Source: Eublepharis macularius (lineage: Eukaryota > Chordata > Lepidosauria > Squamata > Eublepharidae). From it: a DNA stretch of 64,000 nt. Shown one piece after another: positions 1-64,000 of this stretch. The number at the start of each line of letters is the position of its first letter. The first letter of the stretch is position 1. The stretch is from NCBI RefSeq assembly GCF_028583425.1, contig NC_072796.1, positions 143,477,464-143,541,463 on the forward strand, read 5' to 3'. Position numbers and translations under genes: made by a program. Under the pieces are notes generated by a model. It was not told where the DNA came from. It made no database searches and saw only the letters and a list, made by a program, of their open reading frames with translations.

Positions 1-244
1 GCAACAAGGAACCTCTGGCCGCGCCATTCCCTCCCTCTCTTTGGCCAGTGGCAGCCAAACCAAAAGATGAGAAAGGCATTGTGCTAAGAGCTCACAGCTT
101 AAAGCGCCCCCTTCCTTCCGGAGCTGATGTGTTTACCTGGACCCTGGTTCTGCCGGCACTCCCCCCACCCCTGGTGCGGATACTGCTCCTTTGCCCATCC
201 TAGCAGGGCTCTTCTGCTGCCCGCTCGTTCGCACCGTTTACGCC

Positions 245-3200
245 ATGAAGAGCTTTTCCAAGCGCGAGGCTGACAGGCGGATGTTCCTGGAACAGGTACG
301 GGAGAGCAAGGAGAATGGCTACCTCCTCTCTTCCAAGAAGATCGGCGCAGGGGCCTTCTCCAAAGTCTACCTGGGTTATGCCACCCAAGAAAAAATGATG
401 CAGAACTACAAGCTGGCCTCAGACCTCAGGAGCAAGCGGCACTCCATGGTGAGTGCTAACAGCGTATTCACCCGGGCTGGTGGGGAAGGGGCTGGCAGCA
501 GGGTGCCAGGCTGTGGGTGACAGGGTATGGCAGACAGACCCCTGGACCATTGCAGCAAGACACAGGTTCTTGGTCAAATGGTTTTATTCAGAAATTGGAT
601 CATTTCCATATATATGTCCATAGGACTACTCAGAAGCAAGGTAAGCATCTGAGCAGCGAGAGTAAAAGTTGACAGGAATGACATCATGTGAGAGAGACTT
701 ATCTTTTAATATTCAAGCCTGCTTCTTTCCCCCCACTCCCAATCATAAACAAAGTTTTGGCGCTCGCCTTGTGTGAGAACGTTCCACATATTTGTAATAT
801 CAAAATGAGTCACTAAAAAGCAAGACATAGCAAAGGCTGAGAGGGAGCACAAGGCCAAAAGCCCTGGAAGCTGTTACAGTCCATCAGATAAACACCTGTG
901 GAAGCCTGTAAGAGAAATAGTTATGACGCTGGTAAAATGACAGTGAGTTACAGCAGGATACGGTGGTTCAGCACAGGAGGATCGTTCACATTGGCATGGA
1001 TGGGGCCCAGACATGACACAGGGCAGAGCCCCGGGGATGGGTTGTGTCCGGCAAAAGGGTCTGCCTATGGATTGCTGGCTCCTAAATGTAGCAGGAAGGC
1101 ACGCAAGCCGTGTTTGGGAATTAGCCTGTATTGAGGCATGCTTGTCAAAGTAATACAAGTGATAGCCGAGCATCTCGTACAACCCATTCCGTCAATCTGG
1201 GCTCGCCCTGAATTTGCTCCAGAGGGCAAAAGGAACACACGCAGCCCACCCCTCAAAAATCAGGCAAGGGCAAACCCCGGCCATCTCAGGCCAAAGGGCA
1301 TCCTTCACAACAGCAGCGGCTCCTTCTCCCTCACTGCAACCCCCAGAATTGCTCTCCATCCCATCGCACAAGAGAGGGGCTCCCTTTGCTTTGACTGCTG
1401 TGGGCTTTGTATAGATTTCTCTGACCTGAACTAGTTGCTTGTTGAGATCTGAATGCTTAACATGTCAATATGCAAATTGCCTTTTGTTTTGCAGGGTTGT
1501 AACCTTTTTTTAAAAATAACTAAAATAACTACATAAATCCCATCATGGAGTCTCCCTGACCTTGAACCAACCACGACCTCATTTTTCACCAGCCTGACTC
1601 ACTGTTTGCCCTTCTGTGGAGATCTTCTTTAACACAGCATAGCGCTCACTCTATCTTCTCTACAACAGTCCGGGGATGCTCCCTTTCTCCAACCTTTCAA
1701 TTTCTTTTCTGTCTTCCCCAGAGATCTGGACAATGTTATAGTTATATATTAGATGATATTTTATACCTGGGTAAAGACATTACACAAATGCTAAGAGGTA
1801 GTAAGCAGTTAAGCAGTGGGTCCCCGAGGTTCAAGTAATCTAATATTAGTGATTTTATTGGTGCAGTATAGAAGTTTTGTAACCTCCCAAAGTAAATCTG
1901 TACCTTGTAACTATACTGATTTTTTTAAAAGTATCATACATGAGGGCTTGAACAGGGGATGGAGATCAGGGTCCAAACCCGCCCTACCGTACTCCCTGCT
2001 CCACAGTTTGCAAGCCAGGAGAAAGAGGTGGCTTGATTTCTGCTGCTCTGCAGATGGCCGAAGGGTGTGCTGCACCACTCAGTCTAGCAGCTCAGGGGAG
2101 CTGAAGGACCACTGGAGTCCCTTCTGGCCTTCTCTGCCTGTGATTTGGCTCTTCAGTCTGAGGAACTCATTACTTAAAGCAAGTGGAGTTGCTGTGGATC
2201 ACCTGGCTGCTGAATCACCAGCTGGCCTCCTGGCAGCCAGTTGCCATGCAAAATGAGGAGCTGCAGCGAGAGGGACCAGGGCAGATCACACTTGTGCATT
2301 AGCAGCCCTCCAAGTGCTGCCTGTCTCCTTGCAACTGCCGAGTTTGGATTCACGCTGCCAGTGTGTCTTTTGTCTGGCGAATTGTGCTCTCTTGGTAGAG
2401 CAAACTCCTGCTGTTGGCGCATCATCTACATGCAAAACTGCATTCTATCCTTCCCCTCCTCCAGTGTTCTCATTAATTTAGGGCCGATCTAAATGTGAAG
2501 CAAAAGAACTCACCCACAGGTAGCTGCTTTGCACAGGTATCAGCCCAGTTTCAGTGAGATGGTGTGAAGGCCAGGTCTCCAGCAAAGCCCTTGAGCTTCA
2601 TCAGTGTGGTGTTTAAATCAGGCCTAAGGGAGCCTTTGAGGAGGTGAAATAGTAAAGAGCCCAGTAGCATCTTTCAGACTAACCAACTTTAGTGTAGCAT
2701 AAGCTTTCGAAATGTTGCACCTGATGAAGAGAGCTGTGGCTCTCGAAAGCTTATGCTATGATAAAGTTGGTTATTCTTAAAGATGCTACTGGACTCTACT
2801 ATTTTGCAACTACAGACCAACACGGCCGACTCCTCTGGATCTTTGAGGAGGTGGACCTTCAAGGGAACTCTTCACACTGGGTGAATTTGAAATCTTTATG
2901 AATAATTACGCTGTTGAACCATGGGAGGGGATGGCCAGAGCTGCCTGTCTCCCCAGGCCCCCTTCCATTGTTTACCGCACTTCCAGGACAGACAGAAGCT
3001 GTCCTTGAAAACTGGGCCATGCCAGGCTCAGCCTTTATGAGCTGCCTGGGTGAGGGAAGGGGGGAACTCTCCACGGTGCTGAAACCAAAGGGCTGCTCTA
3101 TCCCCCACCCCCCACAAAGGGCCCAACCAAACGCCGCCTTCATCCCTGTTGGAGCCCATGCAGCTGTACATCCATTTTGTATTCCTTAAAAAACTGAGCC

Positions 3201-6200
3201 TGCTTAAGCAAATTCCAGCAAAGGCTAAGCCGCGTGCCTGCGTGGGCTGTAAGGCATTCTCTGTGTTCTGACCTTTCCACGTGTTCTTGCTCCGCTCAGG
3301 GAGAGGATAACGGAGCCTGTTACCCACAGAGCCTCCTCTACTTGGCTTAAGTTACTGTGCTCAATGGTTGTTGTGGGTTTTCCGGGCTGTATTGCCGTGG
3401 TCTTGGCATTGTAGTTCCTGACGTTTCACCAGCAGCTGTGGCTGGCATCTTCAGAGGTGTAGCACCAAAAGACAGAGATCTCTCAGTGTGAGAGATGTCT
3501 TTTGGTGCTACACCTCTGAAGATGCCAGCCACAGCTGCTGGCGAAACGTCAGGAACTACAATGCCAAGACCACGGCAATACAGCCCGGAAAACCCACAAC
3601 AACCATCGTTCTCCGGCCGTGAAAGCCTTCGACATTACTGTGCTCAAGTTAACCAGCGTAAATGCCGTGGGCTGAAGGGACTGCTCCTCCTGCGGAGCCA
3701 CGAAGGGAGGACCAGACTCCCGGCCAGAGTCCCTGAGGCTCCCGCAGAGGGCTGCGCTTGAGGGTTGTGTGTAACCGCCCACAGACAGCCGTGAGTGAAA
3801 TGGCCTTTTGGGGCTGAGGAGCCTTTCCTAAAGACGGACAGGCAAGTCGTGGCCGGGCACCACGAGGCTATGAGCAGGGAAGCAGGGACCGCAGGCGATA
3901 GGGTTTCATTCATCTTTTGAAAAAACAATGACACTTTGGGACGTATTTCTGCAACCGAAAAAGGGCCCCATTCACCAGGACCCAAATCATGCCTCACTCA
4001 GCAGTAGGCTAAATTACACAAATTCAAACCCGGCCAAAGCATTCGTGGAGAATGGCACTCCGTTTGGGGCTACAAAAGCCCGCCGTTTGTCTCTGAAGGT
4101 TTTCTCTGTCTGCATAAGGACAGGAAATGGGAGGGGAGGGCATGGCCCTCAAGCACCCCCCTCCTGCTGGTGGCCTCCAAGCACTTTGTACTTAAGGCTT
4201 GCTTATGCACATGCTTCTGGCTAGCAGAGGACACGCTGAGGGTCATCTGCTTGGCAGAAATGGGACACCTTCAGAGGGAGGTGAGATTCCAGAAAAGGAC
4301 TGGAAGAGAAGGAATGACCAAGGGGGGCGAGGGACGGGGATTGCCTCTTTGCACCTGACTTCTGTATCCCTTTCTCTGTCTGTTGCTATGCTGAGAGTAC
4401 CTGGGCGGACCTTTTCCTTGTAGTAAGTGCTTTACTGTTCTGCATGCTGGGGGGCAAGGCAGCATGGCGTAGCCCCTAAGGAGGACTCTGCAGAGGAAGG
4501 CACGGGCAACCCACCGCTGCCTCTCACTTGCCTTGAAAGCCCCCTGATGGGGTCACCATTAAGTCGATTATGACTTGATGGTGTGCGTGCACACACATGC
4601 ACACACGCATGTTCTAAATGCTGGTCATCATTCTCCGTACCACATGAGCCTCCACCATTTGCACACAGCAGTCAAAACGGGCACCAAGTGTAGTAAGCTG
4701 TTCCCATGGTAGTGGGAGACACGGGCGCTCGGAGGAACCTTTGAACAGCAGCACAACAGGGAAGCCAGGAGCGCTGGTCCGCTTGGTGGACAAGTCCTGA
4801 ATAGACCAGCTGGTGGCAGCACACTAAAGGGGATGATAGAGAGGAAAACCCTCTGAGGGTCCAGCAGGCCAGGGGAGTGGGGGGGGGCGTCTCTGGGCAC
4901 AGTCTCAGGGTAGCTGCTGGTGCACAGGCATGCCGGAGGGCTGAAATGGAGCAGGGTGCGCAGGAGCATTCTGCCACTGCTTTCAATTCCCACAGTTATA
5001 TAGGTCACCTAATTCAGCATTTCTTGGCCCAGAATTTAGATTTCCTCAGTGTGGTATAGCAGTCAAATAATTCAGCTGCAATGCAGCACTTGGCTAGTTT
5101 AAATCGCAGGACTGCCATGAGCTCCGCAGGGGTCCCTGGGTCAGCCACTCCCCTCAGTCCCAGCTCCATTGCAGGAATCGCAACACTGACTTGGTTCACC
5201 ACACTGGGTGTGGCACTGATCTGTCCAGAAGGGCGCTAAACAAATGAACCGTTGTTGTTGTTGCTAAATCTTAATTGCTGTTTTCATTCATAGCTCACGC
5301 AGTCTTGTCCTCACCCGCCATGACTTCCCAGTGTAGTACATAACAATGGTGAGAGAAAGTAGAAACTATTGGTAGCACCAGGTAAAACAGCAGGATTTGA
5401 GTCCAGTGGCACTTTTGAAATCAACATGTTCAGGGTACGAGCTTATGTCAGAGCTCCCTTCTCTAGCTACCTGAAGAAGGGAACTTTGACTCTCAAAAGC
5501 TTGTACCCGGAATACCTTGTTGGTCTCTAAGGTGCCCATCTTCCTTGCTTGCTTTCTCACTCGACTCCTCCGACCGGTAAGTCATGAGTAGTGTTCTCTG
5601 TGGTGCCACAGGATTCAAATCCTGCTATAGAAACTATTGGGAAGTTGCTTTCCTGCTGGTGGAATGAAGTTTTCTGGGGGCTTGCAGAATTGTGAAAACA
5701 GGTACGCTGTGCTCTGGAGGAAGCACTCACCGCTTCGTGGGAAACAGTCATGATTTTATGCTTATCCCCAGGTTGTGTCATTTGCAAGGTACTAAATTGC
5801 TCTAGGTCTGTAAGAAATCCAGTCCCAGCTGCTTTTCCCCCTGTTGTATCAACTAACTCTGAAAGGTAGTTGTGAATTTCCTGCATTGTGCAGGGGGTTG
5901 GACTAGATGACCCTGGAGTTCCCTTCCAGCCCTATGATTTTGTGTTCATGCTTCTTCACACCAACCCTGCAATGTAGATCCAATTACAGTTAATTTTAGT
6001 GGCAATCCTGGGCGCATGGCAAGGCTTCACATCTCCTAAGCAAGAGAGCCAGGGCCCAAGAGGAGAGTCCACCGTGAGTGCTTACTGCCCCATCAACTGA
6101 GCAGAACCCAGAATGAAATGAATGTGTTGTGCTACCATCAAATCCTCCTCCTGGGGCACCATAAAGCATGCCAGTGGTCACCATAACACCCCGTCTTCCC

Positions 6201-9200
6201 CCCTCCTTCCCTTTGAAATATTTTCCCCAGGGAGCATCGCAGAGCTCTTGAAAGGGTGGGCAGGGGGGCACACAGCATACCTTTGCTCCTTTCCCTGACC
6301 ATTTATGCCTCAGACCGCGGGAGACACTTGGGAAAGGGGCTATTCATGCCCCAAGTGCAGAGGTAGAGATGGGGCCACATTCACTCGTAGTCTAGGGTCC
6401 ATCTGGCCAACTGGCACAATGCCAGCTCCCCTCCAGCACAAGACAGAGACCCAGGCTCCAGCTGTTACACCTAAAGCTTTGTTGGCTTTGTTGAGATGAC
6501 TCTCTATGGAGGACCAGAAAAGAAACTGCTGCTCAGCCATCTCTTGCAGCCTGGCCTGAAATCACAACGATCAGGCACACACCAAAGTCGACAGAGGTTT
6601 GCTCTGCAGAGGTAGCGACCACCATATTCACACCCACAGAACACACAGAAAGGATACCATCTCCTGCTTGCCTGAGTCCTCCTGGAGTCAGGATTTTTGG
6701 TTTCCTAGAAAGCGAGAGTCCGCTACACGGCACCATCCCGAGATGACTGTGTGGGCAACTTGTCACCATTTGATTGTAAGGGGGTGGGGTGGGGGGTTAT
6801 GGGCAGCAAACTGCTGCAACTTCTCCAAGTCACTGTTTGGGCCCCTGAGAAAAAGTAGGGGATTTCCCAAAGCCTGCCTCCGCCCTGCCTCCTCCTCTTC
6901 ATGTGGACCAGCTGGAGAGAACCAGCTGCCACCTGGAGAGGTCCACCTTTCAGTCCAGCCATCTGGAAATCAGCTCAGCAGAATTCTTAGGCAGCCGCCT
7001 GGCTGCTTGCCCGCCTTGTCAGTGGGGGGCTCTCCACAGCAGGCACTATTCACCCACCATTTCCTTGGGAGAAGAGGCAGATTTCCCAACAGGGGACTTG
7101 AAGGTGCAAATGGGGACCGCTGCCTGAATGCTGTACCAGGTGCCTTCCCATTTTTCCATTTGTTCCTTCTCAGTTTCTCTAAGAAAGAGGTGCACTGTAA
7201 CGCTTGGGGGCACATACGCACCCCACACAGCAAAGACTGACCCACAGACAAAAACTGGGGCGCGTGCGCACATGCACACACATGCCCTGTTCTCTCTGCT
7301 GTCACCTCCTTGACCCCCCCTTCCAGCTTTTGCTGCAGTGGTTTTGAACATCTGTGATTCCAGGCTCAAGGGTGGTACAACCCCCAGTATTAGACTCCAC
7401 AAGAGGAAGTCAGTGCCTAGGGGACAAGTGGCAGGGGGGAGGCTGGGAAGGAGCCACGCGTGGGCTCTCCTACTCCTTCACACTCACTCCCCGCTTCATT
7501 CGCAGGTTGCTATAAAGATCATCTCAACGGCAGACGCACCTGTAGAATATACCAAAAAGTTCCTCCCAAGAGAAATCTACTCCCTCAACGTTACCTACAA
7601 GCACTTAAATGTTGTGAGTCTCTTTTCTGCTCTTTTTTGGGGGTAGCCAGTCTAGGGTACCAGTCTGAGTTGCACTAGGATCCAGCAGGCCTGAGTTCAA
7701 AACCACACACCATTATAAAAAGGTGGTGGTGAGGATAAAATGGAGGGAGAATTGTACGTGCTGCCTTGAAGTCCTTGGAAGAAGGACACGATTCACAGAA
7801 GAACGCACATTTTATTTTCTTTATATGCCTTTCCCAGTGAGATTTAAGGTGGATTGCACAGCGAAACTGCAACATAAATCCATGGCACGAGACATCGAAT
7901 AAGCAAAGTGGTAGTACTAGAATTACAGCAATCTGAAACGAAGCACAGACTACTAGGCACACTCCATTAAGCAATGCAACAGGGTCCTGTAAGCAGAAAA
8001 GAAGGCAGTGAGATCAAGCAAGTCCGGTCAGCAAGTACATCCGATATACAGAGATCTAGTTCAGCCATGCTGTGTAGGAAGCCACGCGTTTCGATCCCCC
8101 CCTCCACCTCCAGGAGTGAATGGGAAGCTGAGCTCTGCAGGCACCTAAGGGGGCAGCAAGGCCCCCCCACACACACAGCCTGCTTTAGTACAAGAGGCCA
8201 GGCTGAAGGGCTGGGGCCTCAAGTGGAAACCGGGGGCAAGGCTATGCCCGTTGGTGATGCCAGCCAGCCCCACAGAATGGCTCAGGTAGACAGTTCAGGG
8301 CTTTCTGAAAGACGGTCATCTGCAGTAGTCTGACCTGATTCCACAAAAAAGGAAAAATCAAGACTAACTTTTATCCCTGTGGAGGGAGTGGGCTCTCGTG
8401 CCCAAACCAACAAACTCAAAAGAGTGGCTGAAATTTCCTCTTCAGTGAGCTGCACAATAGTTAGTTATTGATCGGCAGTGACTCCTCCGAGAGATTCACA
8501 AGATCCGATGGCAGCACTGAACGCAGAAAAAAAGCTGCCCCTCCCCCCAGCAAAACTGAACATGCTGAGTTTGCAGCACGCCCTGCTCAAGGGCCAGAGA
8601 ATGGCGCCCGAGAACACCGAGTGCCAGGTGCAAAACGAGAAAGGGAGTCTGCTCCAGAAACAAGCCCCTCTTGTGCGCCTTTTCCACCTGGCAGACCCTC
8701 TTAATCTGGGACATACACTTCAGATTCGTGTACCTGCAAAAGGCATAAGACATAATAATAATAACAACAACATTTGATTTATATACCACCCTTCAGGACA
8801 ACTTAATGCCCACTCAGAGCGGTTTACAAAGTATGTCATTATTATCCCCACAACAAAACACCTTGTGAGGTGGGTGGAGCTGAGAGAGCTCTGAGAGAGC
8901 TGTGACTGACCCAAGGGCACCCAGCTAGCTTCAAACGGAGGAGTGGGGAATCAAACCCGGCTCTCCAGATTAGAGTCCCGCGCTCTTAACCACTACACCA
9001 AACTGGCTCTCTGCAGCATTTTGACTTAAAGAACACTTTTTCTTAATAAATAGCATTATGTCCATTGCTTCTCTGGTGAGGGATTCAGGGCGAGTCACCT
9101 CTTCACATGAGCAAAGGTCTATTAACCATTCCGGGGCCCAACAGCCCCGATGAGCTAAGGAGGGAGTAGGATCCCAGCTCCATCGTCGCCCTTGGGTCAG

Positions 9201-12200
9201 CTGGCAGAAGAGGCAGGCGGATCTGTCCCCGTTTCCCTTCCTTGTACTCCAAACTCTCTAGGGCAAGAGCAAGCGGGAGCGAAAGCACGCAAACTCCCTA
9301 ACCCAGTAAATATAAGAAGTCACTAACCTCTGTTCCAAGGGACTTCCAGCAGAAGGTGATATCCACACACATCCTGTGTGAAATACTTTTGAACTCACTC
9401 GTATAACAGGAACCGTACCATAGCACCGCACGTGGAACCTAGAGAGCCACACCTGCAATTCCCATCGACCAGAAGGGCCACACCATTGCTGTGTGCCTTG
9501 CACACACCACACCACCTTAAAGATGCAAAAACGAAATGCCAGCCTTTTAATTACCAGGGTTCTTCTGAGCATGTGAGGGGGTCTTTCTCCACCTCTGGGA
9601 GTTTTGTTTCCTGGGTCAGCATTCCCCAGTGGTATGACTCACCCTACCCCTCATTCATATTGCATATTATATACAGAACTCCTGAATCAGCACAGCCTTG
9701 ACACAATCATCGTGGACGAATTACTTTGCATTGAACTTTTTGAAAAAAATCTTGGGTCACTCTATTAATGATGCAACTATTCTAATTTCTAAAGAAACAG
9801 CCCCCTTTCCTTGTACATGGCATGAGTGTCGTGAGGAACGGTGCTCAGAAGAGCCACAGGGGGCTCCTGAGCCACTGACCCATCCCCCTGCCATGTCCCG
9901 TGACCCCTGCCCAGATGGGGGCCTCATGCGAGCAGATTATACACGCGCAGGCTGAAGACCGCAGATTCAGGCCAGCAATAGCTGGTCACTCGGAACTTTT
10001 CACACGCGCGGCCTCATTCTGAGCCTTTAGGCAAGTGGCACTGAGTTCTCCTACTCGGGACCTGCCCCCAAAGCATGCATGTGGCGCAGTGGATTTTGAA
10101 TGGGCCAGGCAAGCCATTTTTCTTACCCACCCCTGCCCTCAGGACGTGCTGCATGAACCTGACTGGCCCTCTCCAGCACAGACAGGGACACAAAGCCAGA
10201 GACGCCGAGGGCCCGGCTGCCTGCAATCTGTGGGGCTGCCTGAATGTGGGGGGGGGAGCAGGGCTGCTCCTCAAGGCCAGGAGACTGGGCCGGGGCCGGG
10301 GGAGAGCGGGCTCTGTGGGCACCGCTCAGGAAGCTTTGGGTCCTTTGCAGGTTCAGCTCTACGAAATGTACCGGAACAGCAAGCGCACTTACCTCGTCCT
10401 GGAGCTAGCCTCCCGGGGAGACCTCCTGGAGCACATCAACGCCACCTCCGACAGGAGGGAGTACCCTGGGCTGGAGGAAGAGGAGGCACGAAGGCTCTTC
10501 CGCCAGATCGTCAGTGCTGTTGCACACTGCCACAACGTTGGCATCGTCCACAGGTGAGGGGGAAAGGGGGGCCAGTGCTAGGCTGAGGGACGCCTGCAGG
10601 GTACCCGGTCCGTGCTCCGATGCCCTCTCTGAAGGCCAGGTACAGGGGGGCCAGCCAGGAGGGGGCCAGCTGGCCTTGGGGCAGAACCAGCCTCCGCCTC
10701 TGCCCTGCCAAGGACTCTCCGTGGCTGCCAGAACCCACAGGAAGGGTTTTTCTCTTTCATTCCCTGGCCTGCTACGCCTCTGACCTTGCAGGATAGAGAC
10801 CGGCTCCTTGTGTCTGACCAAGGGAGCTCTGCCTCTCGAAAGCTCCTGCCTGGGAGATCTAGTTGGGCCTTTTAGGAGCCCCTGCACCCCGATCTGGCTC
10901 TTGCTCCTTTCAGTCTTTTGACACTTGCATCCATGCTGGCAACTGCCACATATCAGAAGGATTCCGAGTATTGCTGAAGCACAAACAGGCGGAGACGTCT
11001 AAGGGGTGACCCAACACAGTGCAGACGTATCATTCCCTTAATGGTGCTCTTCGGTCCCTGGCAGCTTAGAAAATGTGCCCTGCCTGCCTAGCCCACTCTG
11101 CTCCAGCATGCCCGGCTCCCTGCACACCTCAAACATGACCGTCAAAATAAACCACGGTTCAGCAGAAGCTAATCCATGCAAGCATGCAGAAAGTGGGCTG
11201 CATGGGGCAGGCGGCGCTTGCATCCCTGAGAGCGAGAGAGTGTAGCTTGCCCTTAAATGCTGTTCAGGCTCATTTGCCATTTGTTTCCCCCAGAGACTTG
11301 AAATGTGAGAACATTTTGCTGGATGAACGTGGCTTCATTAAACTAACAGGTAAGTTTTCCTCCACGGACGGGGAGGGAGCTGGTACGCATCACCGCTTTA
11401 CATTAAGCGGAGGGCAGGTTAAGAGCCTGCCAAATTTGCATGCCGCTTCCAGAAGCCCCTGCAAGCAGCACCCCCACCCCAACAAAGTTGTTTTGAATTG
11501 CTAATCTCAAAACACACTTTGTGCTCTCCGTGTAAGCAGGGGTGGCTTGGGATATTAAAGCGGCCCTGGAGCCACTCAGGGCAGCCCAGAGCCATCTCTT
11601 CCCCACCAGTTTATCCTCATGACAACCACCCAGAGAGGTAGGTTCAGTGGAGAGGGTGTGATGGGCCCAAGGTCACCCAGAGAGCTTCATGGAAACACGG
11701 GGATTAGAACCCAGATCCTACTCCAACCGCTCCTCCGCGCTGTCTCCGCTGCCAGTCTTCATCATCCAATGGCTCCCATCCCCCAAATACTGGTATTTTC
11801 AGAACTACTCTGACCCAGACTAAGCATTCTGAAGGTCCACCCCATCGGCCGTACTGGCAAGAAGATCCAAGCCGCATCCCCTCGGCCCAGCTGACTGACC
11901 CTTCCTTGCAGATTTTGGGTTTGCCAATCGCTATTCCCTGAAGAATTCCCTCATGAGCACATTCTGTGGCTCCGTGGCCTACACTGCCCCTGAAATCCTC
12001 ATGAGCAAGAAGTACAACGGGGAGCTGGCTGACCTGTGGAGCCTGTGAGTGTGGGGCATGCCGGGAGCCCAGCCCGGGGGGGGGGCAACTGGGCTGCAGG
12101 CTCTTCTCTGAGCTGACCAGCAAGCGCCTTCCTCCAGGGACCCTTCTTGGCAGCCGAGCAGCTCACTGGCGACCCCGGGATCCATTCCCAGAGGAGGCAG

Positions 12201-15200
12201 CTGTAGCGGCAGCAGTCTCTCTCAGAGGGAGCCCTCAGGAGCTCCGTCTGCGATCTGATCCTTTGCTCTCCTGTACAGTGGGGTGATCCTCTATGCCATG
12301 GTGACAGGGAAGCTCCCCTTCAAGGAGCGCCAGCCACACAAGATGATCCATGTGATCAAGCAGGGACTGGCCTTCCGGCAGCCGATCTCACCAGGTACGG
12401 TAACCGATGCAGGCGGGGAGGGGGGGCTCTTCTCCCTCCTGGGCCAGGCCACGGGTCAGATGGGCCTGCTCAGGGAGAAAGGAGGGCATGGGCCAGGCCA
12501 AGAGACTAGCAGCACGACGGCGATACCAGCTCTCTGCCCCACACTTGCTCAGGATAAAAGGTTTCATACAACGGGTATCAATAAAGGAGGCCACACTAAC
12601 CCGCAGCAACATTTCAAAGAGCAGCACACAGCCGCTGCCAGTGAGAAGCGAGGAAGTCAAAGGAGTGGGTGGGAGTCAACAGGTATCCACCGGAGGCCAG
12701 ACCAAAACAGGAGAGCCTTTGCCTGGTGCCTCAGACATCAAGGAGAGGCCAGCAGGTGGACGTCTTTAGCGGGGATGGCGGTGGTGGAGTCCCCAAATAG
12801 GGTGCAGCCACAGGGGGAAAACCCTCTCTGACAGTGCCTCCCCCGACTGCCAAAGGGAAGGGCACCCCAATGCCAGGCCTCTGGTGGTAGTCCAGGTGGT
12901 AGTCCAGGTGTCTTTTCTCACTGTGACACTGAGAGATCTCTGTCTTTTGGTGCTACACCTCTGAAGATGCCAGCCACAGCTGCTGGAGAAACGTCAGGAA
13001 CTACAATGCCAAGACCACGGCTATACAGCCCGGAAAACCCACAACCACCATCGTTCTCCGGCCGTGAAAGCCTTCGACAATACATCGATACTCCAATACA
13101 GTTTTTCAGTACAAAAATATTTACCTAAACTATGTTATTACCACACTACAGTCAAAGTGGTGTGCGGTGAATTACATGCACGTGAGATTTATTTCACTGG
13201 CTCCTGGAAAGTTGTTAGTTTGGTGGACTATAAACCGGCCCAAGGAAGTGGATGTTACACGAAACAAGCCGATTTTGCCAGCCGCTTGTAGGGCGGGGGG
13301 ACCCTTGTGTGGTCCTTGTTACATCTTTTTTGTTCCACTTGCAAGAAACAAAAGAAATAATTCAATTATCAATAAGAGACAACATCAGCTAGGAACACGC
13401 GTCCATACTTACCTGCTCTTCGTCTCCACGAGGGAAGTAGGGAGAAGGACGGCATTTCCCTGCAGTTTGGTTTCCTTTTTCGCTTGAAAGAGAATCACTT
13501 TGAACTTAGAGGAGTGTCTCCCGTGTTATGGACAAAAAAGAATTCACAACATTTTCGGTCCAGAGATTTTGATAGGACTACGCTGGGAGACCTGTGGAAG
13601 TATCACGGTCTGTTGTTCATTGAACTGTTTGTGTGTATATATATATTTATAGTATTATAGGTGACTGAAGACTAATTGTTGTTAAAGCATAGTTTAGATA
13701 GATATTTTTGTACTGAAAAACTGTATTGGAGTATGCTTACTATATGAATTATTTCAGTCTTTAAATTTATTTTCACTGTGGGTAACATTCCCCCCCCCCA
13801 GGAAGTTATATAGGTGATATAGTAGGTTACTAATCCTTGGGAACGCCTCTGTTGTGGTTAAATCCCAACACACTGGCATGCTGACTGAAGTCAGCAAAAG
13901 CTGCGCTGAGCGAGGGATGGCCCGGTCTGCACTGGAATGCAACTCCAACCCCAAACTGCAGACCTTGATGTTTAAGAGCAGCTCAGCCTCATGCTGTGTC
14001 CATTGAAAGGGAGCAAAGAGGATTCCCCCTCCAGGTCCCGGGTGGTGGCAGCGTGCCCTGGGGCCATTGCTTCCGCTGCTTCCGCAAAACAGAGTGGCAC
14101 TTTGCAGAGGGCAAAGGGCAGGGCTTGCTGGGACTTCTCCCTCCCTCGGCCCCCTTGTTGGGACCAACAGAGGAGGAGCAAAGGATCAGCAGAGAGCCTC
14201 AGGACCAGGCACCAGATGGGCTCTAGTGGAAATCACACCAAAAGGCTGCAGGCATTTCACGGAGGAGCTGACTCAGCACAGCCCACCACGGGCAGCAGTG
14301 CCCCAGTGCATAGCTTCAACACACACCGTGTATTTATTCCACACTCCACAGCCTCCAACACAGCGCAAAGGGCTCTGCACCGTGTGGCCAAAGAAGCACA
14401 CGCCGCGCCAGACCCCTTGGCTGTTCCAGACAATTCTGGGGCACAACCCTTTAATTGCAAACACAATGAAGGCAGGTCAGGACATCTGAAAGACTAAGAG
14501 GGAAACTACACGAGACGCCTGGGCATGTGTCGGGTGCTGCAAAGTTCTCTGGGTAATGTAGTCTTACAAAGAACAGCTGCGCCATGTGATTCTTTGTTGG
14601 GCTTTTCGTGAGAGAATCTGCGATGTGATTCTCCACCGAGGAGAAAAGGAGTGGGGAGGATTCTTTCTTGCAAAAAGCCGCCCTGGATTTCCTGCCTCCT
14701 GTTACGTCCACCACCATCGTCCCCTGAGCTCCCAGAGGAAAGCCTGAGCAGAGCTTTTTGCAAGAGACAGGAAGATAATCTCCCCCACCGCTCTTCCCCT
14801 GGTAGAGAGCTGCATGGAGCGGCTGTCCTTTGTAAGACTACACTACCCAGGGAACCTTGCGGGACCCGACACGCATCTTGTGTAGTTTGGCTCTAACAGA
14901 CTGATTGAAACACAAACTGGGCACAGCTGCCCGTGACTCACCTAAGTCATTGCAATGGGGCCCTAAGACAAAGCCCTGGGAACCTGCAGCATATCGACCA
15001 CACCCTAAGAATGCGGCCACCCTAAGCCACTGCTTGAGTTGCTTGCCCAAACAGATGAGCTCTGGCCTGGGAGGAGGGGCCACTTTGGTTCCAGACAGAG
15101 CAAAGGACGGGATGAGGAGCCCTGTTCTGGTAGGCAGGCGATGCCCGGGAAGGAGAGCTGAGCAACGGCCTTTTCTCATCAGCTCTCGCTTGACCTTCCA

Positions 15201-16800
15201 GAATGTCAGAACCTCATCGAGGGCTTGCTCCAGCTGAAGCCAGCAGCCCGCCTGGGGCTGCAGCAAGTTGCCACGCACCGCTGGATGCTGCCCGCCACAT
15301 CTGCCATCTTCCACCGGGTGATGAGCTCCATCGGGGCCCATCCAGAGTGCAGCACAAACCAAGAAAAGCCACCAGCGGCACAAGGTATCGGAAGACGCGC
15401 CCCACAGAGAAGCCCAAGTCTCCTGCCAGGAGAGAGTGCCCAAGGGAAGCAGACAAGCTCAGCTGTATTCACACATGCAGAGCCAGCCCCGGCGTAGACC
15501 TCTCAGCATTCCTGATCTCTCCTTAGCAAGGGACACCGGAGGTTGGGCACATGAGAGAGAGATTGCCAAGGGGCCTGGAGGAGGCCCAGCTAGCTGTGGA
15601 GGAATGGGAGTAGGACCACCTCCACCCACCCCACTGGAGCCAGCTTGCTCTTTTCTGGGGAGGGGGGGCTGCTATGGTGCGCTTACTCTCTCTTCTCCGC
15701 AGTCAGCTTGCTCCCCCTCCCCCCAGCAGTTGAGAGCCCCGGGGGGGGGGGGCTGCAGAGAAGCTGGGACTGGAGGATGAACAGGGAAAGAGGCCTGCAG
15801 CTCAGGGAGGCTCACAGCTTACCCGCCCCCTCCAGTCCCTCTGGACGTGGGAACCACAAGCCCTACTGCCCACTTTCCTGGCACACAGGATGGGTGCCCC
15901 ACTGAGGAAGAGCCACAGACAGCCTGCCAGAAGGCCACAAGTGGCTCCCAAGGCACTGAGCACCACAGAACTAGACATGGCGGCTGAGTCTACCCACCCC
16001 ATTCCTATCATGCTCTCCTTCCAAGGAGCGCAGGTCGGTATACCACGGTTTCCCTCCTGGCACTTTAGCTTCACAACAGCCCTGCGAGGCAGATTAAGCC
16101 AAGGAGGAGTTGCTGCCCCAAGGCTTAGCCCGGCTCTAAGGCCAGCCCCCCAGAACAGAGCCTGACCCCTGGCCTTTGCTCCACACTAGGGCACTCCATC
16201 TTCCAATGCAAGCAGAGCCTCCCCACGGGCCACGGCCCCGGGTCGAGGAAGAGGCAGATTGCCAACTCTGGGCCGGGAGATTCCGGGGGCGGGGAGAGCA
16301 GGAGCCGCGGGGAGGGCCCGCCAGTAACGCGCCGCTGTCTCCGTCCCGCAGCTGAGCCCGGCGGCTCCGCCCCGCACCTGCCCGGCCTGGAGGCCGCCGC
16401 CGCCGCCGCCAAGAGCTCGGAGGGGCCGCCCAAGGAGCCCGGCAAGGCGCTGCCCGCGCCCCGCGCCTCCTCGGCCACCGGCGCCTTCCCCGCGCGGCCC
16501 AAGGGCGAGAAGCGGAGCGGCGAGGGCGCGCCCGGCCACTGCCTGCTGCAGCTGCCGTCGCCGCGCAAGACCGAGCGGCCGCCGCGCCTGGCGCTCTACC
16601 GGCCCAGCCTCTTCACCGGCCTGCAGCCCTTCCACCACCTGCCCAACTTCCGCAAGCCCGGCTCGGCCCTCTCGGCCAGCGCCTACGTGGCCGGCAAGCG
16701 GCTGGCCGACAAGCCCCCCGGGGCGCGGGCGGCGCTGGGCGGGCCCGCCGGCCTCTCCAAGCAGGTGCACTCGCTCTACGCCCTCACGCCCTGCCCCTGA
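245..16800 (+). CDS. TSSK5: Testis-specific serine/threonine kinase 5 (TSSK5), 8 coding exons, 483 aa
   Basis: Exons: 245-448, 7506-7613, 10351-10553, 11294-11349, 11912-12044, 12279-12394, 15202-15384, 16352-16800. All junctions are GT-AG with matching phase and total 1,452 nt. The product is a protein kinase of the CAMK-like TSSK family, expected in spermatids. Visible motifs are the Gly loop GAGAFSKV (34-41), VAIK lysine (72), HRDLK (171-175), DFG (191-193) and APE (216-218), so it looks catalytically intact. The kinase domain spans about 28-302. Residues 303-483 form a tail, mostly from the last GC-rich exon, Ala/Pro-rich and ending in a Phe/Tyr-rich patch. The sequence resembles mouse Tssk5 as I recall it ([23 protein letters not shown]). 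Human TSSK5 is a pseudogene at 8q24.3. The start is the first ATG in the exon; an acceptor-like CAG at 205 suggests an upstream non-coding exon. The tail exon is the least certain part. Confidence 0.9.
449..2646. other. TSSK5 intron 1, proximal part: nothing recognised
   Basis: Non-coding sequence after the exon 1 donor (ATG then GTGAGT). The stretch from about 560 to 900 may be an old interspersed repeat (it opens with a TTTATT-containing stretch), but I could not assign a family. No gene, RNA or tandem array seen. Confidence 0.3.
2647..2840. repeat. Fold-back repeat, family B (hammerhead-like core), with 13-bp target duplication
   Basis: Two inverted arms carry the family signature: ACCAACTTTA.. 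on the left, AAAGTTGGTTA.. on the right, each with an AAGCTT-containing segment. The element is bounded by direct repeats CTTTGAGGAGGTG at 2634-2646 and 2841-2853. The right arm contains CTGATGA (2721-2727), a 6-bp stem with TGTG loop, then GAAA (2745-2748). The right-hand end reads CAGACCAACACGGCCGAC, as in the other copies of the family. The classification as Penelope-like is an inference from these features. Confidence 0.75.
3365..3634. repeat. Penelope-like fold-back insertion (family A), 13-bp target duplication
   Basis: Inverted dimer of a short 3' fragment: the left arm (from 3365) is the reverse complement of the right arm (ending in CCTTCGACA at 3634), with a centre near 3493. The flanks are direct repeats TTACTGTGCTCAA at 3352-3364 and 3635-3647. 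The right arm is about 30 nt longer than the left: the terminal segment GTTCTCCGGCCGTGAAAG.. is on one arm only. Family membership is fixed by the long copy at 19620-20700, which keeps GIY-YIG coding sequence. Fossil, non-coding. Confidence 0.85.
4455..4600 (+). repeat. SINE fragment (shares 3' body with the 5S-derived SINE at 34.47 kb)
   Basis: The stretch ending GTCACCATTAAGTCGATTA and then GACTTGATGG matches the body of the SINE at 34470-34690 (GGGGTCGCCATCAGTCAGC and then GACTTGACGA). It is followed by a short CA-rich tail. The 5' head is not clearly preserved. Confidence 0.55.
5055..5262 (+). repeat. tRNA-derived SINE, degenerate
   Basis: Starts with a tRNA-like head (GTGGTATAGCAGTCAAATA), continues with a conserved body (TGGGTCAGCCACTCCCCTC) and ends in a GTT repeat after GCGCTAAACAAATGAACC. 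This is the usual layout of squamate tRNA-derived SINEs. Confidence 0.6.
5384..5560. repeat. Fold-back repeat, family C (related to family B)
   Basis: Opens with GCAGGATTTGAGTCCAGTGG and closes with TTGGTCTCTAAGGTGCC, inverted relative to each other, with CTGAAGAAGGGAAC.. and CTCAAAAGCTTG in the right arm. Other copies lie at 10.8, 29.1, 37.6, 46.3 and 58.7 kb. It differs from family B in the stem sequence but keeps the AAAGCTT segment. Confidence 0.6.
5850..5945 (+). repeat. CR1 LINE 3' end fragment
   Basis: The 3' signature GTGCAGGGGGTTGGACTAGATGACCC.. followed by TTCCAGCCCTATGATTTTGTG is the conserved tail of amniote CR1 elements. Only the extreme 3' end is present, as expected from 5' truncation. 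Confidence 0.75.
5950..7505. other. TSSK5 intron 1, distal part: nothing recognised
   Basis: Unique-looking intronic sequence up to the exon 2 acceptor at 7505. Short open frames on both strands show no recognisable domain and no splice-compatible continuation. Confidence 0.3.
7614..8751. other. TSSK5 intron 2, first part: probable old interspersed repeat, unassigned
   Basis: The segment 7790-8340 (TTTATTTTCTTTATATGCC onward) looks like a decayed repeat, but I cannot name its family. Nothing else supported before the SINE at 8752. Confidence 0.3.
8752..9012 (-). repeat. tRNA-derived SINE (Sauria/ACA-type), minus strand
   Basis: Reading the minus strand: GAGCCAGTTTGGTGTAGTGG head with A box, then B box, then CCCACCTCACAAGGTGTTTTG body, ending in a (TTG)/(TTA) tail (here AATAATAATAACAACAAC). 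The same family occurs on the + strand at 26401 and 59693. Confidence 0.85.
9013..10350. other. TSSK5 intron 2, distal part: nothing recognised
   Basis: Intronic sequence up to the exon 3 acceptor at 10350. No repeat family, RNA gene or conserved open frame recognised. Confidence 0.3.
10790..10880 (+). repeat. Family C fold-back repeat fragment
   Basis: GAGCTCTGCCTCTCGAAAGC and the downstream AGATCTAGTTGGGCC match one arm of the family C repeats. The inverted partner is missing or decayed. Confidence 0.4.
11590..11770 (-). repeat. tRNA-derived SINE fragment
   Basis: TTTATCCTCATGACAACCAC, GGTAGGTTCAGTGG, CCCAAGGTCACCCAGAGAGC and GGGATTAGAACCCAGATCC form the reverse-oriented body and B-box side of a common squamate SINE. 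A second copy with the same order is at 40590-40770. Confidence 0.6.
12919..13085 (+). repeat. Penelope-like 3' fragment (family A), single arm
   Basis: Only one arm is present, from CACTGTGACACTGAGAG to the full terminal CTTCGACAATACAT. This is the one family A copy of five here that is not an inverted dimer. It abuts the inverted-repeat element beginning near 13088. Confidence 0.75.
13088..13735. repeat. Unclassified element with ~49-bp terminal inverted repeats
   Basis: The left end (13088-13136, ATACTCCAATACAGTTTTTC..) is matched by the reverse complement of 13687-13735 with a few differences, including the shared TTTTTCAGTACAAAAATAT. The 550-bp interior has no convincing open frame and includes a TA-rich run near 13630. 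It directly follows the end of a Penelope-like fragment. No clear target duplication. It may be a MITE or another fold-back retroelement. Confidence 0.6.
14492..14898. mobile_element. MITE with ~80-bp terminal inverted repeats
   Basis: The left end AAACTACACGAGACGC.. with GTAGTCTTACAAAGAACAGC is mirrored by the right end reading, on the minus strand, AAACTACACAAGATGC.. with GTAGTCTTACAAAGGACAGC. Arms are about 80 bp and diverged by several positions. The interior is non-coding. The element lies in TSSK5 intron 6. The superfamily is uncertain because the target duplication is not clear. Confidence 0.75.
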
Positions 16801-17200
16801 GCCGCCGCCGCCGCCCCGACCTGGACCGCCCCGGCCCCGGCCGTGCAGGGCGTGCGCCCCGGCCGCTGCGCGCCCCTCTCCCTGCAGCGCGGAGCGCCGA
16901 GACCTCCGGCTCGGCGCGGCCGCCTGGCGCCGCCTCTGTGCACCTTGAATATTACTCGCAGCGCTTCGCTGTCCCCACTCAGTGCGCCCCGTGGAGCTTC
17001 TTCGTCGCGCCGCGCGGCGCCCGGCCCGAGCGCGCTGGCGCAGGCCCGCAGCCCCCTCGCAAGGAAGGCGCCGCCGCCGCGGGCTCCCTAGCCAGGCACT
17101 TCAGCCGGGGAGGCAGGCAGGCCGGCCGTGGGCCGGAGCGGGGCGGCTCTCCCTGTCCTTGCTTCTCCGGCGCCGCGGCCCTTCAAGGGGCCTGCAGCAC
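16290..17200. other. CpG-dense block over the TSSK5 last exon and 3' flank
   Basis: G+C and CpG rise sharply at 16.29 kb, cover the terminal TSSK5 exon (16352-16800) and continue about 400 bp past the stop. A CpG island at a 3' end is unusual. It could be an intragenic or antisense promoter, or simply biased codon use in an Ala/Pro/Arg-rich tail on a GC-rich microchromosome. No polyadenylation signal for TSSK5 is obvious between 16.8 and 17.5 kb. Confidence 0.5.
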
Positions 17201-17221
17201 TCCCTGTTCCCTGAACGTTGA

Positions 17222-17312
17222 CAGCACAATCCTAGGCAGAGTTACGCCAGTCTAAGCCCACTGAAATCAATGAGCTTCGACTGGAGAAACTCTGCTTAGG
17301 ACTGCACTGTGA
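17222..17312. mobile_element. Short palindromic MITE
   Basis: CAGCACAATCCTAGGCAGAG at the left is the inverted counterpart of CTCTGCTTAGGACTGCACTG at the right, with AAGCCCACTGAAATCAATG near the centre. This is a common squamate palindromic repeat. A half copy occurs near 29635-29680 (AATCCTGCAAAGAGTTACTC). Confidence 0.65.
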
Positions 17313-17499
17313 ATCTGCTTCAGAGGCAGAGCAGCCCTTGCCCCTCACCGGCACGCTCTGCCTCGCCACCCAAAGGGCCTTGGCACCACGCCAGCCGCCT
17401 GGCTTAGTCCAGCTCTGGAGGAGGGGGGGGGAACCGATCACTGCAGGGGCCCCACCACAGCCACATCAGACCCTGAAGCAAAGTTCAGTGTTGATTTCT

Positions 17500-17505
17500 T
17501 TTATT
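17500..17505 (-). terminator. Candidate HGH1 polyadenylation signal (AATAAA on minus strand)
   Basis: TTTATT on the + strand reads AATAAA on the minus strand, about 1.2 kb downstream of the HGH1 stop and between the two convergent genes. It is the first canonical hexamer I noticed downstream; closer variants were not excluded. Confidence 0.3.
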
Positions 17506-17713
17506 GTCCACCTCTTGCTGAGACTTGGCTGGATGCTGACTCTGCCTGCACCCCTCCTCCCGATTCTGCCATCCCCCAAAGATTTCTTTCAGTCTTCTAT
17601 CTGCCCCATTCCCTAATCCGCAGCAGAAAAACTATTTCTTTTGGTGTCCTCTTCATCCTAACAAACCCCAAATTTCACATTGCTCCTCTTGGCCACAGCT
17701 CAATGCTCTTTCT

Positions 17714-17762
17714 TTTTCTTTCTTTCTTCCTCTCTCTCTCTCTCTCTCACACACAAACACAG
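17714..17762. repeat. Microsatellite (CTTT/TC/CA)
   Basis: Run of CTTT units, then (TC)n, then (CA)-like units, between the convergent ends of TSSK5 and HGH1. Confidence 0.85.
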
Positions 17763-18700
17763 GCACACAAACATGCAGTTTTCCTCAGGCGTTCATTTAG
17801 GAGGCTCGCCCAAGTGCCCGGCTTCCACGGCCTGATGGTGCCGTTTTCAACCCCCTTGTCATGACAAAGGACTCTGCTCAGCACAGCCTTTCCCCGGGGC
17901 CTCGCGCTCTCTGTCTCGGGCACTGACCAATGCAAAATGGACTGGAGTGCCGCCGCCTTCCCCCAAGGCCTTCCGGTTATGGCTTTGGCATTCCCAGTCC
18001 CTCATTCTTCCCTGTTTCCTTTGCAGAATCAAGGGCAGTGCCCCTCGGATCACCCACACGTGTATCCAGTTCTCCGTCATGGGGCTGCCCACCAGGCAGG
18101 GTCGAAAGGAGCTCAATTCCCCTGCTATGCACCCAACCCGTTCCCAAAGCCGGCTAGTAATCCACAGCCTGTCACCTCTGAGAAGTGTCGAGAACAGCCC
18201 CACACAGCCCAAGTCTGCACTTCCCTCTTCTCCGTACTGCTCCACTCCCCCCCCCCCATTTTAGCACTAGTATTGCAGATGTTCCAGCGCACATTCAGCT
18301 GGGAGGGGGCCATGGGGTCCTGGGCCCGGCCAGGAGATCCAGCTACAAGGTGTCCTTTCCACCTGCCACTCGGATGGCAGGGACCTCCCAGACAAGATCC
18401 AGGCAGGAGCCAAGGTCCTTCAGTGCTGCGGGAATGCGGTGGGGCTGCCTGCTGATGCTGCTTTCTCTCGGGGGGGGGGGGGGACCTCTGCTTGCTTGCA
18501 GCTGCTGAAAAGGAAAGCCTCGGCTGCAGGTTCTGCTCAGCAACAAAGATCTCTGCAGTCCACGGCTGCTGAGCAGGTGCCAGGTGGGCATTCCTCCCAA
18601 GGGACAACTGACACAAAAGGGCAAGTTGTTGTGGTCCAGTCAGCCTGGCCACCAAGCCAGCGGGGAGGCAGGCATGCCCAGGGCTTCTGGGCTCCAGGGC

Positions 18701-21700
18701 TCAGACCGCCTGCCTGTCATCGCTGCCAGAGGCAGCCTGCTGGCGCTCCTCCTCTTCCCGATCCAGGCGCTGCAGCTGCTCCTCGACTTCTGCAGGGACC
18801 TCCACCTCCAACAGGTTTTCCATCCCAGGGCCTGGCTCCTCGCCAATCAGCACCTGCTCAAGGCAAACAAAACCAGAGGAGATGGCCCCTCGTTCCCAAT
18901 GCCCGGCATGTGCCGGGGCAGAGGCGGAGCTGCCCCACAAAGGGAGAGGCAGACTTCCCAAAGCAAGGCACAAAACAGTCCCTGGCTGTGCTCAGGCTCC
19001 CCGAGCATCCGTGAACAGCCACGACTGAGCTAGAGCCGGACTTCCTCGCCTTCTCACGGGAGCTGCTTTTCCTCCCCCTCCTCCCCCACTGCACATCTGA
19101 CATTGTGCCCCCCCCATTCAAAGCAAAGCAGGCCCAGGCCAGAGCAGACACAATTCCAGCACGGAAGCCCCCAAGACTGTCCCTCCCGCAATGACTGCTG
19201 CAGGCCCTCAAGCACGGGGCTGAGGGGGACGTGGCACTGCTTCCGTGGGACCCTGCTAAGGGGTGCGTTCACAAATGAGAGCCCCCCCCAACCACCCTGC
19301 TCATAGAGCTGCACTCTCTATAGGGCATTCTACACCCACTCCCCCACCCCACAAAAGCCAGGATAGGTGGTTGGGGCTCCCCCCTTACCAGTATCAACTT
19401 TTCACAGGCTGCCAGGACACCTGGGTCTGCTTCCCATTTGTGCAGCTCCCGTAGGATAAAATAGGCGCCCCTTTCTCGTACCAGCTGCCGCCCCGGCTTC
19501 GTAGCTGTGAGCTGTCAAGGGATGCAGGGAAGACCACTCACTCCTGAGGGGGACATCTGCCCACGGGCATGAGTCCACAACCAAGCAGCCCAACGGGGTA
19601 CTGAACAGGAGGGCACTTATGGTTGTTGTGGGTTTTCCAGGCTGTATTGCCGTGGTCTTGGCATTGTAGTTCCTGACGTTTCGCCAGCAGCTGTGGCTGG
19701 CATCTTCAGAGGTGTAGCACCAAAAGACAGAGATCTCTCAGTGTCACAGTGTGGAAAAGATGTTGGCAGGTCATTTGTATCTACTCAGGAGGGGTGGGGT
19801 TGAGCTGAGTCATCCTGTAAGAGTTTCCCAGGGTGTGGAATGCTAATGGCGGGAGGCTTCACTGTATCCTGAGGAGGTTCTTTTGCATATGGATTGGTGC
19901 TTGATGTGCTAATCTTCTCTGCAGGGCTATTGTCGGGTGTAGAGTGTTTTGTTAGCCTGGTGTTTTTCAGAACTGGAAACCATGCTCTGTTCATTGTTAA
20001 GGTTTCTTCTTTCCTGTTGAAGTTTTGCTTATGCTTGTGAATTTCAATGGCTTCCCTGTGCAGTCTGACAAAGTAGTTGGAAGTGTTGTCCAGTATTTTG
20101 GTGTCATGGAATAAGATACTGTGCCCTGTTTGAGTTAGGCTATGTTCAGCCACTGCTGATTTTTCAGGTTGTCCAAGTCTGCAGTGTCTTTCATGTTCTT
20201 TTATTCTTGTCTGGACTTTGTCAGACTGCACAGGGAAGCCATTGAAATTCACAAGCATAAGCAAAACTTCAACAGGAAAGAAGAAACCTTAAGAATGAAC
20301 AGAGCATGGTTTCCAGTTCTGAAAAACACCAGGCTAACAAAACATTCTATCCCTGACAATAGCCCTGCAGAGAGGATTAGCACATCAAGTACCAATCCAT
20401 ATGCAAAAGAACCTCCTCAGGATACAGTGAAGCCTCCCGCCATTAGCATTCCACACCCTGGGAAACTCTTACAGGATGACTCAGCTCAACCCCACCCCTC
20501 CTGAGTAGATACAAATGACCTACATCTTTTCCACACTGTGACACTGAGAGATCTCTGTCTTTTGGTGCTACACCTCTGAAGATGCCAGCCACAGCTGCTG
20601 GCGAAACGTCAGGAACTACAATGCCAAGACCACGGCAATACAGCCCGGAAAACCCACAACAACCATCGTTCTCTGGCCGTGAAAGCCTTCGACAATACAT
20701 CAGGAGGGCACTTACACCATCTTGCTGGTGCCAACATTGGGGTGGGAAGGTTTTGGACCATCCTAAAATTTCACCAGGCACAGAGAATGGTGGGTCTGGC
20801 TGGGCCTGCCTGTTTATGCTCAGCCAACAGCCCAGTTCATGTATCAAAGCGGTCAAGAGGAGCCCGGGCTGTACCCCTTCGGAGAGTTGGGGGCTGGAGG
20901 AGCATCTCGAGTCGATGTTCCTCCATATGTAACATGCCCTCCGTGCACAAAACTTGAATGCCAGTGAGAAAGGCTCTAGCCCAACTTTTATTCGTTATAT
21001 TTTGCTCTATTCACAGCCCTCCTTTCTCACTAAGGTTCCAGTGGATTCCACAGTGTAAAACAATGCACAAAAATTAGAAACCATGCAAAAAAGTATCAGA
21101 CGTGATAGGTCAAACTGCAAAAAAATGGAAGTGCCGCAGAAGAAAACAAAGTAGTCAGAGCAGAACCTGCTGAACGATAGGAGAATGGGTGAGGCACGCA
21201 TACTCCGCTGGAGCTCAGTTACTACTGGGAGTTATGCATTCTGCACCAACTGGGGTTTCCAAGTAGCTTTCAAGGTCAGGTCCACGTAGAGTGCAGTACA
21301 ATAGTCCAGTCCAAATGCTTCAACAAAATGCACAGTCCACCGAATCAAAGCCTGCAGCTCAATCCAACAGGAGCAGCCAAGAAGCATGGCTTTTGTTGAC
21401 CCCCATCTGAATATAATGTAACCCACTGGAGCCACGAGCACCATCTCTGCCCCATAGCCTGGCAGCAGACTGAAAAGGGTCCGGAGCAGACCTGGAGCTG
21501 GTCCACCGCTGCTCTCTCTGTCTCTTTGCCCAGAAAGGGCAGATTGCAAACTGAGTGGTACTTGGCCACATCATGTTTCTGTAGGGATGGTTCTTTAAGT
21601 AGCGGATGGATACCTGCCTCTTTGCGTGCCCCCCCCCCCCGGGAAGGCGCCTTGAGCCACTGATTGATTTATGATGGGCATCAAGGGCTCATTAGTGCAG

Positions 21701-24224
21701 TCCCTGCCAAACTTTAGCAACCAGGGTGGGCACGGATCTGGAGCACGGGAGGTGGCATTCGCAGATCCCTGACGCTCTAGTTTCCTCTGTGACAGGAAGC
21801 CGTGAGCGTCCCATTTGAAGAAACTTTCCATCACCTGCTCCCACCACGGGTTTAAAGTGGGACAGACCAACCACAAGTTGACCCCTCCTGGGAACTGAGC
21901 TCAGGGGTCCTCGTGATCCACAGCAGCTGCCTGAGGGGAAAGCAGAGGACAGCCCAGGCCCCAGGTGCCTCCACAAGCAAAGGCGGGGACAGGGGCAATA
22001 AAAGCCAGTGGGAATGGCAACGGGCAGGGAGCAAACATGTCTTTGCTTTTAGGGGAGGATCCCATCAATTCATAATCCAGGTTTTCAAGGAATTGTGCTG
22101 GAGCAAGGATGTGCGGAAGAGGCAGCCATCTGGCTAGGGGGTTGCGGTTGAAAGGGCAAGCCCAGGCCGTGTGCAAAGCGCTGAACATCCCGGCTTATAA
22201 AAGCCGTTATCGTCCCTGCTCACTCACACACACACAAATCAGGTTCTGAAACGTTGCAAAATTTTGCCCCAAGAGTACAAGCTCCTTGTCTCCTTAGAAT
22301 GACCAGAAATGCTAAAGAAGAAATCTGCAATACGCAGGAGACCAAACTGCAACAGGTACCAGGTGTGGCACGTGGGCAGTCACTGCATACCAAGCCATGC
22401 CGACGGGGCCCGCTGGCCTTGGCATTTAGAAGAGAACTCACCAGCAGGACGGTCTCTAGGAGCATCTTCCGGATGTCAGGGTCCGGCTCCCGCTGCTTCT
22501 CTGGTGGCAAGTACTGCAAGTCCAAGGGCAGTCCTGTGGCCAAGAGCAGGGAGGTCAGCAACCCCCCAGGCCCTGCCCAGCTGCACAGCACCAGGGTCCA
22601 ATTTCCCAGGTCCCACGGAGGCCCCAGCTCAAGGCCCTCAGCACGTTCTGGCCACAGGAGGCCCCGGCTGGGCTCTTCTCGCAGCCTGTCTGCTCACAAG
22701 GCAACCGGTGCGGTTCCTGCTTCATCCACCACCTCCCCCTTTCCAGACGGGACCTACTTTCCATCTCGTCCTCTGGAAACTCCTCGGGGCCAGCCAGGGG
22801 GAGCAGCAGGAAGGGCAGCAGGTCCACTTGGTCGCTCAGCAGCCACTTGTGGTGCCCTGCAAGACAGGCAAGCCACACTGCCACCCTGTCTAGGCCCAGA
22901 GGTAGAACACCTTCCGTTTCAGAAGATGGGCACCAGGCAGGTAACAACAAGGTAGCAGGACACAGGAACCTCAGGATCTGCAGTCAGACCAAACCGCAGA
23001 GCCCAGACCCAACCCAGGCCCTGCTAGACTGAGACGCCACAGCCCAGCCCTTGCTAAAGGCCTTCTGGAAAGCAGAAGCCTTTTCCAGTCTTCCAGAAGG
23101 GAACCAACGTACCAATGTACCTGTCAGGGGAGTGAGTGATCTCCAGCCCCACACCATCAGCACTCAGGGCAGAACTTGGGGACAAAGCCTGGGGCAAAGC
23201 CCAGGCCACCCTGAGCCCTCCCTCCAGGTGCCCAGGCCAGCCCCCGCTCAGCCCCCCCTCCTCACCGTAGTCAAAGCAGCAGTTCCGGAGCGTCCCGACC
23301 ACCCCCCCTCTGCGGAGGGATGAGCCAGAAGATTGGGTATACGGCAGCAGCCTCTGCACCACGCACCTGGGGCGAGCAGAAAGGACAGCAGGCGTCAGAA
23401 GGGGACCCACGTGGAGGCAGAGGCTCCCTTCCCATCAGCACTGTAGAGAAGGCCCATTATCAAAGGGCACCTTTTCTCAAGGTCTCCCATGGGGGGGGGG
23501 TCTGTGTGTTTGGGGGGTGGGGGGGTTCAGCAAAGGAAGTGCTGCCAGACCCACATCGCCCAGCTCAGATGTGCCACCCTTTCCCCCAAAGGCACCTTCC
23601 AGGCTCTTCTGCAGCACTCAGCCTCTCTGCCCGTCCCCCTGTCCGATGCACGTCATAACGCGCCCCCCCCCTCCGCCCCAGCCCCTCCACCTGCCTGGAT
23701 CTGTCCAAGAGGAAGCCTCGGGCTTGAGGGAGTTGGCTCAGGTTCGACAGCAGAGGCCCCAGGTAGTGCAGAGAAGCCTTGGCATTGAACCCTTCGGTGC
23801 AGAAAGCATCCACAACTGCCGCGAGCCCCCCGGCCTCCTGCTGCAGAGCCACCAAGAGATCCCGGCAAGAGGCCTCTTCTCGAGACAGGTTGGAGAGGAC
23901 GGCACAGGCCTGGTCAGCCAATGGGTAGCCAGGGTCCAGCACACGCTGCAGCAGGGTGGGCAGCCCTTTCTTCAAGGCCTGGTGGGCCCCTGGCTCCGAG
24001 GCCAGGTTAATGACAGCACGGTAGGCGTCTTTCGCTACTGCCCCAGAGGCATCTCCAGTCAAGGCCAGCAAAGCTTCCACGAAGTCAGGCCGTGTGGCCA
24101 GCAGCTGCCTGCCCTCCGGACCACCCGTAAGCCCCATAACATACTGGGTGGCGTGGCCTTTCAGGTCCAAGCGGGTCTCGGGGTGCAGGAATGCCAGCAG
24201 CTCCTGGGCCTGCTGCTCGTCCAT
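18701..24224 (-). CDS. HGH1: HGH1 homolog (FAM203), armadillo-type chaperone factor, 6 coding exons, 365 aa
   Basis: Exons on the minus strand, in coding order: 24224-23695, 23366-23266, 22856-22758, 22533-22442, 19511-19389, 18853-18701. The total is 1,098 nt in frame. HGH1 is a cytosolic ARM/HEAT-repeat protein that, in yeast, works with the TRiC chaperonin in folding eEF2. Recognisable segments match human HGH1 throughout: FNAKASLHYLGPLLSNLSQ, RCVVQRLLPYTQ, RRGGVVGTLRNCCF, LLPFLLLPLAGPEEF, DLQYLPPEKQREPDPDIRKM, VLIGEEPGPGMENLLEV. Human HGH1 is 390 aa. The ATG at 24224 was chosen because an acceptor (polypyrimidine then CAG) ends at 24243, giving 18 nt of leader. An ATG at 24248 would lie inside that intron. 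The first coding intron uses a GC donor (23694-23693), the only choice that keeps phase and the conserved RCVVQ. The gene is convergent with TSSK5. Confidence 0.95.
19620..20700. repeat. 1.08-kb Penelope-like inverted dimer (family A) retaining GIY-YIG coding remnants on both arms
   Basis: Bounded by direct repeats CAGGAGGGCACTTA (19606-19619 and 20701-20714). The left arm reads on the minus strand and the right arm on the plus strand. Both carry the C-terminal endonuclease-like region typical of Penelope-like elements, with signatures KSAVAEHSL, EAIEIHKHKQNFNRKE and NRAWFPVL, followed by the 3' region shared with the short copies. The arms differ in length, the left extending further 5'. As in the other dimers, only one arm has the terminal CTTCGACAATACAT. 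It lies in HGH1 intron 4 (counting coding introns), just upstream, in gene terms, of exon 5. Fossil. Confidence 0.88.
20715..22441. other. HGH1 intron 4: LINE-like fragment and unassigned sequence
   Basis: 21225-21560 contains CATTCTGCACCAACTGGGG, GTAGAGTGCAGTACAATAGT and similar phrases that recur at 26.88 kb. These are typical of an L2/CR1-group LINE read on the minus strand. The rest shows nothing recognisable. A short CA run is at 22225. Confidence 0.4.
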
Positions 24225-24524
24225 GTCAGGAACTCCTGGAACCTGCATGGGTAAAAGGAACCTCAACAGCTGGCCTGCCAGGAACCCCCCGAACTGCTCA
24301 GAACGGGGCACAGCTGCAGGACTCCTGGCCGTCACAAAGCCCTATTTTCTGCCACAAGGGCAGTCAGGAAGAACGAGAGGAGGTGGGATTGCCAGCTCCA
24401 GACTGTTGTTGTGGTTGTTGTTGTTATCCCCCCTTTCTGACAGATTATACAGTACAAGTGACAATACAATATAATCAACAGCTGGGACATTCACTGAGCA
24501 AAGTGCAATCATGAACAACAGTTG

Positions 24525-26035
24525 GGACGTTCAGTGAAAGAGATGCTAAGGCTGCTGAGTAAGCTCCATAGTCATGGGGTAAAAGGACGAGTCCTCTCGT
24601 GGATCAAGAACGGGCTGATGAATAGGAAGCAGAGCGTGAGCATAAATGGGCAACGTTCACCGTGGAGGGTGGGAAGCAGTGGGGCACCGCAGGGCTCAGT
24701 ACTGGGTCCGGTGCTTTTTAACGTGTTCATTAGTGATTTGGAGTTGGGAGTAAGCTGTGAAGTGGCTAAGTTTGCAGATGACGCTAAACTGTTCAGGGTG
24801 GTGAGAACCAGGGAGGATTGTGAGGCACTCCAAAGGGATCTGTCGAGGCTGGGCGAGTGGGCGTCAACGTGGCAAATGAGGTTCAACGTGGCCAAGTGCA
24901 AACCAATGCACATTGGGGCCAAAACCCCCAAATATAAATACACAATGATGGGGTCCAAACTGGTGGAGACTGACCAAGCAGCAAAGGGACTATGAATGGT
25001 TATCTCATTATCACAGGTAACTGATTTCCTTTACAGAGGTGGGGTCAGGGGGAGTCCAGTGGCACCTGGCGTGGGCTTTCGAGGACCGCAGTTCTCTTTG
25101 TCAGATGCATCTGGCGGGGAGGACTGTGGTTATCGAGGGCTTGTGCTGCAGTGGAATTGGATAGTCTAGGTGGTGCTGCTGAACTCTTTTTGATTTTGCT
25201 ACTACAGACGAACACGGCAAACTCCTTTGAATCTTTACACAAGCAAACTGATCCCCACACCAAAAGGAGTTGTTTACATCCCCCCTCTCCTCCTTCCTCC
25301 CTTCCCCCCACTCCTCTATATTTGGCCAGTTTCCTTCTTACCCTCCATGCATCTGACGAAGAGAACTTGATTCTCGAAAGCTTATGCTACAATAAAATTG
25401 GTTAGTCTTAAAGGTGCTACTGGACTCTTTTTGATTTTGACCAAGAGAGAGATCTTGGAGTCATGGTGGATAACTCACGGAAAATGTCAATACAGTGTGC
25501 GACGGCAATAAAAAAGACCCACGCTATGCTGGGGATTATTAGGAAGGGAATTGAAAACGAATCAGCTAGTATCATAATGCCCCTGTATAAATCAATAGTA
25601 TGTCCTCATTTGGAATACTGTGTACAATTCTGGTCACCACACCTCAAAAAAGATATTATAGCATTGGAAAAAGTGCCGAAAAGGGCAACTAAAATGATTA
25701 AAGGGATGGAACACTTACCCTATGAAGAAAGGTTAAAGTGGTGGCAGCTTCAAGCATAGACAGCTTCAAGAGGGGATTGGATAAACATATGGAGCAGAGG
25801 TCCATCAGTGGCTATTAGCCACAAGGTCTAGATGGAACTCTCTGTCTAGGGCAGTGATGCTCTGTATTCTTGGTGTTGGGGGGGGAGCAATCAGTGGGAG
25901 GGCTTCTAGTGTCCCTTCCCCACCGGCAGACCTCCTGAAGACATCTGGGTTTTTTGGCCACTGTGTGACACAGTGTTGGACTGGATGGGCCACTGGCCTG
26001 ATCCAACATGGCTTCTCTTATGTTCTCTTATGCAA
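24525..26035 (+). repeat. CR1-type LINE, 5'-truncated, interrupted by a fold-back insertion
   Basis: Reverse-transcriptase C-terminal half is readable: [28 protein letters not shown], then after the interruption [32 protein letters not shown] and ATKMIKGMEHLPYEERL. The 3' end has TTGGACTGGATGGGCC and a short TTCTCTTATG repeat. Sequence between about 25040 and 25440 is a family B insertion. It lies upstream of HGH1 coding exon 1, within its inferred first intron. The element is decayed and not functional. Confidence 0.85.
25045..25440. repeat. Family B fold-back repeat nested in the CR1 LINE
   Basis: Two partial copies: 25060-25240 (diverged, ending in CTACAGACGAACACGGC) and 25345-25438 (well preserved, CTGACGA at 25353-25359, GAAA at 25376-25379, then AGCTTATGCTACAATAAAAT). 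A pyrimidine-rich 100-bp stretch separates them. The reading of the LINE resumes at about 25440. Confidence 0.65.
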
Positions 26036-26089
26036 CAGGGTACAGTAACAGAAAATTTGAAAACAAGCAAAAAGCTGAGCAGAGATAAA

Positions 26090-26400
26090 ATCTTTCTGAA
26101 ACAAAGCATAACTAATTTACATGGCATGGTTAGCAATGTGGAAATTCCCTAGAAGGCGCATGTTTACATCAGCAGACAGAACCCAGCTGCATCGCGTATA
26201 GTCCCCACCCCTCTCAAGGCATCTCTCTGAGCTACTTCTGATGAGACAGGCCTATAATCTGGCCAGAAAGCCCTCCTGAATCATTCCGTTTTGCATAGTT
26301 TTCAGAAAGCTGGGAGAGAGGGAGCTTCCCAAACCTCCTCAGACAAACCATCCCATAAGGTGGGGGCTAGCACAGAGAAGGCACATGAGCAGGCAGCTGG
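26090..26400. repeat. Interspersed repeat, same family as 29.72-30.26 kb
   Basis: Shares blocks with 29780-30020 in the same order, e.g. CCTGAATCATTCCGTTTTGC in both, followed by a purine-rich stretch and GCCAT/CCAT..AAGRTGGGGGC. Probably a LINE 3' or 5' fragment; the clade was not determined. Confidence 0.5.
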
Positions 26401-26650
26401 AGAGCCAGTTTGGTGTAGTGGTTAAGAGCACTGGGACTCTAACTTGGGAGAGCCCGGTTTCATTCCCCACTGCTCCACTTGAAGCCAGCTGAGTAACCTT
26501 GGGCTAGTCACTGCTCTCTGGAGCTCTCTCAGCCCCACCCACCTCACAGGGTGTTTTGTTGTTGCGAGGATAATAATGGCATACTTTGTAAGCCACTCTG
26601 AGTGGGTGTTAAGTCATCCTGAAGGGCGGCAGATAAGTCAAATGTTGATT
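26401..26650 (+). repeat. tRNA-derived SINE (Sauria/ACA-type)
   Basis: GAGCCAGTTTGGTGTAGTGG head, B-box region, CCCACCCACCTCACAGGGTG body, CACTCTGAGTGGGTGTTAAG and a degenerate TTG tail. The best-preserved member of this family in the window together with 59693-59945. Confidence 0.88.
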
Positions 26651-27049
26651 TTGCCTCACTGCAGGGTGGTATCTGCAGAAGGCCCAGCTCAGCTGAGCCA
26701 AGTTGCTGTAGTCGAACATAGGAGGAGGCGAGGCAGCGGCCCAGAGAGGAGGGCCCGAGGCCAGGAAGGGCTTCGAATGGGATAGTCACGACTTTGCATG
26801 GGGCTCAGTGACTGCTGGGAAGCCCAAGGGGTGACTGCAGAATGGGCGTTTTAGGCGTGCTCCCTCTGGCTCCGGAGAGTGGGCAAGCAGCAGCATTCTG
26901 CACCAGCCGGAGTCTCCGAGTCAACTTGGAGGGGAAGCCTACACAGAGGGTGCTTTTCCGTAGGTGGCGCCAGGAGAGAGCAGGTTTGGGGAGGGGGAAG
27001 ACCTCGGCAGCGCATAAAGCCGTGGAGCGGACCTTCCAAGGCAGCCGTT

Positions 27050-27140
27050 TTCTCCAGGGGAACTGAGCTCTGTCGCCGGAGATCAGTTGCAATTCCGGGA
27101 GACCGTCAGCCACCACCTGGAGGTTGGCAACCCTAGGTGA
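27050..27140. repeat. MITE end fragment (family of 52.18 kb)
   Basis: TTTTCTCCAGGGGAACTGA.. and the terminal CACCTGGAGGTTGGCAACCC match the right half of the element at 52175-52400. Confidence 0.6.
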
Positions 27141-27541
27141 AGTAGTGCCTAGAGAGAGTCACCCGGAGATGTGGGGCAGCCGGGTGCAAACCCCCCCCCC
27201 CGTTTCTACCATAAAGCTCTCTGGGTTGTTGTGCGCGATGCAACGGCCCCGAGAGCTCTTTGGAGGAAGGCAGAATAAAAACGTATTGCGTTGGTAAGAT
27301 GCTTATTATTACTAATAGAAAAAAAGCAACGCGAGAGGACGATGGCTAAGTCAGCCGACCTCATGGTAAGCGAGCCGGACGTGGAAGAGGCCGCTTCCAA
27401 CAGCTGGGCGAAGCGCTACAAGGATCTCCCGAGGAAGCGGGCGCCCCACGCGGGTGCCGCCGTGTATTGAGTCGCGCTTCCCGGCCAGGGACAGAAGAGA
27501 GTGTGCCCAGCGCCCCCCGCTTTGCCCTGCCCGGCCCTTAC

Positions 27542-27780
27542 CAGCTCCTCCGTAGCCGCCACGTGCGAAGCAGCTTCCGCAATCGAGAGCTCTTGCCCAA
27601 TGAATGCGCGAGGGCGGTGGAAACGCCCAGCGCCGGATCTCTTCAGCCAATAGAAGAGACCTTCTCGAGCAAAGCCTTGTGGGAGCTGTAGTCCCCCTTT
27701 CGCCCACGCCCTCTACAACGGGTAGGGCATCCAAACAGGGCAGCAGCCCCGAGAAAGCGGAGCGCCTGCGCAGTTCTGCC
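27542..27780 (-). promoter_or_regulatory. HGH1: Probable HGH1 promoter and non-coding first exon (CpG-rich)
   Basis: CpG-rich block upstream of HGH1. Reading the minus strand, it contains an NRF1-like motif GCGCCTGCGCAG (27762-27773 on +, near-palindromic), a ZNF143/STAF-like motif ACTACAGCTCCCACAAGGC (27674-27693) and two CCAAT sequences on the + strand (27647-27651, 27597-27601). A good donor, GAGCTG then GTAAGG, follows at 27541, which would close a first exon of about 150 nt starting near 27690. It would splice to the acceptor at 24242. No transcript evidence; the assignment rests on motif type, strand of the donor and position. Confidence 0.55.
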
Positions 27781-27991
27781 TGGGCACGTGTGCTGCGCCT
27801 CGCACAGAACTGGCGGGGAGGAGGCGAGCGGGAGAGACTCAAGGCGGAGCCGTGGAGATCATTTGAGCAGTTTGCATCTCCTCGCGTCATGTTCCCTTTT
27901 AACATTTTATTTGTATGTATTTATTTATAACCTGCCCTCCCTGCAAGCAGACAGAGCTGATTAACAACATATAAAATACATATAATAAAAC

Positions 27992-28311
27992 CAGGGCTTT
28001 TTACTAGGGGAAAACGTGGTGGAACGCGGGACCGCGCGATGACGTCACTTTGGTACACCTGGAACAAGGGGGAGTTTTTAAAGTTTAAATCGCCCTTGGG
28101 GGAAAGGTGGCTCTGGGTGAGGCACTAATCCGTCTAGGAGAGGGGTATATCCGCGTTGTTGTTTTACTATGTTTTATTCAGGGCTTCAGCAGAGCGGAGG
28201 GCCATCTCAACTCCCCTCTGTCTGGAGATCAGGGGGCGGGGCCACCAGCCATGTGACCATTTTCAAGCAGGGACTCCGTTCCACCACGTTCCAGCCGGGG
28301 AAAAAGCCCTG
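27992..28311. mobile_element. hAT-type MITE with 8-bp target duplication
   Basis: Terminal inverted repeats CAGGGCTTTTT / AAAAAGCCCTG, extended by a GGTGGAACG / TTCCACCACGTTCC pair, are flanked by perfect direct repeats AATAAAAC (27984-27991 and 28312-28319). The ends and the 8-bp duplication are diagnostic of hAT transposons. The 320-bp interior holds no transposase and includes a segment inverted relative to the flanking SINE. Confidence 0.85.
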
Positions 28312-28545
28312 AATAAAACATATAGTAAAGCAACAACGCTTATATACCCCTCTTCTAGACAGATTAGTGCCTCGCCCAGTGAACAAGTTAGTGTTGTTAC
28401 TATCCCCACAATACAGCTGGGGAGCTGGGCTGAGAGGAGGGGCTGACCCAAGGCCACCTGCTGAACTCATGGCAGGAGTGGGATTCGAACCAGCAGTGTG
28501 CAGGTTCACAGTCCAGCAACTTAACCACTGTGATACAGCACTAAA
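28312..28545 (-). repeat. SINE, minus strand
   Basis: Minus-strand reading gives a tRNA-like head near 28545, GGGATTCGAACC B-box complement at 28480-28490, and CCCCACAATACAGCTGGGG in the body. The 3' end abuts the hAT element. Confidence 0.6.
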
Positions 28546-29124
28546 ACATCCAAGGCATTCACATCACACCCCACATCTCACTGGGAAGACAACTGCTAAG
28601 GCATTTACTGGCCTTGATAATTCATTTAAAGTTTGTCTTTGAAAAGCAAATAGTTGGTTTATTTTTTTAAAAAACACATAGCTCACCTTTCATGTCAAAG
28701 GGTTGTTCGTGCCTTGCCATGTCAGTATCAAACTAGGTGGAGAAGGATTACACCCGTTCTGTAGTCGCCCCATTGGCTTGGGACCCTCATCTCTAAAGGA
28801 CCCTGCCTCCCAATATGCCCCAGTCCCAAATAAGCTATGGATCACCACCCATGCATGGAACATCTTTACATTCAGGATACTCTGCTTTAAAAAGGGCCTT
28901 TTGCTCTTCCCTAGTCCAGAGCCCAGTTCTTGCACGAATTGTTCTCTCAAGTGGGGTGCTTCCAGTAGAAGTGCAGATAAAAAAGATGGGTGTATGGATG
29001 CTCCTCAAATACATTTTGGATCACATTGAAGTACACTTCCCCAGGATCCAGAGACGGTCCCCTACAAGGTGGCATGTACTGGTGCTGAGTCCAAACTGGG
29101 TCTAGTTCCAAAAGGATAGTTTCA

Positions 29125-29360
29125 GGTGGGCAGCCCTGTTGATCTGCAGTAGAACCGCAGGGTGTGAACCCAGTGGCACCTCAGAGACCCACAAGATTTC
29201 CAGGGTGTGAGCTTGGGGGAGTCTTGTAACACCCCACCCATCTTTGGCTGGGATATTAAGGCTCAGGATCTCCTACTGGTGCCTGAAGAAGGGCGCTCTG
29301 ACTCTCCAAAGCTTACGCTCGGATAATCTTGTTAGTCTCTAAGGAGCAACTGGGCCCATG
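29125..29360. repeat. Fold-back repeat, family C
   Basis: The left arm GTGAACCCAGTGGCACCTC.. ..AGATTTCCAGGGTGTGAGC is inverted relative to the right arm GAAGAAGGGCGCTCTGACTC, AAAGCTTACGCTCGG, CTTGTTAGTCTCTAAGGAGC. Confidence 0.6.
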
Positions 29361-29719
29361 TTCCAAGAGTGTTTATATGGGGTGGCCCCAAGAGGTCTAT
29401 AGGATCAGAAGGATGGTCTGGATTAGGACGTGGGAGAGCTGCGGGCCCTCTGCACCTCCAAGATAAGCTTTGGACGACGCATTCTCTTGTCCTTGGTGCC
29501 AGGTTTGGACCAGTCCTTCCGATTCTCATCATCATATTATTTATCTATGTTACTTATAGTCCGCCACTCACTGAGACTCGAGGCGGATTACGCAGGGACA
29601 GACCAACACACTCAACAGGACGGGACATCCTCAGGGTAATCCTGCAAAGAGTTACTCCAGCCTAAGTCCATTGAAATCAAAGGCACGGCCGACAAACAAT
29701 GCGACAGGGTTTGGAGTGC

Positions 29720-30260
29720 AGAAATTTGAAAACAAGCCGAGTCGAAACAAAGCCAAAGCAGAAGCATTTAAATGAGACACGTTAAACAATGTAGAAATTT
29801 CCTAGTAGGCACATACTCACACAGACAATACGCAGTAGTATAGTCAGCAGTCCCTTTACCAAAGCATCTTTCTGAACCATTTCCTTTCAGGACTGCCCTA
29901 TTACCTGCATAAAAAACCTTCCTGAATCATTCCGTTTTGCAGAGTTTGTGGAAAGCCAAGGAAGGGGGAGCTTTTCTGACCTCTACAGGCAAGCCATGCC
30001 GTAAGATGGGGGCCACCACAGAGAATGCACACCTTGGGCAACCATTGAGTTTGCCCAGCTGCCGGGGGGGGGCACCTGCAAAAGGTCCCATTCAGGTAAT
30101 TGAACCTGCTGAGGTGGATCAAAGGGAGAGAGACATTCCTGTAGATATGAGGAAGGCCAAGAAGAGCTGTGTGTGTGATAGCCAATACCTTGAATTGATC
30201 CTAGTGACCTATGGGTGGCCCATGGAGAGATTGCAGAATGGTAGCAATTTTTACTTGTTT
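29720..30260. repeat. Interspersed repeat, same family as 26.09 kb
   Basis: Longer copy of the repeat at 26090-26400, sharing CCTGAATCATTCCGTTTTGC and neighbouring blocks. No open frame. Confidence 0.5.
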
Positions 30261-30369
30261 ACTTAATATGCACACTCGACTGGGCTGTTTGTGTTCTTAT
30301 TTGTGCAATCCAGATTTTGCTTTTCTTATGGCAAGGCTTACACTGTTTTGTATTGGATTGTTTTCTAAC

Positions 30370-30515
30370 TGTCATCCCATCTTACTTCTGGCCACGGAAC
30401 GGGAGTCACTGGGGCAGTCAGGGGAGGAGGTAGCTGTGAATTCCTTGCATTGTGCAGGGGGTCAGACTAGATGACCTTGGAGGTACCTTCCAACCCTCGG
30501 ATTCCACTATGTTTC
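30370..30515 (+). repeat. CR1 LINE 3' end fragment
   Basis: GCATTGTGCAGGGGGTCAGA, CTAGATGACCTTGGAGG and TTCCAACCCTCGGATTCC form the CR1 3' terminal signature. Confidence 0.75.
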
Positions 30516-30639
30516 TTCTGTCCTAGACTGCACCTGTTGCATTGCTACATTTTTAACTCCCCCTTGAGCCTGAACGAGAACAGCGGGCTATAAAGAAAGC
30601 AAGCGAAGCAACAGGCTGCCCATCATCACGCCGGCGAGT

Positions 30640-31460
30640 TTTGCGTCACTCAAGCGCTTGCCTATTCCTGCGCGGACCATCCCGGTGGTTCGGTCCTGTC
30701 CTGCGGCCCGCATTCCCCGCCTGCCTCCCGCGCCCTCGAGGCGTCTGGCCGCCCCCGGCGCCTCCCGCCCGCCCGCCGCCCGCCTGAGTTTCGTTTGCTA
30801 GGAAACGAAAGCGGGAGCCCCGCGCAGCCGCGCACGCCTCGCCTCGCCTCCCTTGCCGGCTCGGGCGCGCTTGGCCGGGCGGAGGCGTCGCGCCGTCGGG
30901 GCTGCCGGTAGGGCCGTCCTCGGAGGGAAGCGGGGCGGGCGGGGGGCTGCCAACCTCCAGGCGGCGGCTGGGGACCTCCCGGAAGGCCGCCTGGCCTCCA
31001 GGCAGGGCAGCCCCGCCGCGCCCCGGAGGGAGGGCTGCCTTGGAGAGGGGCTCGGCGGCGCCCCGGCCCGCCGGGCGGCTCCCCCCCCCCCGAAGCTCCA
31101 GGAGTGTCCCGCCCCGGCGCTGGCAGCCCGCCGCTGCCCGGCGACTGTCCGGAGGCGGCCCCAGGGTCGCCGCGCCGCCTGCCGCTTCGTGCCCGGAGCG
31201 CCGGGGAGGCGCGGCCGCTTGGCCGGGCGCGGGGCGCGAGTCCGGCTGGCCCGGATTCTGCCTTGCACGGCGGGCCCGAGCCGCCAGATGGGGCGGGGGG
31301 GGGGCGGGAGCCCCGGGAGAGCGGAGGCGGCCGGCGTGCGACCCCCGGGCGTCCCTCGCCCGTCCCTGCGGCCCAGTCCGACCCGCGGCGCAGAGGGGGC
31401 CTCCGGGGGGGGGCTTTTGAAGCGGGGGGGCTGGGCACGGGGGGGATTTTGAACTGCGTG
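30640..31460 (+). promoter_or_regulatory. CpG island, likely promoter of the ZNFX1-like gene
   Basis: About 800 bp of very high G+C with dense CpG, ending in ordinary AT-richer intron-like sequence at about 31.5 kb. It lies 4.2 kb upstream of the first coding exon of the ZNFX1-like gene, which begins with a splice acceptor and so needs an upstream non-coding exon. A possible donor is the GTAGGAAA after 31700. Long open frames on both strands here (up to 278 codons on the minus strand) reflect the scarcity of stops in GC-rich DNA. A fragment of the 27.05/52.18-kb MITE family (TGCCAACCTCCAGG) is embedded near 30947. Confidence 0.55.
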
Positions 31461-32103
31461 CAACGACGACTTTTTGGGCCAACCGAAACTCCTTTTGCTG
31501 ATCTAGCAGGGGGAATCGGGTCGTGTCAAACTCGGCACGCCAAAGGGTGCTGCTTGGAATATTGATGGAATTGCAAAGGGGACCCGTTTCGTGTCTCTCT
31601 CAGGACAATCCCAAGAGCCGCCTCGCTGGAGACGGAATTGCGGCGCGGCGCGCCCGGTGCGAGGCAGCAGGCGCGCCTGGACTCGGTGCCTTCTGAGAGG
31701 TAGGAAAACGGAGACGGCGAAGGGAGGAAACAACTTCTGGAGTAAAGGGAAGAAAGTGTAGTCTTTGTCCAGAAACTGGCATAGAGTCGCGGTAGATAGG
31801 ACTGCCGGCATATCTGGATACTAAGCGAACTTTATAACCTTGGAAACACTGAACTCTTTAATAATGAATTATAAAACACATTACAGCATATTGTTGCCAA
31901 CATTATTGACAAGGGAACAAAAATGTCCTTAAAACGTTTTATTTGTCTATAGCATAAGACTTTTTTTCCCCAGTGTTCCTTGACATTTCCTAATTTTTCA
32001 ACTGGAAAAATTAAGAGAAGTCCTTGTATGTTTGATTGTGAAAAAACTGGCCTTAAGATGCGTTTGATTCATTCTAAAAGAGGGAAGAAATCATAGGACT
32101 TTT

Positions 32104-32354
32104 GGTTGTTGGGGGTTTTCCGGGCTGTATTGCCGTGGTCTTGGCATTGTAGTTCCTGACGTTTCGCCAGCAGCTGTGGCTGGCATCTTCAGAGGTGTAG
32201 CACCAAAAGACAGTCTTTTGGTGCTACACCTCTGAAGATGCCAGCCACAGCTGCTGGCGAAACGTCAGGAACTACAATGCCAAGACCACGGCAATACAGC
32301 CCGGAAAACCCCCAACAACCATCGTTCTCCGGCCGTGAAAGCCTTCGACAATAC
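32104..32354. repeat. Penelope-like fold-back insertion (family A), 14-bp target duplication
   Basis: Inverted arms meet near 32214 with almost no spacer. Direct repeats ATCATAGGACTTTT lie at 32090-32103 and 32355-32368. The left arm starts at GGTTGTTGGGGG, while the right continues a further 30 nt to CTTCGACAATAC. It is in the probable first intron of the ZNFX1-like gene. Fossil, non-coding. Confidence 0.88.
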
Positions 32355-33249
32355 ATCATAGGACTTTTGTCTAGTGCTCCCCCAATTTCCCAGTTTTTCT
32401 GTTAGGAAAGTTGGGGGAAAGGCCGGGGGGGGGGGATGTTACCCTGAGGCCTTCACATCTTTAGTCCAGAGGGATCCTGCCTACAGCACCTTCCCTTCTC
32501 CCCAGGCCACCCCCCCGTCATCGCTCATTGGCATCGGTTCCTGCCCAGAGAGCAAGAGGTGGGGGTCTCGGCTGTGGAGCTGTCAGAGGTGGCCAAACAG
32601 AGGCAAAGTTGCTCCAGGTTGGAGGAGGCTGCCACCTGAGGGAATGTCAAGCCTTGCCCATTGCCCTCGGTTGACAAAGAGATCTTGCCAGAAGGCGGGG
32701 TACCAAATTTTCAGCTGCAATGCCCAGCGTTTGGGGTGAGTGGAGAGGCCGGTGTGAACTAGCAAGCTGGGGCAGCCACCTCCCCAGCTCCTCCTTACCT
32801 GTTGGTGTTACCTCACCCCTCCCTAATCCAGGACTAAGGAGATGGGTAACCTTGAAAGGAACTCGGGTATTAATTGTTAAACGTTCTGGATGTGGAGCGA
32901 GGCACGCCCCGAATTTCACAAAGTTCCCCCTGTATGCCCTCTCCCTCTTTGTGCTCAAGTCCCCACGGCAGCGGGCTTCCGGGCACAGCCTTCGGCCACT
33001 TCCCTGCTCACCTGGCATCATGGGTGCCCAGGGAGCGGATTGGGCATGGGGAAGGGGGCTCAGCCATCACGGGGGGGGAGCACAAACAGATTGGTCTCCA
33101 TGGTAGCTGGCATCCTAAGCTCTGCTGGGCCACTTGGGTGGGGCTGGGCATGGGGGGGGCAGTTGACTTTGCATGTACAATGGGTGCCTATGGGCTATGC
33201 CGTTGTTTTTCCAGGTGTAATTTTCAGATGCTCCTAGGGGTTTTAACCA

Positions 33250-34460
33250 CACTTGAAACAGCTTAGGGAGCCAACTAAGTCTTGTCCCCCTGCCCCCTGG
33301 CCTACCAGCAAAGGGACGCCACAGTTACACCCATGCCTGGCCCCCATGGCTGGGCACAGGTAGAGGACCTTGGCGGCGCGGCCCCTGGCCACTGCACCAG
33401 CATGGGCAGGGGTTTACGCCAGTGTAAATCCAGGATATGCTAGCATAACTCCTGGTCTGTTCCGAAAGCATTTTTATCCCCCCTCCCCGATTGCACTGTT
33501 AATTATTGTTGCATGTACTCGTTCAGTACTCACAGGTTTTATTTTAATTACCCATTATATTTTATCTTGCTTTACTAAAAAGTTTAGCAATTATTTCAAT
33601 AAAGAATAAACATTAAACTCTAAGAAAAGTTTGCCTTGAGGGGAACATTTAAAACAAGGATAAATTATTTGTACTAATTCATAGGCTTTTCAAAGGAAGT
33701 TCTTTGTTTTTAGGTTTTAGTATCGAAGACATTCAAAGCTGTTCAGAGTTACGATATAAATCTCAGCACTGGATGGTTTGGAAGCCATAATGAGGCTCAG
33801 AGAAGTTCTCTGTTGCACACCAGCGTCCAGGATTTTGGATTCTAGGGTAGTGGCGAAAAGGAATCCCACGGATGATTGGGGGGGGTGGGGGGGTGGACTC
33901 CTTGTTGAGCTTCAGTGGCTTGCAACTTGGGCCAACTGAGGAAATTCCACACCCCTTATGGGACAGTACATTCTACCACAGAAAAAAAGAGGGGAGCTTT
34001 TTGTGATAACTCCCCCGCCCATTTTTCCAAGAGAAAAAAAATGGAAATTTTGTGGAGCATTGAAAAAAAATTGTATGAAATATTTTCTCCATTGGAATGA
34101 GTGAAACACATTTGAAGGCCAGGTTTTACTTTATAAGAATGTACACAATGAATTTTATGTAAGACAATTTGATAGTAATTCATGTCTGTGCTGTAGACAG
34201 ACATTTCCCAGCATGTATTTCTTGGCTAAACATGACATTTTGTCCATGATTAATATTCTAGAGTTTTTTAATGATGATATCTGTGCAAAAGTTCAGTATT
34301 TTTAATTTTGTAAAATTTAATTTGATACCCAGATATGGTGCTAGTCATATGTGACTGTTTCTGGGCTGACAATAGACTTTTCTTTACTACAAGATTTGTG
34401 TTTATGTTTTCATGTTAGCAAAAACTAAAGTCGCAGAGGCAATAGTTTGCAGTCCCCTAT
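33250..34460. other. AT-rich intron-like sequence upstream of the ZNFX1-like coding region: nothing recognised
   Basis: AT-richer than its surroundings. An AATAAAGAATAAAC at about 33598 could be a SINE tail or a stray polyadenylation hexamer. No coding signal. Confidence 0.3.
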
Positions 34461-34469
34461 CACTAGGGG

Positions 34470-34686
34470 TTTCCTGACCTGGATAGCCCAGGTGAGCCCG
34501 ATCTCGTCAGATCTCAGAAGCTAAGCAGGGTCGGCCTTGACAAGTAATTGAATGGGAGACCTCCAAGGAAGACCAGGGTTGCAGAGGCAGGCAATGGCAC
34601 ACCCCCTCTGTTAGTCTCTTGCCATGAAAACCCCACCAGGGGTCGCCATCAGTCAGCTATGACTTGACGACAGTCTCTGCTACTAT

Positions 34687-34690
<4 letters not shown>
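34470..34690 (+). repeat. 5S rRNA-derived SINE
   Basis: The head GCCCGATCTCGTCAGATCTC, AGAAGCTAAGCAGGGTCGG and GAATGGGAGACC is nearly the internal-promoter region of vertebrate 5S rRNA (GAAGCTAAGCAGGGTCGGG, ATGGGAGACC). The downstream body GGGGTCGCCATCAGTCAGC..GACTTGACG is not 5S. It is therefore a SINE3-type element, not a 5S gene. A microsatellite follows its 3' end. Confidence 0.88.

Positions 34691-34691
<1 letters not shown>

Positions 34692-34776
<85 letters not shown>
34692..34776. repeat. Compound microsatellite (TG)n(AG)n
   Basis: About 40 bp of TG repeats followed by about 42 bp of AG repeats, directly after the 5S-derived SINE. The length suggests a polymorphic locus. Confidence 0.95.
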
Positions 34777-34780
<4 letters not shown>

Positions 34781-35641
34781 AAATTTCATAAATCTGCCAA
34801 ATGGCTATGCTGTCATTTCAGGAATGTAGAAAATGTAAATGGAGAATTAAATCAGGTGCTTTCATTTCTTGACACGCGGGACGGTGTGTGTGTGTGGGAG
34901 AGGCCGTGCAAGGTTGCCATCTCAGTGCTGGTGGGGGCTGGGGGTGGGTGGGATTCAAACTGGCACCTCACCAACACTATGACATGACTTCCAGTGAGAA
35001 CCTAGAAGGGATGTCATGGCGCTGGCATGGTGCGTTACAGTTCTCCCAAAACTCTATGGTAAGCAATAGTTTGGGGGGAATTGTAGAGCGTCATGTGGAC
35101 ACAACAGTGTCAGGTTCTCTCCAGAAGTGGCATTGCGGTGTGGACTCCTAACCCACCCCAAAGTTTTTTGTGTGCTGCCCTATAGAGCGATGGCAGGCAA
35201 CAAGCCAAAGGGGCTGGGGGTCTCCGGCTGTAGCAAGGAGGTCTCCTGGCAACCCTGGGACCCTGGTCTCTGTGTTTGGGTTGGGGGAGGGGGCTTGTGT
35301 TGTACTGTACATGTCACTTCTAAGCCCAAAAGTGTGGTGCTCAGGCCCTGTACGGCGCAGGAGAAGAGTAGTAAGGAATCAGTCTATGCTGTCAGTGGTG
35401 AAGAGGTCAAGAATCCTCCCAGAATTAGGTTAACGGAACCCATGAAGGGGGTCACACTGGAGCCCATCCCAGAGAGGCGGAGTGGGGGGGGGCGCTGGCA
35501 GTGCAGGCCTTGAACCCGGAGGCTTCTGTGAATTGCAGCTGGGCAGGGCTTGGGGGTCAAAACATGGTCCAACCTGGTTTCTTTTGTCTCCAAGCAGGCC
35601 CCCTGCCAAGCTGAGTGGTCTCCCCACCTGCCTGCAGAAAC

Positions 35642-38600
35642 ATGTCTGGGCTGAAACGGCGCTGGAGAGATTTGCCCGGCAGAGGGCCGAGCCCACCGCC
35701 CCACAAAGCTCTCCGGCTTTCTCCAGAGCCAGGGCCCAGCAGGGGGCAGGATTCGTGCAGCATCCTTGAGGACCTGGACAGGCTGGGCAACCACAACCCA
35801 GAGCAGCTCTTGGCATTCTTGAAGGCCCACACTGCCCTCCTGGAGCGAGCACTCGGCAGCCCCGGTCTCAGTCCCCACCAGGTGCGTGCTGTGCTGCATG
35901 CGCTCAGGTGCGTGACGAAGGCGCCCCTGGAGCCTCAGGAGGTCCAACCCGTGTTGCTGATGGTGCTGCAGCCTCCCTTTATGCTGCAGAGCCTGCTGGG
36001 GTATATTGCTCACCTGGAAACCTTCTGTTGCGAGGATGGGCGGATTTCACAGGAGGTGGTGGGGGATGTAGTGGTCACCCTCCATCACCTGCTCACGGCC
36101 TTTCCGGGCCAAGCACGCACTCTGCTCTGCTACCCCATGGACCTCCTTTATGCCACAATCCAGAGGCTCCAGAGCCGTGGCTTCCAGTTCACATGGATCA
36201 CCCAGAAATGGCTATGGGACACCAAATTCCTCTTGGATAAGGCCTTCCCAAATCAGGGGGAGCTCCGCAGCGGGAGTCTGGCATCCCCAGCAAGCCGGGA
36301 AGATTTCCACCTCATTCCCGTCTTTCCGACTCCTGAGGACATATTTCTGGAGCCCACGTGGAAGCTGAAGCCCAACATAATAGTGGGCAAGTATCGGAGC
36401 GATGCAGCGTACCTGGACACACACTTCCGCCTGTTGCGCGAAGATCTGGTCAAGCCCCTCCGGGATGGGATCTCTGCCCAGTTCACCCTCCAGAACCTTT
36501 TTTCAGGCTCTGAGAAAGTGAGAGGGGAGCTGCTGCTCTATCAGAACGTCTGGCTGGTCCAGGTGGGTGCCTCGCCCTCTGGTGTCATGTACCTGGCCAA
36601 GTATGTGTCCAAGCAAAAGGCCGCCCCCGTCTCCTCCAAACGGCTCCTGAGTGGCTCCCTTGTGTGCCTCATCTCCAACGACAGCCACCACGTGCTCTTT
36701 GGGACAGTGGCCGGGTGCAACAGGAAAGAGCTCCCCCACGGGGCTGTGTGGCTGGATCTCAAGCACAGCCACCGCTCCCTCCAAGGGCACGTGGGCAGGA
36801 CTTGCTTCACCATGGTGGAGTCGCCAGCCTTCTTCGAAGCCTACCGGTATGTGCTGGAGGGCCTCCAGGAGGTGGTTGCCAATCATGTGCCATTCAGGAG
36901 GTACATCGTGCAATGCGACCTCGACATCTCCCGGCCTGCGTACTTGGAGGGAGAAGCACTCCCCTTTGACCTCTCAGCTCTGCGTTCCCTGGGGAGTAAA
37001 TGCGGTCTTGCTGCCAGTTCCAGCCCTCAGGTAGGTATGGTGGGACCCCAAACAATGGGAGCGGGGCAATCAGGAGGAAGAGGGACTCCTCGGAGAGGGG
37101 CACACGGGAGCCTTTGAATGGGGGCAGTGAAGAGGATCTCTGCAGGGGAAACCAGGAGATGTAGAAATAGATCAGGAATAATGGAGTGGAAGAAATGAAG
37201 GCACAGGTGAGTCTACAGGAGCCTTGGGGAGGCATGTGTTGGCCTCAGCCTCCGAAGTGGATATGCAGCCATGCAACAGATCTGGTAATCTTTAAATACA
37301 CCAGTGGGTGGGTGTGGGGGGATTGCTGCCCTCCGTGCCTGTTTTCCAGGCTGCTCACAGAAGTGAGTACAAAATCCCACCCCACTGGCCATTCCAGTCC
37401 AAACTTCTCCCACCAATATTTGTCTCGTTAAAATTCTCCAGTCAAGATGGCTTACCAGATGAAACACTATAAAACCATTCAACAATGGGTAACTATTAAA
37501 ATAACTAAACAGCAGCCAATCAAAAACAACCCAGACCAGCAACAGCGAAAATCTGAGGAACAGAAACAAAATCAGCCTAACCCTCTAAATCAACGAAATG
37601 GCCGGTAGATGGAACAGGCCAAAGTCGTGTCTGAAGGAGCGAGCCCTGACTCTCAGAAGCTCAGACCCTGAAAATCTTTTTTTAAAAAATTATTTATTTA
37701 ATTTTTTTAAGTAATACAATACCAATCAACACATAAAAACATAAACAACTGGTCAACATCTATCCAGATAATTTTGATAATACAGATAAGAATATACTAT
37801 CTTTACATTGGAGGCTTATACAAACAGATTGAAAGTGACATAACAAACTGAGCAGGACATCGAAATAATCTTTAGGCTTAACAAGTTTTTTGATATATTC
37901 ATCTGTTGTCAAGAATTCCAAAACCGGATACCAAAGCTCAATAAATTGCGATTTGTAGTCTGGGCTCTCACGTTGTTTAATGTAATCGGTTAGCTTTGCC
38001 AAGGTAAACTGGTCCCAGACCCTTAATAGCCAATTAGAAATGGTTGGGCTTTGTTGCTCTTCCAAACTGCAGCAGTAACTAATTTACCCACCGCCAACAG
38101 TTGAGCTATTAAAGCTTTCCTTTCTTTTGGGATGGGAATATCGTGCCAATCAGACCCTGACAATCTTGTGGGTCTCCGAGGTGCCACCGGACTCAAATCC
38201 TGCAGTTCTACTGCAAACCAACACAGCTACCCACCCAAACCAGACCAAAATGGTACGTCAGAGAGATGATAAAGTATCCAGGCAATAAGGACAATGAAAA
38301 ATGGTCAGGAAAAGTGAGTTACTGGGCAATAGCAACATCTTGTGGTCTGCAAGCCAAGAGTGTGGTGCCAGGCAAGCTCCAAAAGGAGATCATTTCTCAG
38401 CCTAAATGGAGGGCACTGCCAGAAAAATCTTGCCTGCCCTGGGCACCTGCCTCAGTTTTGCAGACACACACAGCAGGGTTTTGGATGAAGATCTTAAACT
38501 AGCAGGAAAAACTGAGCCAGGGGAAGCCATGCTCCAGGATATTTCCCGCAGATATTTTGCTCCACATTAGAAAAGAGCGAGAGTCCAGCAGCACCTATAA

Positions 38601-41600
38601 GATTAACAACATTTGTGGTAGGGTATGAGCTTTTGTGAGCCACAGCTCACTTCTTCAGCTGTGGCTCAGGAAAGCTCCTACCCTACCACAAATGTTGTTG
38701 GTCTTACAGGAGCTGCTGGACTCCTGCTCTTTCTACGGCTGCCTATTTTGATCTTTGCTCCACGTTGGTTTCCTTACAACAGCCCTGTTTTTGGAAGCAT
38801 TGCCATGATGTCATCTTCTATTTCGTGGTCGTCCCCCTGCATTGCTGCAGACTTTCTCATAACTAGTTTAGATGATCTTTGTGGAAAGATCACAATTAAA
38901 GTGTTCCTAGACATTTCATTGTGGAGTTATAAGGGGAAAGATGCGGGCCACAGGTGGCAATAAGTGCCTGAGGTTGAACAACTGGAGCAAAAACTAGATA
39001 AGATGGAGGTGATGCTGGCTGATGGGGTTATGGCTTTAAATGGATTGTACTTCCTACTATTGATGGTGTGCAGATTTCGCTGAAAGGCTCTTAAGAGCTT
39101 AGAGGTCTTGCTGGATCTGGTCTGTTGGATAAGCAGGTGCCCCTGGCAGCAAAAACATGCTTTTTCCATGCTACACCTAGTTAGGAAGCTGGCTTCTTAT
39201 GAGCAGACATTTGATCTGGCCGTGCCAAGCTATGCTTCAGTAACGTCCAGACTAGATTACTGCAACACACTGTACATAGGGCTGCCTTTGGAGACAATCC
39301 AGAAACGGCAGCTAGTTCCAAATGTGGCAGCCCTTTTGTTATCGGGCCAGCTGGTGGAATTCATAGAATCATAGAGGTGGAAGGGGCCATACAGACCATC
39401 TAGTCCAACCCCCTGCCCAGTGCAGGATCAGCCTAAAGCATCTCTGACAAGTATTCATCCAGCCTCTTCTTGAAAACTTCCAGTGAGGGGGAGCTCACCT
39501 CCTCCCTAGGCAGCTGATTCCACCTTTGAACTACTCTGACCATGAAGAAGTTTTTCCTAATATCCAGCCGGTACCTTTGCGCATGTAATTGAAGCCCATT
39601 GCTTCGGGTCCTACCCTCTGCTGCCAACCGGAACAGCTCCTTGCCCTCCTCCAAATGACAGCCTTTCAAATATTTAAAGAGAGCAATCATGTCCCCCCTC
39701 AACCTCCTCTTCTCCAAACTAAACATTCCCAAGGCCCTCAGCCTTTCCTCGTAGGGCTCAGTCTCCAGACCCCTGATCATCCTCGTCGCTCTCCTCTGCA
39801 CCCTCTCGATTTTGTCCACATCCTTTTTGAAGTGAGGCCTCCAGAACTGCACACAATACTCCAGATGCGGCCTGACCAAGGGAGTATAGAGAGGGGACTA
39901 TGACCTCCTGCGATTTTGATGCAATGGCCCTTTTGATATAACCCAAGACTGAGTTTGCCTTTTTTGCCACCGCATCACACTGACTGCTCATATTTAGTTT
40001 ACAGTCCACTCTTACCCCAAGATCCCTTTCACATATACTACTGCCCAGAAGTGTATCCCCCATCCAGTATTTGTGTTTCCCATTCTTGTGGCCCAGATGT
40101 AATACTGTGCACTTGTCTTTGTTGAATTGCATCCTATTCACAGCTGCCCACTTATCCAGAGTATTCAGGTCTTGTTGAATTTTAATTCTATCTTCTTGGG
40201 TGTTTGCTACTCCTCCCAATTTGGTATCATCAGCAAATTTAATGAGCAGCCCTTCCACTCCTTCATCCAGATCATTGATAAAAATATTGAAAAGTACTGG
40301 GCCCAAAACCGAGCCCAGCGGCACCCCACTGGACACCTCCAATCTGATGAAACACCATTGACCACCACTTTTTGGGTGCGGTCCTCTAACCAGTTCCCAA
40401 TCCACCAAACTGTCCTATAGTCCAGTCCACAGTCTTCCAGTTTGCCCATCAGAATGTCATGGGGGACCTTATCAAAAGCTTTACTGAAGTCCAGATAAAT
40501 CACGTCACTCCTCTTCTGGGGTCTCATCAGGTTTATTTCTGGGTCCAATTCAGGCTCTTGATGCACACCCCTGTCTGTCTGTCTACTTTATTTGTACCCC
40601 AATGGGGACTCGATATGGCTCACATCATTCTACTCTCCTCCACAGTTTATCCCCCCACAACAACCCTGTGAGGTAGGTTAGGCAGAGAGAATGTGAGTGG
40701 CAGAGTGGGGAGTCAAACTGGCTCTCCCAGATTCTGGTCCAACACTATCCATTACGCCACTTCTAAAGCCGTTCAGGTCCTTGGGCCGTGTAGTTGGGGG
40801 ACTGCCTCTCTCTGCATCCTTCCCAGCAGGGTCTCCCGTCAGTGGCCCCCTTGTCCGAGGCACGTCCGCCCACAGTCTGGTCTGGAGCCCCTTCAGGGTC
40901 TGCCCCGGGCCTCTGGAGCGGCCTCCTGTCAAGGGGCTTCCCCTCCTGACTTGCCCGTGAGGCTGCAAAGCAGGACGGTCCCAGAGCTCTTTCAGAGCCA
41001 TCGGAGCCTGGGCAGAGGGGGGATCACCATGGGGGGGGGAGCATAAAGTGAGCTGAGACGGGGGTACGTGTTTCATATCTGCTGTTTTTAATATTTGTTG
41101 CATAAAATTGTTTTTACATTGTTGTTACCCGCCTTATGTCCTGAGATACTCAGGAAAAAGGAGGGCATATAAATACGTTCAATAAAATAAATAGTAGTCC
41201 GGAGAGCTCACAACGTTCTTGTGGTTCCTGCCCTCAAGGAAGAAGCTCCGCTGGTGGATCTGACGGCCGTGAGCCCCTTTTGCTCTCCCCTTTGGACTCC
41301 GGAGACATTTCCCGGCCTGGATGAATCACAGATCTTGGCCATCCGGATGGCTCTGAGCAGAGAGTTCGTGCTGATCCAGGGCCCGCCTGGCACCGGTGCG
41401 TACAGGTCACGCGGAGCTTCCAGCTGCCCCCCCCAGCCCCCTGCTCTCTCTGCCTGGCAGGAATCCCTCACCCACTATCAGGTGCGGAGCCTGCCCTGCC
41501 GAGAGGGCACCTGGGGATGATGCCCTCCCTCCGTGACGTGCTGAGCTGGCCAAGGCAGAGATGGTGTCCTGGTTCCTTTCCAGGCAAAACATTCATCGGA

Positions 41601-44600
41601 CTCAAGATTTTGGAGGTGCTGCTGGCCAACCAGGCCCTGTGGAACAAGGACTGCACTCCCTGCCTGGTGGTTTGTTACACTAACCACGCGCTGGACCAGT
41701 TCCTAGAAGGTCAGTGTGCTGCAGCTCAGAGGCTCAGGGGAGGGGCCTTTGTCCAGGAGGCCCTGGGGACCACCGGCAGTGGTCACCTGTCCCCTTTCCA
41801 GGGCAAAGATCCAGGCAGGCCCCCCTTCCTCACCGATGCAATAAGGAAGGGCTTTCCCACAGTCCCGTGGAACGCAGGCCCTCGTGCAACCGAAATGTGG
41901 CCAGGCAGCGGCTGCCTGTCTAGCCCAAGCAGCCCCCTCCTCCCCATCCCGCTGGTGTTCCGTGCTGCCCTCCCACAACACCTGACCCTCCACCTTGGGC
42001 TGGAGCGAGGCTGGGGGGTGGGGGCGGGTTGCAGTCACTGGTCCCATGGCAGTGGACTCACCCCTGATTGTCTGGGGCTACTGGGGAAGGACCCGGACAT
42101 TTAAGGTGCGAGTGTGTGTACCTCTTTAGCAAGCAACACTGGACACAGGCTGGTAAAATACAAAGGAATTTATTAGAAAGAGAACATAGGAGCGTGTGCT
42201 AAGCAGAAACTGCTCATGAAAATATTTAGGCAAGGCAAAAACAAACAACAGCTTGCTAATCTATGTTCTTCCTAGCTAAAATACTCCTTTGCTGGCTACC
42301 CGTCTAAACATTCTCTGATGAGTTGGCTCCAAGGCAGGTGGTTCCTACCAAAGTCCATCCGTGCCCAGCTCACTCTGGGCATCCTGGAGAAGGCGTGGAG
42401 CTAGTGGCGCTCTTCTTACATAGCTGGTAGCTGGCAGTGGCTCCAAGGTCGCGTAGCTGGTCAAGACTGGTCTAGCACGGTGCAGAGAGAGCGAGAGAGG
42501 ATGGTCAACTGCCTAGAAACAGAGAGGCTTCTTCCAAGTGGTGGGGGCCATCAGGCCACTAAAGGAACCAATCAGGGCTTCTTCCTTAATTGGACGTTAC
42601 CTCCCTGAGAAAGTTTAGGGAGGACGGCTAGAGCTGGGGGCCTCCCCAGGGTCACCCCCTCAAAGCACGAGAGAGCCCCGGTGCAGGGAGTCAGCAGAGA
42701 GGCCTAGAAAGAGCTCTCGCAGGCACGAAGCCTGAACCAAAGTTTTTGCTCTGCATCTGGCGGGACGGGGCCTGCTCCTTGCGACGTCGCATGGCCTGCT
42801 TCTGGCCACGTCGCCAACGTCGCTCGCTCAGGATGTCTCTTAGGCTGTTGTTCTGCTCTGGCTTGCTTTTAATGGCATTGGCTTGCTTTTAATGGTTTTG
42901 TTTTACCATCTTAGTTGTAAGCCGCCCAGAGCAGGCCTCTGGAGAGGCAGCATACACCTTTCCTAAATCAATTAATCTGGCGTGCCCAGAGAGCCCCTGC
43001 AGAGACAGTTTTGGGTCCGGTAGCACCTTCAAGACCCATTACAGTCCCCCGGAGAGCCCCCTTGGCCATCTGCACTGACGCTCCCAGTCCAGATTCCTCC
43101 CCCCTCCCAAGCCAACAACGGTAACAGAAGACATGCAACAGGTGGCCGTTGAAAGGGCCAGTGCCCTTTGGGGGTGCTCTTCAGCTGTCCCCACCAAGTG
43201 GTTCAGGAACCCGGGCCACTCTCTCCGCTCCTGGATCTCGGCTGCCTCTCAGTCTCCCTGCTGCCTGAGCCTCACTGCAGCCAACAGCACGGAACCGCCC
43301 CCTGCCTTGGTGCTTGCAGATGGGTCTGTGGGGTGGGGCCCCAGGAGGGCGCTGCAGCTGGGCCATCCCAGAGAACCTCTTGGAGCCTGCCAGTCGCAGC
43401 AGCAGCAGCAGGAGGAGGCGGCGGCAGGAGACAGCTGTGGCCAGATGTCCCTGTGGGTCTCCTGCCTCCCTGCTGCTGCCGTGCTCAGCACAGCAGGGAC
43501 CTGCACAGACAGAACCACCATGGCATCCTTCTCAATGAATGGCCGTGGAGAGCGTGGGGGATTTCCAAGAGGCCCCTGTAAAGTCTTACGGCAATGGAGG
43601 CTTGTCTGGTAAGCGCACAAAGGTGTGGCAAGGTAGAGGTGGCCAGATGGGAAAGTGTGCTGCTCTCTCTCTCTGGCATGGCCACTGCAGTGCATTCAGA
43701 TGGGTCAGGATCCTGCACAGCTCTTCAAGCCTCGGAGTAAAGCCAGACCAAGCCAGTCCTTCCCAAAGTCTCGAAGGTCCTGGGTTGGGTTGCAATTCCA
43801 CAGGCGTCCAAAGACTCTTGCGTTTCAGACTTGCTCTTGGAGTGCAGCGGTGAGAGTCGGGGCACCAGGGTCTTGGTTCGGGTCCAGCCCTTGCCCTGTC
43901 CACGGGGCTGGTCAGGCCACTGCACTGGCCCACACCTGAGCCCCACCCCCATTCAGAGGGGTGCGCAAAAAGCTCCCGAATTCCTTGGGGTGCTAACAGG
44001 CCCTGTGCTTTTGACGCCAGATGCCAACAACCACTTCTCTGTTTGCTTTGCACCCCCATCTCTGCTTCTGAAGGAAGGGGCTTCGGCTCTGCGAAATCTC
44101 CCTCCTGGGAGTTCTCCTTCCCCCTCCACTGCACAGTATTTGGGAGCCTGGGTTACTGTGCCAAGGAATGTGGCTGAAGGCCTCGAGGGAAGCAGCCCTT
44201 CTCAGTGCCGCAGCCTAGACCGAAGACTGTCGTCCCTCACACAGCCCCATCTGATTGGCATCTCCCTGTGCCATCACCAGCTGAACATTAGTTGGGCAGG
44301 GCCTACTGCAACCCTCCACACGCTTCTGCAGAGGGGCGGGGGGGGCATTCCCTCTCCTCTCTTCACTTCACCCAGGAATCCTCAAGTTCCAGCGGTCAGG
44401 AGTTGTCCGCATCGGTGGCAGGAGCAAGAATCAGGCAGTGGCTTCGTGCTCCTTGAGGAATGTGCGCAAACAATCTTCAGGCTTCCTGCTGTTTGGAGAG
44501 AAGCAGCAGTACGGCAGGGTAAGCAAGACATGCTCGTTCCCCTGGGGATCCTGCTGTCCTTGAGCACCTGGCGTGCCCCCACTGGGCTGGGAAGCTCAGG

Positions 44601-47600
44601 CCTCTGTTCCCAGGACGACTGCTGCTGCTGGGACGCTTCTTGCAGGCACTCCTTCCTAGCCCCCACTCATTTCAGTGCGGAGGATTTCTCTCTAACCGCC
44701 TCCCTCCGTGGTTCCTGCGCAGATGCTGGGCTCGCTGAGGCGCCGGAAGGGAAGCATTGCCTGCTGCACGGAGCTGCTGGAGCTTCTGCCCCGGGGCATC
44801 CTCACAGGGAAGGAGCTGGAGGCGGAGATCACCGAGGACCATCTGTGGGTTCCAGAGGTAAGCAGAAGGGGGGCAAAAGGGGGACCCTCCCCAAAGCGCA
44901 TCTCAGGCTGAGCCGTGGGTCTCTCCTTGTAGGGAGGGCTGCTGCAATGGCTGAAGATCTACCCCCCGAAAGAGGAAGTGCGGCCTCGGAGGCACAGGTC
45001 CTGCAGGAGACCAGCAGGTAAGGGCAACTCAGAGGGACACCCCCTCCCTGTCTCCTCCCGGGCCTTGCAGGCTGGGCCGTTCCTCTTCGCTTGGAACTCC
45101 TGGTCTGCCCAGCACTCTTCTTCAGACGTTCCTGACCTGGCACTGCCTGGTAGCCATTGCAGTGACTGAGCTGCACTGGGCAGTCTGACCACCAGGCCGC
45201 TGATTTCCTTAGACCTGGTCAGGGATCCTGGGAGTGCCTCTCAGACCCCGAAACACAAAGCTGATCGGGGTGATGGTGTGGGTTGTTGGGCCCTCGGGCT
45301 GGGCCCCTGGAAGCACCACCCACCTTTGGTCTCAAGTCTGATTGCAGGGCCAGTGGGGGGCAGGAGCGGCTGAAGAAGGGCTCCCCACAACTGGGTACTT
45401 GTGGGTGTGAGCCTCAAAGGAGGGGGGGGGGGAGAGGCCAGTCCCGAAGGAAGGCTTGGCTCGGAGGCCGGCCACAACACGCCCTGCATGGTTCTGCAAG
45501 GCATATTTTGGCCCCGGCTGTTTCCACCCTCCCCACTCAGGTGGGTCAGGTACCTCCTTGCTCACAGGCAGGGAAAAGAGGCTGAGCAAATGCCCGAGGC
45601 TGGGTAGGAAAACCACCTGTCTTTCCCAGGTCCCAGTTGACTGCCTTGGCCCAGACCCCGCCACAAGCCATTCACGCCAGACTGAGGCAAAGAGCTCCCG
45701 TGGGGGGGGGGGTGTCTGCCTCTGCCCCAGCTGAGAGCTCATCGTTTCTCACTTCAAAATCCAAATGCTGTGGGGTGGGGGAGTCAGGGAAGAGCCCTCT
45801 GCCTCCCCCCCCATGCATGCTAACGCGGCCCAGGAGGCTGCAGCACCTTCACTGGGAGCCACACAGTCGAGGCCCCGCGGATGAGGCAAAGGGGGAGCGC
45901 TGGCAGGGGGACGAAAGTGGGGATGTCGTCGTGTTTGGTGACATCAGCTGCTCCCTCCTTGACTGGGCAAATGCAGTGCTTGGACCGTGCTATAAAAATA
46001 AGGCTCCTAGGTAGCATCAATGACTGTGCATTAGAGAGCTGATCACAGAGCCAGCCAGAGGAGCAGCCAGGCCTGACTTGGTTCTGAGTGGGGCACCAGG
46101 CCTCATGAAAGATAATGTTGCACCAACCGCAACGCAATGCTATTCATGGAAAAGAGTAGGAGTCCAGTGGCACCCATAAGACTAACACAACTAGTGGGAG
46201 GGTAGGAACTTTCGCCAGCCACAGATACAGCTAGCGTTCTTGGCAATGGAAAGTTACTCCTGAAGTCCAAAACAGTAACACTGGGCTTCAAAAAAGGGAT
46301 CTTTACACAAATAGGAAGCTAGTTGGAAAGGAGGTTAGGTGCATAGCCGTCTTGGTCTGTAGTAGAACAGCAGGATGCGAGTCTGGTAGCACCTTTGAGA
46401 CCCGCCAGATTTCCAGAGTGTCAGCTTTCGAGAGTCAGAGCAGAACAGACACGGTGCCTGTCTGAAGAAGGGAGCTCCGAGAGCCAAAACAGACGAGATG
46501 CCCGACGAGTGGAGGGCACATGTCAGTTTCCCGCAAGGTTCCACAGGAAGTGTAGTGAGAAAGATCTCTCTTCTCCCTGGCAGAGGTTCCTTCTCTAGGC
46601 ATCTAGTCCAGTCCACTCGGCTCCCGCTCACCGCAGCCAGCTCCCCTTGCTCCCTGAAAGCACCCCAGAGCCTCCTCACCTGCGAGGAGCAGCCGAGCCC
46701 CTCCAGCGTGGCCTCAGCGGCTTGAGGCAGAGAAAGGGAAAGGGTGGCGGCTCCGGCTCAGCTGGGCTCAGAGGCAGTGCGCACTGCTGGGTGCACGTGG
46801 CACGAGCTCCATGCTGGCTCCCTGCGCTCACCCCAGAAGAGCGAGGATGGGTGCAATTGGTTAAAGTTGGTTAGTCTTAGAGGTGCTACTGGACTCTTTA
46901 CTATTTTGCAACTACAGACTAACGCGGCTAGCTCCTCTTGTCTGTGCAGGCACAGAGCTCCTCCGATACGATAAGGACGAACGATTCTTGGATGATGATT
47001 ACAGTGATGATGATGAAAAGGTGGAGGATCTACCAGGACTCAAGAGCAAGTTTGCCTACATCCTCCCTGCCAAAGAAAGGTACGTGCGTGGCCTGGCTGC
47101 TCCCTGGGGCTGGACCCTTCTGGCTCAGTGCAGGGCCGGGGGCTTGTGGAAGAGTGAGGGCGGAGCTGGCCTTCCCGCAAGCCCTGGCCTACCTGGTTTG
47201 GAGTGCTGCTTTGGCCCCTGGCATCACGACGGTGCACATCCTGGCATGGCACCCTAGTTCAAGGTGGAGCCCAGAAAAGGACAATGGCCCTGGCAGGCAG
47301 GCAGGCAGGGAAGGTTGGTCCACTCGGCCCAGGGAAAGAGGTGGGCAATTTTCAACTGTTTCACAGACCCTTTGGAAGGAAGAAGGGGAATACGGTTGCC
47401 CCGCTGGTCCTGGGTGGCAGTGCAGGGAAACAGCTTTGGATGCGTCAGTAAACACTTGCAAACAGAAAGAGCCGCTCGGGATGTGAAGAAGGGCTGCCTG
47501 GCCAGACCCTGGCATCTGCCTGTGTCCTGAAAGGCCTCTGGGACAGCGGGACAGCAGCACTGCCTCAGCAACCCAACTGGCCACTTCCGGGCCTCCCATT

Positions 47601-50600
47601 TCCCATTTGCAGAGATGTGTGCTCGAAGGAACTATGCGGGGGCTCCAAATTATTTGGCCCCTGTCTATGCAAATGCGGAATGTGCTCGCCCCACCCACAA
47701 GCTGCTTCGGCACCCAGTGCCAGGAGAAGCAATGGGGCAGGAGCCCCACAGCACTGCCGGCACGCTGGAACTGGCTCTTGGAGAACTGGGGCTCTGGAGC
47801 AGTGGGGCTTGCATTGGCGGCTGGGGCTCTGTCTCTGCCGGGCTTTTCCAGTTGCTGTCCTCTTATTAGGGACCGGGTTGCAGAGGCAGTTCAGAAAGCA
47901 CCAAGGCTGAGGGCCTTTTGTACTCTTTTTTTAACCAGCAGGGTAGGTTTCTCCTGTGGGGTAGACCTCAGGCTGAAGTTGGATCCCGTTGCTTCTGACA
48001 CGCAATCCCTCTGGGGGTGCTTTCCAGGGGACCCCCGTGACCGTTGAATACTGTTTGAAGTGTGGGACTCAGCCTTTGGGTGTTTGTAATCCATTTTGGG
48101 CTACGAAGGAAAGAGAAACGTACTGTTCAAAATAAGTTTTTAATATCTAGGAAGGATTTGCATGTCGGGAACTGGCCAAAGTACTTAAAGGAAAGATTTC
48201 AGGAGAAGGGGCTGGAACGAAGCTGGCCGTTTATAAGACCAGGGGAAGCTCAGTTGCTTGTGACCTTTTGGCTGAAAGGGGGCTGTGCGTGTGAACAAGG
48301 TGTGGGGCAGTTCTGGCTGTGGCAGTCCTTCCAGGAGCCAGCCCCATTGGCAGGGGGGACCCCCACCCCCAGCTATTCTTCCACACCAGCTAAGAACTAC
48401 AGGAATGGCATCGGACAGTAGCTTGCACAAAAAGTTCTGCTAGGAAAAACCAGTCTCGGAATGTTAATCGATACTGCAGTGCTTTGAGGCATGTGCAGAG
48501 GTCTTTCACCAGAGCAGCCCACACCAAGATGGGGTGTGTATGTAGAAAAGGCCTTCTAGCCTTAGGGGCTGCAACATGAGACCCCATCTCAAAGCAAAGC
48601 GACCCCCCCCCCCCGGTCACCACAGTTGCTCACGGGCTGCCTTTTCCCACCTGCTTCCCAGCCCTTCTCAGACTTGGATGAAGTCCTGCTTGACGGAAGG
48701 AGACATCATGAGCTCGGAGGAGGTCTCAGAGATCCAAGACCTCTGGGCGCTGCGGCTGAGGGACCGTTGGCGACTCTACAGGTGCTCCACGGGGACTGTG
48801 GGGGCAAGGCTGGGAACAAAGCCCCACTCTGGCGGCGGCGGCGGTGGGGACTTTGCTTCTGGAAACGGAGAGCGGGGAATGGTGACCCTGCACTCTTTCT
48901 GGGCTGGAGTGGGATCAGGCTTGGCCCATTCCTTCGCACAGGCACCCTTGTCTCGGAGCAGGAGTGCTGGAAACTCATCCTGGGGGCTTCCAGGGGCATC
49001 TCTCGCACTGGCTGCTTCTCTGCCTCCATCTTCCAATGCCCTTGGCCAGGCCTGGCTGGCAGCCTTGGCTGTGGGAGATGACAGTGAAATGGGCGAAGCC
49101 GCTACACCAGGCAACATCGATTCCAGCAGCTTTTGTGAGTCAGGGACAAACTAGACAGGATGGCGTCCTTGTGGTTACATTCCTCCCTGCCTCCCCGGCC
49201 CGACAGCTCTTTCAGCACTTGAGAAAACACATGGGGTGGGGGGTAAGACAAGAGTATTGTGGGCCCACACAGTCTTCTCTATCTGCTCTCTGCCCTGGCT
49301 CCAGGAGGTGGGTGGCAGCCTACAGGAACAAGCTGGTGGCAGTCCTGGTGGAGAAGCTGGAGGTGTACGAGAAGGACGCTGCTCAGCTGCAAGAACTGAC
49401 CTTCCAGGAAGACCTGAAGATCCTCCAGCATAGCCGGGTCATCGGGATGACCACAACAGGTGAGAAGGCTGTGCTGTCTCTCCTACGATCCCTTTCCAGC
49501 AGCTGAAAGGGGGGGAAAGAAGCATAGGACGGGCCTGGTCCCCCCTCTGCTTGCCTAGACCTGATCTTTGGGATGGGGATTCAGGTGGAGCTGGACGTGG
49601 TTGACACGGTGCCGTGGTTGGACCACTTTTCCCTGAAGCCTTGTCTGGATGCACCAACCCCCCCCCTCCATGTGCGTGGGCAGCAAGCACATTTTAGCTC
49701 ACCCATGGAGACTGATGGATCCTATCGGTTTCCAAAATACTCAGCGGGATCCGAAGCCCCCTGGCAGTTTGTTGGATGTGCTGGTGGAGGATTGGCATGC
49801 CCGCCTCTCCGAAGCCATTGACAAAATTGCTCCCCGTTGCCCTCTTCACCTCCTTGCCCGGTTAGTCCCTTGGTACACTGAGGAGCTATAACAGATGAAG
49901 TTAGAGCTTAGACAGCTTGAGCCAGTGTGGCGGTGGGGGCTCAATGAAGAAGCAAGAACAGCTTATAGGATGTATTGTCGAAGGCTTTCACGGCCAGAGA
50001 ACGATGGTTGTTGGGGGTTTTCCGGGCTGTATTGCCGTGGTCTTGGCATTGTAGTTCCTGACGTTTCGCCAGCAGCTGTGGCTGGCATCTTCAGAGGTGT
50101 AGCACCAAAAGACAGAGATCTCTCAGTGTCCTACTGAGACACTGAGAGATCTCTGTCTTTTGGTGCTACACCTCTGAAGATGCCAGCCACAGCTGCTGGC
50201 GAAACGTCAGGAACTACAATGCCAAGACCACGGCAATACAGCCCGGAAAACCCCCAACAACCAGCTTATAGGATGTTTATGAAAATCTCGGAGATGGCCA
50301 CGAAAGTGACTAAGGAGGAGTTCTATGCTGCTTCTGTTGCATCCGCAAGCTCACGCCCGGCACAGTTGTTTCATGTGGTTCGGTCTTTGACCTCCCTTTC
50401 TCAGAGAGATCACCAAATTGTGAATTCGAGTATCAGCTGTGAGGCTTTTGGGAGCTATTTTGCTGGTAAGGTCTTGTCTCTCCAATGCAACCTGCCGGCC
50501 ACGGTTGATACAAAAATGGAACTGGAGGTCCCTTGGCCGTCTTCTGGTTCTGTATTAGATGAATTCAGCCCACTCTCCCAAGATGAGGTTGACAGGATCC

Positions 50601-53600
50601 TGCAGGGAATGAGGCCCACCACCTGCCCCTTGGACCCCTGCCCATCATGGCTGGTGAAGGCCAGTGCTGATCAGCTTTGAGCTCCATTGGAAGCCATTGT
50701 CAATCTCTCCTTTAGTTCTGGGGTTTTCCCTGGAACATTAAAGGAAGCAAAGGTGAGGCCTCTCTTGAAGAAACTGTCTTTGGATCTCACTGACCCGGTC
50801 AGTTACTGCCCAGTTTCGAACCTCCGGTTTCTGGGTAACGTGATTGAGCAGGCAGTGGCAGAACAACTAGGTATTCCTGAAGGATTCCTCTGTCCTGGAT
50901 CCATTCCAGTCCAGTTTCCGCCCTGGTCATGGGACGGAGACGGCATTGGTTGCCCTCACAGATGATCTCTGCAGGCATCTGGATCGAGGTGGGTCGGTGC
51001 TGCTTGTACTGCTGGATCTCACAGCAGTGTTTGACATCGTTGAGTATGATCTTCTGACCCACCGCCTTGCCGATGTGGGGATATGGGGGACAGCCTTGCA
51101 GTGGCTGGTCTCCTTTCTCCATGGTCGGGGACAGAGGGTAGTGCTTGGGGAGCAGTTATCACCACGCCACCCTTTGGTGTTTGGCGTCCCTCAGGGGGCG
51201 ATACTCTCCTCAATGTTGTTTGACATCTGTATGTGCCCCCTCGCCCAGCTGGTGCGGAGCTCTGGGTTGGGCTGTCATTTAGTATGCTGATAACACCCAA
51301 CTTTATCTGTTGACGAATGGCCAGCTGGACCCTGCCCCAGATAATCTGTCCAGGGCTTTGGAAGCTGTGACTGGGTGGTTAAAACAAAGTTGGCTGAAAT
51401 TGAACCCTACAAAGATGGAAGTCCTGCATCTGGACTGCAGGCCGTCGGGAATGGGGATCCAGCTCCCAGCCTTTGGTGGGGCACTTCTTGAGCTGGTGCC
51501 GATGGTAAGGAGTCTGGCAGCCGGAATTCCCTCTGGGGCAGATCAGGCTGCATTAATCCAGGGACCCTGTGATTTTTCTACCACAGGCAGCTATCAAACA
51601 GTTATTAAAGATGGTGGAGGCTGGGGCTGACTACTTACAGCTCCGCTTCTCCCTCTCCCTGCAGGAGCTGCCAAATATAGGAAGCTGCTGCAGAACATCC
51701 GTCCCCGCATCGTGGTGGTAGAAGAAGCAGCCGAAATCCTCGAGGCCCACGTCCTGACGGCCCTCACCTCCTCCTGCCAGCACCTCATTCTTATTGGTGA
51801 TCACCAACAGGTAAGCCTCCGGCTGGCTGCTCCGTGTTTCCAGCCCCCATGGCCACATCTCTCCCAAGCACCCCCAGAGCTGCTTTGCCCTTCTTGGGGC
51901 GCTGGTACCCCATTGCTCTAGAAAAGACAGGCCTCAGTGGCTGCCGTGTGTCTTAAAGGGGTGGAAGGCCCATCCCAGCCTTGTCAGTGCTGGAAAAATT
52001 GATATGGCTGCCCAGATCACCTGCTGTGTGCATGCTAGTCTCACCACCCGCCCTGGGCTTTGCACCCTGGAACACGGGGCAGAGGGCCTGATCAGGAGGG
52101 CCTGGACCTCCGGAGAACATTGCGGGAGAGGCACAGCAGGCCCCACCAGTGGAGACACTGCAAAGTTGTACCGGGTAGGTTTGCCGGCTTCAGGTTGGGA
52201 AATTCTTGGAGAGTTGGAGGGTGGCGCCTGGAGAGGGTGGGATTTGGGGAAAGGAGGAGCCACATTAGGGTATAATTCCATAAGGTACACCCCCTCCAAA
52301 GCCACCATTTTCTCCAGGGGAACCAATCTCTATGGCCTGGAGAATAGTTGTAATCCCAGGAGATCTCCAGCTACCACCTGGAGGCTGGCAACCCCAGGGT
52401 GAGCTCAGCAGCACCCCTCTCCATGCCAGGCATTGCGGCTCTTCCAGGTCATGGAGGAGGGTCACGGATAGCCAGATGGGGCCCGTCGCTTCCTCTGCCA
52501 GGGAGGGTGGGCCTCCCTCACTGAGTCAAGCCGAGAATGGCCGATCAGGTTGAGCAGGTGGGGGAGGGCAGCATCCCGTTCTCATTGGCCGTCCTGCTCG
52601 CAGGGGGCCAGCAACCTCACAATGGGACGGGGATCCTGGGAGGGAGGCCACAGGCCTGGTGAGCGTGTTTTGTTCGTGGCTGTGACTGGCATCTGACCGT
52701 GTCCATCGAGGAGTGATTCTTCTCTCTGCAACCCCATTTTGTTCTGGATGTATGGTTCTGCAAACCTGCGTTCTAGCCCCAGCTTTCGTAGATGGGCCTC
52801 AGTGATGAGTGAACTCGACTCCCTGCCACAGTTGCTGTGAATAGCTTGAGGTTTCCTGTTGAACGTTCTCGTGACTTTGGCAACACTCTCCTTCAGGATC
52901 TGCGGCGTTTGGGGTTTTTCCTTGAGCCCGCAGGACACACAATATTTAGAATAATCATCTATAAAGGTTAGCCAATATCTGTTCCCCCTAGTTGAGGCTG
53001 GCTGGCTGGGACCACACCAATCAAGCAGCTGTTTTCAGAACTTTTGCCTGTGAAGGTCTGCTCGCCTTTCTCTTTACGCAAGACGCACATTTCTGCTTTA
53101 TGATATATTGTTTGGTATCTTGCTTTGCTCCAAAAAGGCCCCAGTGGCTTGCAAGAAAAACACATGGATAACCAGCGCGCTTCAGACCAACCAGCCAAGT
53201 ACATGCTGGTGGGGGGGGCGGTCCTGGGTTCACTGGCTGGCTTGATGGGAGTTCACCGGCTGTGAGCCACAGGGACAAGCACTGAGGGAAGAAGAGCCCT
53301 TGGCTCCTGCCCTTTGGCTGCACCTCTGGCCACACGCAAGTTTTATAGAGGTACCTGAGACAGACAGGAAGGGGAGAGCCGCACACACAGCGCAGGTGGG
53401 ACACAGCTGGCAGATCTCCCTCCTCTTCCTCACCTTCCTGCTAAAGCGCATTGTCGGTGCACACTTCTTTATCAACATCTCTTGCTAGACCTCTTTTTCC
53501 CCGAAGTCCAGGATGGAGTTTTACATCCTGATGAGCGAAGCGGCACTGCCATAATTGCCGTCTTCTCCTCTGCATTGCTTGGCAGCTTTTACCTTCCTGG

Positions 53601-56600
53601 CAGTCTAGTTCAAAGACTCCGTCTCTGTCAAAGCTACTGGTATACAGTTCCCCGTCGGAAGAAACAGTATTTGCCATTTTTGTAAGGCACAGCAAAGCCC
53701 TTTCAGTTCCATGTGGATACCCTTAGTAGGTTTGCCTTTCTGGGAGGAATGAATTGGACACCCTGTGCTGTTCCTTCATTGCATCTGTCTGGGGTCAGAG
53801 GTTCAGCCCCTGGACTTGCCAGGAGGAGGGGAGGGGAGGCAGCTGGGAGGCAGCTACCCAGCTGCCCCGGTAGTCACCCAGGATGGCAACAGAGGGGGAC
53901 AAAGAAGCACCCAAGCCACAGAGGGTCAGAAGAGGCAGGTGGAAGCCAGCTAACCCTACCCTCCAGTGGGAGGCTAAGAGCCCCAACAGGGGGAGTAAGG
54001 ACAGCCAGGAGGGGGACCAGGGCAGAGGGAGAAGGCACAAGAGATAGGGTCAGCCAGCCAGCCAGACAGCAACCTTACCAGCAGGAGAAGAAAGGCAGCA
54101 GAAGCAGCACAGGGCCACGCCCCAAATGGCAAACAGGGAGGAAGGGAATAATAGGTACCAGCTGAGGCTGCTGAAAGCTCAGAGCAGAGGAGGCTTGGCA
54201 GCCAGCCAAGAGAGCACAGCTGTAGCTGCCCAAAGCAGTTAGACTAGCTACCCCAGGTGCAGCTGCTTGAGGCAGCCAAGGCCAAAGGGCAAAAGAGGGG
54301 TGTGGTTGGCAGGTGGAGCCAGGAATGAGGGAAAGGCTATAAGGGAAGTCCACCCACAGGGTGGGGTGGGTTGTTGTGTAGGAGTGTGGTGGAGTGGAGG
54401 AGACTGAGAGAACAGCAAAGAGGAGGTGGAGGGAAGAGGAGGCGGAGTAAGACCGACAGCAGGTTGGGGACAATGCCCTCTGCCATGGCCATTGTGGGGG
54501 TGCCTTCAAGCCTTGGTTTGTCAGTAGGTGTGTGTGTGTGGGGGGGGTGCTTTTCAGGGATGCTTTGGCCTTTGAGGGACCTCACTGGGGCCAAGCACAG
54601 CAGCCATCACTGGTTGGCCTGGCTACTTGCTACGGTTCAACAGCAGCCACCTCAGGAAAGCCAGTGTTGTGTAGTGGTTAGAGTTTCATACCTGGCACTG
54701 GGTGGAATCAGTTCAAAAGTGGAATCAGCTGCCTAGGGAGGGGGTGAGCTCCCCCTCACTGGCAGTTTTCAAGAGGAGGCTGGATGAATATTTGTCAGAG
54801 ATGCCTTAGGCCGATCCTGCACTGGGCGGGGGGTTGGACTAGATGGTCTGTATGGCCCCTTCCGACTCTGTGGTTCTGTGAAATCCCCACTCTGCTGTGG
54901 AAGGCCAGTGGGTGATCTTGGGCCTGTTATACATTCCTAGCGTAAAGAGCCTCTCAGGGTTGATGTGAGGATAAAGTGAGGGACAGGAGAATGGTGGAAG
55001 CGGCTTCGTTGGTGGGATATAAATGAAGTAAATGAATAATATAACTGGAGGTGGGGGGCAGATGAAAGACAGATCAGAAGGAAGGAGAGAAAGAGGTAGT
55101 GGAAGGTTGCCAAGAGAGAGAGAGAGAGAGATGAAGTAGGATGGGGAGTGGGACTCGGGGGAGAGCGAGGGGGTCCCTCTCAGTCCCTGCAGGCTCCCCA
55201 CCACGTCACCAGGCCCAGCCCAGCAGGTAGAAGCTGCCTGGAGGAGGGAAAGCTGAAGACGGGGCGGGGGGGCATGTTGTGTGGTGGGTGGGAAAGAGAG
55301 AAGGCAGCAGCTTTGCCTCTTTCATGCTGAACGTTGCAACAAAAGCAGAATATCTTCCGGGAAGGAAACTCAGCTGTGAGCCCATTTTTAGCTCCGTGTT
55401 AAGGGTCTGCCTCAGACAACTTGTGCAATAAACTAAGCCGCGTGCCTAAAGGTGCTTCTACACCCTTTCCTGGAGCCGAGTTGAGAAGAGGCCTCTCTGT
55501 GGCAGAGTCGGTTTCTGCCTGCCGTTCTCCCCACCTTTAACGCGCCTTTTGCGGTTGTTTCTCACTCCACACGCACCATCTGGTCATCGCACAAATACCG
55601 TATAATCTCATTTTTCTCTTTGATCTAGTTTGCAATGGCTCCGGCTCCTGGGCCGATTCCAGACGACTAACCTTAAATCGCTCCATGCCGCCCTCTTCCG
55701 GATCGCGACGGGGAAAATGCGAAATATCGCGTTTCCTCGCGCGAGTTTTGCGCGACGACGCGCAAAACTCGCGCGAGGAAACGCGATATTTCGCATTTTC
55801 CCCGTCGCGATCCGGAAGAGGGCGGCATGGAGCGATTTAAGGTTAGTCGTCTGGAATCGGCCCTGGTTTTGGCTTCTCTCTCAAGCAGGTCCAAAGCGCT
55901 GTTCTGCCGCTGGCTCTGGCTCTGGTTCTCTTCGTTGGGTTTGGGGATCAGCTCCAGCTTCCATGGAGTGAAGGGCGGGGGGCGGTTCTCTCCTCTTGAG
56001 CCTCGTTTTGCTCTGTTGGGTGCCAACTTTTAAACTGGTCACAAAGACTTCTGTCTTGTAATTTTTAAACTAGCAACCTGGGCCCAAATGTTGGAAAAAT
56101 TAATGTGGTTTAAGCTTGTTAAAGCCTGATTAGTTATCATGTAGAGGAATAGTAGGAACAAGCTGTTTTCACAGCAGTTGGCTTAAGGAATAAACGGAGA
56201 CAGAAGACAGCATAAAGGTCAAAAGGACTTGTCAAAAGGTCAAAAAGGTCAAAAGTTGCTTGACATTCTCATGGAGGGGAGACAGACCAGGTGTGTATGC
56301 TTCTAGCAGCAGCAAGGCGAGATTAGACAGGAAGGAAGGGTCCAGGAGCATCTTCAAGACTAGCCAACTTTATTGTAGCATAAGCTTTCAAGGACCACAG
56401 CTCTCTTCGTCAGATGCAAGACTACTGTGATGAAGAGAGCTGTGGTTCTCGAAAGCTTATGCTACAGTAAAGTTGGTTAGTCTTAAAGGTACTACTGGAC
56501 TCTGTACTATTTTGCAACTACAGACTAACACGGCTAATTTCTCTGGATCTATGGACAGGAAGGAAGGAAGACATAAGCAAGAAACTGTTCTTTGACTTGT

Positions 56601-59600
56601 GGACAGAGAGGAGTCAAGAGAAAAAACACATTACCGCCGAGTTTTGTCAAGACAAATATAATGCCCGCTCGTCTCCCAGGCGTGCTGAGCTGCCCTTTCC
56701 AACAGTCAGGGATTCAGAACTGCTTTCAGTAAAGCTTGCAAAATTTTGAGACATCCGGCATGTCGTTCCTTGTCCTGAGACCTTGGCACCAACCAAATCC
56801 TCCCAAGAACCAGCCACCTTCCTGCCTTGGGCAGGGGGCTGGACTCGATGACCCTGGAGGCCCCTTCCAACCCTAGGAGTCTATGATCCTGAGCGTTCCT
56901 CTGACATCACGCAAGGTTTAACAGTAGCGTGGTCCTCGTTTGTGTTTTCCAGCTACGACCCAAACCAGCCGATTACACCTTGGAGAGGAAGCATTTCCTG
57001 GGCATCTCTCTTTTCGAGCGCATGATCAACAATCACCTTCCGTATGTGCAGTTGCTCTACCAGGTGGGTGTAGATGTGAGTCGGTGGAGGGGAGAAGACT
57101 TGGGACAGGAACGAGCCAGATTCTGGGGCTGGTTCTGCCCCCCGCTGGCCCCGTTGCCAAGAAACTCCCGCTGGCCTTTCCTTCTGTTCTGAGCAGAGGG
57201 TTAACTCCCCAGCCTGCTTGCAGCTACTGAAATCTGTGGGCATGTGCCACCGCCTGGTTTTTCAAGGCCTCCTGGAGAGGGCTTGCTGAAAATCTCTTCC
57301 CAGGAGAAACCTTGGGGGAGGGTGTGAGTGGCCCACCCTGTGGCTGGAATCCAGGTCCAGAGCGCACCACACCCTTGCTTTTGTTTTCTGCCTTCCCTCA
57401 ACTGTGACGGCACTGCCTCGCCCTCTGCTTTTATTGATCCTCTTGCAGCCTGAGCCTTGAATTTGAGTACTTTGAATGTTTTCCAGGCAGATGGACAATT
57501 CATAGATTTTATGACCAATAAGTTTGAGACAGAAGAATCATAGAATCATAGAGTTGGAAGGGGCCATACAGACCATCTAGTCCAACCCCCTGCCCAGTGC
57601 AGGATCAGCCTAAAGCATCTCTGACAAGTATTCATCCAGCCTCTTCTTGAAAACTGCCAGTGAGGGGAGTGAAGGTAGAAAGGAGAAAGATGAGGCAGTC
57701 TTCCTAACCACTAGAGGCTGTGTGGAAGCAGCATGGTGCACTGTGCCCGCCTCCCGGATGGGGCGAGGTGGGGGCCCTCTCTCTCTCATGCACAGCAGCC
57801 AGAGCCCCAGCCCACTAAGCCTGCATGCATGCTGGCCAGCAACCCATCACTGGCGCTCAGCCCAGCCAAGTGGGCAAAACTGGTCCAGCTGCCTGTAGGG
57901 CAGGAGTCAGAGAAACTTACTGGAAGACAGAGGTTCAGCGCTGGGGCAGAGAAGCAAAAGACCAAGAGAAACGGGTGGCCCCGCTTGTGACAGTTCTCTT
58001 CCCCCGCCCTCCAGCATCGCATGCGGCCAGAGATCTCGCAGCTGCTCGTTCCATTGTTCTACCGGGAGCTCCAGGATCATGCCGTTGTCCTGGACTACGA
58101 AAAGATCAAGGTAGGGACTGTCAGAGGGACAAGCGGGCACCTCTCCCCGCTTTGCTGGTGGGAGGTCAAGTAGAAGTTGCCAGGAAGGCTTTCACACACC
58201 CTGAAATGTGTCAGAAGCATCAGGCCAAGCTGGATAGAGGAACCAAGGGCACCTCTAGACCTCAGGGAGGGGAGCCTTCAGGCAGCCCTCCTCCCCCTGT
58301 GGGCTGGCTGGATCACCAGCCGTGGCCTGGGTAGCACCAGGGGTGGCTGGGTTTTGTCTCAGGCCCACCAGGTGTCTGTCAGAGGAAGAGATTGCATCAG
58401 AGGACCTCTGCAGGAAATGGGTCCCCCCTCCCACCCCACTACAGGGAGGATCCATTACTATACTGTAGACATTGACAACATATTTTCAAAGATATTTATT
58501 GTTCAAATATGAATTTTTAGCAACATTATACTGTGCTTCACAATACTATACTGCCATGTTATAAAGTTTAATTTATCCAGATATGCTGGTGGTCTTACCT
58601 GGCTAGACCTCATTTGGAGTATTGCGTTCATTTTTGGGCACCAGAGTTTAAGAAGGACGTTGACAAGCTGGAACAGGCCCAAAGGAGGGCAGCCAAGATG
58701 GCGAGGGGTCTGGAGACCCAGTCCTGTGACAGCAGGATTTGAGCCCAGCGGCACCTGAAGGACCAACGAGATTTTCAGAGCGTAAGCTTTCGAGAGCCAG
58801 AGCTGCTTTCTTGTGAAGGAAAGAGCTCCGCCTCTTGAGCGCTCCTGCCCTGAAAATCTCGCTCGTCTCTAAGGTGCCACTGGACTCAAAGCCAGCTAGT
58901 CTGCCGCAGACCAACACAGCTACCCAGCTAACAAGTCCTAGGAGGAAATGTTGAAGGAGCTGGGCATGTTTAGCCTGGAGAGGCGATACGATAGCCCTCT
59001 TCACAAAGAAGATGGAGCAGAGTCGTTTTCTGTTGCCCCAGAAACAACGGGTTAAAATTAAATCAAGAGTTTTCGGCTAAACATGAGGAAGAACTTCCTG
59101 ACTGAGCGGTCCCTCAGTGGAACAGGCTTCCTCGGGAGGTGGTGGGCTCTCCTCCTTTGGAGGTTTTTAAGCAGAGGCTAGATGGCCACCTCACATCTGT
59201 GATGATTCCATAATTCACCCACCTCACAGGGTGATTATTGTTGTGGGGATAATAATAGCATCCTTTGTAAACTGCTCTGAGTGGGTGTTAAGTTGTCCTG
59301 AAGGGTGGTATATAAATTGAATGTTGTTGTTGTTCAGTATGAATTTAAGTAAATCGGGAGAGGGAGGGTGTGAAGGGATGAGCCACTGACAGACTCGTGG
59401 CCCTTTTTTACATGCTCAGGGTAATGCCAAGCTCCATTCCGGGGTCAGGAAGGAATTTTCCTCCAGGCCAGAGTAGACAACAATCCTGGAGGGTTTTCGC
59501 TTTCTTCTGGGCATAGAGCAAGGGTCACTGGAGGAGTGGGTGGGGTAGCTATGAATTTCCTGCCTTGTGCAGGGGGTTGGACTAGATGGTGCTTGGGGTA

Positions 59601-62600
59601 ACCCCTTTCTCTGTCAGGACTGAGGCCTGTCGAGCCCCAAAGAGTGAGCCGTGGGGGGAGCACCATCCCCTGTCAACCACAGAGGGTCACAGAGCCAGTT
59701 TGGTGTAGTGGTTAAGAGCAGCAGGACTCTAACCTGGAAAGCCAGGTTTGACTCCCCACTCCTCCACTTGAAGCCAGCTGGGTGACCTTGGGTGAGTCAC
59801 AGCTCTTCCAGAGCGCTCTCAGCCCCACCCACCTCACAGGGTGATTGTCATGAAGATAATAATAACACGGTTTGTAAACCGCTCTGGGTGGGTGTTAAGT
59901 TGTCCTGAAGCGGTATATAAATCAAATGTTGTTGTTCTTATTGTCAGGACAGAAACACTCTCTTGTGTTTACTACAAAACTTGTTTTCTAATTTCCACTC
60001 TTATTTTTTCTTTCTCTCAGATGGCAAAAGTTAGGATATGCTAAGGCAGCTTGGGGGTGCAGCCGTTTCTTTTAGTGCGGCTAATTTGGAATCGAGGGCA
60101 ACGGGTGATAAAAGGAAGCGTTGTCTTGTCCAGCGCAGTCTGTCTCCATTACTACTACTACTACTACTACATTTCTAGCCCGCCCTTCCCACAAGTGGGC
60201 TCAGGGCGAGGTACAGCAGTTATAAAAATATAATACAGATATTAAACACAATTCATAAAACAGCAGTTCCTCATATACAAACTGCCCTCCCCCTAGACCA
60301 TAGGCCTCGTTTTTATGGTGGAAGTGTCTTTTACCGTCTTAACACCATCAGTGGGTGATGAATGTCTCTTCTCTGAACAGGGAGTAGAAAGAAGCATCTT
60401 CTTCGTTCAGCACCGAGAGGAAGAGAGCCGCAGTGTGGACTCCGAGAGCTACAGCAACCTCCACGAAGCCTCCTTCCTGGTCTCCCTGACCAGCTACCTC
60501 CTCAAGCAAGGCTACGCTGAAAGCCAGATCACCATCCTCACCCCATACCACGGCCAGGTGATGAAAATCCGAACCCTCTTGAAGAAGCAAGAGATGGAGG
60601 CTGTGGCTGCTCACACTGTGGATGATTTCCAGGGAGAAGAAAACAACATTGTTCTCCTCTCACTAGTACGAAGCAACAGCCAAAGGAAGATTGGCTTCCT
60701 CCAGGACAAGAACAGGCTGTGCGTGGCTCTCTCGCGTGCCAAGCTGGGCTTCTACTGCATTGGGAATCTAGGCTGCATCTCTGCAAGCAGCAAGCTCTGG
60801 AAAGAGTTCACGCTTCTGCTCAAATCCAAGAACCTTCTTGGGGAAGAACTTACTCTCATGTGCCAAAACCACCCCGAGACAAAGACAGCCGTGAAGGCCA
60901 CAGCAGACTTCAGCAAGCTTCCTGACGGAGGGTGTACACTCAAGTGCCAGACCCGGCTGGAATGTGGCCACCCCTGCACACGCCGCTGTCACCCCTGTGA
61001 CACAGAACATCGCACCAACACCTGTGAATTCCCTTGTAGCAAGAGCCTGTGCGCGTTCAGCCACAAGTGCCCCAGGAAGTGTGGTGAGAGCTGTGAACCT
61101 TGCTCTGTCAAAGTGGAGAAAGTCATCCCAAAATGTGGGCACAGCCAAATGGTCCCATGCCACGTGCCTGCCCACTCCTGGGTTTGTGAGGAGCTGTGCC
61201 AGCAGCTCCTGGAATGCAACCATCCATGCAAGCTGCGCTGCGGCCAGGACTGCAGAGCCCGACATTGCAGGGAAACAGTGCAGGTTACTCTGCCATGCTC
61301 ACATTCTACCCAAACAGATTGTTTCAGGCAAAAAATGCCCTTGCTATGCTACGAGAAATGCAAGCAGAGGCTGGAATGTGGTCACAGATGCCAGGGAAGC
61401 TGTTACAAATGCCTCCAGGGCCGGATGCATGCTGCCTGTCGGCGGAAGTGCACCAGGGTCCTCCTCTGCTCTCATGTGTGCCAGGGCTCCTGTTGTGAGA
61501 ACTGCCCCCCATGCGGGAGGAAGTGCCTCAAGAAGTGCCGCCACAGCCACTGCGGAAAGTCCTGCGGCGAGGTCTGCTTCTCCTGCAAGCAGCCCTGTGC
61601 CTGGAAATGCAGGCACCACAAGTGTACACAGATGTGCTCCGAGATCTGCAATCGTCCCCCCTGCAATGAGCCCTGCCGGAAGACCCTCAAGTGCACACAC
61701 CCCTGTGTGGGCCTTTGTGGGGAGCCGTGCCCCCCAAAGTGCCGGGTGTGCCACCGGGATGAGCTGACAGAGATCTTCTTTGGGAATGAAGATGAACCAG
61801 ATTCTCGCTTTGTCGTCTTAGAAGACTGTGGCCACATTTTTGAGGTGGGGGGCCTGGATCGGTGGGTGGACAGTGCACCAGACGAAGGAGCAGCGCAGCA
61901 TGTGCAGCAGAAGGTGTGCCCCAAGTGCGCCACCCCCATCCAAGGCAGCCCTCGGTACAACAATATCATCAAGGCGAGGCAGCAACACATTGAGGAGATT
62001 AAGCGGAAGGTTCAGGGCAGTGAAAGGGAGCTCCAGGCTGGGAAGACGGCGCTGCTCGACACACTGGCCTCTGTGCAGCTGGCAAGCCACTATTTCACGC
62101 AGGAAGCTTTGAGAAGGAAGGTGGAGAGGAGCTCCTCCCTTCAGAGCCTCAGGAGCTGGGAGAACACTATGAACTTCCTCCAGAGCACCCAGAGACTGAA
62201 AAAGCAAGCAGAGGAGTGTGGGCAGGAGAGGAGGAGACGCCTGATCGGCTGGGCGGAGGCGGTGGAGGCCTGGCTGGGCAGGAGGGAGGGCGACACGTTC
62301 TCGGCCCAGCAGCTCAAGGAATGCAGGAATGAGATCGGGAGGATCTCTTACCTGGCCAACATCTTCGTGCGCTTGAGCAGCTACGAGACTCAGCTGCCCG
62401 ACCTGCCTGCACTGTCTTCGGCTGCCGTGGATGAGGCCCTACAATTACTCAGCCCACAGAAGCCATTTACTGACGCCGACGAGGAACTCCTTCAGGCGAC
62501 TCTGGAGAAGATCGACGCGCTGCTGCCAGCCTCAGGAATGCGGCTTTCCGAGGCAGAGAGAGTGTCCGTAGTGGAGGCCATGGACTTTGGAAAGGGCCAC

Positions 62601-63299
62601 TGGTACAAGTGCCCCAAGGGCCACTTGTACACCATTGGAGAATGCGGACGAGCAATGGAAGAAAGCCGGTGTCCCGAATGTGGAGCTGCTATTGGCGGCG
62701 GACAGCACAGGCTGAATCCAAGTAACGCGGCCGCTGATGAAATACTGAACCCTGTTGAAGGAGCAACAGAGCATGACAGTCGCCTTAGCAACATTGTGGA
62801 GCTGACTGGTCTATCGGATCGCCTGGCCTTACCAAGACTTGCTCCTGCCACTCCCTCGCCCCAGCTGGGCTCTCCGTCATCCACCATCAGCAGCCCCAAA
62901 GAGGCTGGAACCAACCCTTTGGAGCAGGCTCTGTCCCCCAGCAGCCCTCTGGCCAGCCCAGGCTCTCCAAGCGATTCCTCCAGCAGCCTCAGCTGTATCC
63001 AACACGCTCCAACCATCACCGACACCAACTGTCCGTCTGTATTGTGGCTCCCCACCCACCAGCCACACTCACCACCTCCCCCTGTCAAAACCTGCCCTGG
63101 CCCAGCCTCATCAGGGGAAGAGAACGCAGAGGAATACTCTCCAACAGGCTCTGCTGCCCCCGAGGCTCCAAGCACTCCAGACGGAGACTCCACATCCACC
63201 GTACAGCTGCAGACTCCGGTTAGGGCCTTGGTGGAGAATCAAGAACCCCCTGAGATGATCCATCAGGCCCCAGAAACGGATTCCCCCCCCCCTAGTTGA
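35642..63299 (+). CDS. ZNFX1-like: ZNFX1-like SF1 RNA helicase with NF-X1 zinc fingers and RZ finger, 13 coding exons, 1,903 aa
   Basis: Exons: 35642-37030, 41239-41395, 41584-41709, 44376-44518, 44723-44857, 44933-45017, 46950-47079, 48662-48781, 49305-49459, 51665-51810, 56953-57063, 58015-58110, 60381-63299. Phases agree throughout (5,712 nt). Domains: N-terminal helical region (1-460), UPF1-type helicase with Walker A GPPGTGKT (511-518, split by intron 2), EEAA (833-836), GDHQQ (858-862), [16 protein letters not shown] (1011-1018) and VALSRAK (1046-1052). About six NF-X1 fingers follow (about 1115-1390), then a helical region, an RZ finger (about 1670-1703) and a roughly 200-residue Pro/Ser tail. 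Exon 7 encodes an acidic loop. Human ZNFX1 (1,918 aa) is an interferon-induced dsRNA sensor acting with MAVS. Alignable helicase stretches look only about half identical to human ZNFX1, so I favour a paralog. The start ATG lies 4 nt after an acceptor at 35637, implying a non-coding first exon upstream. Confidence 0.93.
37618..38240. repeat. Family C repeat split by an L1 insertion
   Basis: The left part (to about 37680: GAGCGAGCCCTGACTCTCAG, AAGCTCAGACC) and the right part (from about 38143: CTTGTGGGTCTCCGAGGTGC, CAACACAGCTACCC) are the two sides of one family C arm. The L1 fragment sits between them, so the L1 is younger. Confidence 0.65.
37677..38150 (-). repeat. 5'-truncated L1 LINE, minus strand, with ~18-bp target duplication
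   Basis: Minus-strand frame 38065-37760 encodes the extreme C-terminus of an L1 ORF2 protein ([37 protein letters not shown]). A T-rich run on the + strand (37677 on) is the poly(A) tail. Direct repeats TCAGACCCTGAAAATCTT (left) and TCAGACCCTGACAATCTT (right) flank it, one mismatch. Confidence 0.8.
38566..38753. repeat. Fold-back repeat related to family B, 10-bp target duplication
   Basis: Arms are long and well matched: GAGTCCAGCAGCACC..AACATTTGTGGTAGGGTA on the left against TACCCTACCACAAATGTTG..GCTGCTGGACTC on the right. The flanks repeat TTTGCTCCAC (38556-38565, 38754-38763). Confidence 0.75.
39361..40600 (-). repeat. CR1 LINE, minus strand, 5'-truncated
   Basis: Minus-strand reading shows consecutive reverse-transcriptase blocks: [16 protein letters not shown] (40480 region), [46 protein letters not shown] and [18 protein letters not shown], ending at LDEYLSEML. 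The 3' end at 39361 has the GGGGTTGGACTAGATGG signature and an ATTCTATG repeat typical of CR1. It lies in intron 1 of the coding part of the ZNFX1-like gene and is decayed. Confidence 0.9.
40590..40770 (-). repeat. tRNA-derived SINE, minus strand
   Basis: CCCCACAACAACCCTGTGAG, GTAGGTTAGGCAGAGAG and TGGGGAGTCAAACTGG match the reverse-oriented SINE at 11.59 kb; the head lies near 40770. Confidence 0.65.
41710..44375. other. ZNFX1-like intron 3: unassigned, possible old repeat at 42.13-42.76 kb
   Basis: 42130-42760 has the look of an interspersed repeat (AGGAATTTATTAGAAAG near one end), but no family signature could be confirmed. 42840-42970 contains a LINE/SINE-like tail (GTAAGCCGCCCAGAGCAGG). 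The remainder is GC-rich with no coding support. Confidence 0.3.
45018..46140. other. ZNFX1-like intron 6, proximal part: nothing recognised
   Basis: GC-rich intronic sequence with G-runs near 45420 and 45705. No repeat family or conserved frame recognised. Confidence 0.3.
46145..46500. repeat. Two partial fold-back repeats (families B and C)
   Basis: 46148-46215 carries GAGTCCAGTGGCACCCATAA and the flanking AACTTTCG of the 38.57-kb family. 46335-46480 carries GTCTGTAGTAGAACAGCAGG, GTAGCACCTTTGAGACC, AGCTTTCGAGAGTCAGAGC and CTGAAGAAGGGAGCTC of family C. Confidence 0.5.
46861..46939 (+). repeat. Family B 3' fragment abutting the exon 7 splice acceptor
   Basis: TTAAAGTTGGTTAGTCTTAG, GGTGCTACTGGACTCTTTAC and ACTACAGACTAACGCGGCTA match the right arm of family B copies at 2.8 and 56.5 kb. 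The fragment ends about 10 nt before the acceptor AG at 46948-46949 and contains a CTAAC branch-point-like sequence at 46919-46923. Confidence 0.8.
47080..48661. other. ZNFX1-like intron 7: nothing recognised
   Basis: No repeat family or coding frame identified. A C-run lies near 48600, just upstream of the exon 8 acceptor. Confidence 0.3.
49565..51640 (+). repeat. L2/Rex-like LINE, interrupted by a Penelope-like fold-back
   Basis: Reverse-transcriptase-related blocks on the + strand: [29 protein letters not shown] (49.75-49.87 kb); then [71 protein letters not shown], and [13 protein letters not shown]. Blocks occur in the order expected for a CR1/L2-group LINE, with decayed frames. It occupies most of intron 9 of the ZNFX1-like gene. 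Confidence 0.8.
49974..50262. repeat. Penelope-like fold-back insertion (family A), opposite orientation, 14-bp target duplication
   Basis: Nested in the LINE. Direct repeats AGCTTATAGGATGT at 49960-49973 and 50263-50276. Here the longer arm is on the left (ATTGTCGAAGGCTTTCACGG) and the shorter right arm ends at CCCCCAACAACC, the same cut point as in the other dimers. The centre is near 50135. Fossil, non-coding. Confidence 0.88.
52175..52400. mobile_element. MITE ending in GGTTGCCA-type termini
   Basis: The left end GGTTTGCCGGCTTCAGGTTG and the right end CACCTGGAGGCTGGCAACCC are imperfect inverted repeats, with TTTTCTCCAGGGGAACC.. internally. Fragments of the same element occur at 27.05 and 30.95 kb. 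It is in intron 10 of the ZNFX1-like gene. Confidence 0.6.
52640..53700 (-). mobile_element. Fossil Ty1/copia-type LTR retrotransposon fragment
   Basis: Minus-strand remnants resemble a copia-type pol region: a pre-integrase-like segment upstream and an integrase-core-like segment downstream (52.6-52.94 kb). No LTRs were recognised. The copy is broken in several places and clearly old. It lies in intron 10 of the ZNFX1-like gene. Confidence 0.55.
53700..54730. other. Purine-rich intronic stretch, unassigned
   Basis: Strongly G/A-rich, with short GCCA and AGG reiterations (e.g. CAGCCAGCCAGCCAGAC near 54055). It may be internal sequence of a retroelement, but no signature supports that. Confidence 0.3.
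54735..54885 (+). repeat. CR1 LINE 3' fragment
   Basis: GAGCTCCCCCTCACTGGCAG, AAGAGGAGGCTGGATGAATA and GGGGGTTGGACTAGATGG are the 3' end of the same CR1 family as the minus-strand copy at 39.4 kb. Confidence 0.85.
55113..55132. repeat. Short (GA)n microsatellite
   Basis: About 20 bp of GA repeats in intron 10 of the ZNFX1-like gene. Confidence 0.8.
55650..55863. mobile_element. Perfect 105-bp hairpin palindrome (young CpG-rich MITE)
   Basis: The left arm 55650-55754 and right arm 55759-55863 are exact reverse complements, separated by ACGA. The ends read GGCCGATTCCAGACGACTAA. The element is full of CpG (CGCGCGAG, GATCGCGACGG). If the element is 55651-55862, it is flanked by CTG on both sides, which may be a 3-bp target duplication. 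No coding potential. The lack of any mismatch and the retained CpGs suggest a very recent insertion. Confidence 0.9.
56340..56553. repeat. Fold-back repeat, family B, 14-bp target duplication
   Basis: Inverted arms (GCATAAGCTTTCAAGGACC.. against ..GAAAGCTTATGCTACAG) are followed by ACTACAGACTAACACGG. Direct repeats GACAGGAAGGAAGG lie at 56326-56339 and 56554-56567. In intron 10 of the ZNFX1-like gene, close to exon 11. Confidence 0.85.
56800..56890 (+). repeat. CR1 LINE 3' end fragment
   Basis: GGGCAGGGGGCTGGACTCGA, TGACCCTGGAGGCCCCTTCC and CTATGATCC match the CR1 terminus. It ends about 60 bp before the exon 11 acceptor. Confidence 0.75.
57537..57668 (-). repeat. CR1 LINE 3' fragment, minus strand
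   Basis: Begins with the ATAGAATCATAGAGTTGGAA tail repeat and continues through CAGACCATCTAGTCCAACCC and GTATTCATCCAGCCTCTTC, nearly identical to 39361-39490. Confidence 0.9.
58580..59215 (+). repeat. CR1 LINE 3' region, interrupted by a family C fold-back
   Basis: CTCATTTGGAGTATTGCGTT, GCCAAGATGGCGAGGGGTC and, after the interruption, AAGGAGCTGGGCATGTTTAG, AGGAAGAACTTCCTGACTG, CAGAGGCTAGATGGCCACC. Sequence 58727-58935 is an inserted family C repeat (CAGCAGGATTTGAGCCCAGC at the left, GACCAACACAGCTACCCAGC at the right). Confidence 0.8.
59214..59336 (+). repeat. SINE 3' half (Sauria/ACA-type)
   Basis: ACCCACCTCACAGGGTGATT, CTGCTCTGAGTGGGTGTTAA and TATATAAATTGAATG plus a TTG tail; the head is missing. 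Confidence 0.8.
59345..59625 (+). repeat. CR1 LINE 3' fragment
   Basis: CATTCCGGGGTCAGGAAGGA, CCTGGAGGGTTTTCGC and GCAGGGGGTTGGACTAGATG define another CR1 3' subfamily. Confidence 0.75.
59693..59945 (+). repeat. tRNA-derived SINE (Sauria/ACA-type), full length
   Basis: GAGCCAGTTTGGTGTAGTGG head through GCCAGGTTTGACTCCCCAC, CCACCCACCTCACAGGGTG and CGGTATATAAATCAAATG with a TTG tail. Confidence 0.88.
60145..60300 (-). repeat. SINE-like repeat with (TAC)n tract
   Basis: A (TAC)n run at 60148-60172 is followed by TTCTAGCCCGCCCTTCCCAC, GTGGGCTCAGGGCGAGG and ATTCATAAAACAGCAG, a reverse-oriented squamate SINE/LINE tail. It ends about 80 bp before the exon 13 acceptor of the ZNFX1-like gene. Confidence 0.55.
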
Positions 63300-64000
63300 G
63301 ACCCAGGGCACGAAGAAAGCAGAGTGCTGCCCAAGTGAAAGCTTGCCCCAGGCGAAGTGCACGCCTGGCAGCTCAAGCGAATCCCTTAAGCTAGTCCTAT
63401 TCAGGAGGGGCAAGTCTTGGCAGCAGCAGAAGCCCTCCTTTGGCAGTTGAAGAGAGCAGCCCTCCATTTCCTAACAAGGCCCTGGCCTCCACCCCATGTC
63501 GAGCCAGCTGGTGCACCACTCTAGACAGGACGACCGCCTTGTGTGGCTTCCAGATATCCCAGACTACAGCAGCCGCCTTTGCACCACAGACAGCAATGGC
63601 ACCCCTCCTCCTCCTCCTCTAACAGCTGGCTGGACTTCTCCCTGGCTTCCCACCTAGCAGGCGTCCTCCCACCTGCCAACCAGTCCACTCATGGTGGAGG
63701 GGCACCACCTGGAGGCCTCCGCGCCAGCTCAGCTGCCCAGGGGAGTGTCAGGACCCGGCACCCTAACCCTGCAAACACTTCCTCCGTATGCTCCCAGCAG
63801 TGGCCTTGGTTGCTTTGGACTCTTCCCACTCATTCTCCGTGTCTACAGTTGCGCTTGGCCTCCGTCCATAATCCAGGCCAAAAGCCCCCTCTGGCTCCCT
63901 CTCCCTCTCCCTCCCTGCAGGTCTTTTGGCGGAACGAGGAATGCCACGCCCCAAGCAGAATCTGGAGGAACAAACGCTTGCCTTTTAGCTTCCACTAAAC
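63300..64000 (+). other. 3' flank / 3' UTR of the ZNFX1-like gene
   Basis: About 700 bp follow the stop codon. No AATAAA or ATTAAA hexamer is visible to the window end, so the 3' UTR probably continues beyond it. No further gene recognised. Confidence 0.5.

Follow-up and report, generated by a model that had tools for sequence, protein, structure and literature searches.

How do head-to-head inverted copies of a retroelement acquire outer ends that differ by a fixed length? This question is raised by a 64,000-nucleotide stretch of Eublepharis macularius DNA (the whole stretch analysed, hereafter the window), which harbours five copies of one repeat family, family A, at 3364-3638, 12911-13086, 19619-20701, 32103-32357 and 49969-50263. 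Direct reading of the sequence and blastn confirmed the original prediction that four of these five copies are head-to-head inverted dimers (Table 1).

Table 1. Family-A copies in the window, with their arms and flanking target duplications.
Feature	Position	Strand
Dimer 1, target duplication, left copy TTACTGTGCTCAA	3352..3364	
Dimer 1, short (untailed) arm	3364..3489	-
Dimer 1, tailed arm; tail terminus is GACATTAC	3489..3638	+
Dimer 1, target duplication, right copy	3635..3647	
Single tailed copy; target duplication looked for, none found	12911..13086	+
Dimer 2, target duplication, left copy CAGGAGGGCACTTA	19606..19619	
Dimer 2, untailed arm; exceeds tailed arm by 141 nt at centre	19619..20215	-
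Dimer 2, tailed arm; starts within ORF end (REAIEIHKHKQNFNRKEE...)	20215..20701	+
Dimer 2, target duplication, right copy	20701..20714	
Dimer 3, target duplication, left copy ATCATAGGACTTTTG; some end letters may belong to element	32090..32104	
Dimer 3, untailed arm	32103..32213	-
Dimer 3, tailed arm; contains CUGAAGA...GAAACGUC, a hammerhead-like core noticed by eye	32213..32357	+
Dimer 3, target duplication, right copy	32355..32369	
Dimer 4, target duplication, left copy CAGCTTATAGGATGT	49959..49973	
Dimer 4, tailed arm, tail at left	49969..50130	-
Dimer 4, untailed arm	50133..50263	+
Dimer 4, target duplication, right copy	50262..50276	

The source of the family-A copies is a Penelope-like element (PLE) of the Poseidon/Penelope kind, near Anolis Poseidon. 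Among eukaryotic retroelements, PLEs have been regarded as a third class. The earlier assignment of family A to this group was borne out by a reverse transcriptase (RT) domain (Pfam RVT_1, E 2.4e-12, in open stretch P0001 of locus L037) and by RT starts homologous to those of PAc, the Poseidon_Ac element of Anolis carolinensis. The insertions show two PLE hallmarks, target duplication and 5′ truncation, together with pLTRs in inverted arrangement carrying a 30-40 nt tail on one end; a direct partial tandem pLTR arrangement was seen at L061 and L076. When a GIY-YIG endonuclease domain was looked for, GVYRIPCSCGQVYIGTTKRSIQTRIKEHE was noticed by eye, and Pfam returned T5orf172 alone, which we take to be a relative of GIY-YIG, with a weak score (E 0.098, 13.6 bits for a cut-off of 20). 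Rfam gave no match in the window at gathering scores, and nothing on 20500-20720 other than two chance miRNA matches; an exact search of viral_contigs with the tail 23-mer was likewise negative.

Exact 20-mer occurrences amounted to 35,702 places. The C1 sample spans 1.3-8.5 Mb of one contig, rich in segmental duplicates; among 100 places listed, 82 were inside fetched stretches and the other 18, whose spacing resembled that of places already taken, were omitted. From a total of 56 rows, 12 were removed before the count. Eleven of these were segmental duplicates of insertions already in the count, all one-tailed. The twelfth, L062, also came out of the script as one-tailed; its duplication spans just 7 bp, and the left arm passes site A (see below) into the ORF, with the outer end unseen. 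The 44 unique dimers retained comprise 4 window dimers, 21 dimers of the C1 sample and 19 that came from a search biased towards two-tailed dimers. Two loci stand outside this list: L009, in which the arms face inward and not head-to-head, and L017, with one tailed and one untailed arm, a 421-nt spacer and no duplication of at least 7 bp. At L051, an additional tailed arm lies beside the small dimer.

Every dimer is flanked by one target duplication. The duplications had been described as 13-14 bp long, one per dimer; the second part stood, but the lengths in the window are actually 13, 14, 15 and 15 bp, including 1-5 nt of overlap with the aligned ends of the element. Over all unique dimers of the window and fetched loci, the duplication measured 12-15 bp in 43 of 44 cases and only 8 bp in one (L077). 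Among mismatched flank pairs used as a control, none of 1892 reached 12 bp (maximum 11) and 40 reached 8 bp. A chance origin of the duplications is excluded by this difference at 12 bp, and the view that each dimer arrived as a unit is upheld, separate duplications for the two arms having been found nowhere in the sample. The same two results, a single duplication per dimer and the failure of mismatched flanks to reach 12 bp, oppose side-by-side independent insertions or an assembly artefact, which are refuted for the 43 dimers with 12-15 bp duplications. Nothing was found in favour of these explanations for the counted dimers, and we give them practically no weight; L009, with its inward arms and shared adjoining sequence, may be a rearrangement.

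The untailed arm terminates at CAACAACCA(T), and the tailed arm continues for 32-36 nt to GACAATACA(TC). In the window dimers the short arm stops at reference 2224-2225 and the long one extends to 2257-2260, which confirms, as 32-36 nt, the offset of about 30 nt noticed earlier in both orientations. The tail is on the right in three window dimers and on the left in one, with an overall balance of 21 left to 23 right. Short ends are located at reference 2223-2229 in 40 of the 44 dimers, the remaining four being at 2203, 2219, 2231 and 2232; they are thus not scattered in this sample, which supports the proposal that the offset reflects a fixed insertion step. However, the offset had been thought undescribed, and it is already known as the PLE "tail" (PMC3846280, PMC11167929). 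The covered part of PMC3846280 reports a tail on one of two inverted pLTRs, and that of PMC8969392 likewise refers to pLTRs in inverted orientation and to short extensions at the 3′ end. According to the covered text of PMC11167929, RT has two neighbouring internal start points on the RNA in vitro, and the stretch separating them makes up the tail.

In an alignment to the PAc ORF, the long end of family A (site A) corresponds to +110-118, taking CTTCGACAA, printed at +106-114, as the basis of the count, and the short end (site B) to +76-83. The commonest published PAc start, +111-118, the sole site given by number in the text covered (PMC11167929), coincides with the long, tailed end. Among single copies, those whose far end carries a matching repeat finish either at site A (L038, 12 bp; L010, 8 bp) or at site B (L031, 13 bp; L004, 10 bp; L029, 8 bp). 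A and B therefore look like primary ends and not trimming products, with the caveat that two of these five repeats are only 8 bp long. Formation of the short end by trimming of the tailed end is unlikely, since short ends are sharp and occur also in these singles.

Exactly one arm is tailed in all 44 unique dimers with target duplications. Independent choice of site by each arm predicts A/B pairs in at most 50% of dimers. The C1 sample alone, window dimers excluded, gives A/B in 21/21 (probability at most 5e-7 under independent choice), and addition of the window dimers gives 25/25 (3e-8). The query behind the 19 search-derived dimers requires a tail, so that these dimers test only against two-tailed and not against tailless ones. 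Although this query was built to favour two-tailed dimers, none was confirmed among the 40 loci scored, 19 of which were judged by coverage only. The restriction of the tail to one side per dimer is possibly the new part of these results, the element and the offset being already known.

From these direct observations (two end sites, one duplication and one A/B pair per dimer) we propose, with a probability of roughly 0.8, that the two target ends prime at separate, preset internal sites of the element RNA, one site each, and that the two cDNAs are then joined. Cleavage of the target strands by the element would be staggered by about 12-15 nt, and both exposed 3′ ends would prime reverse transcription within the element RNA, as the covered text of PMC11167929 describes from in vitro work on the Anolis relative. 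The two sites would lie about 34 nt apart, early in the ORF, A (GACAATACA) leaving a tail and B (CAACAACCA) leaving none, with one target end taking A and the other B. Two same-sense cDNAs would grow toward each other and be joined near their 3′ ends, producing a head-to-head dimer with one duplication, and priming by one end only would produce a single copy, tailed or untailed. The second-strand priming of the original prediction is retained here, in that priming seems to occur from both ends of the target, with the added detail that each end uses its own RNA site. Strict A/B pairing is not predicted by the published assay, in which the top and bottom strands showed no apparent difference in RT start in vitro, as far as the covered text goes (PMC11167929). 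Points against our proposal are the four short ends outside 2223-2229 and the joins at L008 and L030/L032/L035, where two adjacent RNA segments hardly overlap; the second end can thus apparently also prime elsewhere.

Inner truncation is variable, as had been noted for the centres, and inner ends in the window and C1 sample range from reference 86 (the reference limit) to 2219. This range does not fit the single, defined site of template switching suggested earlier. The dimeric RNA with defined ends suggested alongside it is not needed. Genomic dimers might still be transcribed and then copied as such an RNA, and many query-found dimers do have a near-identical centre (reference 2114-2119), although the query itself has that centre; with inner ends so widely spread, and single copies finishing at the same two ends, we judge this route very improbable.

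The inner ends of the two arms are correlated, 14 of 25 pairs lying within 10 nt for a permutation mean of 3.9, and they agree also in pairs lying beyond the commonest stop zone (1330/1320, 2182/2182, 2181/2184, 2187/2183). A subfamily base is common to both arms in 20 of the 22 dimers scored in the window and C1 sample (6e-5 at one half); at two other variable positions sharing is not clear, the minor base being shared/unshared in 3/4 and 3/2 dimers. The untailed arm is longer by at least 4 nt in 13 dimers and the tailed arm in 4 (p = 0.049, with a threshold set post hoc). Together with the A/B pairing in 44/44, the correlated inner ends, the shared base and the more often longer untailed arm suggest a two-primer reaction on one RNA, primed at both A and B, of which the tail would be the footprint; we advance this tentatively, at somewhat below even odds. 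RT from B would lead and RT from A trail on the common template, and the cDNA ends would be joined at their stops. Two RNAs held in an asymmetric dimeric PLE protein complex, one half always presenting A and the other B, would account for strict pairing equally well. PAc is indeed a predicted dimer in the covered text of PMC11167929, and preference for RNA of a single source locus would explain the shared base. However, correlated inner ends are not expected from separate 5′ ends unless joining aligns them, and we consider the two-RNA complex rather unlikely.

The second arm could also arise if a cDNA self-primes and is copied back, a protein cover stopping synthesis before the tail. The covered part of PMC3846280 favours self-priming, there on an antisense template; near-perfect palindromic centres with a short spacer or none are common among our dimers, and slippage-like spacers occur at L012, L015 and L016. 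Such snap-back needs a tailed arm that is made first and is longer, whereas in 6 of 44 dimers the untailed arm exceeds the tailed one by 113-1038 nt (L002, L027, the outer dimer of L007, L006, L051 and window dimer 2), and a tail cannot be templated by an untailed first cDNA. Snap-back, improbable overall, is rejected as the sole mechanism on account of these six dimers and could still apply to symmetric ones.

A candidate hammerhead core, CUGAAGA...GAAACGUC, lies at the place reported for PAc; its fold z-score is -1.39 and Rfam gave no hammerhead match. The predicted cut falls at reference 2170, and precisely there begin the single copy L018 (duplicate L019), without an adjoining target duplication, and the tailed arm of L021. 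Exact-pattern counts fall from 47,534 to 46,650 (-1.9%) over the 2-nt step before the cut site and from 46,650 to 45,594 (-2.3%) over the step across it. The counts show no clear excess, and hammerhead-cut RNA is unsupported as the main template.

LINE-1 twin priming involves priming on the element RNA by the second strand of the target and generates an inversion whose two parts hardly overlap. Family A resembles this system in second-strand priming and inversion, and L008 and L030 resemble the LINE-1 outcome; in contrast, the two arms of a family-A dimer span a common stretch of RNA, with starts at two fixed sites. In PAc, the A and B sites align with ours, the tail lies between the two RT starts and the predicted hammerhead cut is 26 nt past the start codon, as in family A; that study concerns another copy set, and strict one-A-one-B pairing is unstated in the text covered (PMC11167929). 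The Penelope families of Adineta vaga have an inverted pLTR at one end, a 31-bp tail on one of the inverted pLTRs, junction palindromes and target duplications of 8-10 bp, but their tail is called optional and the text covered holds no tail-pairing counts (PMC3846280). The steps that follow first-strand start are said to await experimental validation in the covered part of PMC11167929. If each inverted insertion does pair a start at A with one at B, the tail would record paired priming by both target ends, and such paired starts would narrow the models of how PLE insertion is completed and how inverted copies are formed.

Four of the five copies of family A, a Penelope-like element (PLE), were confirmed as head-to-head inverted dimers in the window by direct reading of the sequence and by blastn. 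Each dimer has a single target duplication, as had been claimed; the four measure 13, 14, 15 and 15 bp, and part of their letters overlap the element ends. The original prediction had the shorter arm falling some 30 nt short of the full end; the distance is 32–36 nt. The observation of inverted dimers with a fixed offset is therefore correct. The offset had also been put forward as an undescribed feature; it is the PLE tail, already reported on one of two inverted pLTRs in PMC3846280 and explained in PMC11167929.

The family can be placed from a long copy in the same genome (L037), whose open stretch, 537 codons long, carries a reverse transcriptase (Pfam RVT_1, E 2.4e-12) followed by a stretch that appears GIY-YIG-like by eye and where the Pfam match is only a weak T5orf172. 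In its first part, the ORF can be aligned to the Poseidon sequence of Anolis carolinensis (PAc) printed in PMC11167929. In this alignment the long end GACAATACA (site A, which leaves the tail) corresponds to PAc +110–118, and the short end CAACAACC (site B, without tail) to PAc +76–83. According to the same paper, purified PAc cleaves and extends both target strands; reverse transcription begins internally, most commonly 111–118 nt into the ORF, and there are two adjacent start sites, the sequence between them being the tail. Copies of the family are very numerous: the assembly (72 contigs, 2.24 Gb) contains one of its 20-mers at 35,702 exact places and a 45-mer across the tail at 3,283, the latter a lower bound as zero mismatches were allowed.

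The proposed tabulation of copies was run on two samples. From the first 100 of the 35,702 places (contig C1, 1.3–8.5 Mb), 60 stretches containing 82 of them were fetched without regard to tails, the other 18 being omitted mostly as their spacing suggested copies of places already taken. Several of these loci repeat one insertion together with its flanks, either directly or inverted (e.g. L007 and L013; L033, L036, L039, L044 and L048), and segmental duplications are therefore present in this region. A second search used a DNA query designed to favour two-tailed dimers; 40 of 987 candidates were scored, of which 20 were fetched, one was the third window dimer and 19 were assessed by query coverage alone, which gave one tail apiece. 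Arms that face each other were paired as a dimer where a target duplication of 7 bp or more was present. All 56 resulting rows were labelled as one tailed and one untailed arm. Once 11 rows that duplicated other insertions and one ambiguous locus (L062) had been set aside, 44 unique dimers remained: 4 from the window, 21 from C1 and 19 from the two-tail query.

Exactly one tail was found in 44/44 unique dimers, with none carrying two tails and none lacking one. Because the query required a tail in the 19 dimers it supplied, only the other 25 bear on whether tailless dimers are absent. Only one of the 40 query loci (L061) spanned both query tails, and its sequence is that of a dimer with one tail, plus an additional internal pLTR that continues into the ORF. 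If each arm chose its end independently, a one-tailed dimer would have a probability of at most one half, giving at most 5e-7 for the C1 sample (21/21) and 3e-8 for window and C1 together (25/25). Among arms outside the dimer list (window and C1, duplicates merged), 16 are untailed and 9 tailed, a tally that takes in L009, L017, L051 and L057, whose structures are not simple. A nested case was seen in L007, where a one-tailed dimer lies within the untailed arm of a larger one-tailed dimer, the two having separate target duplications of 12 bp.

Both ends look primary. A matching repeat adjoins the other end in 5 of 12 single or unpaired copies examined, whether these end at B (L031, 13 bp; L004, 10; L029, 8) or at A (L038, 12 bp; L010, 8); in the remaining copies of the 12 no adjoining repeat was found.

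The arms of a dimer also resemble each other. Reference position 2215 is A in 41 arms of the family and C in 46, and both arms share the base in 41 of 43 scored dimers (20 of 22 in window and C1, with 3 unscored). The minor bases at 2131 (shared in 3 dimers, unshared in 4) and 2166 (3 and 2) are less clear. Divergence over 2190–2222 is 2.1% between arms of one dimer versus 3.8% between different dimers. Inner ends of paired arms lie within 10 nt in 14 of the 25 window and C1 dimers versus 3.9 expected, an agreement reached in 0 of 20,000 permutations. Arm agreement and inner-end correlation fit one template common to both primers. RNAs from one source locus, joined at palindromes, also fit: many dimers are centred close to the palindrome AGAGATCTCT (reference 2106), and a shared RNA 5′ end or stop near this position is possible. 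Where arms differ by at least 4 nt, the untailed arm is longer in 13 dimers and the tailed arm in 4 (p = 0.049, with a threshold picked after the data were seen). Snap-back was considered for the six dimers whose untailed arm is far longer than the tailed one and is ruled out, as it cannot produce them.

Other junctions occur. In L008, and in L030/L032/L035 (duplicates of a single insertion), two adjacent RNA segments that share only a short stretch are joined in opposite orientation, a structure resembling L1 twin priming; partial tandem units are present in L061 and L076. A hammerhead-like core motif is located where PMC11167929 places it, and the Rfam search gave no hammerhead match. The 5′ end falls exactly at the predicted cut (reference 2170) in L018 (duplicate L019) and in the arm of L021 that bears the tail, as would be expected if RNA cut there were occasionally copied. 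Counts taken genome-wide across the predicted cut showed no clear excess, in agreement with PMC11167929, where reads beginning or ending at the cut were not seen.

Neighbouring repeats are listed with the other coordinates in the table. The palindrome at 55647-55866 resembles an insertion of fold-back or MITE type, distinct from the Penelope copies.

Coordinates of element ends, the nested dimer and neighbouring repeats
Sequence	Coordinates	Feature
Family A reference	2224-2225	short ends, window dimers
Family A reference	2257-2260	long ends, window dimers
L007	3351-3607	nested one-tailed dimer
Window	39356-39532	dispersed repeat, absent from Penelope matches; inverted to 54710-54886 (177 nt, 92%)
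Window	54710-54886	same dispersed repeat
Window	57538-57667	same dispersed repeat; inverted to 54710-54886 (130 nt, 93%)
Window	55647-55866	near-perfect 108-nt palindrome, 4-nt loop, CCTGG at both borders
Window	56337-56503	inverted repeat, arms 76 nt, 87% complementary, 15 nt between

Inverted pLTRs and short 3′ extensions are mentioned in PMC8969392, and the wording 'one of the inverted pLTRs' in PMC3846280 comes close to the rule that a dimer has a tail on one arm only. No statement of strict tailed/untailed pairing was found in the passages searched of these two papers, of PMC11167929 and of PMC12910113, the last of which contributed nothing further, and other papers may state it. This one-tail rule, together with a template possibly shared by the two arms, is the part worth following.
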